A DNA stretch of 64,000 bases from Rhododendron vialii (taxonomy: Eukaryota; Streptophyta; Magnoliopsida; Ericales; Ericaceae). Below, one piece after another: positions 1-64,000 of this stretch (positions are counted from its first letter, which is position 1; each line of letters begins with the position of its first letter). A program made the translations under genes and the position numbers. Under the pieces are notes generated by a model. The model had not been told where the DNA came from, made no database searches, and saw nothing but the letters and a program-made list of their open reading frames with translations. Location of the stretch: the NCBI RefSeq assembly GCF_030253575.1, contig NC_080557.1, positions 39,911,001 through 39,975,000 of the forward strand, read 5' to 3'.

Positions 1-104
1 AACAAGTAATCGAGTCGTTGAAAGAGTGAGGAACAGTAAAAAATTGGTAGAAGTGAGAGTGGTGAAAAGTCAGAAATGGTATGGTAGTGAATGTGGACTT
101 TTAG

Positions 105-415
105 TGAGAGAGAGAGAGAATAAAGATTGAGTGAGATTTATAGAACGGCAGTCGACAAGTGTGTGTGTGTATATATATATATAAAGAGAGAGAGAGAGAG
201 AGCGCCTGATGAGAAGGAGGAGGAGGGAACTGCTACTTCGAGACTGGAGCCCGCATTTAATGCACGAGAGAGAGAGAGAGAGAGAGAGAGATATTTATGG
301 ATTAGCTGTTTGGGGGGTCAATGGTCAATGGGGGGGGGAGTACAGTGACAGAGAGAGAGGGGTTGAGTTGAGAGAGATGAGAGAGGACTGAGGGGAGACA
401 GAGAGAGAGAGAGAT
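105..415. repeat. GA/TA/GT microsatellite cluster
   Basis: Several runs of GA dinucleotides (about 107-119, 184-202, 266-291, 351-362, 399-415) are interleaved with a short GT then TA run at 160-182. The open frames here are low-complexity Arg-Glu or Ser-Leu runs produced by the repeat, so I do not call them genes. GA tracts of this kind are common in plant 5' UTRs and promoters, but no adjacent gene is evident. Confidence 0.9.
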
Positions 416-475
416 GGGTATTGGTTTTTGAAATATGGACACTTTGAGGAGATGAAAGAGACTGGAGAGATGTGG

Positions 476-692
476 GAGAAATTTTCCGGTGCCGGGTGTG
501 CAAGGGCCACGTGGTGCCGAGCACTATTTCGGCGTTCCAAACGCATTTTGAACGGTCTAGATCTGTTTGTACTTGAGGAAATATTTTGATAATTTTACAC
601 TAAAAATTACTCAAACAAATCTGAACCGTCTAAACATAAATCGTGTTCGTCACCACGTGGCCATGCCCACCCGGCGCTGAAAAAACTTCTCA
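476..692. mobile_element. 217-bp MITE with long inverted repeats, Mutator-type
   Basis: The two ends are inverted repeats of about 45 bp. The left arm at 476-523 and the reverse complement of 645-692 share GCCGGGTG and GGCCACGTGGTG. A 9-bp direct repeat with one mismatch flanks the unit: GAGATGTGG at 467-475 and GAGACGTGG at 693-701. A 9-bp duplication suggests mobilisation by a Mutator transposase. Each arm contains the palindrome CCACGTGG, a perfect G-box core. No coding capacity is seen. Confidence 0.65.
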
Positions 693-2061
693 GAGACGTG
701 GGAAGAGGAAAAAAGGAAAGGGATGGACCTTTTTTCCTAATTTTCTGGCCTGTTTTTAACTTCATTCTGGTTTTTGTCTTTTGCAGGAGGCTCGCCTTCT
801 CCCTTGTGGAAGCACTTTTAAATGCGCTTTTAAATCTCTCCCAGCGAACCGTATCTATTGCTGGTCCAGCTCTAAACCAAGTTGCACTTTTGTTGATGAA
901 GCACGTTACGTTACGGACACTTCATTTGGCGACGGGTTTACCTTTTTCCCTGTGTTAATGCGGAATAGAATTTTCAAGTTCATAGATTTTTTTGTCAAAA
1001 CCTTCCAAAATTCTTTGTCCCTTTAGAACATTCACGTCTCACTCTTTAAACCTCGTCCTAAACTAACTTGAGAAGGAAATCCTTAAAAGAACTACTTTAT
1101 CAGGCTCCCTTAACTACTTCAACGATTTATCTATGCTAAAGTTTTTCCTAAAAAAATAAAGAGCCACTATTCACTCCAAGCTCTTATTATAATATTTGCT
1201 TCTTTTCTTCAACTCCTAAAAATCGCTTTTTGCACAAAAAAAAATTTTAAAATAAAACAAAGAACATTATAAGAAGTGAATATTTTAGTAGAATAGATGT
1301 ATAATACTCCATAGAGTTGGATGTAATGAACATTTTAAAGGTAGTTTGGCTTTTAAGTGTAATTTAGTCCACAGGATTAGACAAGTGGGCATGAGAAAGT
1401 AAATAAGCACATATCATCCATGAGATCGAATGTTCGAATCTCACAAACGCCAAACACTCCAAACCTTGGAACCACTGGAAGGTTTATCCAATCGTAAACT
1501 TCAAAGGACCCGGAATTAGTCAAAGTATACGCAAGGAAACCTAGACTTTCAATTATAAAAGAAAAAGAAATTCAAAGCATGTATTAGGTTTAGGGCTGCA
1601 TTCTCCCAACCTCATCCCTCCAAACTATTTTGCACCTAGAAAGATAAAACTCCATTATATCAACACCTAATTCAAAAGGTTAAAAATTCAATGTTTTGAT
1701 GATACAAAATGGAGCTGTAAAATAGGACAGCGCAACTGAATACATACACTCGCCAAGTACGATGTAGAGGAACATATGTGGGGATTACAGATTTACGCAA
1801 AACTTTAGGGGTCAATGTTGTTCACCATCATAGCAACTATTAACACTGACATTGACCCCGGATTAGTCGATGTGCGCGTAAGCTGGCTCGGACACATTAA
1901 CACTAGCTCAGACAATAACAAACCTTGACAATAACATGACATAACATCCAAGTCAACTAACTAGAGTTTCATAATCTACAAACAGATGTCAAGAGAAACA
2001 ATAATAACAAGGACATTAGAAATCAGTCCATGACTTCAGAGTCTCTTGTCACGGATTAGGC
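693..2061. other. Intergenic stretch with SINE-like sequence
   Basis: No gene is supported here. A short frame at 698-958 is not conserved in any way I recognise. The stretch holds the SINE-like unit at about 1370-1573 and a second, partial relative at 1857-1895. The rest is AT-rich sequence downstream of the shugoshin gene, which ends at 2062. Confidence 0.6.
1370..1573 (+). mobile_element. tRNA-derived SINE-like element
   Basis: A B-box-like core (TGTTCGAATCTC, 1431-1442) is followed by a body containing CCGGAATTAGTC (1510-1521) and an A-rich tail ending AAAAGAAAAAG. A related tail fragment with GGATTAGTCGATGTGCGC lies at 1859-1876, so the family is repeated locally. The 5' boundary is uncertain and I saw no clean target-site duplication. 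Confidence 0.5.
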
Positions 2062-3923
2062 TCATTCTGATCTCCGCATTTTGATATTACGAGGAACTTC
2101 CTTGTAGGACTGAACCTTCTCTGCTGCTCTCCGCACTGGTCTGCCAAGAGAAGTTCTTCGAGATTCTCGAGCTTCAAATATTGGCTCACAATTTTCGTCG
2201 TTCTCTCCTTTTTTTACAGATGAACGTGGTGGAACTAGAAATTTAGCAACTTCTATCTCGAACAAGTTATCTGTGGGTTCGTGTGGTTGGGAAATAAACC
2301 TAGCAGATTGCCTTCTCAAACATCGTCTGAACAAAAACAAGTGACGGCTACTCACATTGAGATTCATTGGAAAATTATCACGAACAAAGTAAACGTACAC
2401 TTGCTAACGTTGCATGCTTTTTTGGAAAATACAGAAGATCATAAACAATTCTGAGGTTTTAGATATGGCATACCCAAAAATAGGCTTACCTTTTGCTTTC
2501 AGACGCCTCTTTTTCAGCAACTTGTTGAGATGTGGTGGTTGAAGGGCCCATAGCTGCAAGAATAAAATGATATGCTTTGATTAACTGGATGGACTACATA
2601 GAAAAAACAGCAACTGTTCATATCGCATATCTAGGATCCAGAATTACATTGACTTCTAGTTGGGCGTCTTTTGGGGCCTTTACAAAGTTTAGTATTATCA
2701 TCAGCTTTATGTTCGCCTGCTACCTCGTCTACTTCCTTTGACCCAACATAGCATAACAAAGGGTTAGAGACAGAAATGAGAATAAATCTAGCAAAATAAC
2801 AGATAAAACTGACAGAAGAATTCATCTCATTACCTGAGAGCAGTTCTTCTGACTGTTGTTCACCTGTGCTTTTCCCTGCATAATCAAGAGGGTATGAAGT
2901 TTATCAAACTGAATAATCTTGAAGTTCATCTCTTCTAATATACAGCCATTACAGTTCAGTAGCTCAGAGAAAGGCATGCTAATACGCAGTAAAAGTGTCT
3001 GCATGGGATTCTTTTTTTCCCCATTGTGCTCAATGAGTAGAGTACAAGCTCAAACAGCTAAATATCAAGTAATATTGTAGTGCTACTAGGACAAAAAAAC
3101 AATCAACATTCAATACACGAACACGCAAACACAAAGACAAAGAATTTACATGGTTCCGCAAGTATGGGGACATCCATGGAGGGGCAGCGGTTGTATGGAG
3201 GATTACTAATAACTCTCACTCTCTCGGCCTCAGCAATGGTTTGCTGGTCAAGCTACAACCCAGATAGTTCAGCTTACAGGCCATTTGAAGTAGTGTTCTT
3301 TCCCACGCCAGACCAAGCTCCGATGTCTTGGAGGCTTGAGTGGCCTGTGAACAGAGAGAAGAGGTTGGCCGTTTCCTTCAAGTTGTCTGGTGCTTGTGAA
3401 TAGGAGGATGGGAACCACAACCCCACCATGTCAATATATTTCCGTCGAAACTCTCGATGATAAGACCGCCTTAGAATGTTGATTAGATGATGAAAAAAGG
3501 AAGACAAGGATTACTTACCAAAAACAAAAGGAAGATGAGGATGAAAATTTTCTACAACTGTAGACTATGGAAGATCAAAGACTCTCCAAATTGGGAAAGG
3601 AAAATAGATAAGGTGGTAAAGTACATTCAGTAGCAGGATTTTCAAAACGCCTAATACTCCTAAGTAATCCCTCCAAAAAAAATTAAATGAACAGAGAGAA
3701 AACTGGGGAACACACACACATCCCCACCAAGTAGCATAGAAATGTCCTCAAAACTTTGATTACATCAACATGATACAGAGAGGTGAAATTCCAAGTAAGG
3801 AAGTAAAATCATTTGAAAAAGCACAAATCATTTGTGAATTGGTTACCAATAACGCATAAAACTTGGGGCAACATAAAATTCATGAGAAAGGAGCCAAGGT
3901 CTTGGTTCGTGAAAGCAATTGAG

Positions 3924-3971
<48 letters not shown>

Positions 3972-5286
3972 CTTACCAAGACCGATGGACTGGACTAGCA
4001 ATGTCAGGTTCCTGAATGAATCGGGTGTGTTCCTCTAATTAAAATAATTACTTTTTTTTTGAATTAAAGGTGATGTATTGTGAGAGAATGACATGACATG
4101 TCTCATAAAGCGGGAAATAAGTACTTAAATACAAGAACCTTAGCGAAACGGGGCATGCAAGTACTTGATATCTGGAGCTGTAGGAGGGCAAACAATATAC
4201 ATTTCCAAACTTTCTGTGGGAAAAAAAAATATGGTGTGATGATGTACATACAATCTTTGCTCATTGTGAGTATCCAATTCCATGTAAAGAATGAAAATGT
4301 CGAGCTAGTTTCCCACTAAAGGGTCTATTCAAAACCGGACCCAAATGGGCATGACATTGCACACAATTATGGCTCCTGTATATAGAGTGCCTTAAATGGC
4401 TAGTTTCAATGGCATGTCAAACTCCCGAATGTGCTAATCACTTAATTTTGCATTATCATAAGACATTGGACAATGAAAGCTAACCTCAAGTTCCAAATCC
4501 TTTGCTTTGATCACGGCATCCTTGCACACGATCTCATGCCGTAGTGCTTTTAACTGTTATGAGCATAGCAAATTTTGGTTAAGAGGAAAGCACAGCATAG
4601 GAGAGCTGACAATAGTGGATATAAAAACGGACATGAATTCCCAGTCCGATTCCATTAAACTTACCTTATCTTTACCTAAATTAAGCTCCTGAAAAATTGA
4701 TGGAACACAATCAGTTTCAGAAGAAAAAATTATGCATTGATCTCTAAGGAAGAATACAAATAAGGTTAAAGGTCAAACATACCGCTAGCATATGGCTATT
4801 GGATTGAGCAAGGTTCCAATTTTGCATCTGCATTTTCTGAAGACTAACTCGCATCTTCTGCAACTCTATCCCCGTGAATTCGATAATTTTACTGTTCAAC
4901 CAAAATACGGAACCTTAACACTTACCATGTCAATAACAAAAAGGCAGAAAAAAAGCGTAAGAACTCAAACCCAAAACCACAAAAGCATACTTCTTGTCTG
5001 CAATAAGTTTCGCCAGTGCAATATTTTCCTGGTCCAGAAATCCGAAACATGACACATCAGTAAAGCAAATATGACCATCACAAGAAAACCCACCACATGA
5101 AATCTGGAAAAGACCCAAATAAGATTATACCTTGACAAGATGATCAATGTGCTCCTTCTCCGAGGAATCGGTCGGTGAGAGCTTTTTATCGGGGAAAGGG
5201 GACTTGGGTTGTGGGATTGAGTTTGTAATATCTGATAGCCTCTTCCTTACTACACTCCCAATCCCAAAAGAAGACCTCTTCGCCAT
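2062..5286 (-). CDS. SGO: Shugoshin, centromeric cohesion protector
   Basis: Shugoshin recruits PP2A to centromeres and shields REC8/SCC1 cohesin from separase, mainly in meiosis I. The minus-strand exons I can join are 5286-5131, 5028-4991, 4891-4783, 4688-4665, 4553-4485, 2875-2834, 2735-2648, 2553-2490 and 2326-2062. All junctions are GT-AG and phases agree, giving 284 aa. The N-terminus begins MAKRSSFGIGSVVRKRL and runs into the family coiled coil (ENIALAKLIADKN, about residues 45-130). The C-terminus carries the hallmark basic SGO motif SLGRPVRRAAEKVQSYKE just before the stop. The start is the first ATG, matching plant shugoshins. Intron 5 is about 1.6 kb and contains a CT microsatellite; a further exon there cannot be excluded. 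Plants have SGO1 and SGO2 and I cannot tell which this is. Confidence 0.88.
3927..3969. repeat. CT microsatellite in shugoshin intron 5
   Basis: An uninterrupted CT run of about 21 units lies inside the large fifth intron of the shugoshin gene. On the sense (minus) strand it reads as a GA tract. Confidence 0.95.
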
Positions 5287-7664
5287 CCTTTCCCCTTTCA
5301 GCATTATACCCAGTAGCCCGACAAAACCCTAAGTAAACCCACAACCACCAAACTGGGAAATTGGCAAAAGACGCTCAGATAGAAACCCTAGAAATATGGG
5401 AGAAAGAAAATAATGTCTGCAAAGATACTAGTCAGAAAATTGCATACATGAACGGAGGAATACGAAAGCTAAAAGTTCAAGATTCAGAGAGTGAAAGATA
5501 TGAGTAAGCACAATGCGGGTAGTATTCAAGATAAATTATGTCAAAGCTCTCCAAAACAAGAAGATGCAGCCGAAATCTCTCTCTCTCTCTCTCTCTCTCT
5601 CGCATAATCTTTGATTTGGGGGAAAATTCTGCCAAATAGGAAACTTAACGGTAAAGTAGATTCGGCAGAGGTTCGGGAGTTCAACGGGTTACCGAAGCTG
5701 GGAAAAAGGCTGCGAAACGAAACCGAACCTGATTTTTGAATCTGAAGTCAGAACCCCACTGAAAGGGTCTGTTTGGCTGCTTGGATTCCATTCCCTTGTG
5801 GTGGAACTAATTTATCCCCAATAAGGTGATCGTAGTTCTTCTTCTTCTTTTTTTTGTGATCAGCAGGTGATCGTAGTTCTTGTTCGTTATTTTCTCGGGA
5901 AATTAGGATTATACCCAAAAACATATTTATAAGCTTTGGGAGCCAGTTTATCATTAGGACTGATTTGAATTCCTTTTCAGAAAATTCTCTCTCAATTTTT
6001 AGCATCTCTCAAAAACAATAGCAACGTGGTATTTGGATAGACCAAGCAAAATGTTACTCCATTATTTTAAAGGACTATGTACAACAAATTCTCTTTCACT
6101 CAACAAACTTCCAAAGAAGGGAAAGACTGAATCACACATGGAAAACGTAAATGGTTACATTATTAGTCTAAAAGTTGTACTAGGGTATTGTACTATTATT
6201 CCCTGACTTGTCTACTGTATAAATGGACAAGCACCTCATTGTAATGGGTATGTAAATTCGGAATACACTTGCTCATTCTCTCTCTTCAACCATCTCTTAC
6301 CTATACATTTTCACAAATAATAGGATAAAATCTTGGTTATTATTCTTTTATTCTATATTAATGGATTGCCCAAAACTATGCTACTACATAGTATCCTGTG
6401 ATGCCCGAAGAATCTGCAGAACAACCATTATTGAGGGTAACCAAAACAGAGGACATGATTAAAAAGGAGGATGTGCAATTTCATGAGATACTCTCTACTA
6501 CAGGAAAACGAAATGACATTCAGAAAGTAAGCAAGGATTTCCGTGTCACCCCCTCAACTTGTTACTACTTCTAATAGTGACACCACACTCCTGGTTTCCT
6601 AACACGTGCAACTTTGACGTTAACAATACTCAAATAAATACATCACCGGAACAGGAATATTAAGCACGCATCTTGGGAGTGAGCTATAGCCAACGGTAAG
6701 TAAGACAATACTTCTAGGGGGGGGGGGGGGGGAAACGATCTCGATGTGGAAGCACAGTATCTTTGGTAAAAAAAAAAAAAAAAATCCATGGAATGAAACT
6801 AGGTGGTACTATTACATTAAATAAATTCAGAACTATACATAAAGAGCAGCATAACTATGACCACATTCTCCAGAGTAAGGCATGCGTGCCTAAAACAGGA
6901 AGGGCATGCAAACCAAGAGTTATCATTTGCAACACAAAAATGACAGCAGCTCCTTTTACAATAATCGTAACACAAAACTCCACGAGCGTGAATTCCGTAC
7001 ACGACAAAAAGAAATCCACCGGACGCTTGGTCTGATGTTGGAGTTTGAACAGCTTTTTCCCCTTGAACTAACTACCCTGCAATCCTCAAATGTCTGGGTA
7101 ACCAATCAGATTTCATTTCGACATGTTAAAGAATTTTGTTGCAAAGAATTTGCTCCTGAACCATAAGAACGATTAAATGAGCCATTACTGTCAAACTACC
7201 AAGAAGTTGGCAAAATTATAGTACTTGTTTGACACTAATTGAACTATAAAGCTCAGTGAAGTAACTGGGTTTCATCAAGACGAAATACGTAAACTTGACT
7301 ATGTTTCGTGCAAATTATACACAAAACTTGCACAAGCAACTGCATTAACAGTCTGTTTGGATTGAAGCAATCAGTTAATAAAAGAAAGGATAATGTCTTC
7401 TCACCAAATCTCACCATGGCTGGTGAGAGACAAACTATACATTGTATATTTCTGTTATTTCTCATTATTTTTCACCTCTTTTATTTATCTAAACAAGTGA
7501 TAGGATTCTGGTTTCTAAACCAAAACCCTCCATCCAAACACAGAACAATTTCAACCAGGTTTTAAGTAAATGCAAAGCAACAGTAGCAGATTAGCAAGTT
7601 GATCAACCCAAGCCATTAGCATCCTACAAGGAGGATGTAACAGGTTAGGAGAACACGTACGTAC
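5287..7664. other. Intergenic: shugoshin promoter, CT tract, LTR-like piece
   Basis: A CT microsatellite at 5576-5602 lies about 300 bp upstream of the shugoshin ATG and is probably in its promoter or 5' UTR. About 6160-6345 reads like an LTR of a copia-type element (CTGTATAAATGG followed by TTGCTCATTCTCTCTC), but no partner LTR or coding part is visible. A G homopolymer (about 6717-6732) and an A homopolymer (about 6768-6783) follow. No gene is supported. Confidence 0.5.
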
Positions 7665-10600
7665 TCATTTGTTGTTGATTCCTTGCAGAAGATATGAAGC
7701 TTTACTACGGACCTGAAAGGGGAAATAGTTTCATAAATCCAATCACCAGAGTATGCAGTGATGAAAGGGGAGTCTAATTTCACACCTTTGATGCATAAGT
7801 CCTCAGATCCGTGCTGGTAATCTGGCAAGAACAGTGGCGTAGATAAACACCCCACAATTTGTGTATAACTGGCTTATCTTCGAGCGTAGGGTTATATAAA
7901 AGCCAGTTCTCGGTCAGAACTAAGTAAATATAGATCTTGAAGAGATCACAACTTTTGTCTTTTACATTAATCAAGTTAAGAAATCTCAGGATCTCCTCTG
8001 CATCAGTAGCCTGGGAAAGGAAAAGGCAAGACTTGTTACAGAAACAAAACACGTATACCACACTCCTGGTTTCCCAAAACTCTTTAAAAGGAGAGCAAAC
8101 TATGAAGCATTTGCATCATGCCTTAAGGCTTGTTTAAATGGAATTAACATCCATTGTATGCCAGCATGAGTCTCGCTTACATACAATCTTGAGGCGCCTC
8201 ATATGCTTCATAGATACCAGTGATATGTACAATCATAGATGACATATAAATTTTCCATCACTATTAGAGTCCATACCATTTACAAGTCTGCGACTCAATG
8301 ATCTTTAGGAAAGATGAAGTGTATGCCTTGTGGTCCCTCCTGTAGTCATGCTTTAACGTCGAAGTAAGTGCATTTAATCCCCTTGGCTGGGCTCCTACTT
8401 GAGTTTTTCTAGTAGACAAGCCCTAAGCATCGACTTCCTAAACCCAGTTTGTGAATTTACCACTTTCATTGGACCTCTGGGCCACACCCACTCTTTTATG
8501 GGCACTACACACCCACAATCATGTTTCGAAAAGTCCCAGCATTTCTAGGAGTACCTTACAGGGAGTCCTAAACACTAGAAATTTTGCACAACAAAATATC
8601 TAAAGCTTAAACTGTCATGCTTCATGCTCTCTAGCACCATATGGTATGGGCCCACATAACACGTGGTGCAGCTAGAACTCGAAGTTTAGACGAAAAATGT
8701 ATCATGAAAAGACTCATTTACAACAGCCAAATGAAATTACACCAGGACAACTACCAGGAAATTGGCAAATGTAAAAGATTCGCTACAGGATTTTAGTACA
8801 TACTAGCATATTCAGGCAGAAACTGAAGAAAGATATGGGCTACCTTGATATCCAAACAAGCTACAAGGATTCGGAAGGCCACTGCCTGCCTTAGTTGTTT
8901 GCTACGTGCATCAACTCCCGAAATGCTCTCCACAGCTCTCAAGCAGTTCATGTCCTTTGGTACTCTGTATTCACCATACTAATGAAGTTAGCGAAATTGG
9001 AGATTTCAAAGGGGGGAATTAGGATTCTGGAAGGCCTCAACCAAGTGAGATAAAAAGGTGGGGGACAAAAAGTGAACTCAGACAAGGGCTTCTCACACAA
9101 CAATTAACCCATGTGCACAACTCTATTGTTCAAGGCCAGATGCTGGTGTAGGAAAGTGTACATTTCAGAAGCTATGGACATGTCATGTTGTTAGCAATTG
9201 GCCACATTCAATCATGGTGGTCTAACAAGTGGATTGTCATAGTTTTCTTTTTTCTGTGCTTAGTGGCTGCCGTTGTTACTTTTCCAACTAAAACTCCAAA
9301 TCTGTACGACAATAGTGCACGAGAAATGATAAAACAACACAGGCATAACAGCTTGAATACCCGAATTATACCAAAATTAGGAGAAAACGTATGGGCTTCA
9401 AATTTTTACTGGAAAAATGAAAGCTAGGGAAATGGTGACATAATCAGTAGTATACATTGATTTGAAACATTAGTGCTAACCTGAAAGCGATAGATTTTGC
9501 TACTTCCTCAGAGCTGGTATTCCATTCATTGTCAGTGAAGAAACTAATAGCTGAAAGCATGCACTCATGTAAAATCACAGACAAGCCTAGAAGCTGCCGA
9601 TCTAAGAAAAGATAGATGAGCATAACAACCAACTCTTCTGCTTCTGAAGTTGAGATGATTGAATGTTTTCTGCAAAGATGCCAAGTATCAACATCCAGTG
9701 AACTCAAACTGTTCGTATCGTTCTCTAGAGTGCTAGATACAATGGTCACAGTAATGACCAAAGAAATGCACTTTTAGTCACAGCATTTTGTATCTCAAAT
9801 TTCAATTTACCAAGCAACAAACAGAAAAACACAGTGCCACAAACAAATATCACCAAAAACATGGCTCTGCTTGCACGTACCTTACTCGAAAACAAGCAGC
9901 TACATACATGATCCAAGCTCTAATATTTTGAGGTGGCCCCCCACAGTCAGAATCTAACACACAAGTTTAAGTAATTATGAGTAAACTACAAAGATGAAGG
10001 CTGACAGAGAACCAAGAGAATTTCTTGCAGACTGATTTGATATCTTTTCATAAAGCAAAACCAGAAGACCAGGAAACACTTAATAAATTACTGCATTAAA
10101 ACCAAGGTGCCTTATAATGATATTGCATAAACAACGTGAATGGGAGTAACACAAACCAAACTGCTAGGAAAAGACATCCAATTCATCCAGAAGCATGAAA
10201 TCTTCGTCTTTCCACCACACATAAAGCTACATCTAAGTTGGATCTTAATCCCTCAATCATAGCAACTCAAATTTAGTTTGCGACCAGAAGTACAACTGCA
10301 TACGGACCTATATGTCACACCTAAAGTCAATGCATATTTATCTTATTTATTTTATATGGCTGAGTAAGACAAACAGCAGCCAAGATGGCTGCAAGCTTCT
10401 TTTTCAAAATCACAAAGCAGCGATAATATGCAAATCATTATCGGATTCCCATTGCATTTTAACTAGCACATGTTTGCAGCTTCGCTTGAGAAACTACCAA
10501 CTGAAGATGACAAAGAGCTTACCAGCATTGACCATTTCCACGTCGGATGAAAACCTGGATGGAAAATCCGATCGAAAACCATAAATTTCAAGAGCTCTTT

Positions 10601-12750
10601 TTATTTCAGAATAGTTTGGTAACCAGTCAATTTTAATCTGCCAAAGAGCAACCATTGATGAATTATTACGCCACTTAAATTACGCAACAAAACTTGGCCT
10701 CAAATCATCCCAACTGAAATGGAGATCCAGATTACCTTGGCCTTAGGTGAGAGAATAGAAATCCAGAAGTCGCAAGCAGATGCACTAAGCACTTCCCGCA
10801 CTGAGTATAACACTAACACACCAGAAGAAAGAACTTGGTCAAACCACATACAATCTATGAAATGGAGGTGATTTTCGCAGAAGAAAAAAATACTCACTCA
10901 AATTATATGTCCATGTTGCTATGGATTTCTCCACATGACCACATGCATCAAGCAATTTCAAGAGCCATCCATTAACTAACAAGCTCTCAAGGAACGCTTC
11001 TCCTGCCATAACATACACAAGATTTGTTATTAAATATGAAATTCAATTAGGCCTTGAGATTCTAACTTGCTAGAATATGTTTAGAACACAACTGAAGTAG
11101 GTGCAAACAGCAAATTGGCATTTTCATGTAAAGGCATGATCGATACTAAATCAAATTCACAGTACAAAATAGATTACAACAGAAAAGACCTTTGTTAATG
11201 TCAAGTTCAACCAGTGAATTGAGCTCATTGTGCATGAAAGATTGCAAAAGCCCGCAGCCTCCAAGCTCATGAAACGCCAACTGCGGCAAAGTTTTCTGCA
11301 AATTACATGGAGAAACATATGTCATAATGTCCTACCAAAACTACCAATCTACAATCTCAGATTCTTATAAGTGTGAACTTCTGGTCCATAGACTACATGG
11401 TCTATACCTGGTTACCAAAAACTTGAAGACCCCACAAGCAGATCTCTTCCTCGCCACTTATTTGTCCCATCTAAAAGTACAAATTTGTGGTTATGGAACC
11501 AATGAGCAATACAAGAAATAAGTAAAGCAAGCAAAGGAAAGTCTGTGCCTCTTGTTGACATTTTTCAACACATTCAGACAGTTTGGCTTCTCTGATGTCG
11601 TCGTCCTCATCAGAAAAATAGTTTTTTTGAGCCTTTGCCTGTTTTGATTTCATCTCCTGCTTTTTATTTTCCTTCAAGTAATCATTCACAAGATCATCCA
11701 GGCCTATGACTTTCTTCCTGGAAAGTTGACACACCATGATATGAAGTTAGATGGTTCACAAAAAATAAGCACCATGGTATCTAAATTACACTTTATGGAC
11801 TCCAATCCATTGATTGAGAACTGTGAATTTTTACTTTAGGGTAGGCTATCATCAACACCCCTCGCATTTGTTAATCACCGATTTTATCTTCATTTTTTCC
11901 AAAAGCCCTCCAACTTTCATAATTAAGTCAATGCTGTCCAATCCTATTAGCACAGGTTAGTTTAAACTCACGCCTTAAAGTTAAAAAATAGCCTAAAAGC
12001 GAGATGCCAAGACACAAAGATGGACAGAGGAAACCCCTGCTAACTTAAATTAAACATCAGACTAAGGTTGACAGAATGAGTTGAGACTTGAGACTATTTT
12101 TGGCAAGTGACAACGAGTTTGACAAGATGGACTCAATTTCACAACTTTCAAAGCTTAAATTAATACACAACAACAAATGGTGGACAATATTGGAAGTTTG
12201 AAAGTCAAAATAGTAGCTAACCCATCTGCCCCATTTGAAATTTTTTTTTTTTTTTGACATTAAGATGGATCTCCTCTTGGATTCCTTAATGAAGGATTGT
12301 TTAAGTTTAGCGGAAATGCAGCCTGAGCACCTTATGTTTTACCTATTTTCCAGTGAGAATTTGCAACTTGGAGATTAGGGTTTCTCTCTGTGCAGTATCA
12401 CTGGTGTAGTTGTGTTACTTAGTTTTTCCCCCCAAAAAATGACCTACATACACTGATTGCAATGTTGTTTTGTTTTCTGGGAGTATTTCTGTTATCTAGT
12501 CTGTAGTTGAAACTCAAATGGACTTGTCACGGATTTCTAGGTATGTTATTCTTGTCACATAGATCAACTAAAATCACCATTTAGCGGAAACAAGTTAACT
12601 ACTGCCATTAACCTTGAGTTCATTCAGTTGAGCGTAAACGCACGTAGTAAGAAGCTAGGAAATCAAAAAACAAAACCTTCTTTTAGTAAGAGCGGGGGAC
12701 TTGAGAAGTCGGTCTTCTGACTCGAAATCGAGAGGATCGTCCGTGGCCAT
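7665..12750 (-). CDS. Conserved plant protein, possibly NSE5/ASAP1-like (SMC5/6)
   Basis: Twelve exons join in phase: 12750-12677, 11717-11549, 11470-11408, 11295-11190, 11002-10898, 10812-10736, 10637-10523, 9953-9881, 9669-9481, 8964-8844, 8010-7786 and 7712-7665. The product is 454 aa. The N-terminus is short and acidic (MATDDPLDFES), then a Lys-rich segment and a mostly helical body with phrases such as ICLWGLQVFGNQ, LFLDRQLLGL, FFTDNEW and KIYIYLVLTENW. The family is one I remember as single-copy and conserved across land plants. Its length and helical character fit the plant SMC5/6 subunit ASAP1 (NSE5-like), but I cannot confirm that. No signal peptide or membrane segment is seen. Exon 2 ends at GAG followed by GC rather than GT. 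The ATG is the first in frame and opens exon 1. Confidence 0.8.
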
Positions 12751-14122
12751 CTTCGACCTTTCTCTCTCCAAACTTACGACTCTATGCACGGGGCAGAGGA
12801 TACAGCGATGGCAGAGAGAGAGAGAGAGGCGCGAAATCGGGAAAGCAATTTGGAAGGTTTGTCGCTGTAATTGCGCTTTTGTATCGAGGACGCCAGGGCC
12901 GGTTCAGCAGAGTTACCGGTTCGAAAAAATTTCAATTCTCTGGACGTAACTGCCCCCGAGAACTCAGGGCCTCGCAAGGCCCATCATAGTTTTTCGGGCT
13001 TCAAATCTAGTGGGCTGTAAGTTTAACACTTGCAATGAATAACCGGGCTGAAGCCCAAGAAAGAAACCAACCAGGGCCTGAAGACTGAAGAAAGATCTAT
13101 TGGTCCAGTTGGCAGTTCTCACTTCTCAGTTTTTTCATATTCACATCGGCCTATAACCCAAGTCACATGAAGCGCTTGCGCAATAATGCGGGCGCGAACG
13201 TGAAAGCGTTGCTCAAAAATATTCATACTTTTGGAAATTTGCGAGAGTGTAAAGCGAAGATTGAAAGTGTGAATGAAGGGTTTTGGTAAATGATTATATT
13301 ACCTAGCTCCTAACCTATTGATTTCATTTCTGAAGATAATGTCTACTTCTTCCATTCCTGGGGATGTAAGTGGTTCAGTTCGGTCGGTGTTTATTATAAA
13401 AATAAATCGAACCGATTTTATCTGTTTTTTATTATTGAGTACATAAACAGACTGATACTATCAACAAACCGCACCGAACCGCATTGTATTTAGGCGGTTT
13501 GGTTTGCTGCTGTTTTATCGATTTGAACTTTACATAATTGGTTCAATTCTTAAGGTAAGGTAATTTAACACTTAAGTAGTATTTGATTCAAAACTTTCCA
13601 CTAAAAAAATAAACTACGTACTACTCATCAATTACATGGGAAAACAAAACCATGTTCAACCCCTAACCAATAAAAGAAATTGAAATTGTCCGGTCAATGT
13701 ATGGATGATTAATTAACCCAAAAAAACTATTGTTCTTAAATAATAAAGATTGTCTCTACCAAGAAGTGCAATTAGGCATCCATAGCTGGAGACCTAGAGA
13801 AGAAATTAAACCAACACTCATTAGTGTAGCTCAGTTTGGTCGTTTTTTTTATAAAAAATAAATAAACCGAACCAATTTAATCGGTTTATAATCATTAGTG
13901 TAGCTCGGTTCAGTTTGTTTTTATGGAAAAACAAACCAGCCAAAACTCACCAGATTGGTTCGCTAGTGGCGGTTTGAACGATTTTAATCTGTATTCTCTA
14001 CCCCCTAGCCATATCTATACTTCCTTAAACTTCTTGTGTATAATCCTTCATTTTCTGCCAAGAATGTTCTTTTATTTACCAATACTCTATAGCTAATAAT
14101 ATTTACCAACAATATTTTTGGT
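12751..14122. other. Intergenic with CGGTT-motif repeat DNA left of the MULE
   Basis: No gene is supported. A short GA run lies at about 12813-12828, upstream of the preceding gene's ATG. About 13358-14010 is dense in GGTTCGGT/AACCGAACC-type motifs in both orientations, like the subterminal DNA of hAT elements. Possible termini are GGGGATGTAAG (13359) and CTACCCCCTAG (about 13999), but the flanking duplication is imperfect, so I treat it as a degraded non-autonomous element. Confidence 0.4.
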
Positions 14123-14131
14123 TATAAGGTT
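14123..14131 (+). repeat. Left 9-bp target-site duplication of the MULE
   Basis: TATAAGGTT abuts the left terminus of the large Mutator-like element. It is repeated without a mismatch at 37311-37319, next to the right terminus. Nine base pairs is the length made by Mutator-superfamily transposases. Confidence 0.93.
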
Positions 14132-14210
14132 GGGAACGACTTCGGTGTCCCCGGTCATTTTGGGGACACCGTAATTTTTGGTATAACAAAATCATTACAA
14201 GCATAACCAA
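14132..14210 (+). repeat. Left terminal inverted repeat of the MULE
   Basis: This end is the inverse of 37232-37310. It holds a perfect hairpin: CGGTGTCCCC at 14143-14152, a 9-nt loop, and GGGGACACCG at 14162-14171. The same hairpin occurs at the other end. Beyond it both ends continue with ATAACMAAATCATTA-like and CATAACC motifs, probably transposase-binding subterminal sequence. Confidence 0.9.
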
Positions 14211-14339
14211 ACCAATTATATGTATAACCAAGCCATAACAAGGCATAACCAAGGTATAACCAAAACTCCGATCCAACGGTTGAGATTGTGCCACGCATGC
14301 CAGTTTGACCAAAAAAAACCGGTCAAACTGGTCACCCTA

Positions 14340-14700
14340 ACAGGTCATCGTATTTGGCATAACAAAACCACTAAATAGCATAACAAGTAAACCCAAAAAG
14401 GCATAACTCGTGAATTTAATGGCATAACATGAGTATAATATTTCCTAAACAGGTATAACATTAACCCAAAATAGGCATAACAAAACCATTAAATGACATA
14501 ATTGTTGAGTTATAACCATGTGGGCATAACATAAACCATTGAAAAGCATAACAAAAAACCAATAACAAGTATAACAAAAACCATAAAAGGCATAACAAAA
14601 AGCAAAAAGTAAAAGAAGCATAATATGACCACATAAAAGCATAACAATAACCTCTAAAAGGTATAACAACAACCTCTAAAACCATAACAATACCCACCTG
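14340..14700. repeat. Subterminal GGCATAACA minisatellite-like array
   Basis: More than a dozen degenerate units of the form GGCATAACAAAAACC, spaced about 25-30 bp, fill this stretch. Long open frames on the minus strand here (CYAF/CYGFCY-like) are by-products of the array. The right subterminal region has only a few related motifs (37195-37260). Both ends share the palindrome TTAACCATGGTTAA (about 14736 and 37120), so the left TIR may have grown by array expansion. Confidence 0.8.
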
Positions 14701-14804
14701 TCATTTTTTCATTTATTTTTTTATTTGAAAATGTTTAACCATGGTTAAGTGAGAAAAAAATTTAAAATGTAAATGTGTCTTGCGATTATGTTCAACAGTA
14801 AAAT

Positions 14805-16110
14805 GTAATGGACCTCAATAAATCATTTATTTTAATAATCAAGGCCGTTAATTTGGTTGTTCTTGTTGATTTAGTTATTTATGAAAATTTTGGGCTCCAT
14901 CCGGATTATGAAACTCTTTGATTGGTACAAAAATTCAACATAAGAATGATAACTTATGTCCGATAAAGTTTGTAACGATAAGCAATTTACTTATTTTTTT
15001 TGCAAGAATGATGTAATCTCTCTTACGGAAATGATAGACGGTTCCGATTTTTAAAAAATTGATCAAGCGGTCATCGAGTTGTGAATTATAGGACTTTAAT
15101 ACCTACGTAAGCATCGAATGTGTTCCAATCATGTGGTTGCCGACATTCAATCATCACTAAAGTTGGCGAAAAATATAGAATCGATAAGATGTGCAATCTT
15201 AACGGTTTAGATCGGTCATCAGAAAAAATTATTGAATAGCTTCCTTTAAAATCTATATATTGAATTTCATTGTTTCCAAACTAAGGTCTTATGCTTTTGT
15301 GTAATGTACAATACTCATACTATCGCAACACAATCACAATGATCGATACCGTTCAGTTTGTTTTGATTGGTGTTTTAATTGTTCTCGTAAATTTTTGGGA
15401 CTACCGGATTTGGAAAGCCTTTTATTGGAACGTAGATTCATTATTATAATGACATTTTACATCTGATCAAGTATGTATTGATAAGAAATTTAATTCATTT
15501 TTGGCAGAAGTATTCTAATCTTTGTTACGTAAAGTATAGACGGTCCCGATTCGGGAAAAAATAGCCAAGGCGGCCCAAGAGTGGTGCAGTATGGGACTTT
15601 AACGCTTCTGGAAGCACCAAATGTATTCCGATTATGTGGTTGTCGACATCCGATTATCACCGATTTTGGTGACAATGATTAAATAAACAAGATGTTAAAT
15701 CCCATCGGTTTAGATCGAGCATTTGAAAATAAATTAGTTGCCAACCACCTTTAAAATCTATACATTACACTTTTTTTATTATGAACCAAGATCTTGTGCT
15801 GTAGTCTAATGTACAGTAGTCACACGACCGCATCACTATCACGACGATCGATACCGTTAATTTTATTGTACTTGTTGTTTTAATCATTCTCATAAAATTT
15901 TGGGTCTAACGGATTTTGAAAACTTTTTCATCAGAATGCAGATTCAATATTGTATGTTCGATTTTCCGATTATGTATGCAATTGGTCCCACCCATACAAG
16001 GAGAATCCCCCAAAATTTTGAAATCAGACCTTTTTACGGCAAAATTTTTGGGATTCAGATCCTCTACGAGGATTTCTCTGTTAGGATCATGTGATGCTTT
16101 TAATATGGAG
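14805..16110 (+). repeat. Diverged tandem repeat, about 505-bp period, 2.6 copies
   Basis: Matching landmarks recur at about 505-bp spacing: CCGTT in related contexts near 14845, 15349 and 15854; GATCGATACC at 15341 and 15846; GTTTAGATCG at about 15202 and 15709. The copies are diverged, with no open frame worth calling. It lies inside the MULE between the subterminal array and the first captured gene piece. Confidence 0.75.
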
Positions 16111-16317
16111 CTACCAACACATTAATGAGAAGATCGAAGGGCCCAAAACAACTCATCTTTGTTTTTGACAGAACACGCTGCTGTAGGGAATAATTGTCTA
16201 CCGGAAAAAAAACCCTACGTCCTAATCTTCTTCTTCTCCGTCGCTCTCAGTCCGTCGCTCTCAGTAAGTGTAACTTGCATCTTGACTTACGTTTCATCGC
16301 TGGTTTGATTTATCCAG

Positions 16318-16526
16318 AATTTGGAGGTGTTTCCTGAAGACAAGGCTATTAGTGAAGATGGGTCAGTTGAGGCAGGAGGATCTACTCGGAGTTTCAAGCT
16401 CTTTGGGAAGAATGTGCTAGTCAAAGATTCTAACAAGCCAAGTGAGGCATTTTGTGATCTGGCTTACATTAGTGAGAAAGGAGTGAACTTATCAGGTGGA
16501 CAGAGAGCTCGTCTTGCTCTGGCCAG
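16318..16526 (+). pseudogene. Captured exon: REVEILLE-type MYB piece joined to ABCC transporter piece
   Basis: One open exon (acceptor at 16316-16317, donor GT at 16527) encodes two unrelated gene pieces in one frame. The first half contains GGSTRSFKLFGKNVLV, which resembles the C-terminal region of REVEILLE/CCA1-like MYB factors. The second half contains YISEKGVNLSGGQRARLALA, the ABC signature (LSGGQ) of an ABCC half-domain. An upstream pyrimidine-rich exon ends near 16265 with a GTAAGT donor. No in-frame ATG is present, so this is probably an untranslated leader exon of the downstream HMG-Ulp1 transcript. Splicing to 18474 would keep frame. The abrupt junction marks transposon-mediated capture. 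Confidence 0.6.
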
Positions 16527-18474
16527 GTAACCATTGCTACTGTAAATAGGGTTCGTAGGGTTTTTTTCATGTTCCTGCACTTTTTTTTGGTTTCTTTGTT
16601 CATTAGAATAGTTAGGGTTCTCCTGCAATTCATCCGAATAGTTTTGTACGGCCGTGTGTTTCGATCTTCGGGGCTACGTGGTAAGAATATTTGTGGTATC
16701 AAACGCGTGATGATACAAATGCACATGTGCTCGAGCACACACTACCTCCACGGGCAGGGGATTGTTTTTTTTGAGTATTGGTTTCTAATAATTGGTTATT
16801 CCATAGAGTTTGACTTCCTTCTATGGCCGAACTGTGATGAATTTATTTGTTACGCAAGAATTGGACTTTTGTGTTCCACTGTGTTTGGAATTGAAATTTT
16901 GAATTAGGTTGAGCTATTTGTTACAACATTATGCAGTTCTCTACATGGGAACTAGTAACTCCAAATCCCTCGGTGTTACTACCATTCCCGGCTTTTAGAA
17001 TTTCAGCAATAGGCAAATGGTTTGGATGAAAGTTCCCCATCTCTTTCTACAATTTCGGCTATGCAGTTGATTTGCCTATTCCATGTAGGTTTGGTATCAT
17101 TTTGAGTAGTTATTTGATAGGAATAGTTATGATGGTGCCTGGCAAGAGGTTTTGAAGGGTGAATGTATCAGGAACATCACTTGCTTTGATGGCCTGTAAT
17201 TTGTAAGTGGTTTCCAATGCAACGGCAGGAGCCACGATTCTAAATGCGCAACATTTGAGTTTCAGTGCACAGTTGTGTAATTCACTTTTACATTAGCCAT
17301 ACATAACTTACGGTCTTGACCAGTATTATAAATATTACGATTTTGATCATTGCAGTTGGTTAAAAAAAACGATACAAAGATGATCCAAAAGGAGGGATTA
17401 GTCCCTACAAGGGGCGGTAGAGGAGTTCCTTTGTAGAATGCCAGGGACTGCCCAGAAGTGGGAAGCAACTGCAGAATTGTAAACCAAACATTAGAAAATT
17501 AAATACCCTTTTTCTTCTTCTCTCTCATTTTAGAACTCATTCTTATCTCTCCATTCTCTATCATCTGCAATTCATATATTGTTAGGTCACATACTGTTAC
17601 CAACACTCCTCATAGCTTGACCAAAGAAGTATATTCCACAATGGTTAGAAAATGCATGCTGCTGCGAAAAATTCTCAATACTGCGACACTAATAATCAGA
17701 GAATGTATAGCAAAACTTTTGGGAATCTTTCACCGTAACTAGAGAACGCAATTGCTATTGAAAAAATCATGGATTTGCACAATTTGATTGTTTTTTTGAG
17801 TATTGGTTTCAACTTGAGGTTGGATGCAATCCGGTCGTGAGTTGGGCATTCAATTGCTATTGAAAAAAACATGCCCAGATTTTAATGGAGTGGGTTGTCT
17901 CTTTGTGGCAAACTTGGAAAGACTGAAATAAGAAAAGTTTTAACAACTTGAATTCTAATGTTTACTCTAGCTACACGAACATCATTGCCTATGCCTCTGA
18001 AATGAATGAGGCATTCAAGTCCCCTCTTCACAATGTGGTAGTATATTTAGTTACCACTTTGAGCTTCATGGATTTGCACACTTTGAGTAATCCTAGAAAC
18101 TTACATTTGGAGATGAAATGCTTTGTTACTATTATGTTTTGTCATATGTAGGCAGATGGTTATTTCTTTTTGCTAACTTTTGAGAATGTCACTAAAAGAT
18201 TTGATCTCCATCCAGTTTATTAGGAAGGGGTAGCCCTAAGGCACGAGCAAGAAGGTCCATTCGGGACTATTCAATTCTTTGTAGCTATAAGGGTGTTTAA
18301 TAACTAGTGACTCGTGCCATTAGCATGTCCTTGCACTAAATAGGGATTCTATTTCCAATTGAAGTTGTACGATTCCATTTCCAATTGATGATTAAACATT
18401 TTAAGCTGATTACATTTTCATCTCGATATTATGTTTGATTGTAACACGGCCATGATGAATTATGTATTTTCAGC
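16527..18474. other. Probable leader intron of the HMG-Ulp1 gene
   Basis: A GTAACC donor at 16527 and a TTTTCAG acceptor at 18471-18473 bracket nearly 2 kb with no coding signal I can defend. It is AT-rich, with short Ser/Leu-rich frames only. Confidence 0.4.
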
Positions 18475-21400
18475 ATGACAGACGAGATCATTCAGAAGTA
18501 TGCTTTGAAAGGAAGGGTGCCATCGGCCTTCATTCTATATAAGTATTCCTTGTTAATGAAAATTTAATTCATTTAACACTGATTTGGTGTTTAATTATGT
18601 ATTTTCCTATGACAATGTTTGACTACTACTTTATGTTTGTGCAAGTAGCAATGAAACCATAGCCAATCTAAAAGATGCTGGTACCTTAATAACAAATCAG
18701 GTAAAATTATAATTTTAACTTAACATTTTGTCATCTAATTGCATCTATTTGATCTAATGTTGATGATGACAAATGATCATTGGTGCATGATTTGGTATGT
18801 ATTGCAGACGAAGAGGGACATTGGTGAGCAATGGAAAAACCTGTCGAACGAACACAGGCAAAAGTACAAAGATTTGGCTGAGTTGGCCAAAGAGGAACTC
18901 ACCAAGCATAAAGCTGTACTTCTGCCAAAACCCAAAAAAGTGAGTACAAATTGTTGGAACTTGTCTAGGTGAACATGATTTGACCTGATTTTGGAATGCC
19001 AACTTATTTGATGATGTTTGTTAAATTTGCAGAAAAAGATACAGAACCGTATTTCCTTAAAGTCCATCGTTCGAATAGTACAAAAGTTAAGCCCAGATCA
19101 ACGTCGTGCTATTCAGCTTATTGGGTTGGGTGGAATATTAGAATTGAGGTGTACGGCTCTTAACCATCCGCTATGTAATTGGTTGGTGCATAAATTTGAT
19201 CCTGTTTCTCGTTCACTTACTGTTCATGGGCAGACATTCCTTCTCACTGATTCCCATGTTCATGAGTGCTTGGGCATTAATGCACAAGGCAACCTTATTG
19301 AGTTGGAGGGAAATACGTCGGTAGAATTTTCAGAAGTTTATAAAAACCTTGGAATGACGAATGGGGTAGTCCAACTGAAAGAGTTGAGAGAGTACTTGGA
19401 GAAAACGGAGGAAGTAGATGATGTTTTCAAGAGGAAATTTGCCTTGTACATCTTGGGATGTTTTTTATGCCCAACCACAAAGTCGGGTGTTACTCGATCC
19501 CTTATTAATGTTGTTAGTGATGTTGCGGCAATGGCCAATCAGAATTGGGCGAACCTGACCCTAGACTTCTTATGCAAGGGTATACTAGACCAACGCAATA
19601 AGGATCATGCACAACCAAGCGGGTGCCTATTCCTCCTGGTGGTAGGTATTGAGTGATTCTGCATTAACGCATTTCATATTCCTTATTTCACTTTGGTTAT
19701 TTATTTGTTATGCATTATTACTTTAATTGTCTCATAATGCAGGTTTTCTACTTGGATCGTGTCTCTCCAAGGCCTATAGTTATGCCTTATGTTCGAAAAT
19801 TCCCTTCTTTGCTTGCTTGGGGTGATTCTGAAATTAAGAGTGTCTTGCATCGGTTTGACCAAATTGGAGGTTATGACAGGGAGGGGGTGGTGGTTCATTT
19901 TACACTAGAGGAAAAAACAAGTGGCAATGAAGGCGGTGTGTCCCAAATTTCAACTGGAGATGTAACTGTGATGACAAATACTCTTGCAACTATAGCAGGT
20001 CTTTTGTTGCGTCAAAATATATTAATGGCGAAGCACTTTGGCTCTGAAACGCCTTCTAAGCTACAACCACAAATGGGTCAAGAAATGGACCTAAACAATG
20101 TCCACCTTCAGGGAGAATTCTCTGCCCTCCTCGCGGGAGTACATGCATGTCAAACTTCAACACCGAACTTGTTTCAAACCCCTGATCTTGCACTCAACCA
20201 ATCATCCAAGGCTGTCTCAACAAATCCATGGCTGGCCAGCCATGTTAGCGCTGAAACACCTTCTAAGCTGGAACCACAAACAGCTCAAGAAATGGACCCG
20301 AACCATGTCCACCTTGAAGGAGTATCTTCTCCCCTCCTCACGCAAGTGCATACATGTCAAAGTTCAAGTCCGAACTTGTTTGAAACCCTTGATCATGGCT
20401 CTGAAATGCCGTCTCAGCTGCAACCACAAACGACTCAAGAAATGGACTTGAACCAAGTCCACCATTCAGGAGAATCCTCTCCCCAATTAATGGGAGTACA
20501 CAAAAGTGAAACCTCAATACCCAACCAGTTTAAAACTCCCGATCCCAACCAGTTTGATCAATATAACATGGGGATTGACACTCGAAAGAGGAGGATACAA
20601 TTTGAGGTGGATGAGATCCTAGTTTTACCTTCAGCAGTATCAGACTTTAAGTCATGCGGTGGTTTGAGTAGAGGTACCGACACTCGAAAGAGGAAGATAC
20701 AACAGGACATGGATGTGGCTGTATGTTCACCTTCACCGGTAAAGGGCTTTAAGTCGCGTGGTGGTTTGAGTAGAGGTAGGAAAAAAAAGTTGCTGAATGC
20801 CAACTATGTCCCGTCTTTCTGTGTTAATGATAATGTGGAAGTGTATGATGAACCACCGCGGTTGCGACAGCCTAATGAGTTGAAGAAAAGCCAATTCCAA
20901 CGTTCCCCCTTTACGAAGGATGGTCTTAAAAAGAGGAACCCTCCTAACAAACAAGCACAAACTCAGTCAACGATTATTGCGGACCAACATCAAATTGTGG
21001 ACAACCTGGATGTCAACGTTCCCACTGTATGAATCTTAATATCATTTACATTTATTGTCCCTTGTATACAATGTATTTCCAATTCATGGTTCTTATATTG
21101 TTTTTCCTGTCCAATTAAACAGTTTTGTGGACGCTATGGAAAATTCAAGTCTTTGCAGTTTGCTGGTGTGCAACAGTTGAATCTACAAACCAAGGTTACT
21201 AGTGATTCCCAATTTCCCTTCTACATTCTAGTATTTAGTCTAACTTGTTTTTCTTTTCTATTTGTTTCTTGTATAGCCGTATATTCGAGAAACACCTGAT
21301 TATGCAAGGAAGTCAACCTCGGTACCCTTAAATGACCTTGAAAAGTTGTTCGCGGCATTCATCTTTGATCCTTGCGATCCATTTACTGAGTACATTTTTC

Positions 21401-22948
21401 TAATTATGTGTTTTCCTTTGTTTTCCCTTGTAAACTATGAGGATTGTTTTTCATTACCACAATCATTCTTGTAGGGATTCTTACGTGCATTTGAAATTGT
21501 TTTCCACCGAAAGATTTTTTGCAACCCGGTCTGAATTGTGCAGCTTGAAACCCGGAGTATGGATACTAGACACGGTTTGTGTAAATATGATTTTGCCACT
21601 TGGTTTAAGTTGAAGTATTCAATTTGTTATTACTTTTTGCATTTTAGTCCAATGTGGTTACCTATCATGTATGGTTGTAGATTCTAAATTTGGTAGCCGT
21701 GCAAATGACAAATGCGGAAAGGTTGCTCTATCCAGACAAGCGCCACTTCATGTGGTATTTGCCGGTTACTGTATCAGTGAGTATAATCAATTTTCCCTTT
21801 GTTTCTTATACTACTGGCATTGTTTTTTATTCCCGTAAATTTGCCTCTTTATTCCCATAAATTTGCAGAGGCAGATATTAGACAATCCCAACCTCAATGA
21901 TTGTGATTTGAAGAAGTTATGCGGTAGCTACTTTGGAGATACAAATTTTACTGCTGATCTTAGCTCATGCTCTATGGTAAAGTTATAAAATGTTGAACTA
22001 AGTTAGTACTTTTGCAAATCAATTATAAAATAAGATTTCAATTGGTCTTGAATCATGATTGTTTACCTTTGATCGTAGATATACATACCAACAAATGATC
22101 GTGGGAACCACTGGTTTTGCATCAAAATAGACATGGGCATCCATATGGTTTATATTTTTGATTCAAAGCCCGCTACTCGATCCAATTTGTTTCGTAAGAA
22201 ACTGACACAACGAGTGGTATGGCACACCTCGTTTAGACCATGTTTTACGATATGCCCGGTTTGTATTCTAACTACTTGTTTTTACGATTAGCTGGAGGGA
22301 TTACATCGCGCGTTGCTCTTCCAATATGGAGAGCTCTATCAGGTTGATGTCACGAAGTTTAACATTGCTAATGTTGAAAAGCAACCCTTGCAGCATGAGG
22401 AGGACGGGTAATTTATTAAACATAATCTTTTTTAAGGCTTCACTTTTATGCCTATGAGACTAATAATTATGAAAATGTATCCCCGATGTATCCGTATCCT
22501 TTTTTTTAGTTTTTGCCATATTGCCGTATCCGTATCGTGTCGTATCCCGTATCTGTATCTGTGCTTTATAGGTTACTTGTGTTAATTGTGTTACTAGTGT
22601 TTGAAGTGGTTTACTTTATTCCTTTCTGCACATTTTTAGGTATGATTGTGGGCTATTTGTTATAAAATTCATGCAAGGGTTCAATTTCCCATCCGGTGTA
22701 CACAAGGTTAGTGCTCGTAAAGTAACATCGTTATGTTGTATTTAACTGGTTGTGATAGTGTTGGATTTCTAAGCTAGCTTTGGGTTTTGTAGATGGACAA
22801 TATTGAAAGGCCAAGGTTGTTATTGGAATTGTGTGGTGACAAGAATAATCGGGATGCCTTGGAGGTTTTAAAAAAATTTGAGGCATGGAAGGCAGAAAGA
22901 GGTAAAACGGGCTTTGTGTACGCAGGTGGTCACGTGATTCGTATATAA
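18475..22948 (+). CDS. HMG-box-like plus Ulp1/C48 cysteine protease protein (MULE cargo)
   Basis: Thirteen exons join with GT-AG sites and consistent phase: 18475-18542, 18649-18700, 18808-18939, 19033-19641, 19743-21026, 21123-21194, 21277-21389, 21475-21574, 21681-21776, 21869-21976, 22079-22216, 22292-22407 + 22640-22706 and 22793-22948 (the penultimate item lists two exons). The product is about 1036 aa with no stop. Residues 12-75 resemble an HMG box (VPSAFILY, then IGEQWKNLSNEHRQKYKDLA). Residues 85-400 resemble the plant-mobile-like domain seen in TE-linked Ulp1 proteins. A low-complexity repeat linker follows. The C-terminus has the C48 triad: His889 in GNHW, Asp906 in IFDSKP, Cys966 in GYDCGLFVIKF. 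The likely role is removing SUMO or a related modifier in the nucleus. The Gln normally 6-7 residues before Cys sits one or two further away. The start is the first in-frame ATG; an alternative acceptor for exon 2 is 18646. Confidence 0.82.
20040..20776 (+). repeat. Coding repeats in the Ulp1 protein linker
   Basis: Three degenerate units of about 50 codons (20040-20186, 20248-20397, 20398-20544) each run from an ETPSKLQPQ-like start through QEMDLN, HLQGE and PNLFQTPD-like motifs. Two further units of about 34 codons (20571-20673, 20674-20776) share DTRKRRIQ and FKSCGGLSRG. All stay in frame. Confidence 0.85.
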
Positions 22949-24960
22949 CTAACAATCTGTAGGCATATTTTGTAAAGGTTAAGTTTTTTGGGGGCCTGAT
23001 TTTACATGGGTTATCAAGTATCGTTCCGTATGGTAGTTTTAACATTTTAGGGTAATCCACTTTGTAATATATGGCGCATGATTGGAACCTAATGCTATGT
23101 TGTTTCGTATTTATTTAGGTGCAATATTTTGGTTATGTAATTTCCTTGTTCCATATGGGTGATCAAACTTAATGGGTATTCATTAATGCCTGCGTGATGG
23201 GAAAGAGTTACCTCACTACTTTCGAATACTTCTCGGGGATTCGCACATATGGTTATCCAAATTCTTGATTATACTATCATTACCCGTTCTTTCCATGTGA
23301 ATCAATTGGCAAAGATAGTGTAATAGGAATTTGGACAACTTGGGGCAGGATCGGCAGGTTTTTGGAGGAGTCTGTTTTTGTTTTGCAAATCCAGGGGCTG
23401 CGTTTGTTTAGGTAGAGTAAGTTTATTGGTTCATGTGAGTTGTATACAGAGGTTTTGGCAGTTCATAGGAAGGGAAGTTCAGGGGGTGGTCATGGAAGTG
23501 TGTTAATGGAGTATGAGTTTTTCCCGGCTAGGAAAAGTGGGTGCAAAGGAGCTACTAGCACTTGTTCCAAGGCTGTGGAATTTGGGTTATTACCACCAGA
23601 AGAAGATTCAGTTGTAGTTAGAGTAATGGATGGTGGTGATTATGATGATCAAGAGGGTTCTTGCAGAATGGTGTTGCTAATGGAGTGATTACTTCTTTTT
23701 TACTGTGGAATTCTGCACCATTGTAACTGCTGCTTCTACTGTTGTTGTTACGGTACGAGTGCGGATGTAAGCCCAAGAGTCGAGTTTACCAAAGATTAGG
23801 TGCCAATTTGACAGAAGGAAGATTTTCCCAAGGACAGTCCACTGATTTGTAAGCCATTTTGATCATCTTGCTTCTACTTGTGCTATATATCAGCAAGGCA
23901 GGCTTAAAAAATTAGAGGGTTGCCACCAACTTCAATCAGAAATGACATCAATTCCAAAAGTATATGGCACTCCATCGGGCCGATCGATTACGATCTCTCG
24001 AAAATCAAATCGATTGCTTCTTCTTTTTTTATATAACTCAGGCGCCCGGACCAATTTTGTCAAGACCGCAATTGATGAAAATGTGTGTTTACTAGCTCTT
24101 CCTGTGTTTCAATCCTTGTGCTTCCGGTAGACAAAATCCTACAATACTTCTCCTTGCGTTACAAATTTTAACATTGATAGTATCTATTTTGAAGATGTCA
24201 GGTTCTCCTCAATTTGAACCAATTGGACGTCTTCCACCTCACATTCTCTCCTCTCATTTTGTTACGAAAAAGTTCGCATCACCTTAGCACGAACACAGCT
24301 GTATCAAAAGCAAACAACGAACACAAATCAACAAAGTGTAGTCCTTTACTGATTATAAATGGACAGATTCAAACAGCAATATGCCACACTTCAACTCATC
24401 CGTTGGACGTTATCATAAATGGATAGATTCAAACAGCTACTTTAATAGAACTCAATACAACCATCCGCTAAGCATTACAAAGTGCAGTCCTTTACTGATT
24501 ATTGGATTCATAGGTAAAAATATAGTAATTCAAGCCAAGGAACAAATGCTCTCTCCCCGTAATTGAGACTACAACAACTAAGTCTGCAGCGATTGAATCT
24601 GACAAATGCTCTCTCTGCCCGTTGTCGCTGGGGCGCCTACACCCCTCACCCGGGTGCCGTGCACGGGTCTTCTCCTTGCACACAATGACTCAAACTTCCC
24701 ATTTCCTGCATGCATCTTCTGGTGATCGCGAAAACACAAATAGACATTCACTAATCATAGATGCCTCCCAAGCTGGACATGAGTCCTTTGGAAACGTCAC
24801 ATTTGTCCTGGAATAATACAGTTGACATACACATACTAAAGCACAAAATTTAAAAATCAAACTAGTGAAACCATTGACAAGAGCATCCATGGGCAGACTA
24901 ACAGCGTGTTAATACAAAAGAGAACCAAAATCAGCCAGTGATCACCAATACCTCACTTAA
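22949..24960. other. MULE interior without a recognised gene
   Basis: An open frame at about 23440-23688 (with EYEFFPARKSGC and a Gly/Asp-rich end) has coding-like composition and may be another captured exon, but I do not recognise it. Near 24335-24505 a short motif (CCTTTACTGATTAT, AATGGACAGATTCAAACAGC) recurs, suggesting a small local duplication. Nothing else is supported. Confidence 0.4.
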
Positions 24961-25433
24961 TTACTGCTTCTTCTGACCGTCAATGATTTCCTTTTTGCGT
25001 AGAAGATAATACTTTTGCAGCATTGGAGACATCCCACTTGAATCCAACATCATGATTCTACGCTCGTCTCTCAATCGCTCTATTCGAATCTCTTCAGCTT
25101 GATTACGGTAGAGTTTCTCAAACATTTCGACTTGCATCTTGAATACTCTTTTTCTTTCTTCGAGCATCTCATTCATTAACTCCCTGATTTGAGAACTTGC
25201 ACAACTATGGCTCTTTACTTTTTTCAACCGTCCCTTTTCAGCCTCACTGCCTATCGGTCTCTCCAACGCGCATAGGTATCGAGTGAGACATCATCTTCTG
25301 CTAGGTTGATTGACTCTTGTGTCCAAGGAGAAGATGGTGTAGCATTTCTACTTCTTTTCGGGTTTTTTCTTCCGGCCTTCAGCAACTGGAAGAGGCTGAT
25401 TACGGGAAGAGCAAGGTCTGCTTGTGAATCCAT
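24961..25433 (-). pseudogene. NAM-associated C-terminal-domain-like fragment, frameshifted
   Basis: Two overlapping frames read as one damaged protein. The upstream frame (25433-25251) has a SSPWTQESINLAEDD-type motif. The downstream frame (from about 25266) gives RPIGSEAEKGRLKK, a charged helix rich in Glu/Arg, and a tail containing SGMSPMLQKYY and KKEII. This order is typical of the NAM-associated C-terminal domain family in plants. The two halves are out of frame by one base near 25255-25270, so the copy is broken. The 5' end begins at an AG acceptor without recognisable upstream exons. It lies inside the MULE, so it is probably a captured fragment. Confidence 0.55.
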
Positions 25434-26715
25434 CCCTGTTATAGAATGAAAAGAAACAAATGGAAAGAGAATGATGGTGGTGAAAGAAGGCCAATTCCAA
25501 TTCTCACAAGAAAAAGAGAAGGCATATGAAAATTAAACCAACCAATGCTAAACTGAATCACTGAAATCCTCACTATTCACATTTCTATCTGCGAATAAAG
25601 CTTTCAAGTTTCAACCCCATATTACTTGTATAGATCTATGGAAAGGAAGCCAACATCAAAAGATTCAAAACCACATAAGATAGAACCTAAAGTATTGCAC
25701 TCTTCTTTTACGACGAAGATACAGCTGCAAACCAGAGCCATACCAAACACAAGACCAGAAACCATCACATTTGGCACTAGGTAAATTCAAATAGATTAAG
25801 CAATTAGAAGGTCTACGCCTATGATAACTAACCATTCCATTTACAACAAACCAAAAACAGTTACTTGCTTCTCACTGTTTTTCTATCCACTGTAAAAAAG
25901 ACATTTCATTCAAGAACAGTTACTCAGAAATTTATATTATTCCTTTTGGAAAAAAGTAAGCGATCTGATTGCCATTACCAAGCACGTTTTATTCATCTTT
26001 CATAGTGAACTTTCTAAGCCAATACACGAAAAAGGTTAAATCCAAATAGTACCAACTTTTCAACTAATTTATGTATATTCCCCAACTTATATTAGATAAT
26101 ATCAGCAGCCAAACATGAAGCCAAGCTTCCAATGATACTGAGCAATCTAAAACACTACTATTCTGGGATCAGTATAATAAAGAGCTCTAGTTTTAGATCA
26201 TAGACAGCTTTAAACTACTAAAAAAACTCAACCATGCACATTTTTATGTATACAATGTATGACTACGTCAACAGCCACTAGTAACTAGTCTTGTGACACG
26301 GGCATCCCTATGAACTACCCAACTCCCATCCACCATAACAAGCAATGCTCATCTACTCAAGTTTCAACAAATTTTACTGCCTTTAGTTTATAAAACAATT
26401 TTCTATCTACTAGGTGAACAATTTTCACATAGTCCCATCCCATCCTCAAGAAATTGGATATCCATGGTTTTCGAAAATCGATATCCATCACATTTGCGAA
26501 AAGGAATTACTAAGATCAGGAAAGATATTTTTACCAGAGATTTTTGATGGTCGCTGCTATAGCTAGTACTCCTTGAGGACCAAAGATTTTTCACCACCAG
26601 CTGCTATGATAATTCTTAAACAGTGTTCAGAACCGTTAGTTGCACATGGATTCACATGCATTTAACGGTTCCGGACACAGTTGTGTCCAGAGTTGTGAAG
26701 ACCTTAATGTCTTAC
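25434..26715. other. MULE interior, no gene seen
   Basis: AT-rich sequence between the NAM-like fragment and the ferritin exons. The last ferritin exon (beginning Val-Ala-x-Arg-Asn in plant ferritins) should lie here if the gene were whole. I looked for it and did not find it. Confidence 0.5.
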
Positions 26716-27850
26716 GGCATGCAAGTTCAGAAGTTTTTCGTTTGTCAACTTCTCCAAAGACAGCGCAAGCTCCATTGCTATATCAACAAAATAGAGGAAT
26801 TAGTTCTAATCAAATAAACTGAACAGATTCTGAATAATGCTTAGAATAAGAGTTCATGTGTGAGGAGAATGAATGCACGCGAAGTCGCAAACAAACAAAC
26901 AAAATAATCTTGCCCTTTGCGAGAACCAACTTCTTGGCTTCTTGTTCATTCAGCATTAGCAACACCAATATATACAGAGCAATAACCAGAAAGAACTAAT
27001 GTGGGAAGCACATCAGCAGTTAGAACACTACAAACTAACATAGGTATAACAAGGAAGTCCATATGGAAGAATTTGCACATATGCCCAAATGAAAGCTTCC
27101 TACTTTATCAGAACACAGATAAATACTGCCGCTTGAAGTTCAACCACATTCATGTCTCCAAAGGGACATAGAGAGGAACAAGGCTAGGCACGAGACAGCA
27201 ACTTAAAGAATGGACCAAACTTTGTGACCTATACATATTATAATCTAACGCTAAATTGATCTCTTTTTAACAGAATAATGACCTCCTGGAAGTTTGTCTC
27301 TCTATATGTTTCAATTTCCATAAGATACTCAGTTACAAAAACCAATCTAAGACCAAGAAGATGAACATCTGGATATAACTATATGCGTAAAAGCTGTAGA
27401 AAAGCATGTTTAATTCGCACCATATTGCAAAAAGAGCATTAAAACCTACCATACAATGCATCTCCTTTCTCAACGTGATCAAACTCGGACAATGGCATCT
27501 GAATGGATTGCAGTTTCACTTTCCCACCACGTTTGTTCTGAAATTGATAGGACGGTAAATATCAGGATTCACCTGTGAAACAAAACCTACTCCAATTTTT
27601 CCAAACGAATTGAGAAACACCAAAACAATAATCACAAATCACACCTGATACTCCATCAACTTCTCCGCGTGCTCTCTTTCCTCTTCGCTTGATTCCTGGA
27701 AAAACCTACAACAAAAAATCACAAACTACAAGTCAGATTCCCATTCTACCAGAACATAGAGGAAAACCCCACGTGGAAATCAAGAACTGATGGAATGATT
27801 ACCTTGCAAGACCCTTAAGAGCTACGTTGTCTCGATTAAAGTAGGCAAAT
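26716..27850 (-). pseudogene. Ferritin gene fragment, four internal exons
   Basis: Four consecutive exons of a plant ferritin are present in order with intact splice sites and phases: 27850-27803 (FAYFNRDNVALKGLA), 27705-27645 (FFQESSEEEREHAEKLMEYQ), 27537-27450 ([24 protein letters not shown]) and 26777-26716 (AMELALSLEKLTNEKLLNLH). They include the ferroxidase-centre Glu and His of the EEREHAE helix. The exons for the transit peptide, the extension peptide and first helix, and for the last helix (GHGVWHFD region), are absent on both sides, so no functional ferritin can be made. Intron retention shows the copy came from genomic DNA. It lies inside the MULE and is read as a captured host fragment. 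Confidence 0.8.
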
Positions 27851-28835
27851 CTGTTAACATCTGTTCGAATCGATAGATCATTCATAAAAAGGCATCCATA
27901 AAAAACGGAGCAACGTTATCGTTTCGGATTGAAGAATGACACTTTAACCATTGAAAAGTAAAACTGGTGCAGAGACAGATTTTGGGTCAACTTTAATAGC
28001 AAATCTATTATTGCTCAGGCATAACTGAAGCGCACGGGTTGCATCGTTGGAAAGCTCTACGTGTCTAGTTTCTAGCAAAGCAAGCGGAATGTGATTTCGA
28101 GTCTCAAGCTAGGAGATATGACTGTTTTTCCAACTTGTGTCGGTGCTGACTGCTCAATTCCGAATTTGAGCGATGCTAGGTTAAAAATTTCTATAGAGCT
28201 CAATACTTTGAACTAGATTCTGGAGGTGGGTTTAGGTTCCAGAGGAGAGTAGGAGAATTATCAATAATTGGTTTGTGGAGGTGGGTTTAGGTTCCATTAA
28301 GGTCTTTTTGTGAAGATACGGAAGCGGTAGTATTCAACTGCCTAAAGTCTCTTAAACAGCTCCACATTAAGCAGTGTCAATTTAAGCAGATGAAGTAAAA
28401 AGAATACTATGCAATGTTGCAGTCCAGTTCCACCCATGGCACATGCAGTACCTGTAGCAAAATCCTTGTGTGTTTCCTATTAAAATAGAAAACACATTTT
28501 ATGCCGATTTCAACATATTTTCTTTTGAACATCAACGTAGATACTCTCATTGTCCTCCTGGCACAGAAGAAAAATCCTAAAAATTAGCATGTGCATGTGC
28601 CTATTGATTCAAATTTACTGTAGAAATTAACCTGGATATTATTTAGTGAATAATGAGCTCCACAAAACCGAATCATTCTTATTTTGGATCAAACACTAAG
28701 CCATTGTAGTTGTAACAAGACTAGCACAGAAAACTTGGAAAGTAGAAACTACCAGATGTGACAAGGTACAAGTCACCACCATGTCATCTTATCCTTCTTA
28801 AATGTGGGGTGGGTGGCCCGCAAAGGGACACATAC
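27851..28835. other. MULE interior between ferritin and PRP39 fragments
   Basis: No coding signal is recognised. The upstream ferritin exons are not here, nor are the PRP39 exons that should follow the one ending at 28836. The phrase GGAGGTGGGTTTAGGTTCC occurs twice (about 28223-28241 and 28277-28295), a small local duplication. Confidence 0.5.
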
Positions 28836-31339
28836 CTTAAGAAATACTTCTGTTGCTCGGTCAAGGGCAAAGTTTGCTAGCTCTCTCCCTCCCTTAGCTT
28901 CCATAAATTCAACATAACGCATCCAGAATTCAGGGTAATCAGCGCAGGGGATTAAGCATCTTTCATAAAGCTTTACGGCCGACAAGTGGAAAGAGTTTCA
29001 GATACGGAATAGAAATAGGACATAGTCTAGATAAGGACCAGAACAGCAGATTTTCATACCCAATCAAAATCTTCTTGCATCTCAACAAAATCTAGATAGT
29101 GATGCCAGTTTTCTAGTTGATTATCATCAAGTGGTATAACATGAAAATAAGGCCTTCGAATGTTTTTCTCAAAACTACTTATTTTACTTTCTAATTCACA
29201 AGCTTCTTGGTAGAACCTCTCCCCAATAGATTTATACCTCTGCAGAGCTTTATAACAAAGGTAGCCAGTAGAAGGATCCAGCAGGTTGTTAATGACAGAG
29301 GAGATTTCATCGGTAAGTGCTGTGAATGCAGCATCATTGACATATTCTGACTCTATTTCAGCACTGTGGTTTTCATGCCGTTCCATCTCTGCTTCCAGAA
29401 TGGCCGCAAACTTTTTAAAACTGAAATAAAGGGATCCAAGGTGTGTAAAAGTTAAAGTCAAAGTCATGACTCATTCGTCTACCAAGCAGATGTAACCGAC
29501 AATGGAAAAACATGTGTGTCGATAGTAATATTGTTCAAAGTTCAAACCCTATCCCCTAATGTTCACATCAAATGATCAAGGAAGCCTCAAATTTTAGATC
29601 TGCAGAAAGGGGAAACTACAAGTAGATGGATACAAGCATAACAGAACTCCAATCACATACATAAGCTATAGCCATAATAGAATTAAACAAAAGCATGACA
29701 GAGAAATGGGGGTGTTTCTTGGTGTTGGTGGCGAGGGAGTGACATTCAGTGGAGGTTGTTGGCTGATGCAATGTTGGCTTTGGTTGCTGCTTCAGAAAAA
29801 GCTGGTGGGGTTGTCAGTCACTGCTGAGTGTTAGAAAGAGACGAGGCACCAGAAAAGCTTGATGATCCTATCTAATATGACGGTTTTGATTGCTGGTTAT
29901 GCTATAATGTGACCCACCCTGGTCTTTACATATGTTGATCACGTCATCAGTCAGTGCGTTTGCTACTCGTTCTACTCAGTTCTTCCGTTTAAGTACACAA
30001 GTCACAAAGTTCAAAAAACAAGTTCTAAGACGTCCGTGTTGGGTAGCAAGTTCTCTATCCTTTTATTTTCCTTATATTTATTCAAGCTTTAAAAAGGATT
30101 GGGAAAATTCTTTCTTACCACCAAACTATTATTAGAACAAAAGAGACAAAAGTGAACAGAAACATTACTCATTACAGGAAAGCTACCACAATGCACAGCT
30201 GAAAAACCTACATTCATATTTCACCAAAAAAAGTGTGAGGCATACTTATCATAATAGCGATGTAATTTTTTCGTAGGAAACTTCAGAGTTTGGATATATA
30301 TCAGGGCAAGTAAGCTCCACTCCTTTTACAGTAAAAGATACTGGAAGTAGTACTTAATATCAATTCTAATCATTCCAATACAGCAGGGCACCTGTTCAGT
30401 TGGTGAGCTTGGCCACGATAATGGCACAATAACCAGGTCTGTCCAGTGACTCCAGTTTCAACTCTCTTAATGTTTCCTTGATGCATGTGCTATGTGGGTG
30501 ATCGAATGCATTTGAGGGATTAATCTAACCTCCGTGAGAGTAGTAACATGTTTTTATGAACCACCTCCAATATCATAAAAGTTAATTTGCAACTTCTCGA
30601 AAAAAATTAATTTGCAACTTTTCAGCAATCTTTCCACCACCAATATCATAAAAGTTTATGATCCAAAACACGTATGCAAAGATGCCATCAACCATGGAAT
30701 CTAAGAATCCATTAGTTTTCCTCAAAGGATTGAACCCTACCCATGCTTTAGATGATCAACTAGGAAAAGAAAACTGAAAAGCTATACTAGTTCATAATGT
30801 TGGCTAATGGCCTGTGTTGTTTCATAAGGGTTCTCTATTTTCTGTAAATACCTCTCTGTCTATTGGTTAAATTAATCTCTTTCCTGAAAATGCTTGCTTA
30901 CTCAATTGGTCATGTTATAGCACGTTTTACCACAGTAGGTTGAAGCTCTATCTGCTTCTATGGGACAACATCCTCAATTTCTGCTTACACCTTCTCATGT
31001 CCCCTAATGGTCTTGTTTTGCTGGACTCCTTCCTTTTGTGATAGTACAGAGAAGTAAATTGCTTGTGCATAACTGATAATTGATGGTCGATGAAATGAAG
31101 GATAAAAAAAAGGAATTTTTCAAAGCTGAAACCAAAATGTCCACAATGCTAAGATATGTGCCACTAACAGAGAATGTAACTGTAAGTTTGTGAATATTAA
31201 TATGAAAGCTATAAAACTAATCACATAAGGAATTGAATACTTACGGGATATATTTTCTCAATCTTTGAGATAATCGAAGTCCAAGTATCAAAGTCTAATG
31301 ACCCTCTGCGCATCAGTTCCTGAAGTTGTTCATCAAAAC
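28836..31339 (-). pseudogene. PRP39 splicing-factor gene fragment, three exons
   Basis: PRP39 is a U1 snRNP-associated HAT-repeat protein. Three exon remnants lie in order: 31339-31255 (FDEQLQELM, LDFDTWTSII), 29420-29060 (FKKFAAILEAEMERH, IRRPYFHVIPLDDNQLENW, EMQEDFDW) and 28979-28836 ([39 protein letters not shown]). The exons for the HAT repeats between the first two are missing, as is everything after the third. The acceptor of the third exon reads CG instead of AG at 28981-28980, so normal splicing would fail. The copy is non-functional and lies inside the MULE, same strand as the ferritin fragment. Confidence 0.8.
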
Positions 31340-32332
31340 CTTGGGAAGGTGCCAACAAATTATATCCTACAGAATTTCATAAGGAAGTTACTAACTTGCT
31401 TAGTGAATAATAAGTAGCAAAAAGAACAAGTTCCGTTAATAAGACAATATTGTGTGCTGAGTATGATAATCATAAAGCATCAGTGCATAACACACGAATG
31501 TACAAAACCATAGTCAAAGAATACTATCTTCAATCTTAAAGAATCTCCCTAAGTATGTTTAAAGAGTGGAGTGACTATCTTACAGGGGACTGTTTTATTA
31601 CCATTGTTAAGAAGTGGAGAAGCCCTGGAACAACCAAAAACACAATCAAACATTATAGCTCAAAGGGCTACCCATATTGTGCACATTGAGGGTACCAAGT
31701 CAAACCCAGCAGAATTTAGCAATCTATGCAAATTGAGGGTACCAAGTCATGGTATATTTAACTACAGACATGAAAATTGTGGAATAAAACATGACACAAC
31801 AATATCACAAACCTCTGGAAGACGATAAAAATTGAAATAAGAAATTTGAGCCGAATGACATATAAACTACTTATCTCGAGCTAATGAAGGAAGATTGAAT
31901 TGTACCTTTGTATTTGGATTCCGTAAAGAATGTGAGAGAGAACATCTATTCTCTTCCATGTTTGAGACATGTCAATAATCGACCTCGAGCATATGGGGCA
32001 ACAATATCTGTATGACATATCAGCAAAACTATTTTTCATAGGTAAACAAACTACATCAACCTATGAAAAAACCTAAACCATTTCAACAGATTAAGACACT
32101 AACTAACATAGATTAACACACAAACACAAATCAACATCAACTAGGCCAAGGAAAATGAGTAATAAACATCTGCAATACAAATATTCCAACTGAACTTAGT
32201 AATTGAACTTACTAACTACTACAACAGTGAATAAGTTAAAGAGATCCATTTCTCATGATAATGCTCATACATTGAGGCCTTGAGTTTTAAAGTTCCACAG
32301 TACATCAACTTTAGGCAAATATAAAAATATGG
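31340..32332. other. MULE interior, no gene seen
   Basis: AT-rich sequence between the first PRP39 exon and the 3' end of the transposase gene. No frame resembles a known domain. It probably contains the transposase 3' UTR and polyadenylation region. Confidence 0.5.
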
Positions 32333-34672
32333 CTAAATAGGAAGGTCGTCAATTGGATGCTTTGATGACAACTTTGGACATGTTCGCTTATCGTGACCTC
32401 GGCACTTGCAGTGGCTACATTTCCTGGGATTCCGAGAATGTTGGGCACTGGACTTCTTCCCAGGGTTGCCTTTGGTCTTGACCACAGGTGGATCGCCCAC
32501 ACCAAACAAAATTTGGCCATCACTTGATTTGCCAATCTCTGTGTTGCACTCCTTATTCTTTCCCATCTCCCAACGCTTCCTCATCCAGGATGTCATTTCG
32601 TGTTCCATTTGCCTAGCATCTTCAAATGAGTCCTGTGCATGTGACGCATAGAATGACATCAATTTGTAACCCGAACTCAATATCCCATACCTAGCCATGT
32701 GGGATATACTGCGAGAAATTTGGCATACATTTGGTTGTTGGGTCAGAGGTCGACCACGCCTTGTCCATCTTTGCATGACTAAACTAGGGGGAATGGTCGG
32801 TAGGTGTTCATATTTCATGACCACAATCATATGGCAACAAGGTAGACCAAAAGACTCAAACATCAAACAACTACAATTGATTCTGCTATCAATTGGATAA
32901 TACTCGACCGTCCAATTGGATTCTGGATGCGAGTACATCTCAATGAAGTACAACCGACGCTCCATCTCATCAACACGACGCGCCACAATCAATGCAGATG
33001 CACGCTGTATTTCATCCTGAAAGAATCTGAATATGTATTGTGTGTACACCTCGGTTCCATTCTTCTCCAAGCTTTTCAATTGCGTGATCAAGACAGGGGT
33101 ACTATGCTCCGTTGCCGTCTCAGCCTTTGCATCGGCAACTCGCATCCTAGCTAGACCACGGTGGTACTGTTGGACAAATTCAAAAAGCCGTAGCCTTACT
33201 GTTAAGAACCGATTTAAATAACGGTTCATACCTTCACAGCGCTGAGTACTCCTCATCCCTGCAAAGAAATGGCCGAGAAGATATGCCTCGGCCCATCTTT
33301 CGCGGTCGCTATACATCTCTACCACCCAAGTGTTTGTCTCTAGGCCGTAGTGTGATACCATATCAGCCCAAAGAGTTTCAAATTCTTCAACATCACATTC
33401 CATTTGCATCAAAATGGTAAAGTCAGATACGAATTCCGGTATATGAACATTTTTAGCGGCATTTCGCTCCAGATGCCACGAACATAGGCGATGCCTTACA
33501 TCAGGAAAAATGTTTCTAATTGCATTGCGCATCGCCAAATCACCATCTGTGACCACCGAGATGGGCCGTTTACCATCCATAGCCTCTAAAAACGTTGAAA
33601 GAACCCAATTGTACGTATCCTCCGTCTCTTTTGACAACAATGCACAACCAAATATGGTCGTTGTAAAGTTATTACTCACACCTGCCAGTATGACAAATGG
33701 CTTCTTGTACGCATTGGTTCGATAGGTCGTGTCGAAAACTAACACATCTCCGAATGCAGCATAATCCATCTTAGACCTCCCATCTGTCCAGAAAAGTGTC
33801 TCCAACCGGTCATCCTCGTCAACAGTGTACTTGAAGAAAAATAACGGATCATTACTTACTTGAGCAGACAAGTATCCCAATGCACCCTCAGCATCCCCAT
33901 TTCTTATTTCTTCTTTACGAATGCTATGCAATTTGTTACGCAAATCTTTTACAGTGAACCCCACATTATGGAAACCCCCAGACTGACATGTCATATAGTC
34001 CATAATTTGCGCTGGCTTCATGCCTACATTCCGCATGGCCATTACCTGAGCTATGTCTGCATCATCCACACGTCTATGCGATCGCAGAAAGGGAACACAA
34101 TGTGGTGCTGCTAAGGGATGATTGTGGGTACTCACAAACTCTGTGACAACGTAATTTTTCATGGTTTTGCTCATACGACAAACCCGGAATTTAGCACCAC
34201 AACCAGTTCTTGTTTCAGCTTTATGACGTCGTTTTCGATCAGTGCGTTCTAAATGCTTCTTATTTCTTTTACCTTCCCCAGAACAAACCCAAGTCCTCCA
34301 CCTTACGTACATTTCATTGCCTTTTTGTGGTCTACTTTTATATTTGCGTACGCTAAAACCAATTGCCTTGGCATATGCATTGTAGAATTGACCAGCTTCA
34401 TCTTCAGAAACAAATTTCATTTCCATAATCTCCATATCAGTGAGCAAGCGAAAACTATCATCTACACTGGAAACTAACCCATCCCCTTCCTTTTCCCCAT
34501 CCACATCATTATTTTCATCTTCAGAAACAAATGTATTACTCTGCGAATCTTCCGAACTAGAACAAGAGTCAGAATTGGATTCCCAATCGTATGAATCTAC
34601 CTTCACACCCTTGCTGTTGGTACTACTAATGGGAGTTTCCATTGTACCCCTAAATAATAAACCACATGCCAC
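32333..34672 (-). CDS. Mutator-like transposase, FAR1/Jittery type (MURA-like)
   Basis: A single uninterrupted 779-codon frame. An acidic N-terminus precedes a FAR1-type DNA-binding zinc region (about 83-200; YNAYAKAIGFSVRKYKSR, TGCGAKFRV, THNHPL). The MULE catalytic domain follows, with Asp314 in VFDTTYRTN, Asp376 in VTDGDLAMRNAI, the C-x2-H motif CSWH (397-400) and Glu480 in RCEGMNRYL. A SWIM finger has C600, C602, C612 and H614. A C-terminal CCHC knuckle has C752, C755, H760 and C765. All canonical DDE residues are present, so the enzyme looks active. Met11 (METPISS) could be the real start. The gene reads inward from the right TIR. It could be mistaken for a domesticated FAR1-related gene, but its place between MULE TIRs with a target duplication argues for the element's own transposase. 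Confidence 0.9.
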   Translation of the reverse strand: MACGLLFRGTMETPISSTNSKGVKVDSYDWESNSDSCSSSEDSQSNTFVSEDENNDVDGEKEGDGLVSSVDDSFRLLTDMEIMEMKFVSEDEAGQFYNAYAKAIGFSVRKYKSRPQKGNEMYVRWRTWVCSGEGKRNKKHLERTDRKRRHKAETRTGCGAKFRVCRMSKTMKNYVVTEFVSTHNHPLAAPHCVPFLRSHRRVDDADIAQVMAMRNVGMKPAQIMDYMTCQSGGFHNVGFTVKDLRNKLHSIRKEEIRNGDAEGALGYLSAQVSNDPLFFFKYTVDEDDRLETLFWTDGRSKMDYAAFGDVLVFDTTYRTNAYKKPFVILAGVSNNFTTTIFGCALLSKETEDTYNWVLSTFLEAMDGKRPISVVTDGDLAMRNAIRNIFPDVRHRLCSWHLERNAAKNVHIPEFVSDFTILMQMECDVEEFETLWADMVSHYGLETNTWVVEMYSDRERWAEAYLLGHFFAGMRSTQRCEGMNRYLNRFLTVRLRLFEFVQQYHRGLARMRVADAKAETATEHSTPVLITQLKSLEKNGTEVYTQYIFRFFQDEIQRASALIVARRVDEMERRLYFIEMYSHPESNWTVEYYPIDSRINCSCLMFESFGLPCCHMIVVMKYEHLPTIPPSLVMQRWTRRGRPLTQQPNVCQISRSISHMARYGILSSGYKLMSFYASHAQDSFEDARQMEHEMTSWMRKRWEMGKNKECNTEIGKSSDGQILFGVGDPPVVKTKGNPGKKSSAQHSRNPRKCSHCKCRGHDKRTCPKLSSKHPIDDLPI

Positions 34673-36879
34673 AACTTTTAATCCACAAGACTAGTTACAT
34701 ACAGAGGTGAAATAGGTTGCATACACATGACCTATAATTAAAGTGCATTACTTACACAATTGTCAGCTTCATAGTGATAAACAAAATAAATCTATTTCGT
34801 GACACCTCATATGCCTTCTAAATGGGTTTTCAAGAGACTTATGTCACCAAATCTACACAAACATTATAGACTTCGATGTCAAACTTTTGCATTACTATTT
34901 CTCAAAAAAAAAAAGAAAAGAAACGGAGAGTTGTTTGATTATTATTTGGACAAAACTGAGACTAAATTATCAATGGACCATAAACACCATTACTATATCT
35001 CACACTAACATCAAGATTCTGAAATTTGGAATACCTACAAATAATAATTGACCACTACAGAATCAACAATACATTTTGACAAACAACTTATATGCAAACA
35101 CCTTAACCAACAACATATAAGGGCATTTGTGTGATCAAATAGTGTAACAAACAAAGAAAAATACTCTTCTCCCACTTCCTCACCGCCAACCATATGATTT
35201 TTGTAGAAACACAATACACCAGATTGTTTATGCTGTCTTTCTTTACAGTCCAAAGAAATTGGACTGTTATTTATGGCACAACAAAGTCCAAAGTGAACCA
35301 ACATTCAACTAAACCATCATCTTAAATATAATGTATGGTAAAACAAGTTTACCACATCGGTATCTATTGGTCTTGTGTACGCTGATTGCACCCCCTTGGT
35401 GTTTTTTTCACACATTGTTTCTTAACAGATAAAACAAGAACAAAATATAAGCGCACTATGTTGTTCAATACTCAAGTACAAATGTAGGTGTCTACATGGC
35501 CTACTCGTAAAAGTTTCTAAGCACTAACTCACTAGACATGACTTTCAAAAAAAAATTCAAGGACAAACAGGGGCGGCAATGTATACGAATTAAGAGTTTG
35601 CTCTTCTTGGGTCTCAAGTTCGAAATCTCTTAGATAACATCTTATTCTTGGTGTTTTTTTCACACATTGTTTCTTAACAGATAAACAAGAACAAAATGTA
35701 AGCACACTATGTTGTTCAATATGCAAGTACAAATGTCGGTGTCTACGTGACCTACTCATAAAAGTTTCTAAGCACTAACTCGCTAGACATGACTTCCAAA
35801 AAAAAAAGAGTCATGGACAAACAGGGGCGGCAATGTATACGAATTAAGAGTTTGCTCTTCTTGGGTCTCAAGTTCGAAATCTCTTAGATAACATCTTATT
35901 TTTGTAAGGCAAGTTCGTATAGGACTTTAACCATCGTTTCTATTAATCACCTCTGTTAGGTATTTACAAGTACATACTAGTGGGATCCTTCAATTGGAAT
36001 GTTGTGTCCAGTGTTCTATCTTTCTTGATTGAGAAACCAAGTTCAACCAATTGATTGATAAAGATGATTGACCACATTATTGAACCTCCCATGCGACAAA
36101 ATCCTTGTGTGATTCTTCATGTGATGCAATGAAACCCACCCACCGCATTAGTTAACAATATGAGATGTGCATGTTGTAGGCCTCGATGTGTTTATCATCT
36201 AAATTCTCTATTGTGAGGGCACCAATTATTCATAACTTTAAACAAAAATTCATAATCAAGCTCAATTATATAAAAACAAAAAGAGTTTATCATATGCAAA
36301 AAAATTTGTAGTATACATGCTTCAAGGAGTTTCTAAACATAAATAAGCACAAAAATCTAAATATTCCTCGATCGCTAAATACTTCAATGTGCACTGTCAT
36401 AGTTGACCCTATCGAGATTTTATATCTTGATCAAAGTGTGATTGTCTCACTAAGCTTCCATCAACAACATAACCATATCGATCCACACACACACATAGCA
36501 CCAAGGTATCATTCGTCCATTGTCACGCTTAAGTAGCAGCAACAACAAGTCACAGCATAGGAGTGCTATAATCGTTAATTTGTGTTGCCCTAAAGTTAAC
36601 ACAAATTAGAAGATTTCAACAAATATGGGCCGTAAATAAAATTTGTTCAGAAATAAAATAGGGAATCAGATTATACCCAAACACAAATACTGGGTTTGAC
36701 GTGGGCGTGGGGGAGCTTCAGGATCTCGGCCTTGTTCTCGTTGAAGGTGGGTTTCGGATTTGGATTGAAACCGGGTTGTCCGATGGCGGCCCGACGCCGT
36801 TGTTGTTGGTTGTGGGGGCGGCGGCGACGTCCACGGGGTGGATGTAAGGTGGGGAGGAGGGGACGGAGGAAGAGAAGAG

Positions 36880-36921
<42 letters not shown>

Positions 36922-37231
36922 TTGCTCAGATCAATCCATTCCTCGACACCAGACGAGGAGTCATGATGGGTGGGAGATGAACATGGTTAAAGGGCGTGGG
37001 TTTTCTTTCTGGGTCGGAGTCTGGGAGATGAACGAAGTGCAGAGGGATTTTCCCTGGTTAAAGGGAATGATTTAGGGAAAAGATGTAGAGGATGATAGAT
37101 GTAGGGGATAAAACTCTCTTAACCATGGTTAAACCCTGGTTAAAGGGGGCTAATTTCTTGTTCTTTTTTTTTTCACCGGCTCTTTAAGTATCCGGGAAAT
37201 TTGTTATACCTTGGTTATGCACTATATGGTT
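34673..37231. other. MULE right arm: transposase upstream region
   Basis: AT-rich sequence upstream of the transposase, with the 252-bp duplication at 35396-35900. At about 36690-36990 is an island of high GC with a GA run (36885-36918). Read on the minus strand, part of it is open (FNPNPKPTFNENKAE), so it may be a captured exon or the transposase promoter and leader. Starch-like simple ACAC and TTAACCATGGTTAA motifs follow toward the TIR. Confidence 0.45.
35396..35900. repeat. 252-bp tandem duplication
   Basis: Two adjacent copies begin CTTGGTGTTTTTTTCACAC at 35395 and 35647 and stay near-identical to TCTTAGATAACATCTTATT. Each copy contains a SINE-like B-box sequence (CTCAAGTTCGAAATCTC), so the unit may be a duplicated SINE-bearing segment. 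Confidence 0.9.
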
Positions 37232-37310
37232 TTGGTTATGTTCATAATGATTTTGTCATGCCAATTATTACGGTGTCCCCAAAATGACCGGGGACACCGT
37301 AGCATCATCC
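37232..37310 (-). repeat. Right terminal inverted repeat of the MULE
   Basis: Inverse of the left TIR. Hairpin arms are CGGTGTCCCC (37271-37280) and GGGGACACCG (37290-37299). The terminal bases read GGATGATGCTAC on the minus strand. Confidence 0.9.
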
Positions 37311-37319
37311 TATAAGGTT
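37311..37319 (+). repeat. Right 9-bp target-site duplication of the MULE
   Basis: TATAAGGTT, identical to 14123-14131, directly abuts the right terminus. Confidence 0.93.
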
Positions 37320-39081
37320 TGCATGAATTTTCCCTTTCAATCTGTTCCGTAGCACTGCAGCAGGCCAGCACATGCACGTGGAGACAGTGAGACACATGAC
37401 AGATGCCCATATTTGTTTCCCTCCCAAAGGCACTTTGTACAATTCTTCTAATTTAATTTCTTCGACGGTCAAGTTGTTCGGGCTATAGCTTGCGTACACC
37501 GTAACTAATTTATTTCCCGGTATGGTCAAAAATAAATCATCCATACCAGAACAAGAGAATTCACAATAATTTATTTTCTTAAGACCTATCCCAATAATCA
37601 AACCATAGTGAACAAACCCATCAGCCAATCGGGCTTAACCTTTGGGGCCACTTTGTTCAATGCTACTCTGGTACCAATTGGTCACATGCACTTGACCACT
37701 ATCTCTCTCTCTCTCTCAACTTTGCTTACTATGCATGTGCTCGCACAGCTCACACCCCAAACTTCAGTAGGGTCACTGTCCTTAAATCTCCAACGATTAG
37801 GACCTTCTCAATTAGAGGGAACCCCCACACTTCCGATTCTTTTCTGTAGGGTATGGAACCCCACAGTCCACAACACATTTTATATTTGGTTAGATTTATG
37901 TACATCGTCACCAATGTGTGTATTTGGGTGAGTGCCCTACCTGCCAAAGGAATATGATCCAAATTAAGGAGGGGCAAATGTGGACCTTAATGTTGTTCAC
38001 TTTTGGAGGGTTATTTCCAGCTAGTTCGGCCCCACAATTGTCTCGATTGAGCCTTTACATAATCTTGTTCAGCTTGAACTCAAGGGGTTGGCCCTTTGAT
38101 CTTACATATACGTTTACTTTTTCTCTCAGGTGTTATCGAATTTTTATAAGACTAGTTTATTCAAAACTTTAATTTGCTCTAGCTTTAGTTGAACATCTGC
38201 TTATAAACGGTGATATCGGTCTCCCATAATTATTTGAGGTACGCTTAAGTTATCCTAAATACGCTTAAGTTGCCTTGTGTTGATATGCCGTACCTTAGGG
38301 GATATGGGGCTGCCAGGCTGGCAACTGGGGTAGTGGCATTGGACAAAAAGGCCTTGTGCATGGAGTTGTGTGGTCGTCCATGTGTGGTACTTGAATGACC
38401 TTTTATTCTTTCTTATGCACAAAAATAATTGTATGGGGTCACCTTACTTTTGCCAGCCTGTCTCTCAAGGTGGTTCATTACATGAGAACAGGGGGGGCTA
38501 TCGGACCTTGGGATGCTGCCGAGCATTCTGTTTGGCAGCAGTGTGGAGCGGCTCATTCGGTCATTCATTTCGACAATGGAATGGTTACATTCCAACAATT
38601 TCCCTTTCAACATTTTTGAAAAGTTACTTAGATTGAGTTTTAAATTTTTTTTTGAAAAATAGTAGGGATAATAAGTGGAGAGAGATAAAGAGAGAAATGT
38701 TGGAAGTATGGAGAATCTAGAGGGAATTTTTTGAAAAATTCTTTTTGAAAAGTGAAGAGAACAAGGCATTAATTTCAAAGAAAATAAGGGCAAAAAGGGA
38801 ATTATATCCGTTTAAAAGTCAAATGGACAAACAAATTATATAAGAAGGGACAAATAAATTGGAACGGATGGAGTAATGGATCATTCGTTATTCAAATATT
38901 TATTCCATGGGTAGGATTTTCACACCGCTTTTTAATAACAACACTTTTTTTTTTATCTTATTGTTATGTGAATTCATGATATTGTTCTTCCAAATGTAAA
39001 AGACTGTACAAATAAAAAGGTTAATGTTATAATTTCACATTATAAGAGGACAAAAAATGAGCATGGCTATAAAAAAGGGAA
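37320..39081. other. Right flank of the MULE, no certain gene
   Basis: A minus-strand frame from 37628 runs up to the duplication. With the element removed it would continue into the left flank for about nine codons before a stop. I do not recognise it and composition is not convincing. A CT run lies at 37703-37718. About 38640-38876 ends AACGGATGGAGTAA, like a truncated Stowaway-type MITE. Confidence 0.35.
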
Positions 39082-39090
39082 ATGTGAAAA

Positions 39091-39433
39091 GAGTTATGCT
39101 ATATGTACCGACCATGGGGGAGGAAAATCGTACCGACGGCCGCCGGCGGGCCGTCTCCGGCCACCGGACAACCGATCCGAGCTGTCCAAAAATTCTAAAA
39201 AAAAAAACTGATGGGGCTTACGCGGGAATCATATACATATATACACGAAAAAAGGGTGCTCGAATCAAGCACCCTACACACCTCGGATGCCGTTGATTCC
39301 CGTAGAGGCCCCATCGGTTTTTTTTTTAGAATTTTTGGACGGCTCGGATCGGCCGTCCGGTGGCTGGAGACGGCCCGCCGGCGGCCGTCGATACGATTTC
39401 CCTCCCCCATGGTCGGTACTCATAGCTTTTCTG
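39091..39433. mobile_element. 343-bp Mutator-type MITE with long GC-rich TIRs
   Basis: The arms at about 39091-39210 and 39314-39433 are inverted repeats, both including TACCGACCATGGGGGAGG and GGCCGCCGGCGGGCCGTC. Flanking 9-bp direct repeats are perfect: ATGTGAAAA at 39082-39090 and 39434-39442. TIR length and a 9-bp duplication place it in the Mutator superfamily. The terminal bases differ from those of the large MULE, so it is a different family. The interior has a short hairpin (GGGTGCTCGAATCAAGCACCC). No coding capacity. Confidence 0.88.
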
Positions 39434-39442
39434 ATGTGAAAA

Positions 39443-42369
39443 TATATTACTACCATATTTATTTTATATATAAACTCAGCCTATAAACTTTTGTTCGTTT
39501 TGCATCAAATTATTTAAGGTCGTTTATTTGTATTGATGAGACAAGCTTTTAAAAAGTTATCTAAAGCAAAAAATAAAAATAAAAATACAGATATTTGAAT
39601 TATTTTGTATTCTAAAATTTTTATTTTTATTTTTATTTTTATTTTTCTAATTCCTCTTATCAAAAGACAAATAAAAAATCCAATGACACAAAACTAGAGA
39701 TATTTGTATAGTAGTATTTGTTTGTTAGATGTTGGTTTCACTAGTTTAATACCTGACGAGGCCTATATATCTTCCCTGCAGGCTGCACATGGTACATTTA
39801 TTTTCTTGGATGGGTGTTGTTGCTCCATAAAGGCATTCTACTGTCTTCTTGATATTATCATCCAGCCAACTAAGATGACTATTAATTTGATGAGAATGAG
39901 AGCTATTAAGGGGGTGTTTGGACCCATTTTGTTTTGAATTTTAGATCATGATCGAATTGTAGATTTTGAATGATAATTAGAATAGATTACGAGTAGGTTG
40001 AAGTGTTTGAAATATATGTGCAGAATAGATGACTCAAGAGAATAAAGTTTAATTTGGTGATATAATTTAGAGAATACTATGATGGTAATTACATAGTAGT
40101 TACTTTTAGAAAATAATCGGAGTAAAGTGGTCTGTGCCGTTGTATACAAAACGAGAATTCAAAAACTCGTTTTTAGAGCTTATTTGTCACTCGTCAGAGA
40201 TTGTCCATCTATATCTCATTTTTAAGAATGTATTTTAGCATAATATATTTTAAATTTTCTCCCAAACACTCAAAATCTTAAAATAAAAATCTAAATAATA
40301 CTCCCAAACACCCCACAAGACTGTTGATCCTATGATATTATCAATTTATCATTCAGAATCCTTCGGGGCCAAAACATTCCGAACTCTATTCTGGCATTAA
40401 TTGAACTCCTCGTAAATGAGCGGCATAATTGAGCCCTCGTAATTAGAGATGCGCGTAACCTGGCTAGCTACCCGTCGGGACACCTGAGTTATAAAAAAAA
40501 ATTATACTATTATCATGGGTCTGGCGCCTCCTATTCTTAGCCATCACCATAGTTACTTCTCCCCACTGTAAAATTACCCTTAATTTCTTGGCCTTGATCA
40601 GACTCGAGTTGACATGGTCACATGGTTAAGGTTGCCAAAAAAGTGATGATGGGCGGCCATCATGGTAAAACTCAAACTAGATTTGTAACAAACCCTAACC
40701 GTACGTATGTGACTGGTCCAGATAATGATTAGGGCGATGATCAAGGATGGGATCAGGGGGTCTAGTGGCGGCGACCGCCACGACAAGAATTTAAAAAAAT
40801 GGAATTATTATATGTAAAAAAAAACATTTATGCCCAACTTTTATAGTCTCGTCACCACTAGAATTTTTTAGTATACATTTCGCCACTGCTAGGGTAAAAT
40901 CCTGGTTCCATCCTTGATCGGGATTATAATTAATTAATTATCCATGAGTTTTTAGATGGCCACAGAGCTCTAGGATCAATTGAGTAATGAATTATGAGGA
41001 TTAATAATGAGCTTATCACTGTCTAGTTACTTTAGATGGATTTGGTTTGACCCGTCTTATGATTTCCTTAACATATTGCATGGTGGTCCATAGAATACCT
41101 CCCGTTGTTCTAATCAAGGGATGTCACTTTTGTGGAATAGTAAACATAGGTAGTATTCTTCAATTCCGACGTATATTCCGTCGAAACATAACTTTTGATT
41201 AAAAAGGGATCATAGACCGCATATAGAGACTCGGTTACCATCTTGAGTTCGGAAATCTGACTCTCAATGCCAACGAATAAAAACAAATTTTGGGGTCACT
41301 GAATATTTTGTTAGTTATTATTAACTTAAAACTCAAATTTTGAACAACCGGTTATCCGAATTAAGAAAACCAAAAAGATGTGGGGCAATATCTATGTCAT
41401 TGGTGGCCGGGTGCTCAATAGAAAAGGAAAATTATTCCCTTTTGAGTTGGTGATCCGGTGATACCCCGGCCTTGCTTGTGTTGAACCGTAAAAGAGTTCT
41501 GAGGTACCGTAAAAAATTACTCACTCTTTTTTTTTTCAACTTTTTTATGCAAATCATATGGCAATTGAAGTAGCTAGGCCGGGGAATAATATATAGAAAA
41601 ATGTTAGTTACAATTGCAGCTAGCAGGGGAGTAGAATAGAAGAAATTCATCAATTGCAAGTCCTTTTCAACGCCATTGGACTTTTTTCACCAAATCCTCT
41701 ATATGATCCCTTATCGAATAAACGTAAGCTGAAGTCAGTAGTAGCAATATTGTCAATTCCAAAAAGAAATACCGTTCAGTTACATCACTATTTGTCATTA
41801 GTTTATACAGAGGTGCTACTGGTAGAGATATAATAATATTTGTACCGGTGCGTTCGTACAAACTCCTTTTTGGTCCTGTTTTGAGTCTAAAAAAGTAATC
41901 AGAATCGCTCATTTTGTTTAGAATATTTTATTTACGGCTCTTATGAAGAATAAGCTCAATCCGGTATCAGTTAGGACGTCTACAAAACATCCAACTTTGT
42001 CCTAGAATTCAAGCCTGAATTTTAAAGTAAAATTGGATGTTTCGTATATGTTCATACCAATATCGGATTGAGTTTTTTTTTTTTGCAAGAACCATAAGTA
42101 AAGTATTTTAAACAAAATGGGCGACCCCAAACAATTTTTTAAAGACCCAAAACCGGCCACAAAGGGGTTTGTACCATTAGACTTTATGTAGTTTATAACT
42201 ATTCCAAAACACCATTCTATCTTACATAGTATTATGGTTTGGTACCTAGTCCTTTCATGCACAGATATATTTCTCCAGTATTAGGTTTGCAGTGGTTGTT
42301 GATTTAAATGCAAGTATTGATGAGGACTGCTACAATTGTTCTGATTAGTCCATACCTTAGTATAACGAA
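39443..42369. other. Repeat-rich intergenic DNA
   Basis: No gene is supported. Within it, 39911-40314 has hAT-like termini. Other frames are short and AT-rich. Confidence 0.5.
39911..40314. mobile_element. Probable hAT-type MITE
   Basis: The termini are GGGGTGTTTGG (39911-39921) and CCAAACACCCC (40304-40314), an 11-bp perfect inverted repeat common in plant hAT MITEs. No clean 8-bp target duplication is visible, so the call rests on the termini and the AT-rich, non-coding interior. Confidence 0.5.
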
Positions 42370-42655
42370 ATAGGAGTATATATATTTTTCAATAGATAGA
42401 TGGGATCATTTACATTGAATATGAAGTACAAAGCATAAACTCGGGATACTACATTAATTGTAAGAGTCCACGAGGCAACAAAGCCTGACAACTCAATCAA
42501 TATGAAAAATAAGCCGATTATAGGATAGATACAATAAAAAATTAAGTAGGAAACCCCTTCTAAAAAGAGAACACCCACACGTAAGTAGGGAAATTCGAAC
42601 TCTTAATCTCATGATAAGAGATGCAAGAGTACTGACTAATTGAGCTAGTCCCAAT
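42370..42655 (-). mobile_element. tRNA-derived SINE, minus strand
   Basis: The head reads GGGACTAGCTCAATTAGTCA on the minus strand (A-box-like), followed by AGAGTTCGAATTTCCC (B box) near 42603-42588, then an AT-rich body. The 3' part of the tRNA-like head does not close an acceptor stem, so it is not a working tRNA. The 3' end is uncertain. Confidence 0.5.
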
Positions 42656-45600
42656 TAATTTTATTTTTATATAATACCGAAATAAAACAAGCGTAAATAA
42701 TACTGTATCACAGTTTGTTCTCCATTTTACAGTATCTTTTAGTGAGCGATTTTGATGTTTTACCAATCTGACATGTACATAATTGCAACTTCTATGAAGC
42801 TCTGAAGAGAAAACTGACATTCTAATTCCACATTTCCACTTTATGCACTACAAATCAAATTCTTTTTTGTATGGATTGAGATTTTTGTCTTGTGTAATTT
42901 TGGACTATAAAAATACTTTTTTTTGGGTCATTTACGACCAAGGAAGGTGGGAATTCATTCTTTTGTGATATTAGAGGCATCATTGCCAGAGTAGTATCGG
43001 CCACTTCCACTATATAGGTACTCCTTCGAAACAACGTATTTGCTCTGAAACTAAATGTTTGACACGAAAGTAATTTCTTGTGAATCCCCAAATTCTGACG
43101 TGGATGGCCAGCCGCTTTTAACTGGACTAGTCAATGTGCACGTAAATTGACCAAGCCATCCAGCAAAACAAAAACAATGAAAATAATCAATTATTTTGGG
43201 GACATTGTTTGGCATAGTAATTAGTGGTTATATCCCGTGCACTCTGGGCACCACCTCATGAGGTTATGGACTTATCTCCTTTCTGTTACCTCTTTTTCTA
43301 ATCTTGGATTTAGGCTAGAGATTGTACTCTCATTGCCAATTATGCAGAGTCAAGTATGCGGGTGTGATTAGTGTTGTGATGGAGTATTGTGTTCCTAGCA
43401 TTATTATAAAATATATATCTTCAACACTCGAACAAAGTGAGCAAAATTAACTAACTCGAAAGCGACAAGATTAAACAACTATGGGTATTATTGTATTGAC
43501 AAAATAAAAGTTGCATACTTTTTAACCTACAATTAAGAGTGTCTATATGAGTCGGATTGGGCAGGTTGACGGTGCATTTTTCAACCAACCCATACTTGGC
43601 TGGTTGACAATATTTTAACCATACGCCAACCCGCCGGCCTTTAAAACTAGCAGATTGCTTGATTTTTTTGGCTGTTTCGTCGCAGCGGTTGAGGCTGGTT
43701 GAAATATTTGAGAGTCTTTTTAGAAACTTTCTTTTTTACAACTTTTTATAATATTTAGCTCATCAAAAAAACACTCTACTGGTTACTATTTGCCCTAATA
43801 AAAAGTCGGAAGAATGGAATGAGGTGGGAACCGTAGGGTACTAGGCTAGATTTGGATTTTTATTTATGAGCAGGTGGGGCTAGTAAAGTGTAGTAGGGTC
43901 ATGTACCTTACCATTGGTATGATGGCATCTTGTTTCTACTTGCGTAGATATAGCAAATTGGGTCAGGCTAAAGACAAGTTAGAGAAATTTTACCTATCAA
44001 CCTGCTTAAAAATTGTGATTCATCCATCCAACTCAACTCGCTCGTGATTTTTATCCGTGATATTTGGCCAGTCGGTGCAAGTTGTCGAATTTTCTACACG
44101 CCAGCCCCTACCTACAATTACAGGTGAGTCATGCACTTTGGCATGAGTAGTAGCACTATCAAAGGCTCTCCTTGAAAAGCCATATAGAGATGAGAAATTA
44201 ATGAAGAAGAGATAAAGTTAGCTAAACCCAATTCCGTAATTACCTCCACGGGCAAACGGCTTGTCCCAAAGTGTTGGAAATTACCAAAGTGCTTATCCAA
44301 CCAAACAACAAAAGCAAGTTACATGCGTCACATCTATGCCTTCCGGTCACAACTCACAAGTGTTCCAATAATCCAATTACTCCAGAAAAGATGATGACAA
44401 CGTTTAACTTAAAGCATAAGCATTTAAGCCACTTATTGTAGTAGTCAATTTGATCTTTATTTTTGTGTGTGGTGCCTTTAGCTCCCAACTCACACGCAAC
44501 TTGAGTCATCGCTATCTACGACCAAACAAAACCTTAGGATTTTTATTGGTCGAGGTCTTATTCCCCCGAGTCATCATTCCCAAGTATTTTTTTATTCGAC
44601 GGTCAGACGTGTCCAAACCAGCTTACGCTCACCACAAATATATTCCTCCCTCTCAGACCCGGCCCGGCCCAGCCAAAGGATGGCCATCTAGGTAGGGACT
44701 GTAAAATTCACCAAAAATTACTTTTATTGCGTCCCGACTCCAATAACCGAACCCTGATCGATCAATTGTGTACGAAGCAAACCTACCGATTCACAAACCA
44801 ACCACCAAGTCATCATTCTAGAACATACTCAACATAGAGTATTCAAGCCGGCATTGAAGTGGACTGAGTATTACTCCTAGATAGACCCACTTATCAAAAC
44901 TATATTAATTGGATATATCCTTTTGTTATTTTGATATACATGAGGGTGGATTTTTTTCCTTCATATTGCAACACATTCACACTCGTATTTTTCCAACTGC
45001 AGTAACGCGCGTATATATGGGACGTAAATTTGAAGGTTGCCCTCGTGGCCAAGACCTAATGCTTAAAGTCTAGGATACGAAATTTTCTATGTGCTAAAAA
45101 CTTGTGTGTGCTAATAATCCACATGAGGTTTTATAATGGCTTTAATCGAGTCCTCCAATATTGGACGGTTCAATTAATTCACATGAATTAGTTGAGGTGC
45201 ACAAAATTTGTCTAACCAATAACCTTAGTTATGAGGAAAACATTTACTACTATATAGATTGACCGAAATAAACACATGCACTGTCAAGAGATGGTGTATG
45301 TATTCACTTTTAATCAAAGAGTAATTTTTTAAGATTGAGAAGGACAGAGAGCATTTATATAAGGATATAAAATACGTAGTAGCTAGGAGCCTAGGATGTA
45401 CCTCAGAAGATTCGAATTTTGCTTTTTCCTTGTTTATAAAGTTATAACCTTTATCCTGAAAATTGAACTAAGTTTTTAAAAAGGCTATTGATATAGCTTT
45501 TCAAATGTTTTTGTTTTCAAAGATTACACTTTGTTTGGTTTTTATTTTTTAGAAAATTTTTGATGTAATGAATGATAATGAATGAAGAGATGGATAGAAA

Positions 45601-45903
45601 AATTTATTGAGAATCGTGCAGAGAATAAATTTGTTTCTAAAAACTTGTAAAAGAACAAATGAAATAAACTTGTAAATTTGAAGGATGCAAATTTACATAG
45701 TGCACAAATACCCTTCCAGAAAATCAAAACGAAATAAATTAGGATGGTGTACTTTCATGGTTTTACCTACTTTACAATAACTATATTGGACCCTTCCACC
45801 AACCCCAACCCAAAATTTGTCAAAAAATATGCCTCAACAAAATTTCCCTCGACATTTTTAAGCTAAATGGACAATGGCGATAGGATGTCATAGCCACAGT
45901 AGC
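42656..45903. other. Intergenic, no gene seen
   Basis: AT-rich DNA with short frames only. Around 43540-44100 degenerate GGTTGGTTGA/CCAACCCG motifs resemble decayed repeat DNA. Confidence 0.5.
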
Positions 45904-46248
45904 TAGGGGTGTGCAAAAAAATAAAAAATGGAAAATTGTGAACCCGTGGACCCGACCCGACCCACATGGTCTCGGGCAGGGCAAAACATGTGGTTCAGAC
46001 GGGTGCGGGTTTACTTTATGTCAAAAATCAGATTTCAGTTCGGGGTTCGGGTTGATGCGTTCTTTACCCGTCAGGACCTGACCAACCCAAAAAGCCCAAT
46101 TCAATTTTCGTGCAACCCGACCCCAAGTAAAGAATCAGGTGGACTGTTCTTACCACCTGTGCCATTCGGTTGCGAGCCTAAATATTTCTTACATGGCATG
46201 GTCAGGTTCAGGTTAAAACCGACCCGACTCAACCCGTGTACACTCCTA
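45904..46248. mobile_element. 345-bp non-autonomous element with inverted termini
   Basis: The ends are TAGGGGTGTGCA (45904-45915) and TGTACACTCCTA (46237-46248), imperfect inverted repeats. The interior is rich in ACCCGACCC/GGGTCGGG motifs typical of subterminal repeats in plant hAT MITEs. Flanking 8-mers ACAGTAGC and ACAATAGT match at six of eight positions. Confidence 0.45.
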
Positions 46249-48225
46249 ACAATAGTGCATGCATAAACCCTTGGCTCTACTGTTTTGATGATCGGATTTT
46301 GTCGAAATTTTAAGTTGAAAGTCTTCTTTTGGGTCCGGAATGTTTACGTTGAAAGTTAAAAGTCATATATTTTCTCATTCTAAATGATCATTTGACGTTT
46401 CACATTATTTGTTTCATTGTCAATTTAGTTATTTATTTATTTTTGTTTTTAATTGATTGACGCATATGCTTTGGGCACCAAATTATTCAACTTTTGCAGG
46501 CCTTTTAAAATTTCTTTTTAAGTACACTCGCTTTTTGAAGCTTTCTTGGTGGCACTATTTATTGTACTGCTACGTTAAATTCCAACTTTGCCATTATGAA
46601 GCTTTGCTGCTAGCATTTCATTAAATGTGGAAAATGCGAAATCGTACGTCTACAACTCTCAAGAGTCAAGACTCAACCATCGGATTGAGGTCCAGTCCAT
46701 ATTTTTTAGCGTCAAGTTTAGTTTTGGGCCTTTGTGGGTCCATTTTAGTCCCATAATTATGATCGAAATTGTTTATTTTGTGAAGATTATCAAGTATGAC
46801 GTTCCTGCACAAAATTAGCTTGGTTGAATATCGATAAATATCTGAATAAAATAGATTTGTATAAAAAAATGGTCCATTATAAGTTTCAATTATGAATCAT
46901 ATGTATCTTGATCATCCATCCTATTAAATCGTCACTGCAAGCTAGCTGGTCCTACCACCTTAATCGACAATCATAACAAGTTCGTCCTTAATGCGGCTTC
47001 AATAGTGTCATAATATTTATAGAATACCGATAAATGCATGATCATAAAATAAAATAAAAAACTAACTCGCACAAGATAAATGTGTGTTTTGATCACGCAT
47101 CTATCAAAAAAAGATAAACATGAATTTTGGCATGACTAATATTTTCGATGTGCTCTATGAGGTGGACATTTTCGATCAACAAAATGATAAAGCATATATA
47201 TGCTGATGTGACAAAACAATTATAAGTTTGGCAGTAAAAAATGAGATCAATAAAAACTATAGGCACACCATTTGGTATACATCAAATATATACCGCATTG
47301 TGTGGGATCCATGTTGAAATCCAACAAATGATCGTAGTCCTTCAATTCATTTAAAATGTATTTTTAAGAATCTCTATAAAAAATTAGCTCAGTCAAATAT
47401 CGGTAAATGCTTGAACAGCTTCTTTGTTCATTTTTTAAACAGGAAATTGAGCAAAAAATTAATTAAGTCCTTACCGATATTTAACTGAACTGATTTTTTT
47501 ACAAAAAATATTCAAAAAATATTTTAAACAAATTAAACAGTTCTTATAACTTATAAGAAATCCTGAGATGACTCTGACATAACTCCGTGTGCAAACGGTG
47601 TACCCGTTGAAAGACTCAAATGGGATTGTGTGTAGACTTTTCCATTACACAAGAATCACAATCTTAAAAATCTCTGGGAATAAGAAAGGGTATTACAGTA
47701 ATTTTATCAGAATAGAAAGACTCAAATGGGTGTGTAGACTTTTCTCTTTCTAATGGGATTGTGTGTAGATTTTTCCATTACACAAGAATCTATGGGAATG
47801 AGAAAGGGTATTACAGTAATTTTATCAGAATAACATTTCGAAGGACTACAAACCTGCTGATAAACCGAGACCTTTGGCGATGTTTCATCTGCTCCACCAC
47901 AATGTGACTCCCCTGTAAATTCTCTCTCTCTCTCTCTCCCCTCTGCAACTGCAACACCTTCATTATCACTCTTATTTCTTTCTTGAAAACAACACAAGAC
48001 TTCCACCAAACCCATTACTCTTACCAAAAATAAAAGACAGACCCTACCAAATTCGATTAGTTCCTAATTTCATCAAAACCTTTTCCTTTCCAACAAAGAA
48101 AACGAACTTCTACCAAAACCCGCATCTCCCCATTCCCCGTTTCTTGATTTCCACTTCATATCCCCACCAAGAACAACGAAAGCTTCGCCTCAACAAATTT
48201 GTCGTGGGTATCTCAATAAGAAGAG
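46249..48225. other. Upstream region of the FRA8-like gene
   Basis: No gene. The proximal part holds the tandem duplication at 47608-47833, a short CT run (47922-47938) and a pyrimidine-rich leader ending at the ATG. It may contain the promoter. Confidence 0.5.
47608..47833 (+). repeat. Tandem duplication upstream of the FRA8-like gene
   Basis: Two copies of about 110 bp share AAGACTCAAATGGG, GGGATTGTGTGTAGA, CCATTACACAAGAATC and AAAGGGTATTACAGTAATTT. The second copy has a small deletion and insertion. Confidence 0.85.
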
Positions 48226-50913
48226 ATGGCTAAAGAGCCCAACAAACTAACCAGAAACAACAGGGGATTCTACGTGAAAATGAGATTCATACACAGAAGG
48301 CAAGCGGAGAAGGCCTACTGTTACCGATACTCCAAATGGGTCCTCTGGTTTTCCCTCTCTTTCTACTTCCTCTCCTATTACCTCATCACCCACCTCAAAT
48401 CCCCAAACTCTCTCTCTAAGACCACCGTCTCTCTCTCCAAATCCATCCTGGCCTCCCGTGCCCTCTTTGAATCCCCCAACAAGAAAATCCCATCCTCTGT
48501 TCTCGCCGGACAATTGAATGGTACGAGGGTTTACGTTTACGACTTGCCGTCGAGATATAACACGGATTGGTTATCCAACGAGCGGTGTTCGAACCACCTG
48601 TTTGCTTCGGAGGTGGCCATACACAAGGCCCTGATGAACAGCGATGTGAGGACGATGGACCCACTTGAAGCCGATTTCTTCTTCGTACCGGTCTACGTTT
48701 CTTGCAATTTCAGCACCGTTAATGGGTTTCCGGCGATCGGCCACGCGCGGGGCCTCATATCGTCCGCGGTGGAACTCATTTCGTCGGAGTACCCGTTTTG
48801 GAACCGGTCCCGGGGCTCCGACCACGTCTTCGTCGCTTCTCACGATTTCGGATCTTGTTTTCACACAATGGTGAGATATTAGGTCCGCAAAACGAAAATT
48901 TAAAAATAATACGAATTTTTCAAGAAAGATTCAAACTTTTTTTGACAATTTATTAGATATTCATAATTTCTTTTAACTTATTAGAAAAGTTAGCATTTTT
49001 TTCTCGTAGAATACGTATTATTTTTAAGTTCTCATCTTACGGATTCATTGGACATTTATTTTGGGACATATGTAGCAGTATTATTTGCTTTGGTAATGCA
49101 AGGTGCTTATGCGCTCCGTTGAGTCCCTTTTCATAAGCTTACACTTTGGGTGACCTGAGACCTTAGAAAAGAGAAAACCTGTAAACTCCTCTCAACCTTA
49201 GACCACTTGACCAATCCTGAGATATTATTTTGTTTAGGATTTGTGTTGGAAATTAAATATTTTTTTGTTTTATGGGAAATGGTTTTTTTTTTTTTTTTTT
49301 TTTTGATTTTTCGTTGGTTTTTGTTTTGGAAGGAGGATGTGGCGATTGCGGATGGGGTGCCGGAGATTCTGAGGAAATCGATTGTGTTACAGACGTTCGG
49401 AGTGAAATATCAGCACCCGTGTCAGGAGGTGGAGAATGTGGTGATTCCGCCGTATGTCTCGCCGGAGACAGTGCGGTCAACGCTGGCAAAATCTCCGGCG
49501 AATGGGCGGCGAGATATATTCGCGTTTTTCAGGGGCAAGATGGAAGTGCATCCCAAGAATGTCAGCGGCCGGTTTTACAGCAAGTAATTACTTTAATCCA
49601 TTCCTTAATTAAAAATAATCTTGTTTGGTAAACTGACAGCCTTTTTTATTTCTACTAATCTTAAGCTTTCAAAATTAAGTTTCTTGAAGCTTATGTGGCA
49701 ATTTGATGATAAAATATAAGTTTGACATCATTAAGATTACACTTCATCAAATATGGGGATTTTATATACTTTTAATTTTATAACTTATCAAGTTTTGATT
49801 GAGATAGGGTTTCTCATCCAAGTCCGTTAAAAACTCTTGCTAACAGACAAGTTTTTCTTTTTTGCTTCCGAAAAATGATTTTAGTACTTCATGTTTTGAT
49901 AACAAAATGTAGAATATTTATCTTGTAGTGTGCATGTAATGTGATTTTTGAAGACTGAAAGACAAATTCAAGAGTATGATTATAAAAAAAAGTGGGGTGT
50001 GACTATCAATAATGTGACGTATTATAAGTGGAGGAACTATTTAATTTTTAAATTAAAAGTGACGTATTATAAAAAAATAATATGTCTCGTAAAATGATAT
50101 TTAAAAAATAATAATCTAATCAGAATAGTGCCTAAATAAATTTTCGCAAGATGGAGACATTTTCACTCTTCTTGTACTTGAGAACAGTGTGGTAATTTTG
50201 CATGGTCTCGTAATTGTCAATTTTGTATAGCTTTTAACAAACGGTTCTTGAGACCATACAAAATTACTGTACCATTCACAGTTCTCAAGTACTACTAGAA
50301 AGTTGACAAATAATCTTTTAATTTCTACTTATTTTTTAAACCAAAAAAAAAAAAAAAACGAGCCTAGGTAGTTGCAACTGTTCTTCTTCGAAACTACTAA
50401 CAAATTAGTCCTGCTGTGCTGGTGGTCCGATGTGTCTTTCTTTGCAGGCGTGTGAGGACGGTGATATGGGAGGGGTACGGCGGCGACCGGAGGTTTTACC
50501 TCAAGCGGCACAGATTTCCCGGTTACCAGACAGAGATCGTTCGCTCCGTCTTTTGTTTGTGCCCGCTGGGGTGGGCCCCGTGGAGTCCGAGACTGGTGGA
50601 ATCCGTCGTTCTGGGTTGCGTGCCGGTCATCATAGCCGACGGCATCCGGCTGCCGTTCCCCTCCGCCGTGAGGTGGCCGGAGATATCACTCACGGTGGCA
50701 GAAGGCGACGTCGGAAAGTTGGGATCCATCCTCGAACACGTGGCGGCGACCAACCTCTCCGCCATTCAGAGGAACCTCATGGACCCCGCCGTGAGCCGGG
50801 CCCTACTCTTCAACGATCACGTGCAGGACGGCGACGCCACGTGGCAGGTGCTCCGTGCTCTCTCCGGCAAGCTGCACCGGTCCCGCAGGCGGTCGAGGGT
50901 TTCCAGCGAATGA
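48226..50913 (+). CDS. FRA8: GT47 glycosyltransferase, FRA8/IRX7-type xylan synthesis protein
   Basis: Exons 48226-48870, 49333-49583 and 50448-50913 join in phase to give 453 aa. FRA8 (IRX7) and its paralogue F8H act in the Golgi, where they are needed for the reducing-end tetrasaccharide of glucuronoxylan in secondary walls. The protein is type II: a short cytosolic N-terminus, a membrane anchor at about residues 38-57 (WVLWFSLSFYFLSYYLI), then an exostosin domain from about 95. Family phrases are present throughout: RVYVYDLPSRYNTDWL, EADFFFVPVYVSCNFST, GSDHVFVASHDFGSCFHTM, FFRGKMEVHPKN, VFCLCPLGWAPWSPRLVES and GCVPVIIADGIRLPFP. The two-intron layout and length fit the family. The third exon is notably GC-rich. 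Whether it is FRA8 or F8H is not decided. Confidence 0.85.
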
Positions 50914-51541
50914 GGTGTTGACACGTACGGGGTTTTGATTGGCGGGGAAGAGTTGACAGCTGGATAGTGGTAGACAGCTGGAATTCATTGGGACCTCTGA
51001 CAAGTCAGATGGGTTAGACTAGAATATGTATATGTGCACTGCAGAGATTTGGATCCATGCAATGTGGGTCCCGATAAGGAGCATAGGTTCATGGCAATGT
51101 GGGGTCCCAGTTGAGGTGGCCTACGGGAATTGGTTGGGTTTCCGGTTGGGTGGGACAATTGACGATACTGTACAGGCGTAGAGGAATATTTTATTTTTTG
51201 TTAAATACTACTACTAAACATGTGGTACGATATGGTAGGGTCGTCTCTTGTGAGATGCTTTGAAAAGAGGATTCATTTTGTTTGTGAAACGAAAATTACG
51301 AAAAAGGAGGAATAGAATTATAATGGTCAAAAGAAGAATCGATTTTTGAGCTAATTTATGGGGTCCTTCTATAGGCTACAGGCGTGGGCGATCCTGCCTC
51401 TGTTTCGCCGGTAGATATTCGGATTTTAATTTGAATATTTGACAGTTCAAATAAAAAATAATTGTCTATTGTCAAAATGAACGGTTGGATCAGCTGTCAT
51501 ACAGTCCCTGTAGTGTAGCCATAGAATTTCCCAATTTGTTA
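50914..51541. other. 3' flank of the FRA8-like gene
   Basis: Non-coding sequence after the stop, probably 3' UTR followed by intergenic DNA. Nothing else is seen. Confidence 0.5.
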
Positions 51542-51776
51542 CTACCTCCGTCCCTATTTAATTATTCATTACGGTTTTGCGTGTATTTTTTCAATGGCTT
51601 ATATTTCTAGATGTATATTATGTTTTATGTTTTTGAAATTATTGTCTTATAGAAAAAAATTGAGTTCTATCAAACAATATCCATATTACATATTCTTAAC
51701 CATATACGTCGGGAGATATAAGACGTTGCAAATGCACGTAAAATTGTAGTGGACAATTAAATAGAGACGAAGAGAG
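51542..51776. mobile_element. Stowaway MITE
   Basis: The termini CTACCTCCGTCCCTATTTA and the reverse complement of the right end (CTCTCTTCGTCTCTATTTA) are inverted repeats of the Stowaway (Tc1/mariner) type. TA dinucleotides flank it at 51540-51541 and 51777-51778. Confidence 0.85.
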
Positions 51777-52164
51777 TAAAACATTAGCAAGGTTGGCTTT
51801 TATTGTGAATGGGAGGGTGTTGGATGTAACATTAGTAAAGTTGGCTTTAGAAATGTAAAAGCAAGGTTAAAGGCTGAAACTCTCTGAATCCTCTCCAAAG
51901 GGTGTGAGATTAAATGCATAAATTAATGTGTCAATTTAATGCTAGACGCCTTTAACTTCACCGCTTTTTTTGGTTTCAATTATAAAGAAAATTCTAAAAT
52001 CAGTTCAGTGGGCTGACAATAATGAATGTGTGAATATGTATTAAAAGGTATAAAAAAACACAGAAAATACGTATTTTTCTTATCTTCTAGTGTGCTTATC
52101 GTCAGCCCAGTGAGCTGACAATAGCAAGACCGCAATTATAATAGTAGATGGTTATAAACTTATA

Positions 52165-52397
52165 CTCTCTTCGTTCCAAATTGAATGTCAATTTTGATGT
52201 TTGTGCCAATTTTAATTTTTTATATCTTTCAATATGGATCTAAAAATATATGCAATATATATCTTGTTTGATAGTTCTCGATTAGTTTTATTATATAAAA
52301 TTTTCATACTCATAAAAAATATTATAGATTGAAAGATATAAGCGATGAAAAATGACACGAGTTTTAAAAATTGCCATCCTTTTTGAAACGGAGGGAG
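52165..52397. mobile_element. Stowaway MITE
   Basis: Termini CTCTCTTCGTTCCAAATTG and, inverted, CTCCCTCCGTTTCAAAAAG. TA flanks at 52163-52164 and 52398-52399. AT-rich, non-coding interior. Confidence 0.88.
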
Positions 52398-53162
52398 TAT
52401 GTAGTATTGTTAACTAGTTCCTCTGGTCAACCTGCGATTGTAATTCTTTTTCTTTTATGATACGATCAAGATTAAAATTTTGGCAAAAAAAAAAAGTAGA
52501 GGAATCTTTCGACGTATGATGAGTTTTTAAAATATTCGATTAGTTTTACTGAAGAATGTGTAGAGATTACAATACTAGTCCATGTAAATTGTTTCTCCTC
52601 CTACCTGATTCTAGTATAAGGCTCTGTTCCAGAATTTTTTTTTAAAAATAAACAGTTTATTTTATATTTTTAAACTTAAAAATAAAATAAATGAAAAATA
52701 AATTTTTAATTTTTTTTTTGCATCTTATAAAAGATCTCATCGAGATTTTTCAAATAACATTCATATTACATATTTTTAAATTTTAATAAATTCATAATTT
52801 TTAATCTTAAAATTATGTTTTTAAAAAGTAAAAATTTATTTTTATTTCCAAAACGGAGCCCAAAATACTTCTAGTTCTATGTTTCTTTGACTTTGCTAAA
52901 ATCAATTGTTTAGGCTTGCTACAATGTACCCGTACCATGAGAGGAAACGATGTCCCCGGGTCTGCGTTTGTATGCAATCTTCTCTCTCTCTGTCTACTTT
53001 CTATTGAGTGGAGTTAAAAGTATTCACGGGTTGGTTGGATTATCAAGCATTTGACAGAGAGAGAAAGCATACAGTACAATGTTAGTACCAATAATAAAAT
53101 AAAACCAGCAGGGGGACAGGTGAGGTAACTGTCATAGGCTAGCTTCGAGTTTCGAGTTGTGT
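52398..53162. other. Intergenic with a possible further MITE
   Basis: About 52620-52862 has GGCTCTGTTCCAGAA at one end and, inverted, GGGCTCCGTTTTGGAA at the other, around a highly AT-rich core. No clear duplication is seen. A short CT run lies at 52981-52991. No gene. Confidence 0.4.
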
Positions 53163-53546
53163 TAAGAGCATCTCCGATCCATCTACTATCCATCTCCATT
53201 TCCTCCAAAATAGAGTATAGATGTAACATATTGAGGGGAGATTTTGTAATTTATTCCATTTTTTCTTCACTTTTTGTACTTTTTGGGAGAATCTTTGAGG
53301 AACCCATCGTCCTTTTTAGAGTTTGGAGGAATTTTGTACTCAAAATTTACTTTTGATCCTCCATTTTTAGAGAATCAAATTTACTTTTGGAGGACCAAAC
53401 TCTAAAAAGGACGGTGGGTCCCTCAAATATTCTCCCAAAAATTACAAAAAGTGAAGAAAAAAGAGAATAAATTATAAAATCTCCCCTCAATGTGTCACAT
53501 CCATCCTCTATTTTGGAGAAATAGAGGTGGATTGGAGATGCTCTTA
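53163..53546. mobile_element. Foldback MITE, 384 bp
   Basis: The unit is a near-continuous inverted repeat with arms of roughly 180 bp: TAAGAGCATCTCC at the left and GGAGATGCTCTTA at the right, with paired internal segments such as CTCTAAAAAGGAC. The sequence GAGCATCTCC links it to the MITE around the hAT element at 53780. Confidence 0.8.
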
Positions 53547-54685
53547 CCGAGGTTTTTGGTGATCATCGGTCAGCGACAGCGTGCTCCTGTTTATCTGTAT
53601 TCACTTGTCACGGATGTTCACAATATCTAATCAGGACCGCTCGTTTTTTATAAAAGGATTGTGCTAAGGACAAAGAAAATAGGCAAAGAAAAGACTCTTA
53701 AGTGAATCTGAGCCATTTATGTATACTTTAAAAGTATTTTCTTTGCTCATGTTCTTTGTACTTAGCATTTCTCTTTATAATAGCATCTCCAACCCATACT
53801 TCATTTCTTCATTTTGGAGGAAAAACATTCTCCAACTCATCTTCTAAAACTCATCCTCTATTTGGGAGGATAAACTTTGATCCTCTAAATATAGAGGATG
53901 AAGGAAAAAATAGAGGATCTCCTCCAAATATGTGTTGGAATTGAAAAATAGAGTGTTGAGTTGAAGTTGAAATAAATAATACAATCCTCTAGGGATGGCA
54001 TTCGGGGCAAACGGAGCGGATATTGGGTATTCCGTACCCGATACCCGAAACCGAAGTACCACCCATATCCGCCCCGATAACCGAACGGGGAGGAAACTGG
54101 GTAACCATAACCGAACCGAACGGATATCGCGTAGTAACCGAACCGAACGGATAACCGAAATCAAGCAAAAATACTGAATCTTTTTAATGAAGAAAAAACC
54201 TAATCCTACCAAGTTTATAGTGAATAACACCTTTTAATCAAGCAAAAATAACCTTGTAAACGAATAATTGACCTTTTCTTGACAAAAATCAAAAGACTAA
54301 TACACCGTTGACAAAAATCAACTAAAATATTTCATTTTAGTTGGTTTTTCCACCAGTGAACCATTTTATACTCCAACATTCTCAATAGATAATAGCTACC
54401 AACATTCACAACAAAACACCAACTACATGCTGCCTGATATCAGTCCACAAAACAAATACAAAGCAAAGTAAAACTAATACAAAGTTCAGTCAATCCAGTA
54501 ATTCCAGTCACCACATGCACACCAATCAGTCCAGCCAAAGTTGAAATAATACAAAGTTCAGACACCACATCGCACTACATCACAAATCTTGAAATAATAC
54601 AAAGTTCCATTTGCAGAATTAAGAGATAGAAAAATAGAATCAATTTTGATTTCCATCTTGAAATGCCAACTTCCATTTGTCGAGT

Positions 54686-57086
54686 TCATAACTGTTAAAT
54701 TGAAGGGCAAAAAAAATGAATTAATATCAACAAAAAAAATTCAATTAATATGAGCAATATGTAATGTTAAAACCACGAGAGATGTAAGAGAAATGCCAAT
54801 TACCTCCCAAGTCACGCACGAATCCCCCGTTTCCGCATCATCTAATATAGTGGCGTACCCTGATGTTGATTCACCTAACAAATATAAAGTAAAAAATTCA
54901 TAAGTACTAGTTTTAGTTTACTAAAGTAGAAAAATGCAAGATACTAAATTCATTACCTTTCATTTCGGCAGCCCACAACCAACTTTGAGCACACATCAAG
55001 GCTTCCATCGTGTCGGGATGAAGTCTACTACGATGTGGACTCACCAACCTACCACTCGTGCTAAATGCAGACTCAGAAGCAACCGTCGATACCGGAATAG
55101 CTAACAGATCCCTAGCCATGGCTTGCAAAATTGGATACTTGGGTTGATGTGATTTCCACCAATTCAAGACATCAAATCCCATGGATTTTGGCAAGACATC
55201 TTCCGACAAATAATGATCCAACTCCAATTTTGCAGTATCGATTGTCCTACTTCTCTTCGACTCCCTAAGCATGTAGACATCATACTTTGATAGTGACTCT
55301 TCATCAATGGAACTTGATTGGGAAGAAGAGTCACCAATACCCTCCATCATTGAACTAGGACATTGATACTCCTTAAGCAATTTATAACAAAGTGCACGAA
55401 CTTTCTCAACTTCTTCCTTATAACTTGTTGGAAACAATAATTTAAAGTAGAATTCCAACACGTTGATCTTATACCTAGGATCCAACACAGCAGAAACCCC
55501 CACAACACCATTTACCACAGACCAATACTTGTCAAATTTTTCCACCATTCTTTTGGCCATTTCCCTAATCACCTGATTCTCAGAACGGAGCCAATCTCTT
55601 AATTCAAGTCTAATCTCACATATATTTGGAAAGCATTGATTAGTAGTGGGGTATTTAGTTCCAGAAAACAACTCTGTCACCTTAAAAAAAATTTTGAGCT
55701 TCTGACAAACATCTTTAGCAAACCCCCACTCACGTTCACTCGGTAAGGAATTATATTGAGCATCCCGTTTGCTTAAGCGAATGAACACATCCTTATAAAG
55801 TAGGGCTGTTTGAAGCATCAAGAATGTTGAATTCCACCTAGTTGCACAATCAAATCCTAATTTCTTAGTACTAGTCACATTCAATTGGCGTACTGTTTCT
55901 TCAAATTTTTCGTCTCTTTTTTGTGATGCTGTCCAATAAGCTACGCTGTCCCGAATTTTCTCAATACCCACCTTGATAACATCCAACCCATCTTTAACAA
56001 TAAGATTAAGAATGTGCGCACAACAACGCATATGAAATAAATCCCCACCCAACATGAGCGACGCACTATCAAGTTTGTCCCACAAAAGATCAATCATGGC
56101 ATCATTGGTAGAGCAATTATCAACCATTATACTTGAAATCTTCCTATCAATGTTCCAATCCATCAAACAATTCAACAATTGGTCACATAGAACTTCTTTT
56201 GTATGTGGACATGGCACATATATGAACCTAACATGCAACATTGATATTTAATTAAAAATAGAAAAATGAAGATTTACATTGCATAAAGGAATAAATATAG
56301 CGATATAAGTTAGAAATACCTCAAAATGCGACTTTGCAAAGTCCAAGAATCATCAATAAAATGCGCTGTGACAGCCATGAAGCCTTTCTTTTGATTACTT
56401 GAAGTCCACATGTCCGTTGTGATAGCTAATCTACTTGCATTACTCACCACCAAACTCATTGTCTTCCCCCTCTGGTACTCATAAATCTTAAATATTTCAG
56501 CTTTCATTGTGTTTCTACACGGCACCTTAAATAAAGGTTGAAGAGCATTTGAATACCTCCTAAATCCAACATGGTCCACAATTGAAAGGGGATACTCATG
56601 CATGATTATAGCACTTGCAAGTTCTTTCCGTGCTGTCTCATGATCAAAACTATATGAAGTTAGTAGCGGAGGACGGTCGTTGTTCATAAAATTGTTTGTT
56701 AGAACTTGTTGCCTCATGTTATCCTTCTTTTGGTGTTTCCTTAAATAATGTTCTTTCAAATGCGAAGTTCCATTCCTTGTTTCTCCAGAAATTTTTGTTC
56801 CACAATACTTGCAAATGGCCTTGAAAATCCCGTTAATTTTCACCCTATTATAGTGAGCCCAATAAGGACTCCTTAACCTTTTTCCACCATCATCATCATC
56901 ATCGGATTTTCCTGATACAACTTCAACTTCATCAGTAGGATTGTCACTTGGATGAATAGGATTGTCACTTGCATGGTTATCAAGAGGGGATGATGATGGT
57001 GCGGGGCTACCACTTGGTTGTGATGGTCCAGAACCATCAACCGGATTTGTTGACTGAGCACTCGAACCGATAGGTGATTCAGACAT
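54686..57086 (-). CDS. hAT transposase with BED zinc finger
   Basis: Exons 57086-56320, 56227-54957, 54874-54804 and 54691-54686 join in phase to 704 aa. A Ser/Pro/Asp-rich N-terminus precedes a BED finger (C92, C95, H113, H118; ICKYCGTKISGETRNGTSHL). The catalytic core has Asp225 in TTDMWTS, Asp292 in IMVDNCSTND and Glu641 in ASESAFS. RCCAHILNLIVKDGL and CATRWNSTFLML are family motifs. The C-terminal hATC dimerisation domain is present (LLAIPVSTVASESAFS, GRLVSPHRSRL). No stop or frameshift breaks it, so the element looks autonomous. The last two exons are short; reading through the 54956 donor would replace the tail with about 14 residues. Confidence 0.88.
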
Positions 57087-59239
57087 AATTAATCTAATCC
57101 TAAGAAAACACCAGCAGATTTAGACATGATTCAAGCTACAATTACAGATTTAAGCTGCAATTATAATTCAAGCTACAATCAGATCACAAACTAGTTAAGC
57201 AGACTAGAGGGGCTATGCGCCTCGTTCTCAACACAATTCTATGGGGTTATGCCACCGCCACGTTATATAACTAAAAGCAATAAAAGGCAATTGATGCTCA
57301 ATTTAGCTTCGTTACACCTCAAGTCGAATTGGAGGCTCAGTTAGAGGTATCCGCTAAATTGAGTTCAATGTACGCAAAGGGAGCCATAATCAAACAAAGG
57401 GAGCACAAACAATGACTATTCATAAGAGAAAAAAAATAATCTTGATTCATCAGAAGTTGAACAGGTAAGCAAATTTATGCTCTCCTAGTACAAGGATCAA
57501 AGCTTCTATTTCTATTAGCATCCTGTCCCGTGAAAGATCATGAGCTACCCAAAATCTGACTAAAATCCTAAACCCCAATATTATCCAAACCCCAACTTCC
57601 ATTTTTACTTCCAGCCAACACAATTGACACTAATTTCACAACCATATACCCATTAGCATTTTGGTGCACGTTGGACTATCTTACATTAACACATAAACTA
57701 AGAAACACTTCCACCACAAAATGACACAAAAAATTAATAAATAAAGTGATCATGTTTTCCTTGATAAGTGGCAAACAAAGTCATAATGTTAACACATCTC
57801 TCATATTCTACATAGCTCATTACATTGAACCATCCCCTTGAATATATCCTCATATACGAATACACACACAAAAAAACCCCTACAAAATTGTCTTCTTTTG
57901 TTTCCTTACTTGGAGGCCTTAGCCTGGGGAGGACAAGATTCAAAATTGCCTTTAACACAAAATAAATACACCTTCCAACCTCAATACTGCATCACTCAAA
58001 CAGTTTGCTCTCACCCGTAGGTGAAAACAGTTTGCTCTCACCCGCAAACAAAGCCTATATGCCTAACTGACTTACACTACCAACTGGAGATGTAATTCCA
58101 TGAAGTATGTGGCAAGGAAACAACTAATTTTGCTAATTGCTGTTCGCTATGAAATGGAATGTGATGAGAGTTAAATTTAGAGATACTATACATATTAGGT
58201 CATACAATGGTAAAAAGAATCAGTGTACCCTGCACAAGGGAATCATCCAGAATAAGGAACCTTCGGCTAAAGGCAGTAAGCAGATTACACAAAAAAAAAA
58301 ACCTGTGTGGCAATTGAGCCCCACAGAGTACTCATAGTCAATGAAATTGCATACTGGACGGTATGCATGTGTTAGTAATACAAATTCCGGTGTATGTGAA
58401 GGGAATTTTCTTCCCAAGGCATCAATTATTGAAGAGGGTCAAAAGACCCCACCCAGGCAACCGGGCAAAATGATCTGTTTTTCCCCCCTTGCCCCCCCTT
58501 TTGTGGGTAGCTTCTCACAAATCAGAATATTAGTCAACCCTTCAAATTGGCAATCACTCCTTTGTTTAGATTTTTTTAGATATTTAATTGGTACTTAGTT
58601 AATACACTAATCAACCAAGACACTTATTTGTTTTTCTTTTGTTGTTAACGGAACGTTGGGAAAAAAGAAAAACCTTCAACTCAGGGGTGATCGGGGATGA
58701 ATGATGATCAACCACCCTGTATAATAAAAAACCATATACATATATGTTTTTTTTTTTGCATATGTAACAGTCCCATTTCAGAGGCCAAAATAGTCGATCA
58801 CCGAGGTAAATTCATAATAGTATTGAGTCCGATCAAGCTTATTTTTTGTGCATATATACTTTGCAGTTATGAAAATTCTAATCACATATATACCTCTAAA
58901 ACACACTTTTCAAGCATATATACTTTGCAGTTATGTGACTTTCACAACCTGTGTGGTTTACATGTCCACAACAACTGGGAGGTAAAACAGAGCAATATGA
59001 AAAAATAATCTAGTGACATCGGACCAAAAGACTGTTGCAGTAAATTCAAGCATATAGATTTGAAGCAGATTATATTTTCGAGCACGAGAGAGAGAGAGAG
59101 AGAGATAAACCAATGATAACAGTCGACTGCGTCAACTGGGCTCCGAAGACTGGCGACTGCGGAGTGCGGACTATCCGACTGCTGCAATTGATTTCCTGAA
59201 AAAACCGAGAATTGAGAGACAAGATCGAGAGAGAGAGAT

Positions 59240-59309
<70 letters not shown>

Positions 59310-59950
59310 CACGATCGAGTTACAGTCGGCTGAGTCAATAGATCGTCGTAGCCTGCAAAAATAGAGTTACAGAGACATGAGAGTGTGCAATAGAGATTAG
59401 AGAGTCCAGATTGAGAGAGAGACTAAGAGAGATCGAGCGAGAGAGAGAGAGAGATCTCACGGAGTAGTCGTTGCTCTGGAGCTGTGGAGTCGAGTCTGGT
59501 CTGGAAAGGTTCGAGAGGAATCAGGAGTGGCCGAGTGAATAGAGATTAGAGAGAGAGAGTCCATATTGAGGGAGAGACTAAGAGAGATCGAGAGAGAGAG
59601 AGAGAGAAAGATCGAACAGAGCAGTCGCTGCTCTGGTGGAGCTCTGGAGGTGGAGGCGAGTCTGGCCTCTGGAGAGTGGAGACTGCCGAGTGAAATGAAA
59701 ACCCTAAGTGGGAACTGGGAAGTGTGTATATATATATACAAGGGTATTTTTGTAAATACACTGTTTCGGTTCGGTTCGGGGAACGGTTCGGTTCGGGGAA
59801 CGGTTCGGTTATTAGCTCCACCGTAACCGAACCGAACCCGTTCGGTTATCTTCCAACCTCCACCATATCCGCACCAACGGGGAATTTTTCGGTTATGGTT
59901 CGGGGAAAAAAAGCGGTTTCGATTCGGGTACCCATCGGTTCAGCCGAGAT
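57087..59950. other. hAT 5' region with GA tracts and subterminal motifs
   Basis: No gene is supported. Transposase leader and promoter are expected here. GA runs lie at about 59086-59104, 59226-59307, 59438-59453 and 59587-59612. A repeated TATATATATACA tract is near 59727. About 59765-59950 is the right subterminal motif array (GGTTCGGTTCGGGGAACGG). Confidence 0.55.
59086..59612. repeat. GA microsatellite cluster in the hAT leader
   Basis: Four GA tracts separated by related segments (AGTCGGCTGAGTCAAT-like and GCAGTCGCTGCTCTGG-like) suggest the block grew by internal duplication. Frames here are Ser-Leu or Arg-Glu runs. Confidence 0.85.
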
Positions 59951-60306
59951 TGCCATCCCTACAATCCTCTGAATCTACTTTTCAAATAAAATAGATTAAT
60001 TTGATTCTCTCAAATAGAGATTTGGAGGGTGTTGACTCCATTTCTTCATTTTGGAGGAAAAATATTTTCCAACCCATCCTCTAAAACTCTCCTCCATTTG
60101 GGAGAATGAACTTTGATCCTCTAAATATAGAGGATGAAGGAAAAAATAGAGGATCTCCTCCAAATATGTGTTGGAGTTGATAAATAAAGTGTTGGGTTGG
60201 AATTGAGATAAATAGTACAATCCTCTAAATCTACTTTTCAAATAAAATAGATTAATTTGATCCTCTCAAATAGAGATTTGGAGGGTGTTGGATTGGAGAT
60301 GCTCTA

Positions 60307-61784
60307 AAAGACAACTTAGGCTTTGTAAAAATTGGAGGGGGGTTGTGTGTTTTCTACCGTTCACAAGGGGACGGCATGGGTGCTGATCCCGTGAAACACC
60401 ACTGTTGTCGTCGTGTAATTTGTCATTTTCCCTTGAGTCCTGTTTGGTGCCCAATAATCGAGCATGATGATTGACGATTTCATGGAGCCAATTTTTGGTC
60501 CCAAACAAATATTTCAAATCACAAGTTATTATTAAAATATTTTTTATTAATTTTATAAAAGTTAGTTCAATTCGATATATCGGTAAGAATTTTTTCAAAA
60601 TTCATAGGGCCTATACGAGCTTAATTTTTTTGTATGAACCAATAAAAGAATTGTAAGGCCCGGTTTCTAAAAATGCACTTATGTAACTCTAATTAGGTTA
60701 CAATATTTCTTTAAAAAAAAGAAAAAAGAAAAGTGATTACAGTAAAATGAATATTTTCAGTCAACGTTTTTAGGATATGTGGATAGCATGATATAATTTT
60801 AGGGATTCAGTACTTTTCTTTAGAAAGCGAGCAGCACTGTAATGGCGTACACATTTTAATTGACCTACGTAAGTAATTTTTAAGAGATTGGAACCTAGAA
60901 CCCGGACATGAATTATTGAATCTGAACAATTTTACCTCGAGTTATGTTTGGTGCCTAATAAACAAGCAAGATTTTTTTTTGAACAGAATAAACGAGCATG
61001 ATGATTGACGATTTTAAGGAGCTAATTTTTGGTCCCAAATAAATATTTCAAATCGCAAGTTATTCGTAAAATATTTTTATGAATTTTATAAAAGTTAGTT
61101 CAATTTGATATATCGGTAAGAACTTTTTCAAAATTCAAGGGCCTATACGAGCTTAATTTTTTTGTATGAACCAATAAAAAAATGCTTTAAGAATAATGAG
61201 CGATTTGAATCATCTTTGTGAAATCTGAAATGAGCCTTACAAAATATCAATAAATCATTAATCTAAGATTGAGTGACCAAACACTCCATTTTAGATAAGT
61301 GATCGATTATTTTTTTTGGGAGGCCCGTTTCGGGTTCTAAAAAGATAATTCAAACGGTAAATCTTAGAATCATAAGTTACACGGGATTCGTTGAACTTGA
61401 TCCCCCATTATTTGCATGGCGTATGAACCCAATAATGGGTTGTGTAACTGGTGAAGGTGTTTGTTCTCGACACTACAAATGGGCCTTGCAAGTGGAATTC
61501 AGTGATAAACCAATGGGCCAGTTTTCCAGGTAAATACTTTGGGGCCTAATACGAAAACCCATCGTATCCTTCGTTCTGTACTGAATTCTGGAGGAGGAAC
61601 CCTCAACAGCAGCACTTCTGGTGATATATTGAAGTTGGAGCGTTCTTTTTCCTGTACTGGTAGCTAAACTTGCTATAACCCTCAACAGATTCCTCTCTGA
61701 ACTGTTCGCACTTGATTCGTCGCTTCCGGAGAATTAGGGCTTTTTCTTGTACGGGTCAAGATTAATAGTGTCTAGTTTGATCGA
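60307..61784. other. Intergenic with a dispersed direct repeat
   Basis: Two copies of a segment of about 220-240 bp (about 60430-60650 and 60945-61185) share GCATGATGATTGACGATTT, ATTTTTGGTCCCAAA, TTTATAAAAGTTAGTTCAAT and GGGCCTATACGAGCTTAATT. No gene is supported. The last 300 bp are probably the promoter of the gene at 61785. Confidence 0.6.
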
Positions 61785-61975
61785 ATGGATCCTAGATACA
61801 CAGGAGAGATGTTAAGGTGAAAACCCCTTTCAGATTTTGCAACCTCGTGTATAGTTTTATGATTTTAATCTCTCTATGTTTTGAATTCATACGTATGTGC
61901 AGGCACTTGGAGAAGCAGAATGAGCACCTCATGGATGCCTATCGATCCATGTCCCACGAATTGCATAAACTTCAG
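61785..61975 (+). CDS. Small coiled-coil plant protein, first two exons only
   Basis: Exon 1 (61785-61816) encodes MDPRYTGEML and splices in phase to exon 2 (61903-61975), which gives RHLEKQNEHLMDAYRSMSHE and then LHKLQ. A GTGCTT donor follows. This matches the start of a short, conserved plant coiled-coil protein family I recall only as uncharacterised. The next expected exon (a VEEEMLM-type start) is not found before the window ends, so the gene may continue past 64000, have a long intron, or be truncated. Confidence 0.6.
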
Positions 61976-64000
61976 GTGCTTTTTCGTTTTTCGAATTGTT
62001 TTGGTCGATTGTCGATTTCGTTGCTGTGTGTATCTCCTAGTTGATTTCTTAGCCTGTCGTAACAACAAAAGAAAACTCCATTACCTCTTTCCTGGAAAGG
62101 AATATAAACATTTCTATAAAGACCTCGTGCGACACAGCATAATTTGCACTAACCTCAGCGTACCATCGGAGACACTTTAGCTACTTCTTAACTCATGATT
62201 GAAGAATGAGGGCGATCAAGAAAGACCTCCCCCTGAACTGGAAACAATGTCAAAGACCTTTGTACTGCTTGAAATCCTTGTAGAATTGCAAGGAAGCTTC
62301 TGAAAGCACATTATTGTTTTTCGAATTTAAACGAAAGCTTGTGACAATATGTAATTGAATTGCAAAAACTACCATGCCTAGACCTTTTGGGCCAAGTTGT
62401 TTGATCGGATATGTGCATCAGAGTGGACAAAATATTCTAGGTCGCCAATTTTAGTCTGGGGGGTTAAGAATCCCTTCAATAGTAATCCGCAAATTAGCCA
62501 AAAAACCTGGCCCCTACGGTAACTTTTGCCGTTAGAGAATTCTGAAGAGTATACTTCCTGGACATTAGAGCATTCTGATTGACTGATACAAGCTTAAAGT
62601 GATTCTACCAAGAAAAAGATAGCAATCTCTTCTCCCAACCTCCCCTGTAATTTGCCCATGTTTTCACTTTTCCATTGTCCATTGCTATGTAACAATTTGC
62701 CATAGGTTAAAGCTGATAAATAATGCCGAGAGCCTTGAAAGGTATGGCTATAAGAATGATTTTTTGGTGGCTTCATACACCATATGTACCAAAGGGGGTT
62801 TGTGTTGCCTTCAGCAGCACTTCGAAGAGGTGGTATGAATTTGTCCAAAAACACCTTGTATGCATCACCCGGTGTAAGTAAAAACATGTTGACATGCATG
62901 GGATATGAGTAAAAAGTTTAACAAAGCGTTGGCTAACTTGGGATACAATGGACTCAATTGAGAGGAAGCTAGTGAACGAGAAGTTTAAGTTCTGCAATTA
63001 ATATTCAAGAACATGTAGAACCTAAGAAGCACAGATAGGGACATGGGACACAGATACGACACAACACGGACACGTGGATATGTAATTTCTATATAATGTA
63101 CGATAAGGACACCTTGAGGATACATTCGACTATATATCTAAATATATTTTTACGTATATACATCCCAAATTATTATATGATAGATGAGATACAATAATTT
63201 ATGAAGTTGACACGGGACTCAAGAAAATCCTCAAAAATAGGCCATGGGCATGGTTAGAAGTGTCGGCTAGAAAGAGTGTTGAAAACATGTCCGAATTAAG
63301 ATTTTCATTTTCTATTTTATGGACACGGAAAAAAGAGTTTCGGACACGTGTTCGATTGTCTCCGAGGAGTGTCGGTGCGGCGGTGCCATACACGTGTCCG
63401 AACCCGCCACCTTCTTTTAAGTGTCCGTGCTTCTTAGTGTATAATAGCATTTTGAACTAACATTGTTGCCCAAAAGGGTTGCTCTTTAAACTATGTTCTA
63501 TAGTGCACTTTACTATTGGATCTAAATAACGTGGAGGTGAATTATGGTTAAGCACTCAGTTGGATTAATGTAATGCCGATCTGCAACGACCTCACTTTCA
63601 AGATCAAGTATGTCTTGCCAGGGGGACAGGTGGTGGAGGAGCGTGGTGGTGTCCTTAATATAATGGGGTTGAGGAGCTAGGAAGGTGTGGGATAAGTTTC
63701 TGGGCTGCACTTATTGGGTGGAAGGATATGGGATGAGTGTCTGTTTTTTTCACATGTGTGGTCTGTGGAGGGAGAGGTTTCAGACTACATTTCCTTCTGT
63801 TTTTTTGAGTGTGGATAGAGATGCTACAATGGTTGACCACTTGGGAGTACTCGTTGTTTGGGATGTTGCAGAGAGCTTGAGATTGGGAGGTGGCACAGTC
63901 GACGAGACTGTTAGAAGGACTGTGCGGGAGGTGAAGCATGGGGATTGGAAGTGGTATCATATAATGATATTGATGGTTATTAAAAACATTCAGTTGAATA
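61976..64000. other. Downstream stretch with an inverted-terminus element
   Basis: No further exon is recognised. About 63022-63437 begins CTAAGAAGCAC and ends GTGCTTCTTAG, and contains several GGACACG/CGTGTCC motifs, so it may be a non-autonomous element. Frames near the window end (63522-63960) lack recognisable domains. Confidence 0.45.
63022..63437. mobile_element. Possible MITE with 11-bp inverted termini
   Basis: CTAAGAAGCAC at 63022-63032 is exactly inverted at 63427-63437, and similarity continues weakly inward. No target duplication was identified, so the call is tentative. Confidence 0.4.

Follow-up and report, generated by a model that had tools for sequence, protein, structure and literature searches.

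A 23-kb Mutator-like element of Rhododendron vialii combining an open transposase frame, an HMG-box/Ulp1 gene and a mosaic of captured gene fragments

Results

The window, a stretch of 64,000 nucleotides of Rhododendron vialii DNA, contains what we judge, with a probability of about 0.87, to be a complete Mutator-like element (MULE) of the Jittery type, potentially autonomous, that carries a transposase gene and an HMG-PMD-Ulp1 gene and acquired its cargo through template-switching gap repair. The element spans positions 14132 to 37310 (23,179 bp, 36% of the window) and is flanked on both sides by a perfect 9-bp duplication, TATAAGGTT, of which no third occurrence was found in the window on either strand (Table 1). 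A preliminary description had proposed a 23-kb Mutator-like element with such a duplication, and this was borne out, as was its treatment as a single unit. The ends had also been said to align gaplessly from the first base; the alignment is indeed gapless over 102 bp at 83% identity (14140-14241 against 37201-37302), but the outermost 8 to 11 bp are poorly matched (GGGAACGACTT versus GGATGATGCTA) and are mostly end-specific in other copies too, and the likeness between the two ends fades beyond about 100 bp. Both the long terminal inverted repeats (TIRs) and the target-site duplication (TSD) of about 9 bp are characters of MULEs.

Table 1. Features of the element (window coordinates)
Feature	Position	Strand	Basis
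Left target-site duplication, TATAAGGTT	14123..14131		Exact 9-mer, only two occurrences in window
Left terminal inverted repeat, hairpin CGGTGTCCCC...GGGGACACCG inside	14132..14241	+	Also in other copies
Subterminal array of 17 GYATAAC motifs, all on the same strand	14181..14667	+	Motif count
C10 locus fragment, 97% identical	16262..16457	+	Donor found by genome comparison
ABC transporter gene piece, 77 bp, 100% identical, donor C8:31.506 Mb	16454..16530	+	Genome comparison
Segment from C5:5.59 Mb, 93-96% identical	16787..17749	+	Genome comparison
Core gene 2, HMG box, PMD-like, Ulp1 (C48) protease	18475..22948	+	14-exon model; relatives tail to tail with transposase
Two pieces from C5:37.54 Mb (24062-24334, 24374-24599), 96% identical	24062..24599	+	Genome comparison
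Segment from C13:26.14 Mb, 98.3%	24616..25852	+	Genome comparison
Second segment of ABC transporter region (C8:31.508 Mb), 96.7%, inverted	25849..26540	-	Genome comparison
Segment from C9:37.25 Mb, 98.5%	26706..27849	+	Genome comparison
PRP39 splicing-factor gene, three pieces, donor C13:29.16 Mb, 98.0-99.2%	28660..31518		Genome comparison, Pfam
Transposase frame, FAR1, MULE and SWIM	32333..34690	-	Open frame, Pfam domains above cut-off
Right terminal inverted repeat, hairpin as in left one	37201..37310	-	Eight full-length right ends, each with left partner
Right target-site duplication, TATAAGGTT	37311..37319		Exact 9-mer, only two occurrences in window

The same assembly (532.6 Mb) was searched for further copies, and we designate the copy in the window W and the others A to G. 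The 391-bp right end has eight full-length matches, each with a correctly oriented left end 6.9 to 23.2 kb away, so that seven copies besides W possess both ends in proper order; no empty site for the element was found in this genome. Flanks were inspected in seven copies, W among them: four of these (W, C, D and E) have different perfect 9-bp duplications, copy G matches at 7 of 9 duplication bases as read by eye, and the flanks of copy F contain no recognizable duplication. The same TIRs also occur in many elements of about 300 bp, and 14 such loci were fetched: two (L039 and L043) are immediately flanked on each side by a perfect 9-bp duplication, six gave none in the scan, and one did not resolve as a paired element. 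The abundance of these small elements lends some color to a reading that the preliminary description had set against its own, namely that two independent miniature elements (MITEs) or MULE relics flank ordinary host genes by chance. The invariable pairing of right with left ends rules out two unrelated MITEs, and, with the single shared duplication of W and the internal modules that other copies carry between the same two ends at roughly 90 to 98% identity, it leaves that reading with a negligible likelihood. The two-ended copies, their differing duplications and the 98.3% identity of the nearest copy to W over a 6.1-kb core (gaps not counted) support a single, recent, complete giant MULE, as originally supposed.

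The transposase frame runs for 785 codons from stop to stop (769 amino acids from the first methionine) and has FAR1, MULE and SWIM domains in that order, all above the Pfam cut-offs (for MULE, 92.3 bits against 27.6). Residues D320, D382, C403 and H406 do not vary between W and eight relatives, and W also has E486, so that the D, D and E positions of the DDE domain expected of a MULE are all there. By its domain order, which we take to be the mark of Jittery-type transposases, the predicted protein is of that type. The earlier claim of an intact transposase is in keeping with these data. The frame is broken in each of copies A to D, and W has the sole uninterrupted one among the close copies scanned; pN/pS between W and each of four copies is 0.28 to 0.57.

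Core gene 2, convergent with the transposase gene, was modeled with 14 coding exons that encode 1,036 amino acids with no internal stop, and all 13 introns are of the GT-AG type. Its Peptidase_C48 match scores 49.3 bits (cut-off, 20.7); comparison of the Ulp1 region with solved structures yielded two weak matches only (E values of 0.13 and 0.21), and DUF1985 gave no match in the protein at E values up to 1. That W might be a dead relic that looks intact, its open frames chance survivors and its past movement driven from elsewhere, is a possibility that we take seriously while thinking it rather improbable: it accords with the lack of a second uninterrupted transposase frame among the close copies scanned, but two long stop-free frames, a full set of canonical introns, a perfect duplication and a close sister copy tell against it.

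A relative of core gene 2 lies at 24 of 29 related transposase loci, always tail to tail, and at none of 25 distant loci, and the arrangement persists down to about 45% transposase identity. Related and distant loci were divided at 42% identity, a value chosen after the list had been viewed, to fall in the break that separates 44% from 35%; the count took in all 122 gene 2 matches, a first 52 and a further 70 that altered none of the 25 distant or 5 unpaired loci. Values of pN/pS between W and each of five other copies are 0.23 to 0.60, the highest coming from the closest copy, A, on 44 changes, and being weak when taken alone. It is improbable that the gene is neutral, hitchhiking host DNA with no functional part in the transposon, as might be supposed from the description of ULP domains in other MULEs as transduplicated host sequence (PMC2528002 and PMC13317346), since the persistent tail-to-tail pairing and the excess of synonymous change oppose this. 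The gene is instead an old core gene that travels with the transposase. The preliminary description was right to see a many-exon gene, for which it gave 13 exons, but wrong to call it a passenger; capture as cargo is rejected on the contrast between related and distant loci.

Cargo amounts to about 7.7 kb, with 93 to 100% identity to seven unlinked donor loci on five chromosomes that are still in place, and the central cargo of W is known from one assembly. Pfam supports three of the donors (PRP39, the ABC transporter and the NAM-associated sequence). The C10 donor is presumably REVEILLE/LHY-like and the C8 transporter presumably an "ABCC"; an ABC_membrane domain lies 2.4 kb further along the C8:31.506 Mb donor region. 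A NAM-associated domain was matched in a minus-strand frame (24964-25290) of the C13:26.14 segment, although the small peptide frame of the donor itself had no Pfam match, and scanned frames of the C9:37.25 Mb donor had none either. Captured PRP39 reads on the minus strand and is missing internal donor stretches. The host gene pieces previously reported between the MULE ends are real, with donors located in the genome, and the cargo is a mosaic of fragments from the seven loci.

Five of the seven clean joins have microhomology of at least 4 bp (4 to 6 bp; p = 6e-8 relative to a random-join expectation), a proportion that becomes 5 of 10 (p = 7e-7) when three further joins with longer fillers are counted as failures; the two remaining clean joins have 1 bp and 0 bp plus one inserted base. 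An origin of the cargo by nested insertion of the ordinary kind, or by segmental recombination into an element already resident, could account for the dispersed repeats in some stretches (27959-28222, with many genome copies) and for the fillers, but we hold it to be unlikely: each piece is an arbitrary portion of a donor locus that remains in place, one ABC transporter region supplied two separate sites in both orientations, and most clean joins show microhomology. In keeping with capture in stages, copy A has the 16.2- to 17.8-kb segment in common with W, as well as portions of the C8 and C9 pieces (four and two shared derived changes, respectively); compared with the PRP39, C13:26.14 and C5:37.54 donors, it gave no match. 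PRP39 may or may not stem from a single capture common to W, F and G: over 426 columns, one change sets the donor apart from all three, while W has six private changes. Position 31515 was rejected as a fixed capture boundary common to copies because the limit arises from the breakpoint of W itself when W is the query.

Within the subterminal array, 11 of 16 spacings are 20 to 23 bp, and 16 to 18 GYATAAC motifs are present in each of eight copies examined. In 500 shuffles the count averaged 0.22 and never exceeded 2, against the 17 of W, for a motif picked after that stretch had been viewed. Upstream of gene 2, a 55% relative showed no similar array within the 3.0 kb fetched, which may stop short of the end.

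Discussion

We suggest that the transposase would bind the ends and mobilize both the element and its small MITE-like relatives through a cut-and-paste reaction, and that after excision or breakage gap repair would switch templates at 4- to 6-bp microhomologies and copy in other DNA over successive rounds. With microhomology at 5 of the 7 clean joins, a series of captures through template switching is the mechanism that has the strongest support. The HMG-Ulp1 protein may, on the weaker ground of analogy with VANC and KIU of VANDAL elements, serve the element in an accessory role, most likely by countering silencing at the GYATAAC array. More speculatively, and with considerable doubt, we envisage a two-gene mobile system: the HMG-box/Ulp1 protein would recognize the phased GYATAAC array next to the left end of its element and so prevent silencing, and the stretch that separates the convergent genes would be a tolerated cargo bay filled by successive template-switching captures; one self-sufficient transposon could then build and spread multigene mosaics, sometimes with splice-competent new exons. 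The element offers a second possible transposon anti-silencing system. In a single element, likely jumping machinery is seen beside the gene shuffling that such machinery causes, and with open transposase and accessory frames, recent cargo and donors present, capture order, joins and fragment fate can be read directly in W.

Grapevine is already known to have long MULEs as well as Jittery-like ones containing ULP sequence (PMC2528002). Jitvine-1 and Jitvine-2 (11.9 and 14.4 kb; Table 4 of PMC2528002) resemble our element in their Jittery-like transposase and great length, and some Jittery-like families have ULP sequence downstream of the transposase; Table 4 gives neither TIRs nor TSD for Jitvine, whereas the Rhododendron element has both, is longer, carries multidonor cargo and encodes an HMG box, which goes unmentioned in the relevant passages of PMC2528002. 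Mutavine-1, at 17.7 kb the longest published MULE family that we found (PMC2528002, Table 4), is likewise a very long TIR MULE, but it is MuDR-like and shorter, and comparable cargo is not described in those passages. KI-MULE and KIU-VANDAL elements share with W a ULP1-type gene inverted with respect to the transposase and tandem short motifs in a noncoding region, as outlined in PMC13317346, PMC5735166 and PMC10398659; W has the Peptidase_C48 gene but also TIRs, whereas those elements are non-TIR MULEs, and for VANC proteins both binding to the motifs and loss of methylation come from experiments, whereas the Rhododendron array is known from sequence. No report of HMG box, Ulp1 and MULE in one system was found in the open-access literature searched. 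Rice Pack-MULEs, in which MULE ends enclose gene fragments that originate elsewhere in the genome, are by definition nonautonomous and without transposase (PMC4858842), and MULE gene capture has mostly been studied on such elements because transposase-bearing ones are filtered out by that definition. The Rhododendron element has host fragments from several donors alongside its open transposase frame and another intact gene, and the union of two intact frames with multidonor cargo is therefore a new form.

Results

The Mutator-like element (MULE) in the window, W, measures 23,179 bp between two copies of the 9-mer TATAAGGTT, and no third copy occurs in the window. The exact 9-bp duplication at both edges reported in the preliminary description is confirmed. 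The ends had also been said to align gaplessly from the first base; they do form a gapless inverted repeat of 102 bp with 83% identity, but resemblance is poorer at the very first bases, the left end reading GGGAACGACTT and the right GGATGATGCTA, with the outermost 11 bp differing between ends. The outermost version of each end is largely kept in related copies elsewhere in the genome, the exceptions being copy F, whose left end starts differently, and copy E, with small changes.

The genome (532.6 Mb in 13 contigs) was searched with a 391-bp right-end query, the best 40 of 640 candidates being scored and the matches being lower bounds. The full right end was found at at least eight places, and since every one listed (8/8) has a correctly oriented left-end partner, the alternative of two separate elements in place of one is ruled out. 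The search for further copies proposed beforehand thus yielded at least seven besides W with both ends in the correct orientation; for two more full or nearly full left ends (copy B on contig C2 and C7:14026901), no right end was among the matches listed. Among the seven copies with inspected flanks, a perfect 9-bp target-site duplication (TSD) is present in four (W, C, D, and E); copy A is located in a TA repeat, where the reading is uninformative, the flanks of copy G match by eye at 7 of 9 bases, and those of copy F showed no TSD.

Small elements sharing the ends of W were represented by 14 fetched loci (L038 to L051). Two (L039 and L043) have a perfect 9-bp TSD directly at both ends, L045 has a perfect 9-mer with a 2-base offset, L040 has a perfect 8-mer with a 1-base offset, and three (L041, L048, and L049) have a duplication with one mismatch; the scan found none in six (L038, L042, L044, L046, L047, and L050), and L051 could not be resolved into a pair of ends. 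A separate cluster on contig C7 contains the same terminal inverted repeat (TIR) in alternating inverted copies and looks as if small elements were nested in one another or multiplied in tandem.

Features of W, its donors, related copies, and neighbors (positions without a contig are those of the window; donors are given as contig and Mb)
Feature	Position	Strand	Length	Details
W	14132-37310
TSD of W	14123-14131; 37311-37319		9 bp
Hairpins, one in each end	14143-14171; 37271-37299			Perfect, 10 bp, CGGTGTCCCC...GGGGACACCG
Array	14181-14667			GYATAAC repeats
Chimeric frame	16309-16527			Putative exon
Gene 2	18475-22948	Plus	1,036 residues	14 coding exons, 13 GT-AG introns, no stop
Transposase frame	32333-34690	Minus		FAR1, MULE, and SWIM Pfam matches above cut-offs
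Donor	C10:36.08			97% identical
Donor, ABC transporter region	C8			77-bp piece, 100%; 692-bp inverted piece, 96.7%
Donor	C5:5.59			93-96% identical
Donor	C5:37.54			96% identical
Donor	C13:26.14			98.3% identical
Donor	C9:37.25			98.5% identical
Donor, PRP39 gene	C13:29.16			Three pieces, 98.0-99.2% identical
Copy A	C1:5622260-5644175		21,916 bp	Both ends
Copy C			14,655 bp	Both ends
Copy D			16,327 bp	Both ends
Copy E			7,228 bp	Both ends
Copy F			13,903 bp	Both ends
Copy G			7,665 bp	Both ends
Copy H	C8		~6.9 kb	Both ends; from end matches only
TIR cluster	C7:1187143-1188093
Short inverted repeats	39098-39426; 53200-53521			Arms 109-127 nt, 91-93% complementary
Exostosin GT47 family gene	48220-50913	Plus		Two separate frames matched
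hAT transposase	54913-57119	Minus		Two adjacent frames; BED zinc finger, hAT RNase-H-like and dimerization domains

Outside W, the window holds a hAT transposase, an Exostosin gene, and two short inverted repeats that are possibly other MITEs or foldbacks.

The claim of an intact transposase was confirmed for the reading frame, which is uninterrupted in W and has three domain matches. The residues D320, D382, C403, and H406 (stop-to-stop numbering) do not vary across W and eight relatives; W also has E486. Relative to W, the transposase of copy A has one stop and that of copy B four, and in C and D the frame is broken by both stops and frameshifts; all other listed loci with at least 72% identity have at least one stop or a partial match only (57 of 1120 candidates scored), and uninterrupted frames exist among relatives of 44 to 55% identity. 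The pN/pS values of W against A, B, C, and D are 0.28, 0.40, 0.38, and 0.57. Copies F and G (L028 to L030 and L036 to L037) gave no match to the transposase module of W.

Gene 2, tail to tail with the transposase gene, had been described as a 13-exon passenger. The model, hand-drawn from splice signals, has one coding exon more, and its start codon is a chosen one, so an upstream exon is possible. The product matches an HMG box (36.7 bits; cut-off, 25.4) and Peptidase_C48/Ulp1 (49.3 bits; cut-off, 20.7), with a subthreshold plant mobile domain (19.0 bits; cut-off, 34.9). Sixty transposase matches, merged into 54 loci, were compared in position with 122 gene 2 matches obtained with its 352 N-terminal residues, so that the counts apply to the loci listed in both sets. 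Where transposase identity is at least 42%, a gene 2 relative lies within 40 kb at 24 of 29 listed loci, tail to tail in all 24, versus none of the 25 listed loci below 42%; the reading of gene 2 as captured cargo is thereby rejected, and the pairing pattern indicates that it is a core gene of the element. The five loci without a partner are C1:30.40, C1:32.56 (gene 2 pieces 85 kb away), C3:21.60, C13:33.53, and C4:37.13. Spacing between the matched parts ranges from 0.4 to 30 kb across pairs and is 12.7 kb in W. Gene 2 pN/pS for W is 0.60 against A, 0.53 against B, 0.36 against C, and, for parts of the gene, 0.23 against D and 0.38 against F.

Beside the left end, one strand has 17 GYATAAC motifs within the first 540 bp, with 11 of 16 spacings at 20 to 23 bp; in shuffles of the same stretch the mean was 0.22 and the maximum 2, the motif having been picked after the stretch was viewed. 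Each of eight copies has 16 to 18 occurrences in its first 800 bp, and no such array was found within the 3.0 kb examined of a 55% relative.

Cargo matched to seven donor loci amounts to 7,658 bp, or 33% of W, the central part of which is known from one assembly. We infer that the two C8 pieces, 1.6 kb apart in the donor, represent one ABC transporter gene. The C5:5.59 donor is one member of a small set of repeats, which leaves the exact source of this cargo uncertain. PRP39 is present in W as a fragment, since the donor stretch encoding part of the N-terminal HAT repeats is missing, and C9:37.25 and C5:37.54 are called loci rather than genes because a Pfam scan of their frames gave no match above cut-off. 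Positions 24335-24373, 24600-24615, 26541-26705, and 27850-28659, the last including a dispersed repeat, fall outside the donor-assigned intervals.

Discussion

The cargo would have been acquired in successive captures. Copy A has in common with W the 16.2- to 17.8-kb segment as well as part of the C8 piece, with four derived changes common to both, and part of the C9 piece, with two; none of the PRP39, C13:26.14, and C5:37.54 donors matched it. The PRP39 donor gene is also represented in copies F and G, by parts different from those in W, which, together with the lack of a transposase-module match in these two copies, suggests that the gene may have been captured repeatedly. Across their 6.1-kb core, W and A are 98.3% identical without gaps (96% with gaps counted); at plant substitution rates between 7e-9 and 1.3e-8 per site per year, this divergence would correspond to roughly 0.6 to 1.2 million years.

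At seven clean joins (both partners known and at most one extra base), overlaps read by eye from the alignments comprised 4 (GTGA), 6 (AGGTAA), 1, 4 (AACC), 0 with one inserted base, 4 (CACT), and 4 (CAAA) common bases. When the same sequences were joined at random 200,000 times, four or more were obtained in 2.0% of trials, which gives P = 6e-8 for the observed 5 of 7; with three further joins that have longer fillers, one inside a 14-bp tandem duplication, scored as failures, the value is P = 7e-7 for 5 of 10. This microhomology fits template switching or microhomology-mediated repair, processes proposed for TIR elements in animals (PMC8277862). The 77-bp ABC transporter piece meets the backbone within AGGTAA with the 5' splice site kept, and the preceding piece supplies the intron start GTAAGT; the open chimeric frame fuses two captured pieces and has borders resembling splice sites.

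In Arabidopsis, the VANC proteins of VANDAL elements bind short tandem-repeat motifs and remove methylation (PMC5735166 and PMC10398659), and ULP-bearing relatives act likewise according to a review (PMC13317346); by analogy, we propose that the HMG-Ulp1 protein of gene 2 may act on the GYATAAC array.

Grapevine MULEs reach 17.7 kb (MuDR-like), Jittery-like families there measure 11.9 and 14.4 kb, and a ULP sequence is reported in some Jittery-like families (PMC2528002). The Pack-MULEs of one 2004 survey included none above 7 kb, as summarized in a giant-transposon review (PMC6431247). Pack-MULEs lack a transposase by the definition quoted from PMC4858842, in contrast to W with its open transposase frame. 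We found no equal case described in the open-access literature searched. The machinery of W is therefore known in kind, and what is new is that one element combines TIRs and two intact frames with extreme length and multidonor cargo.
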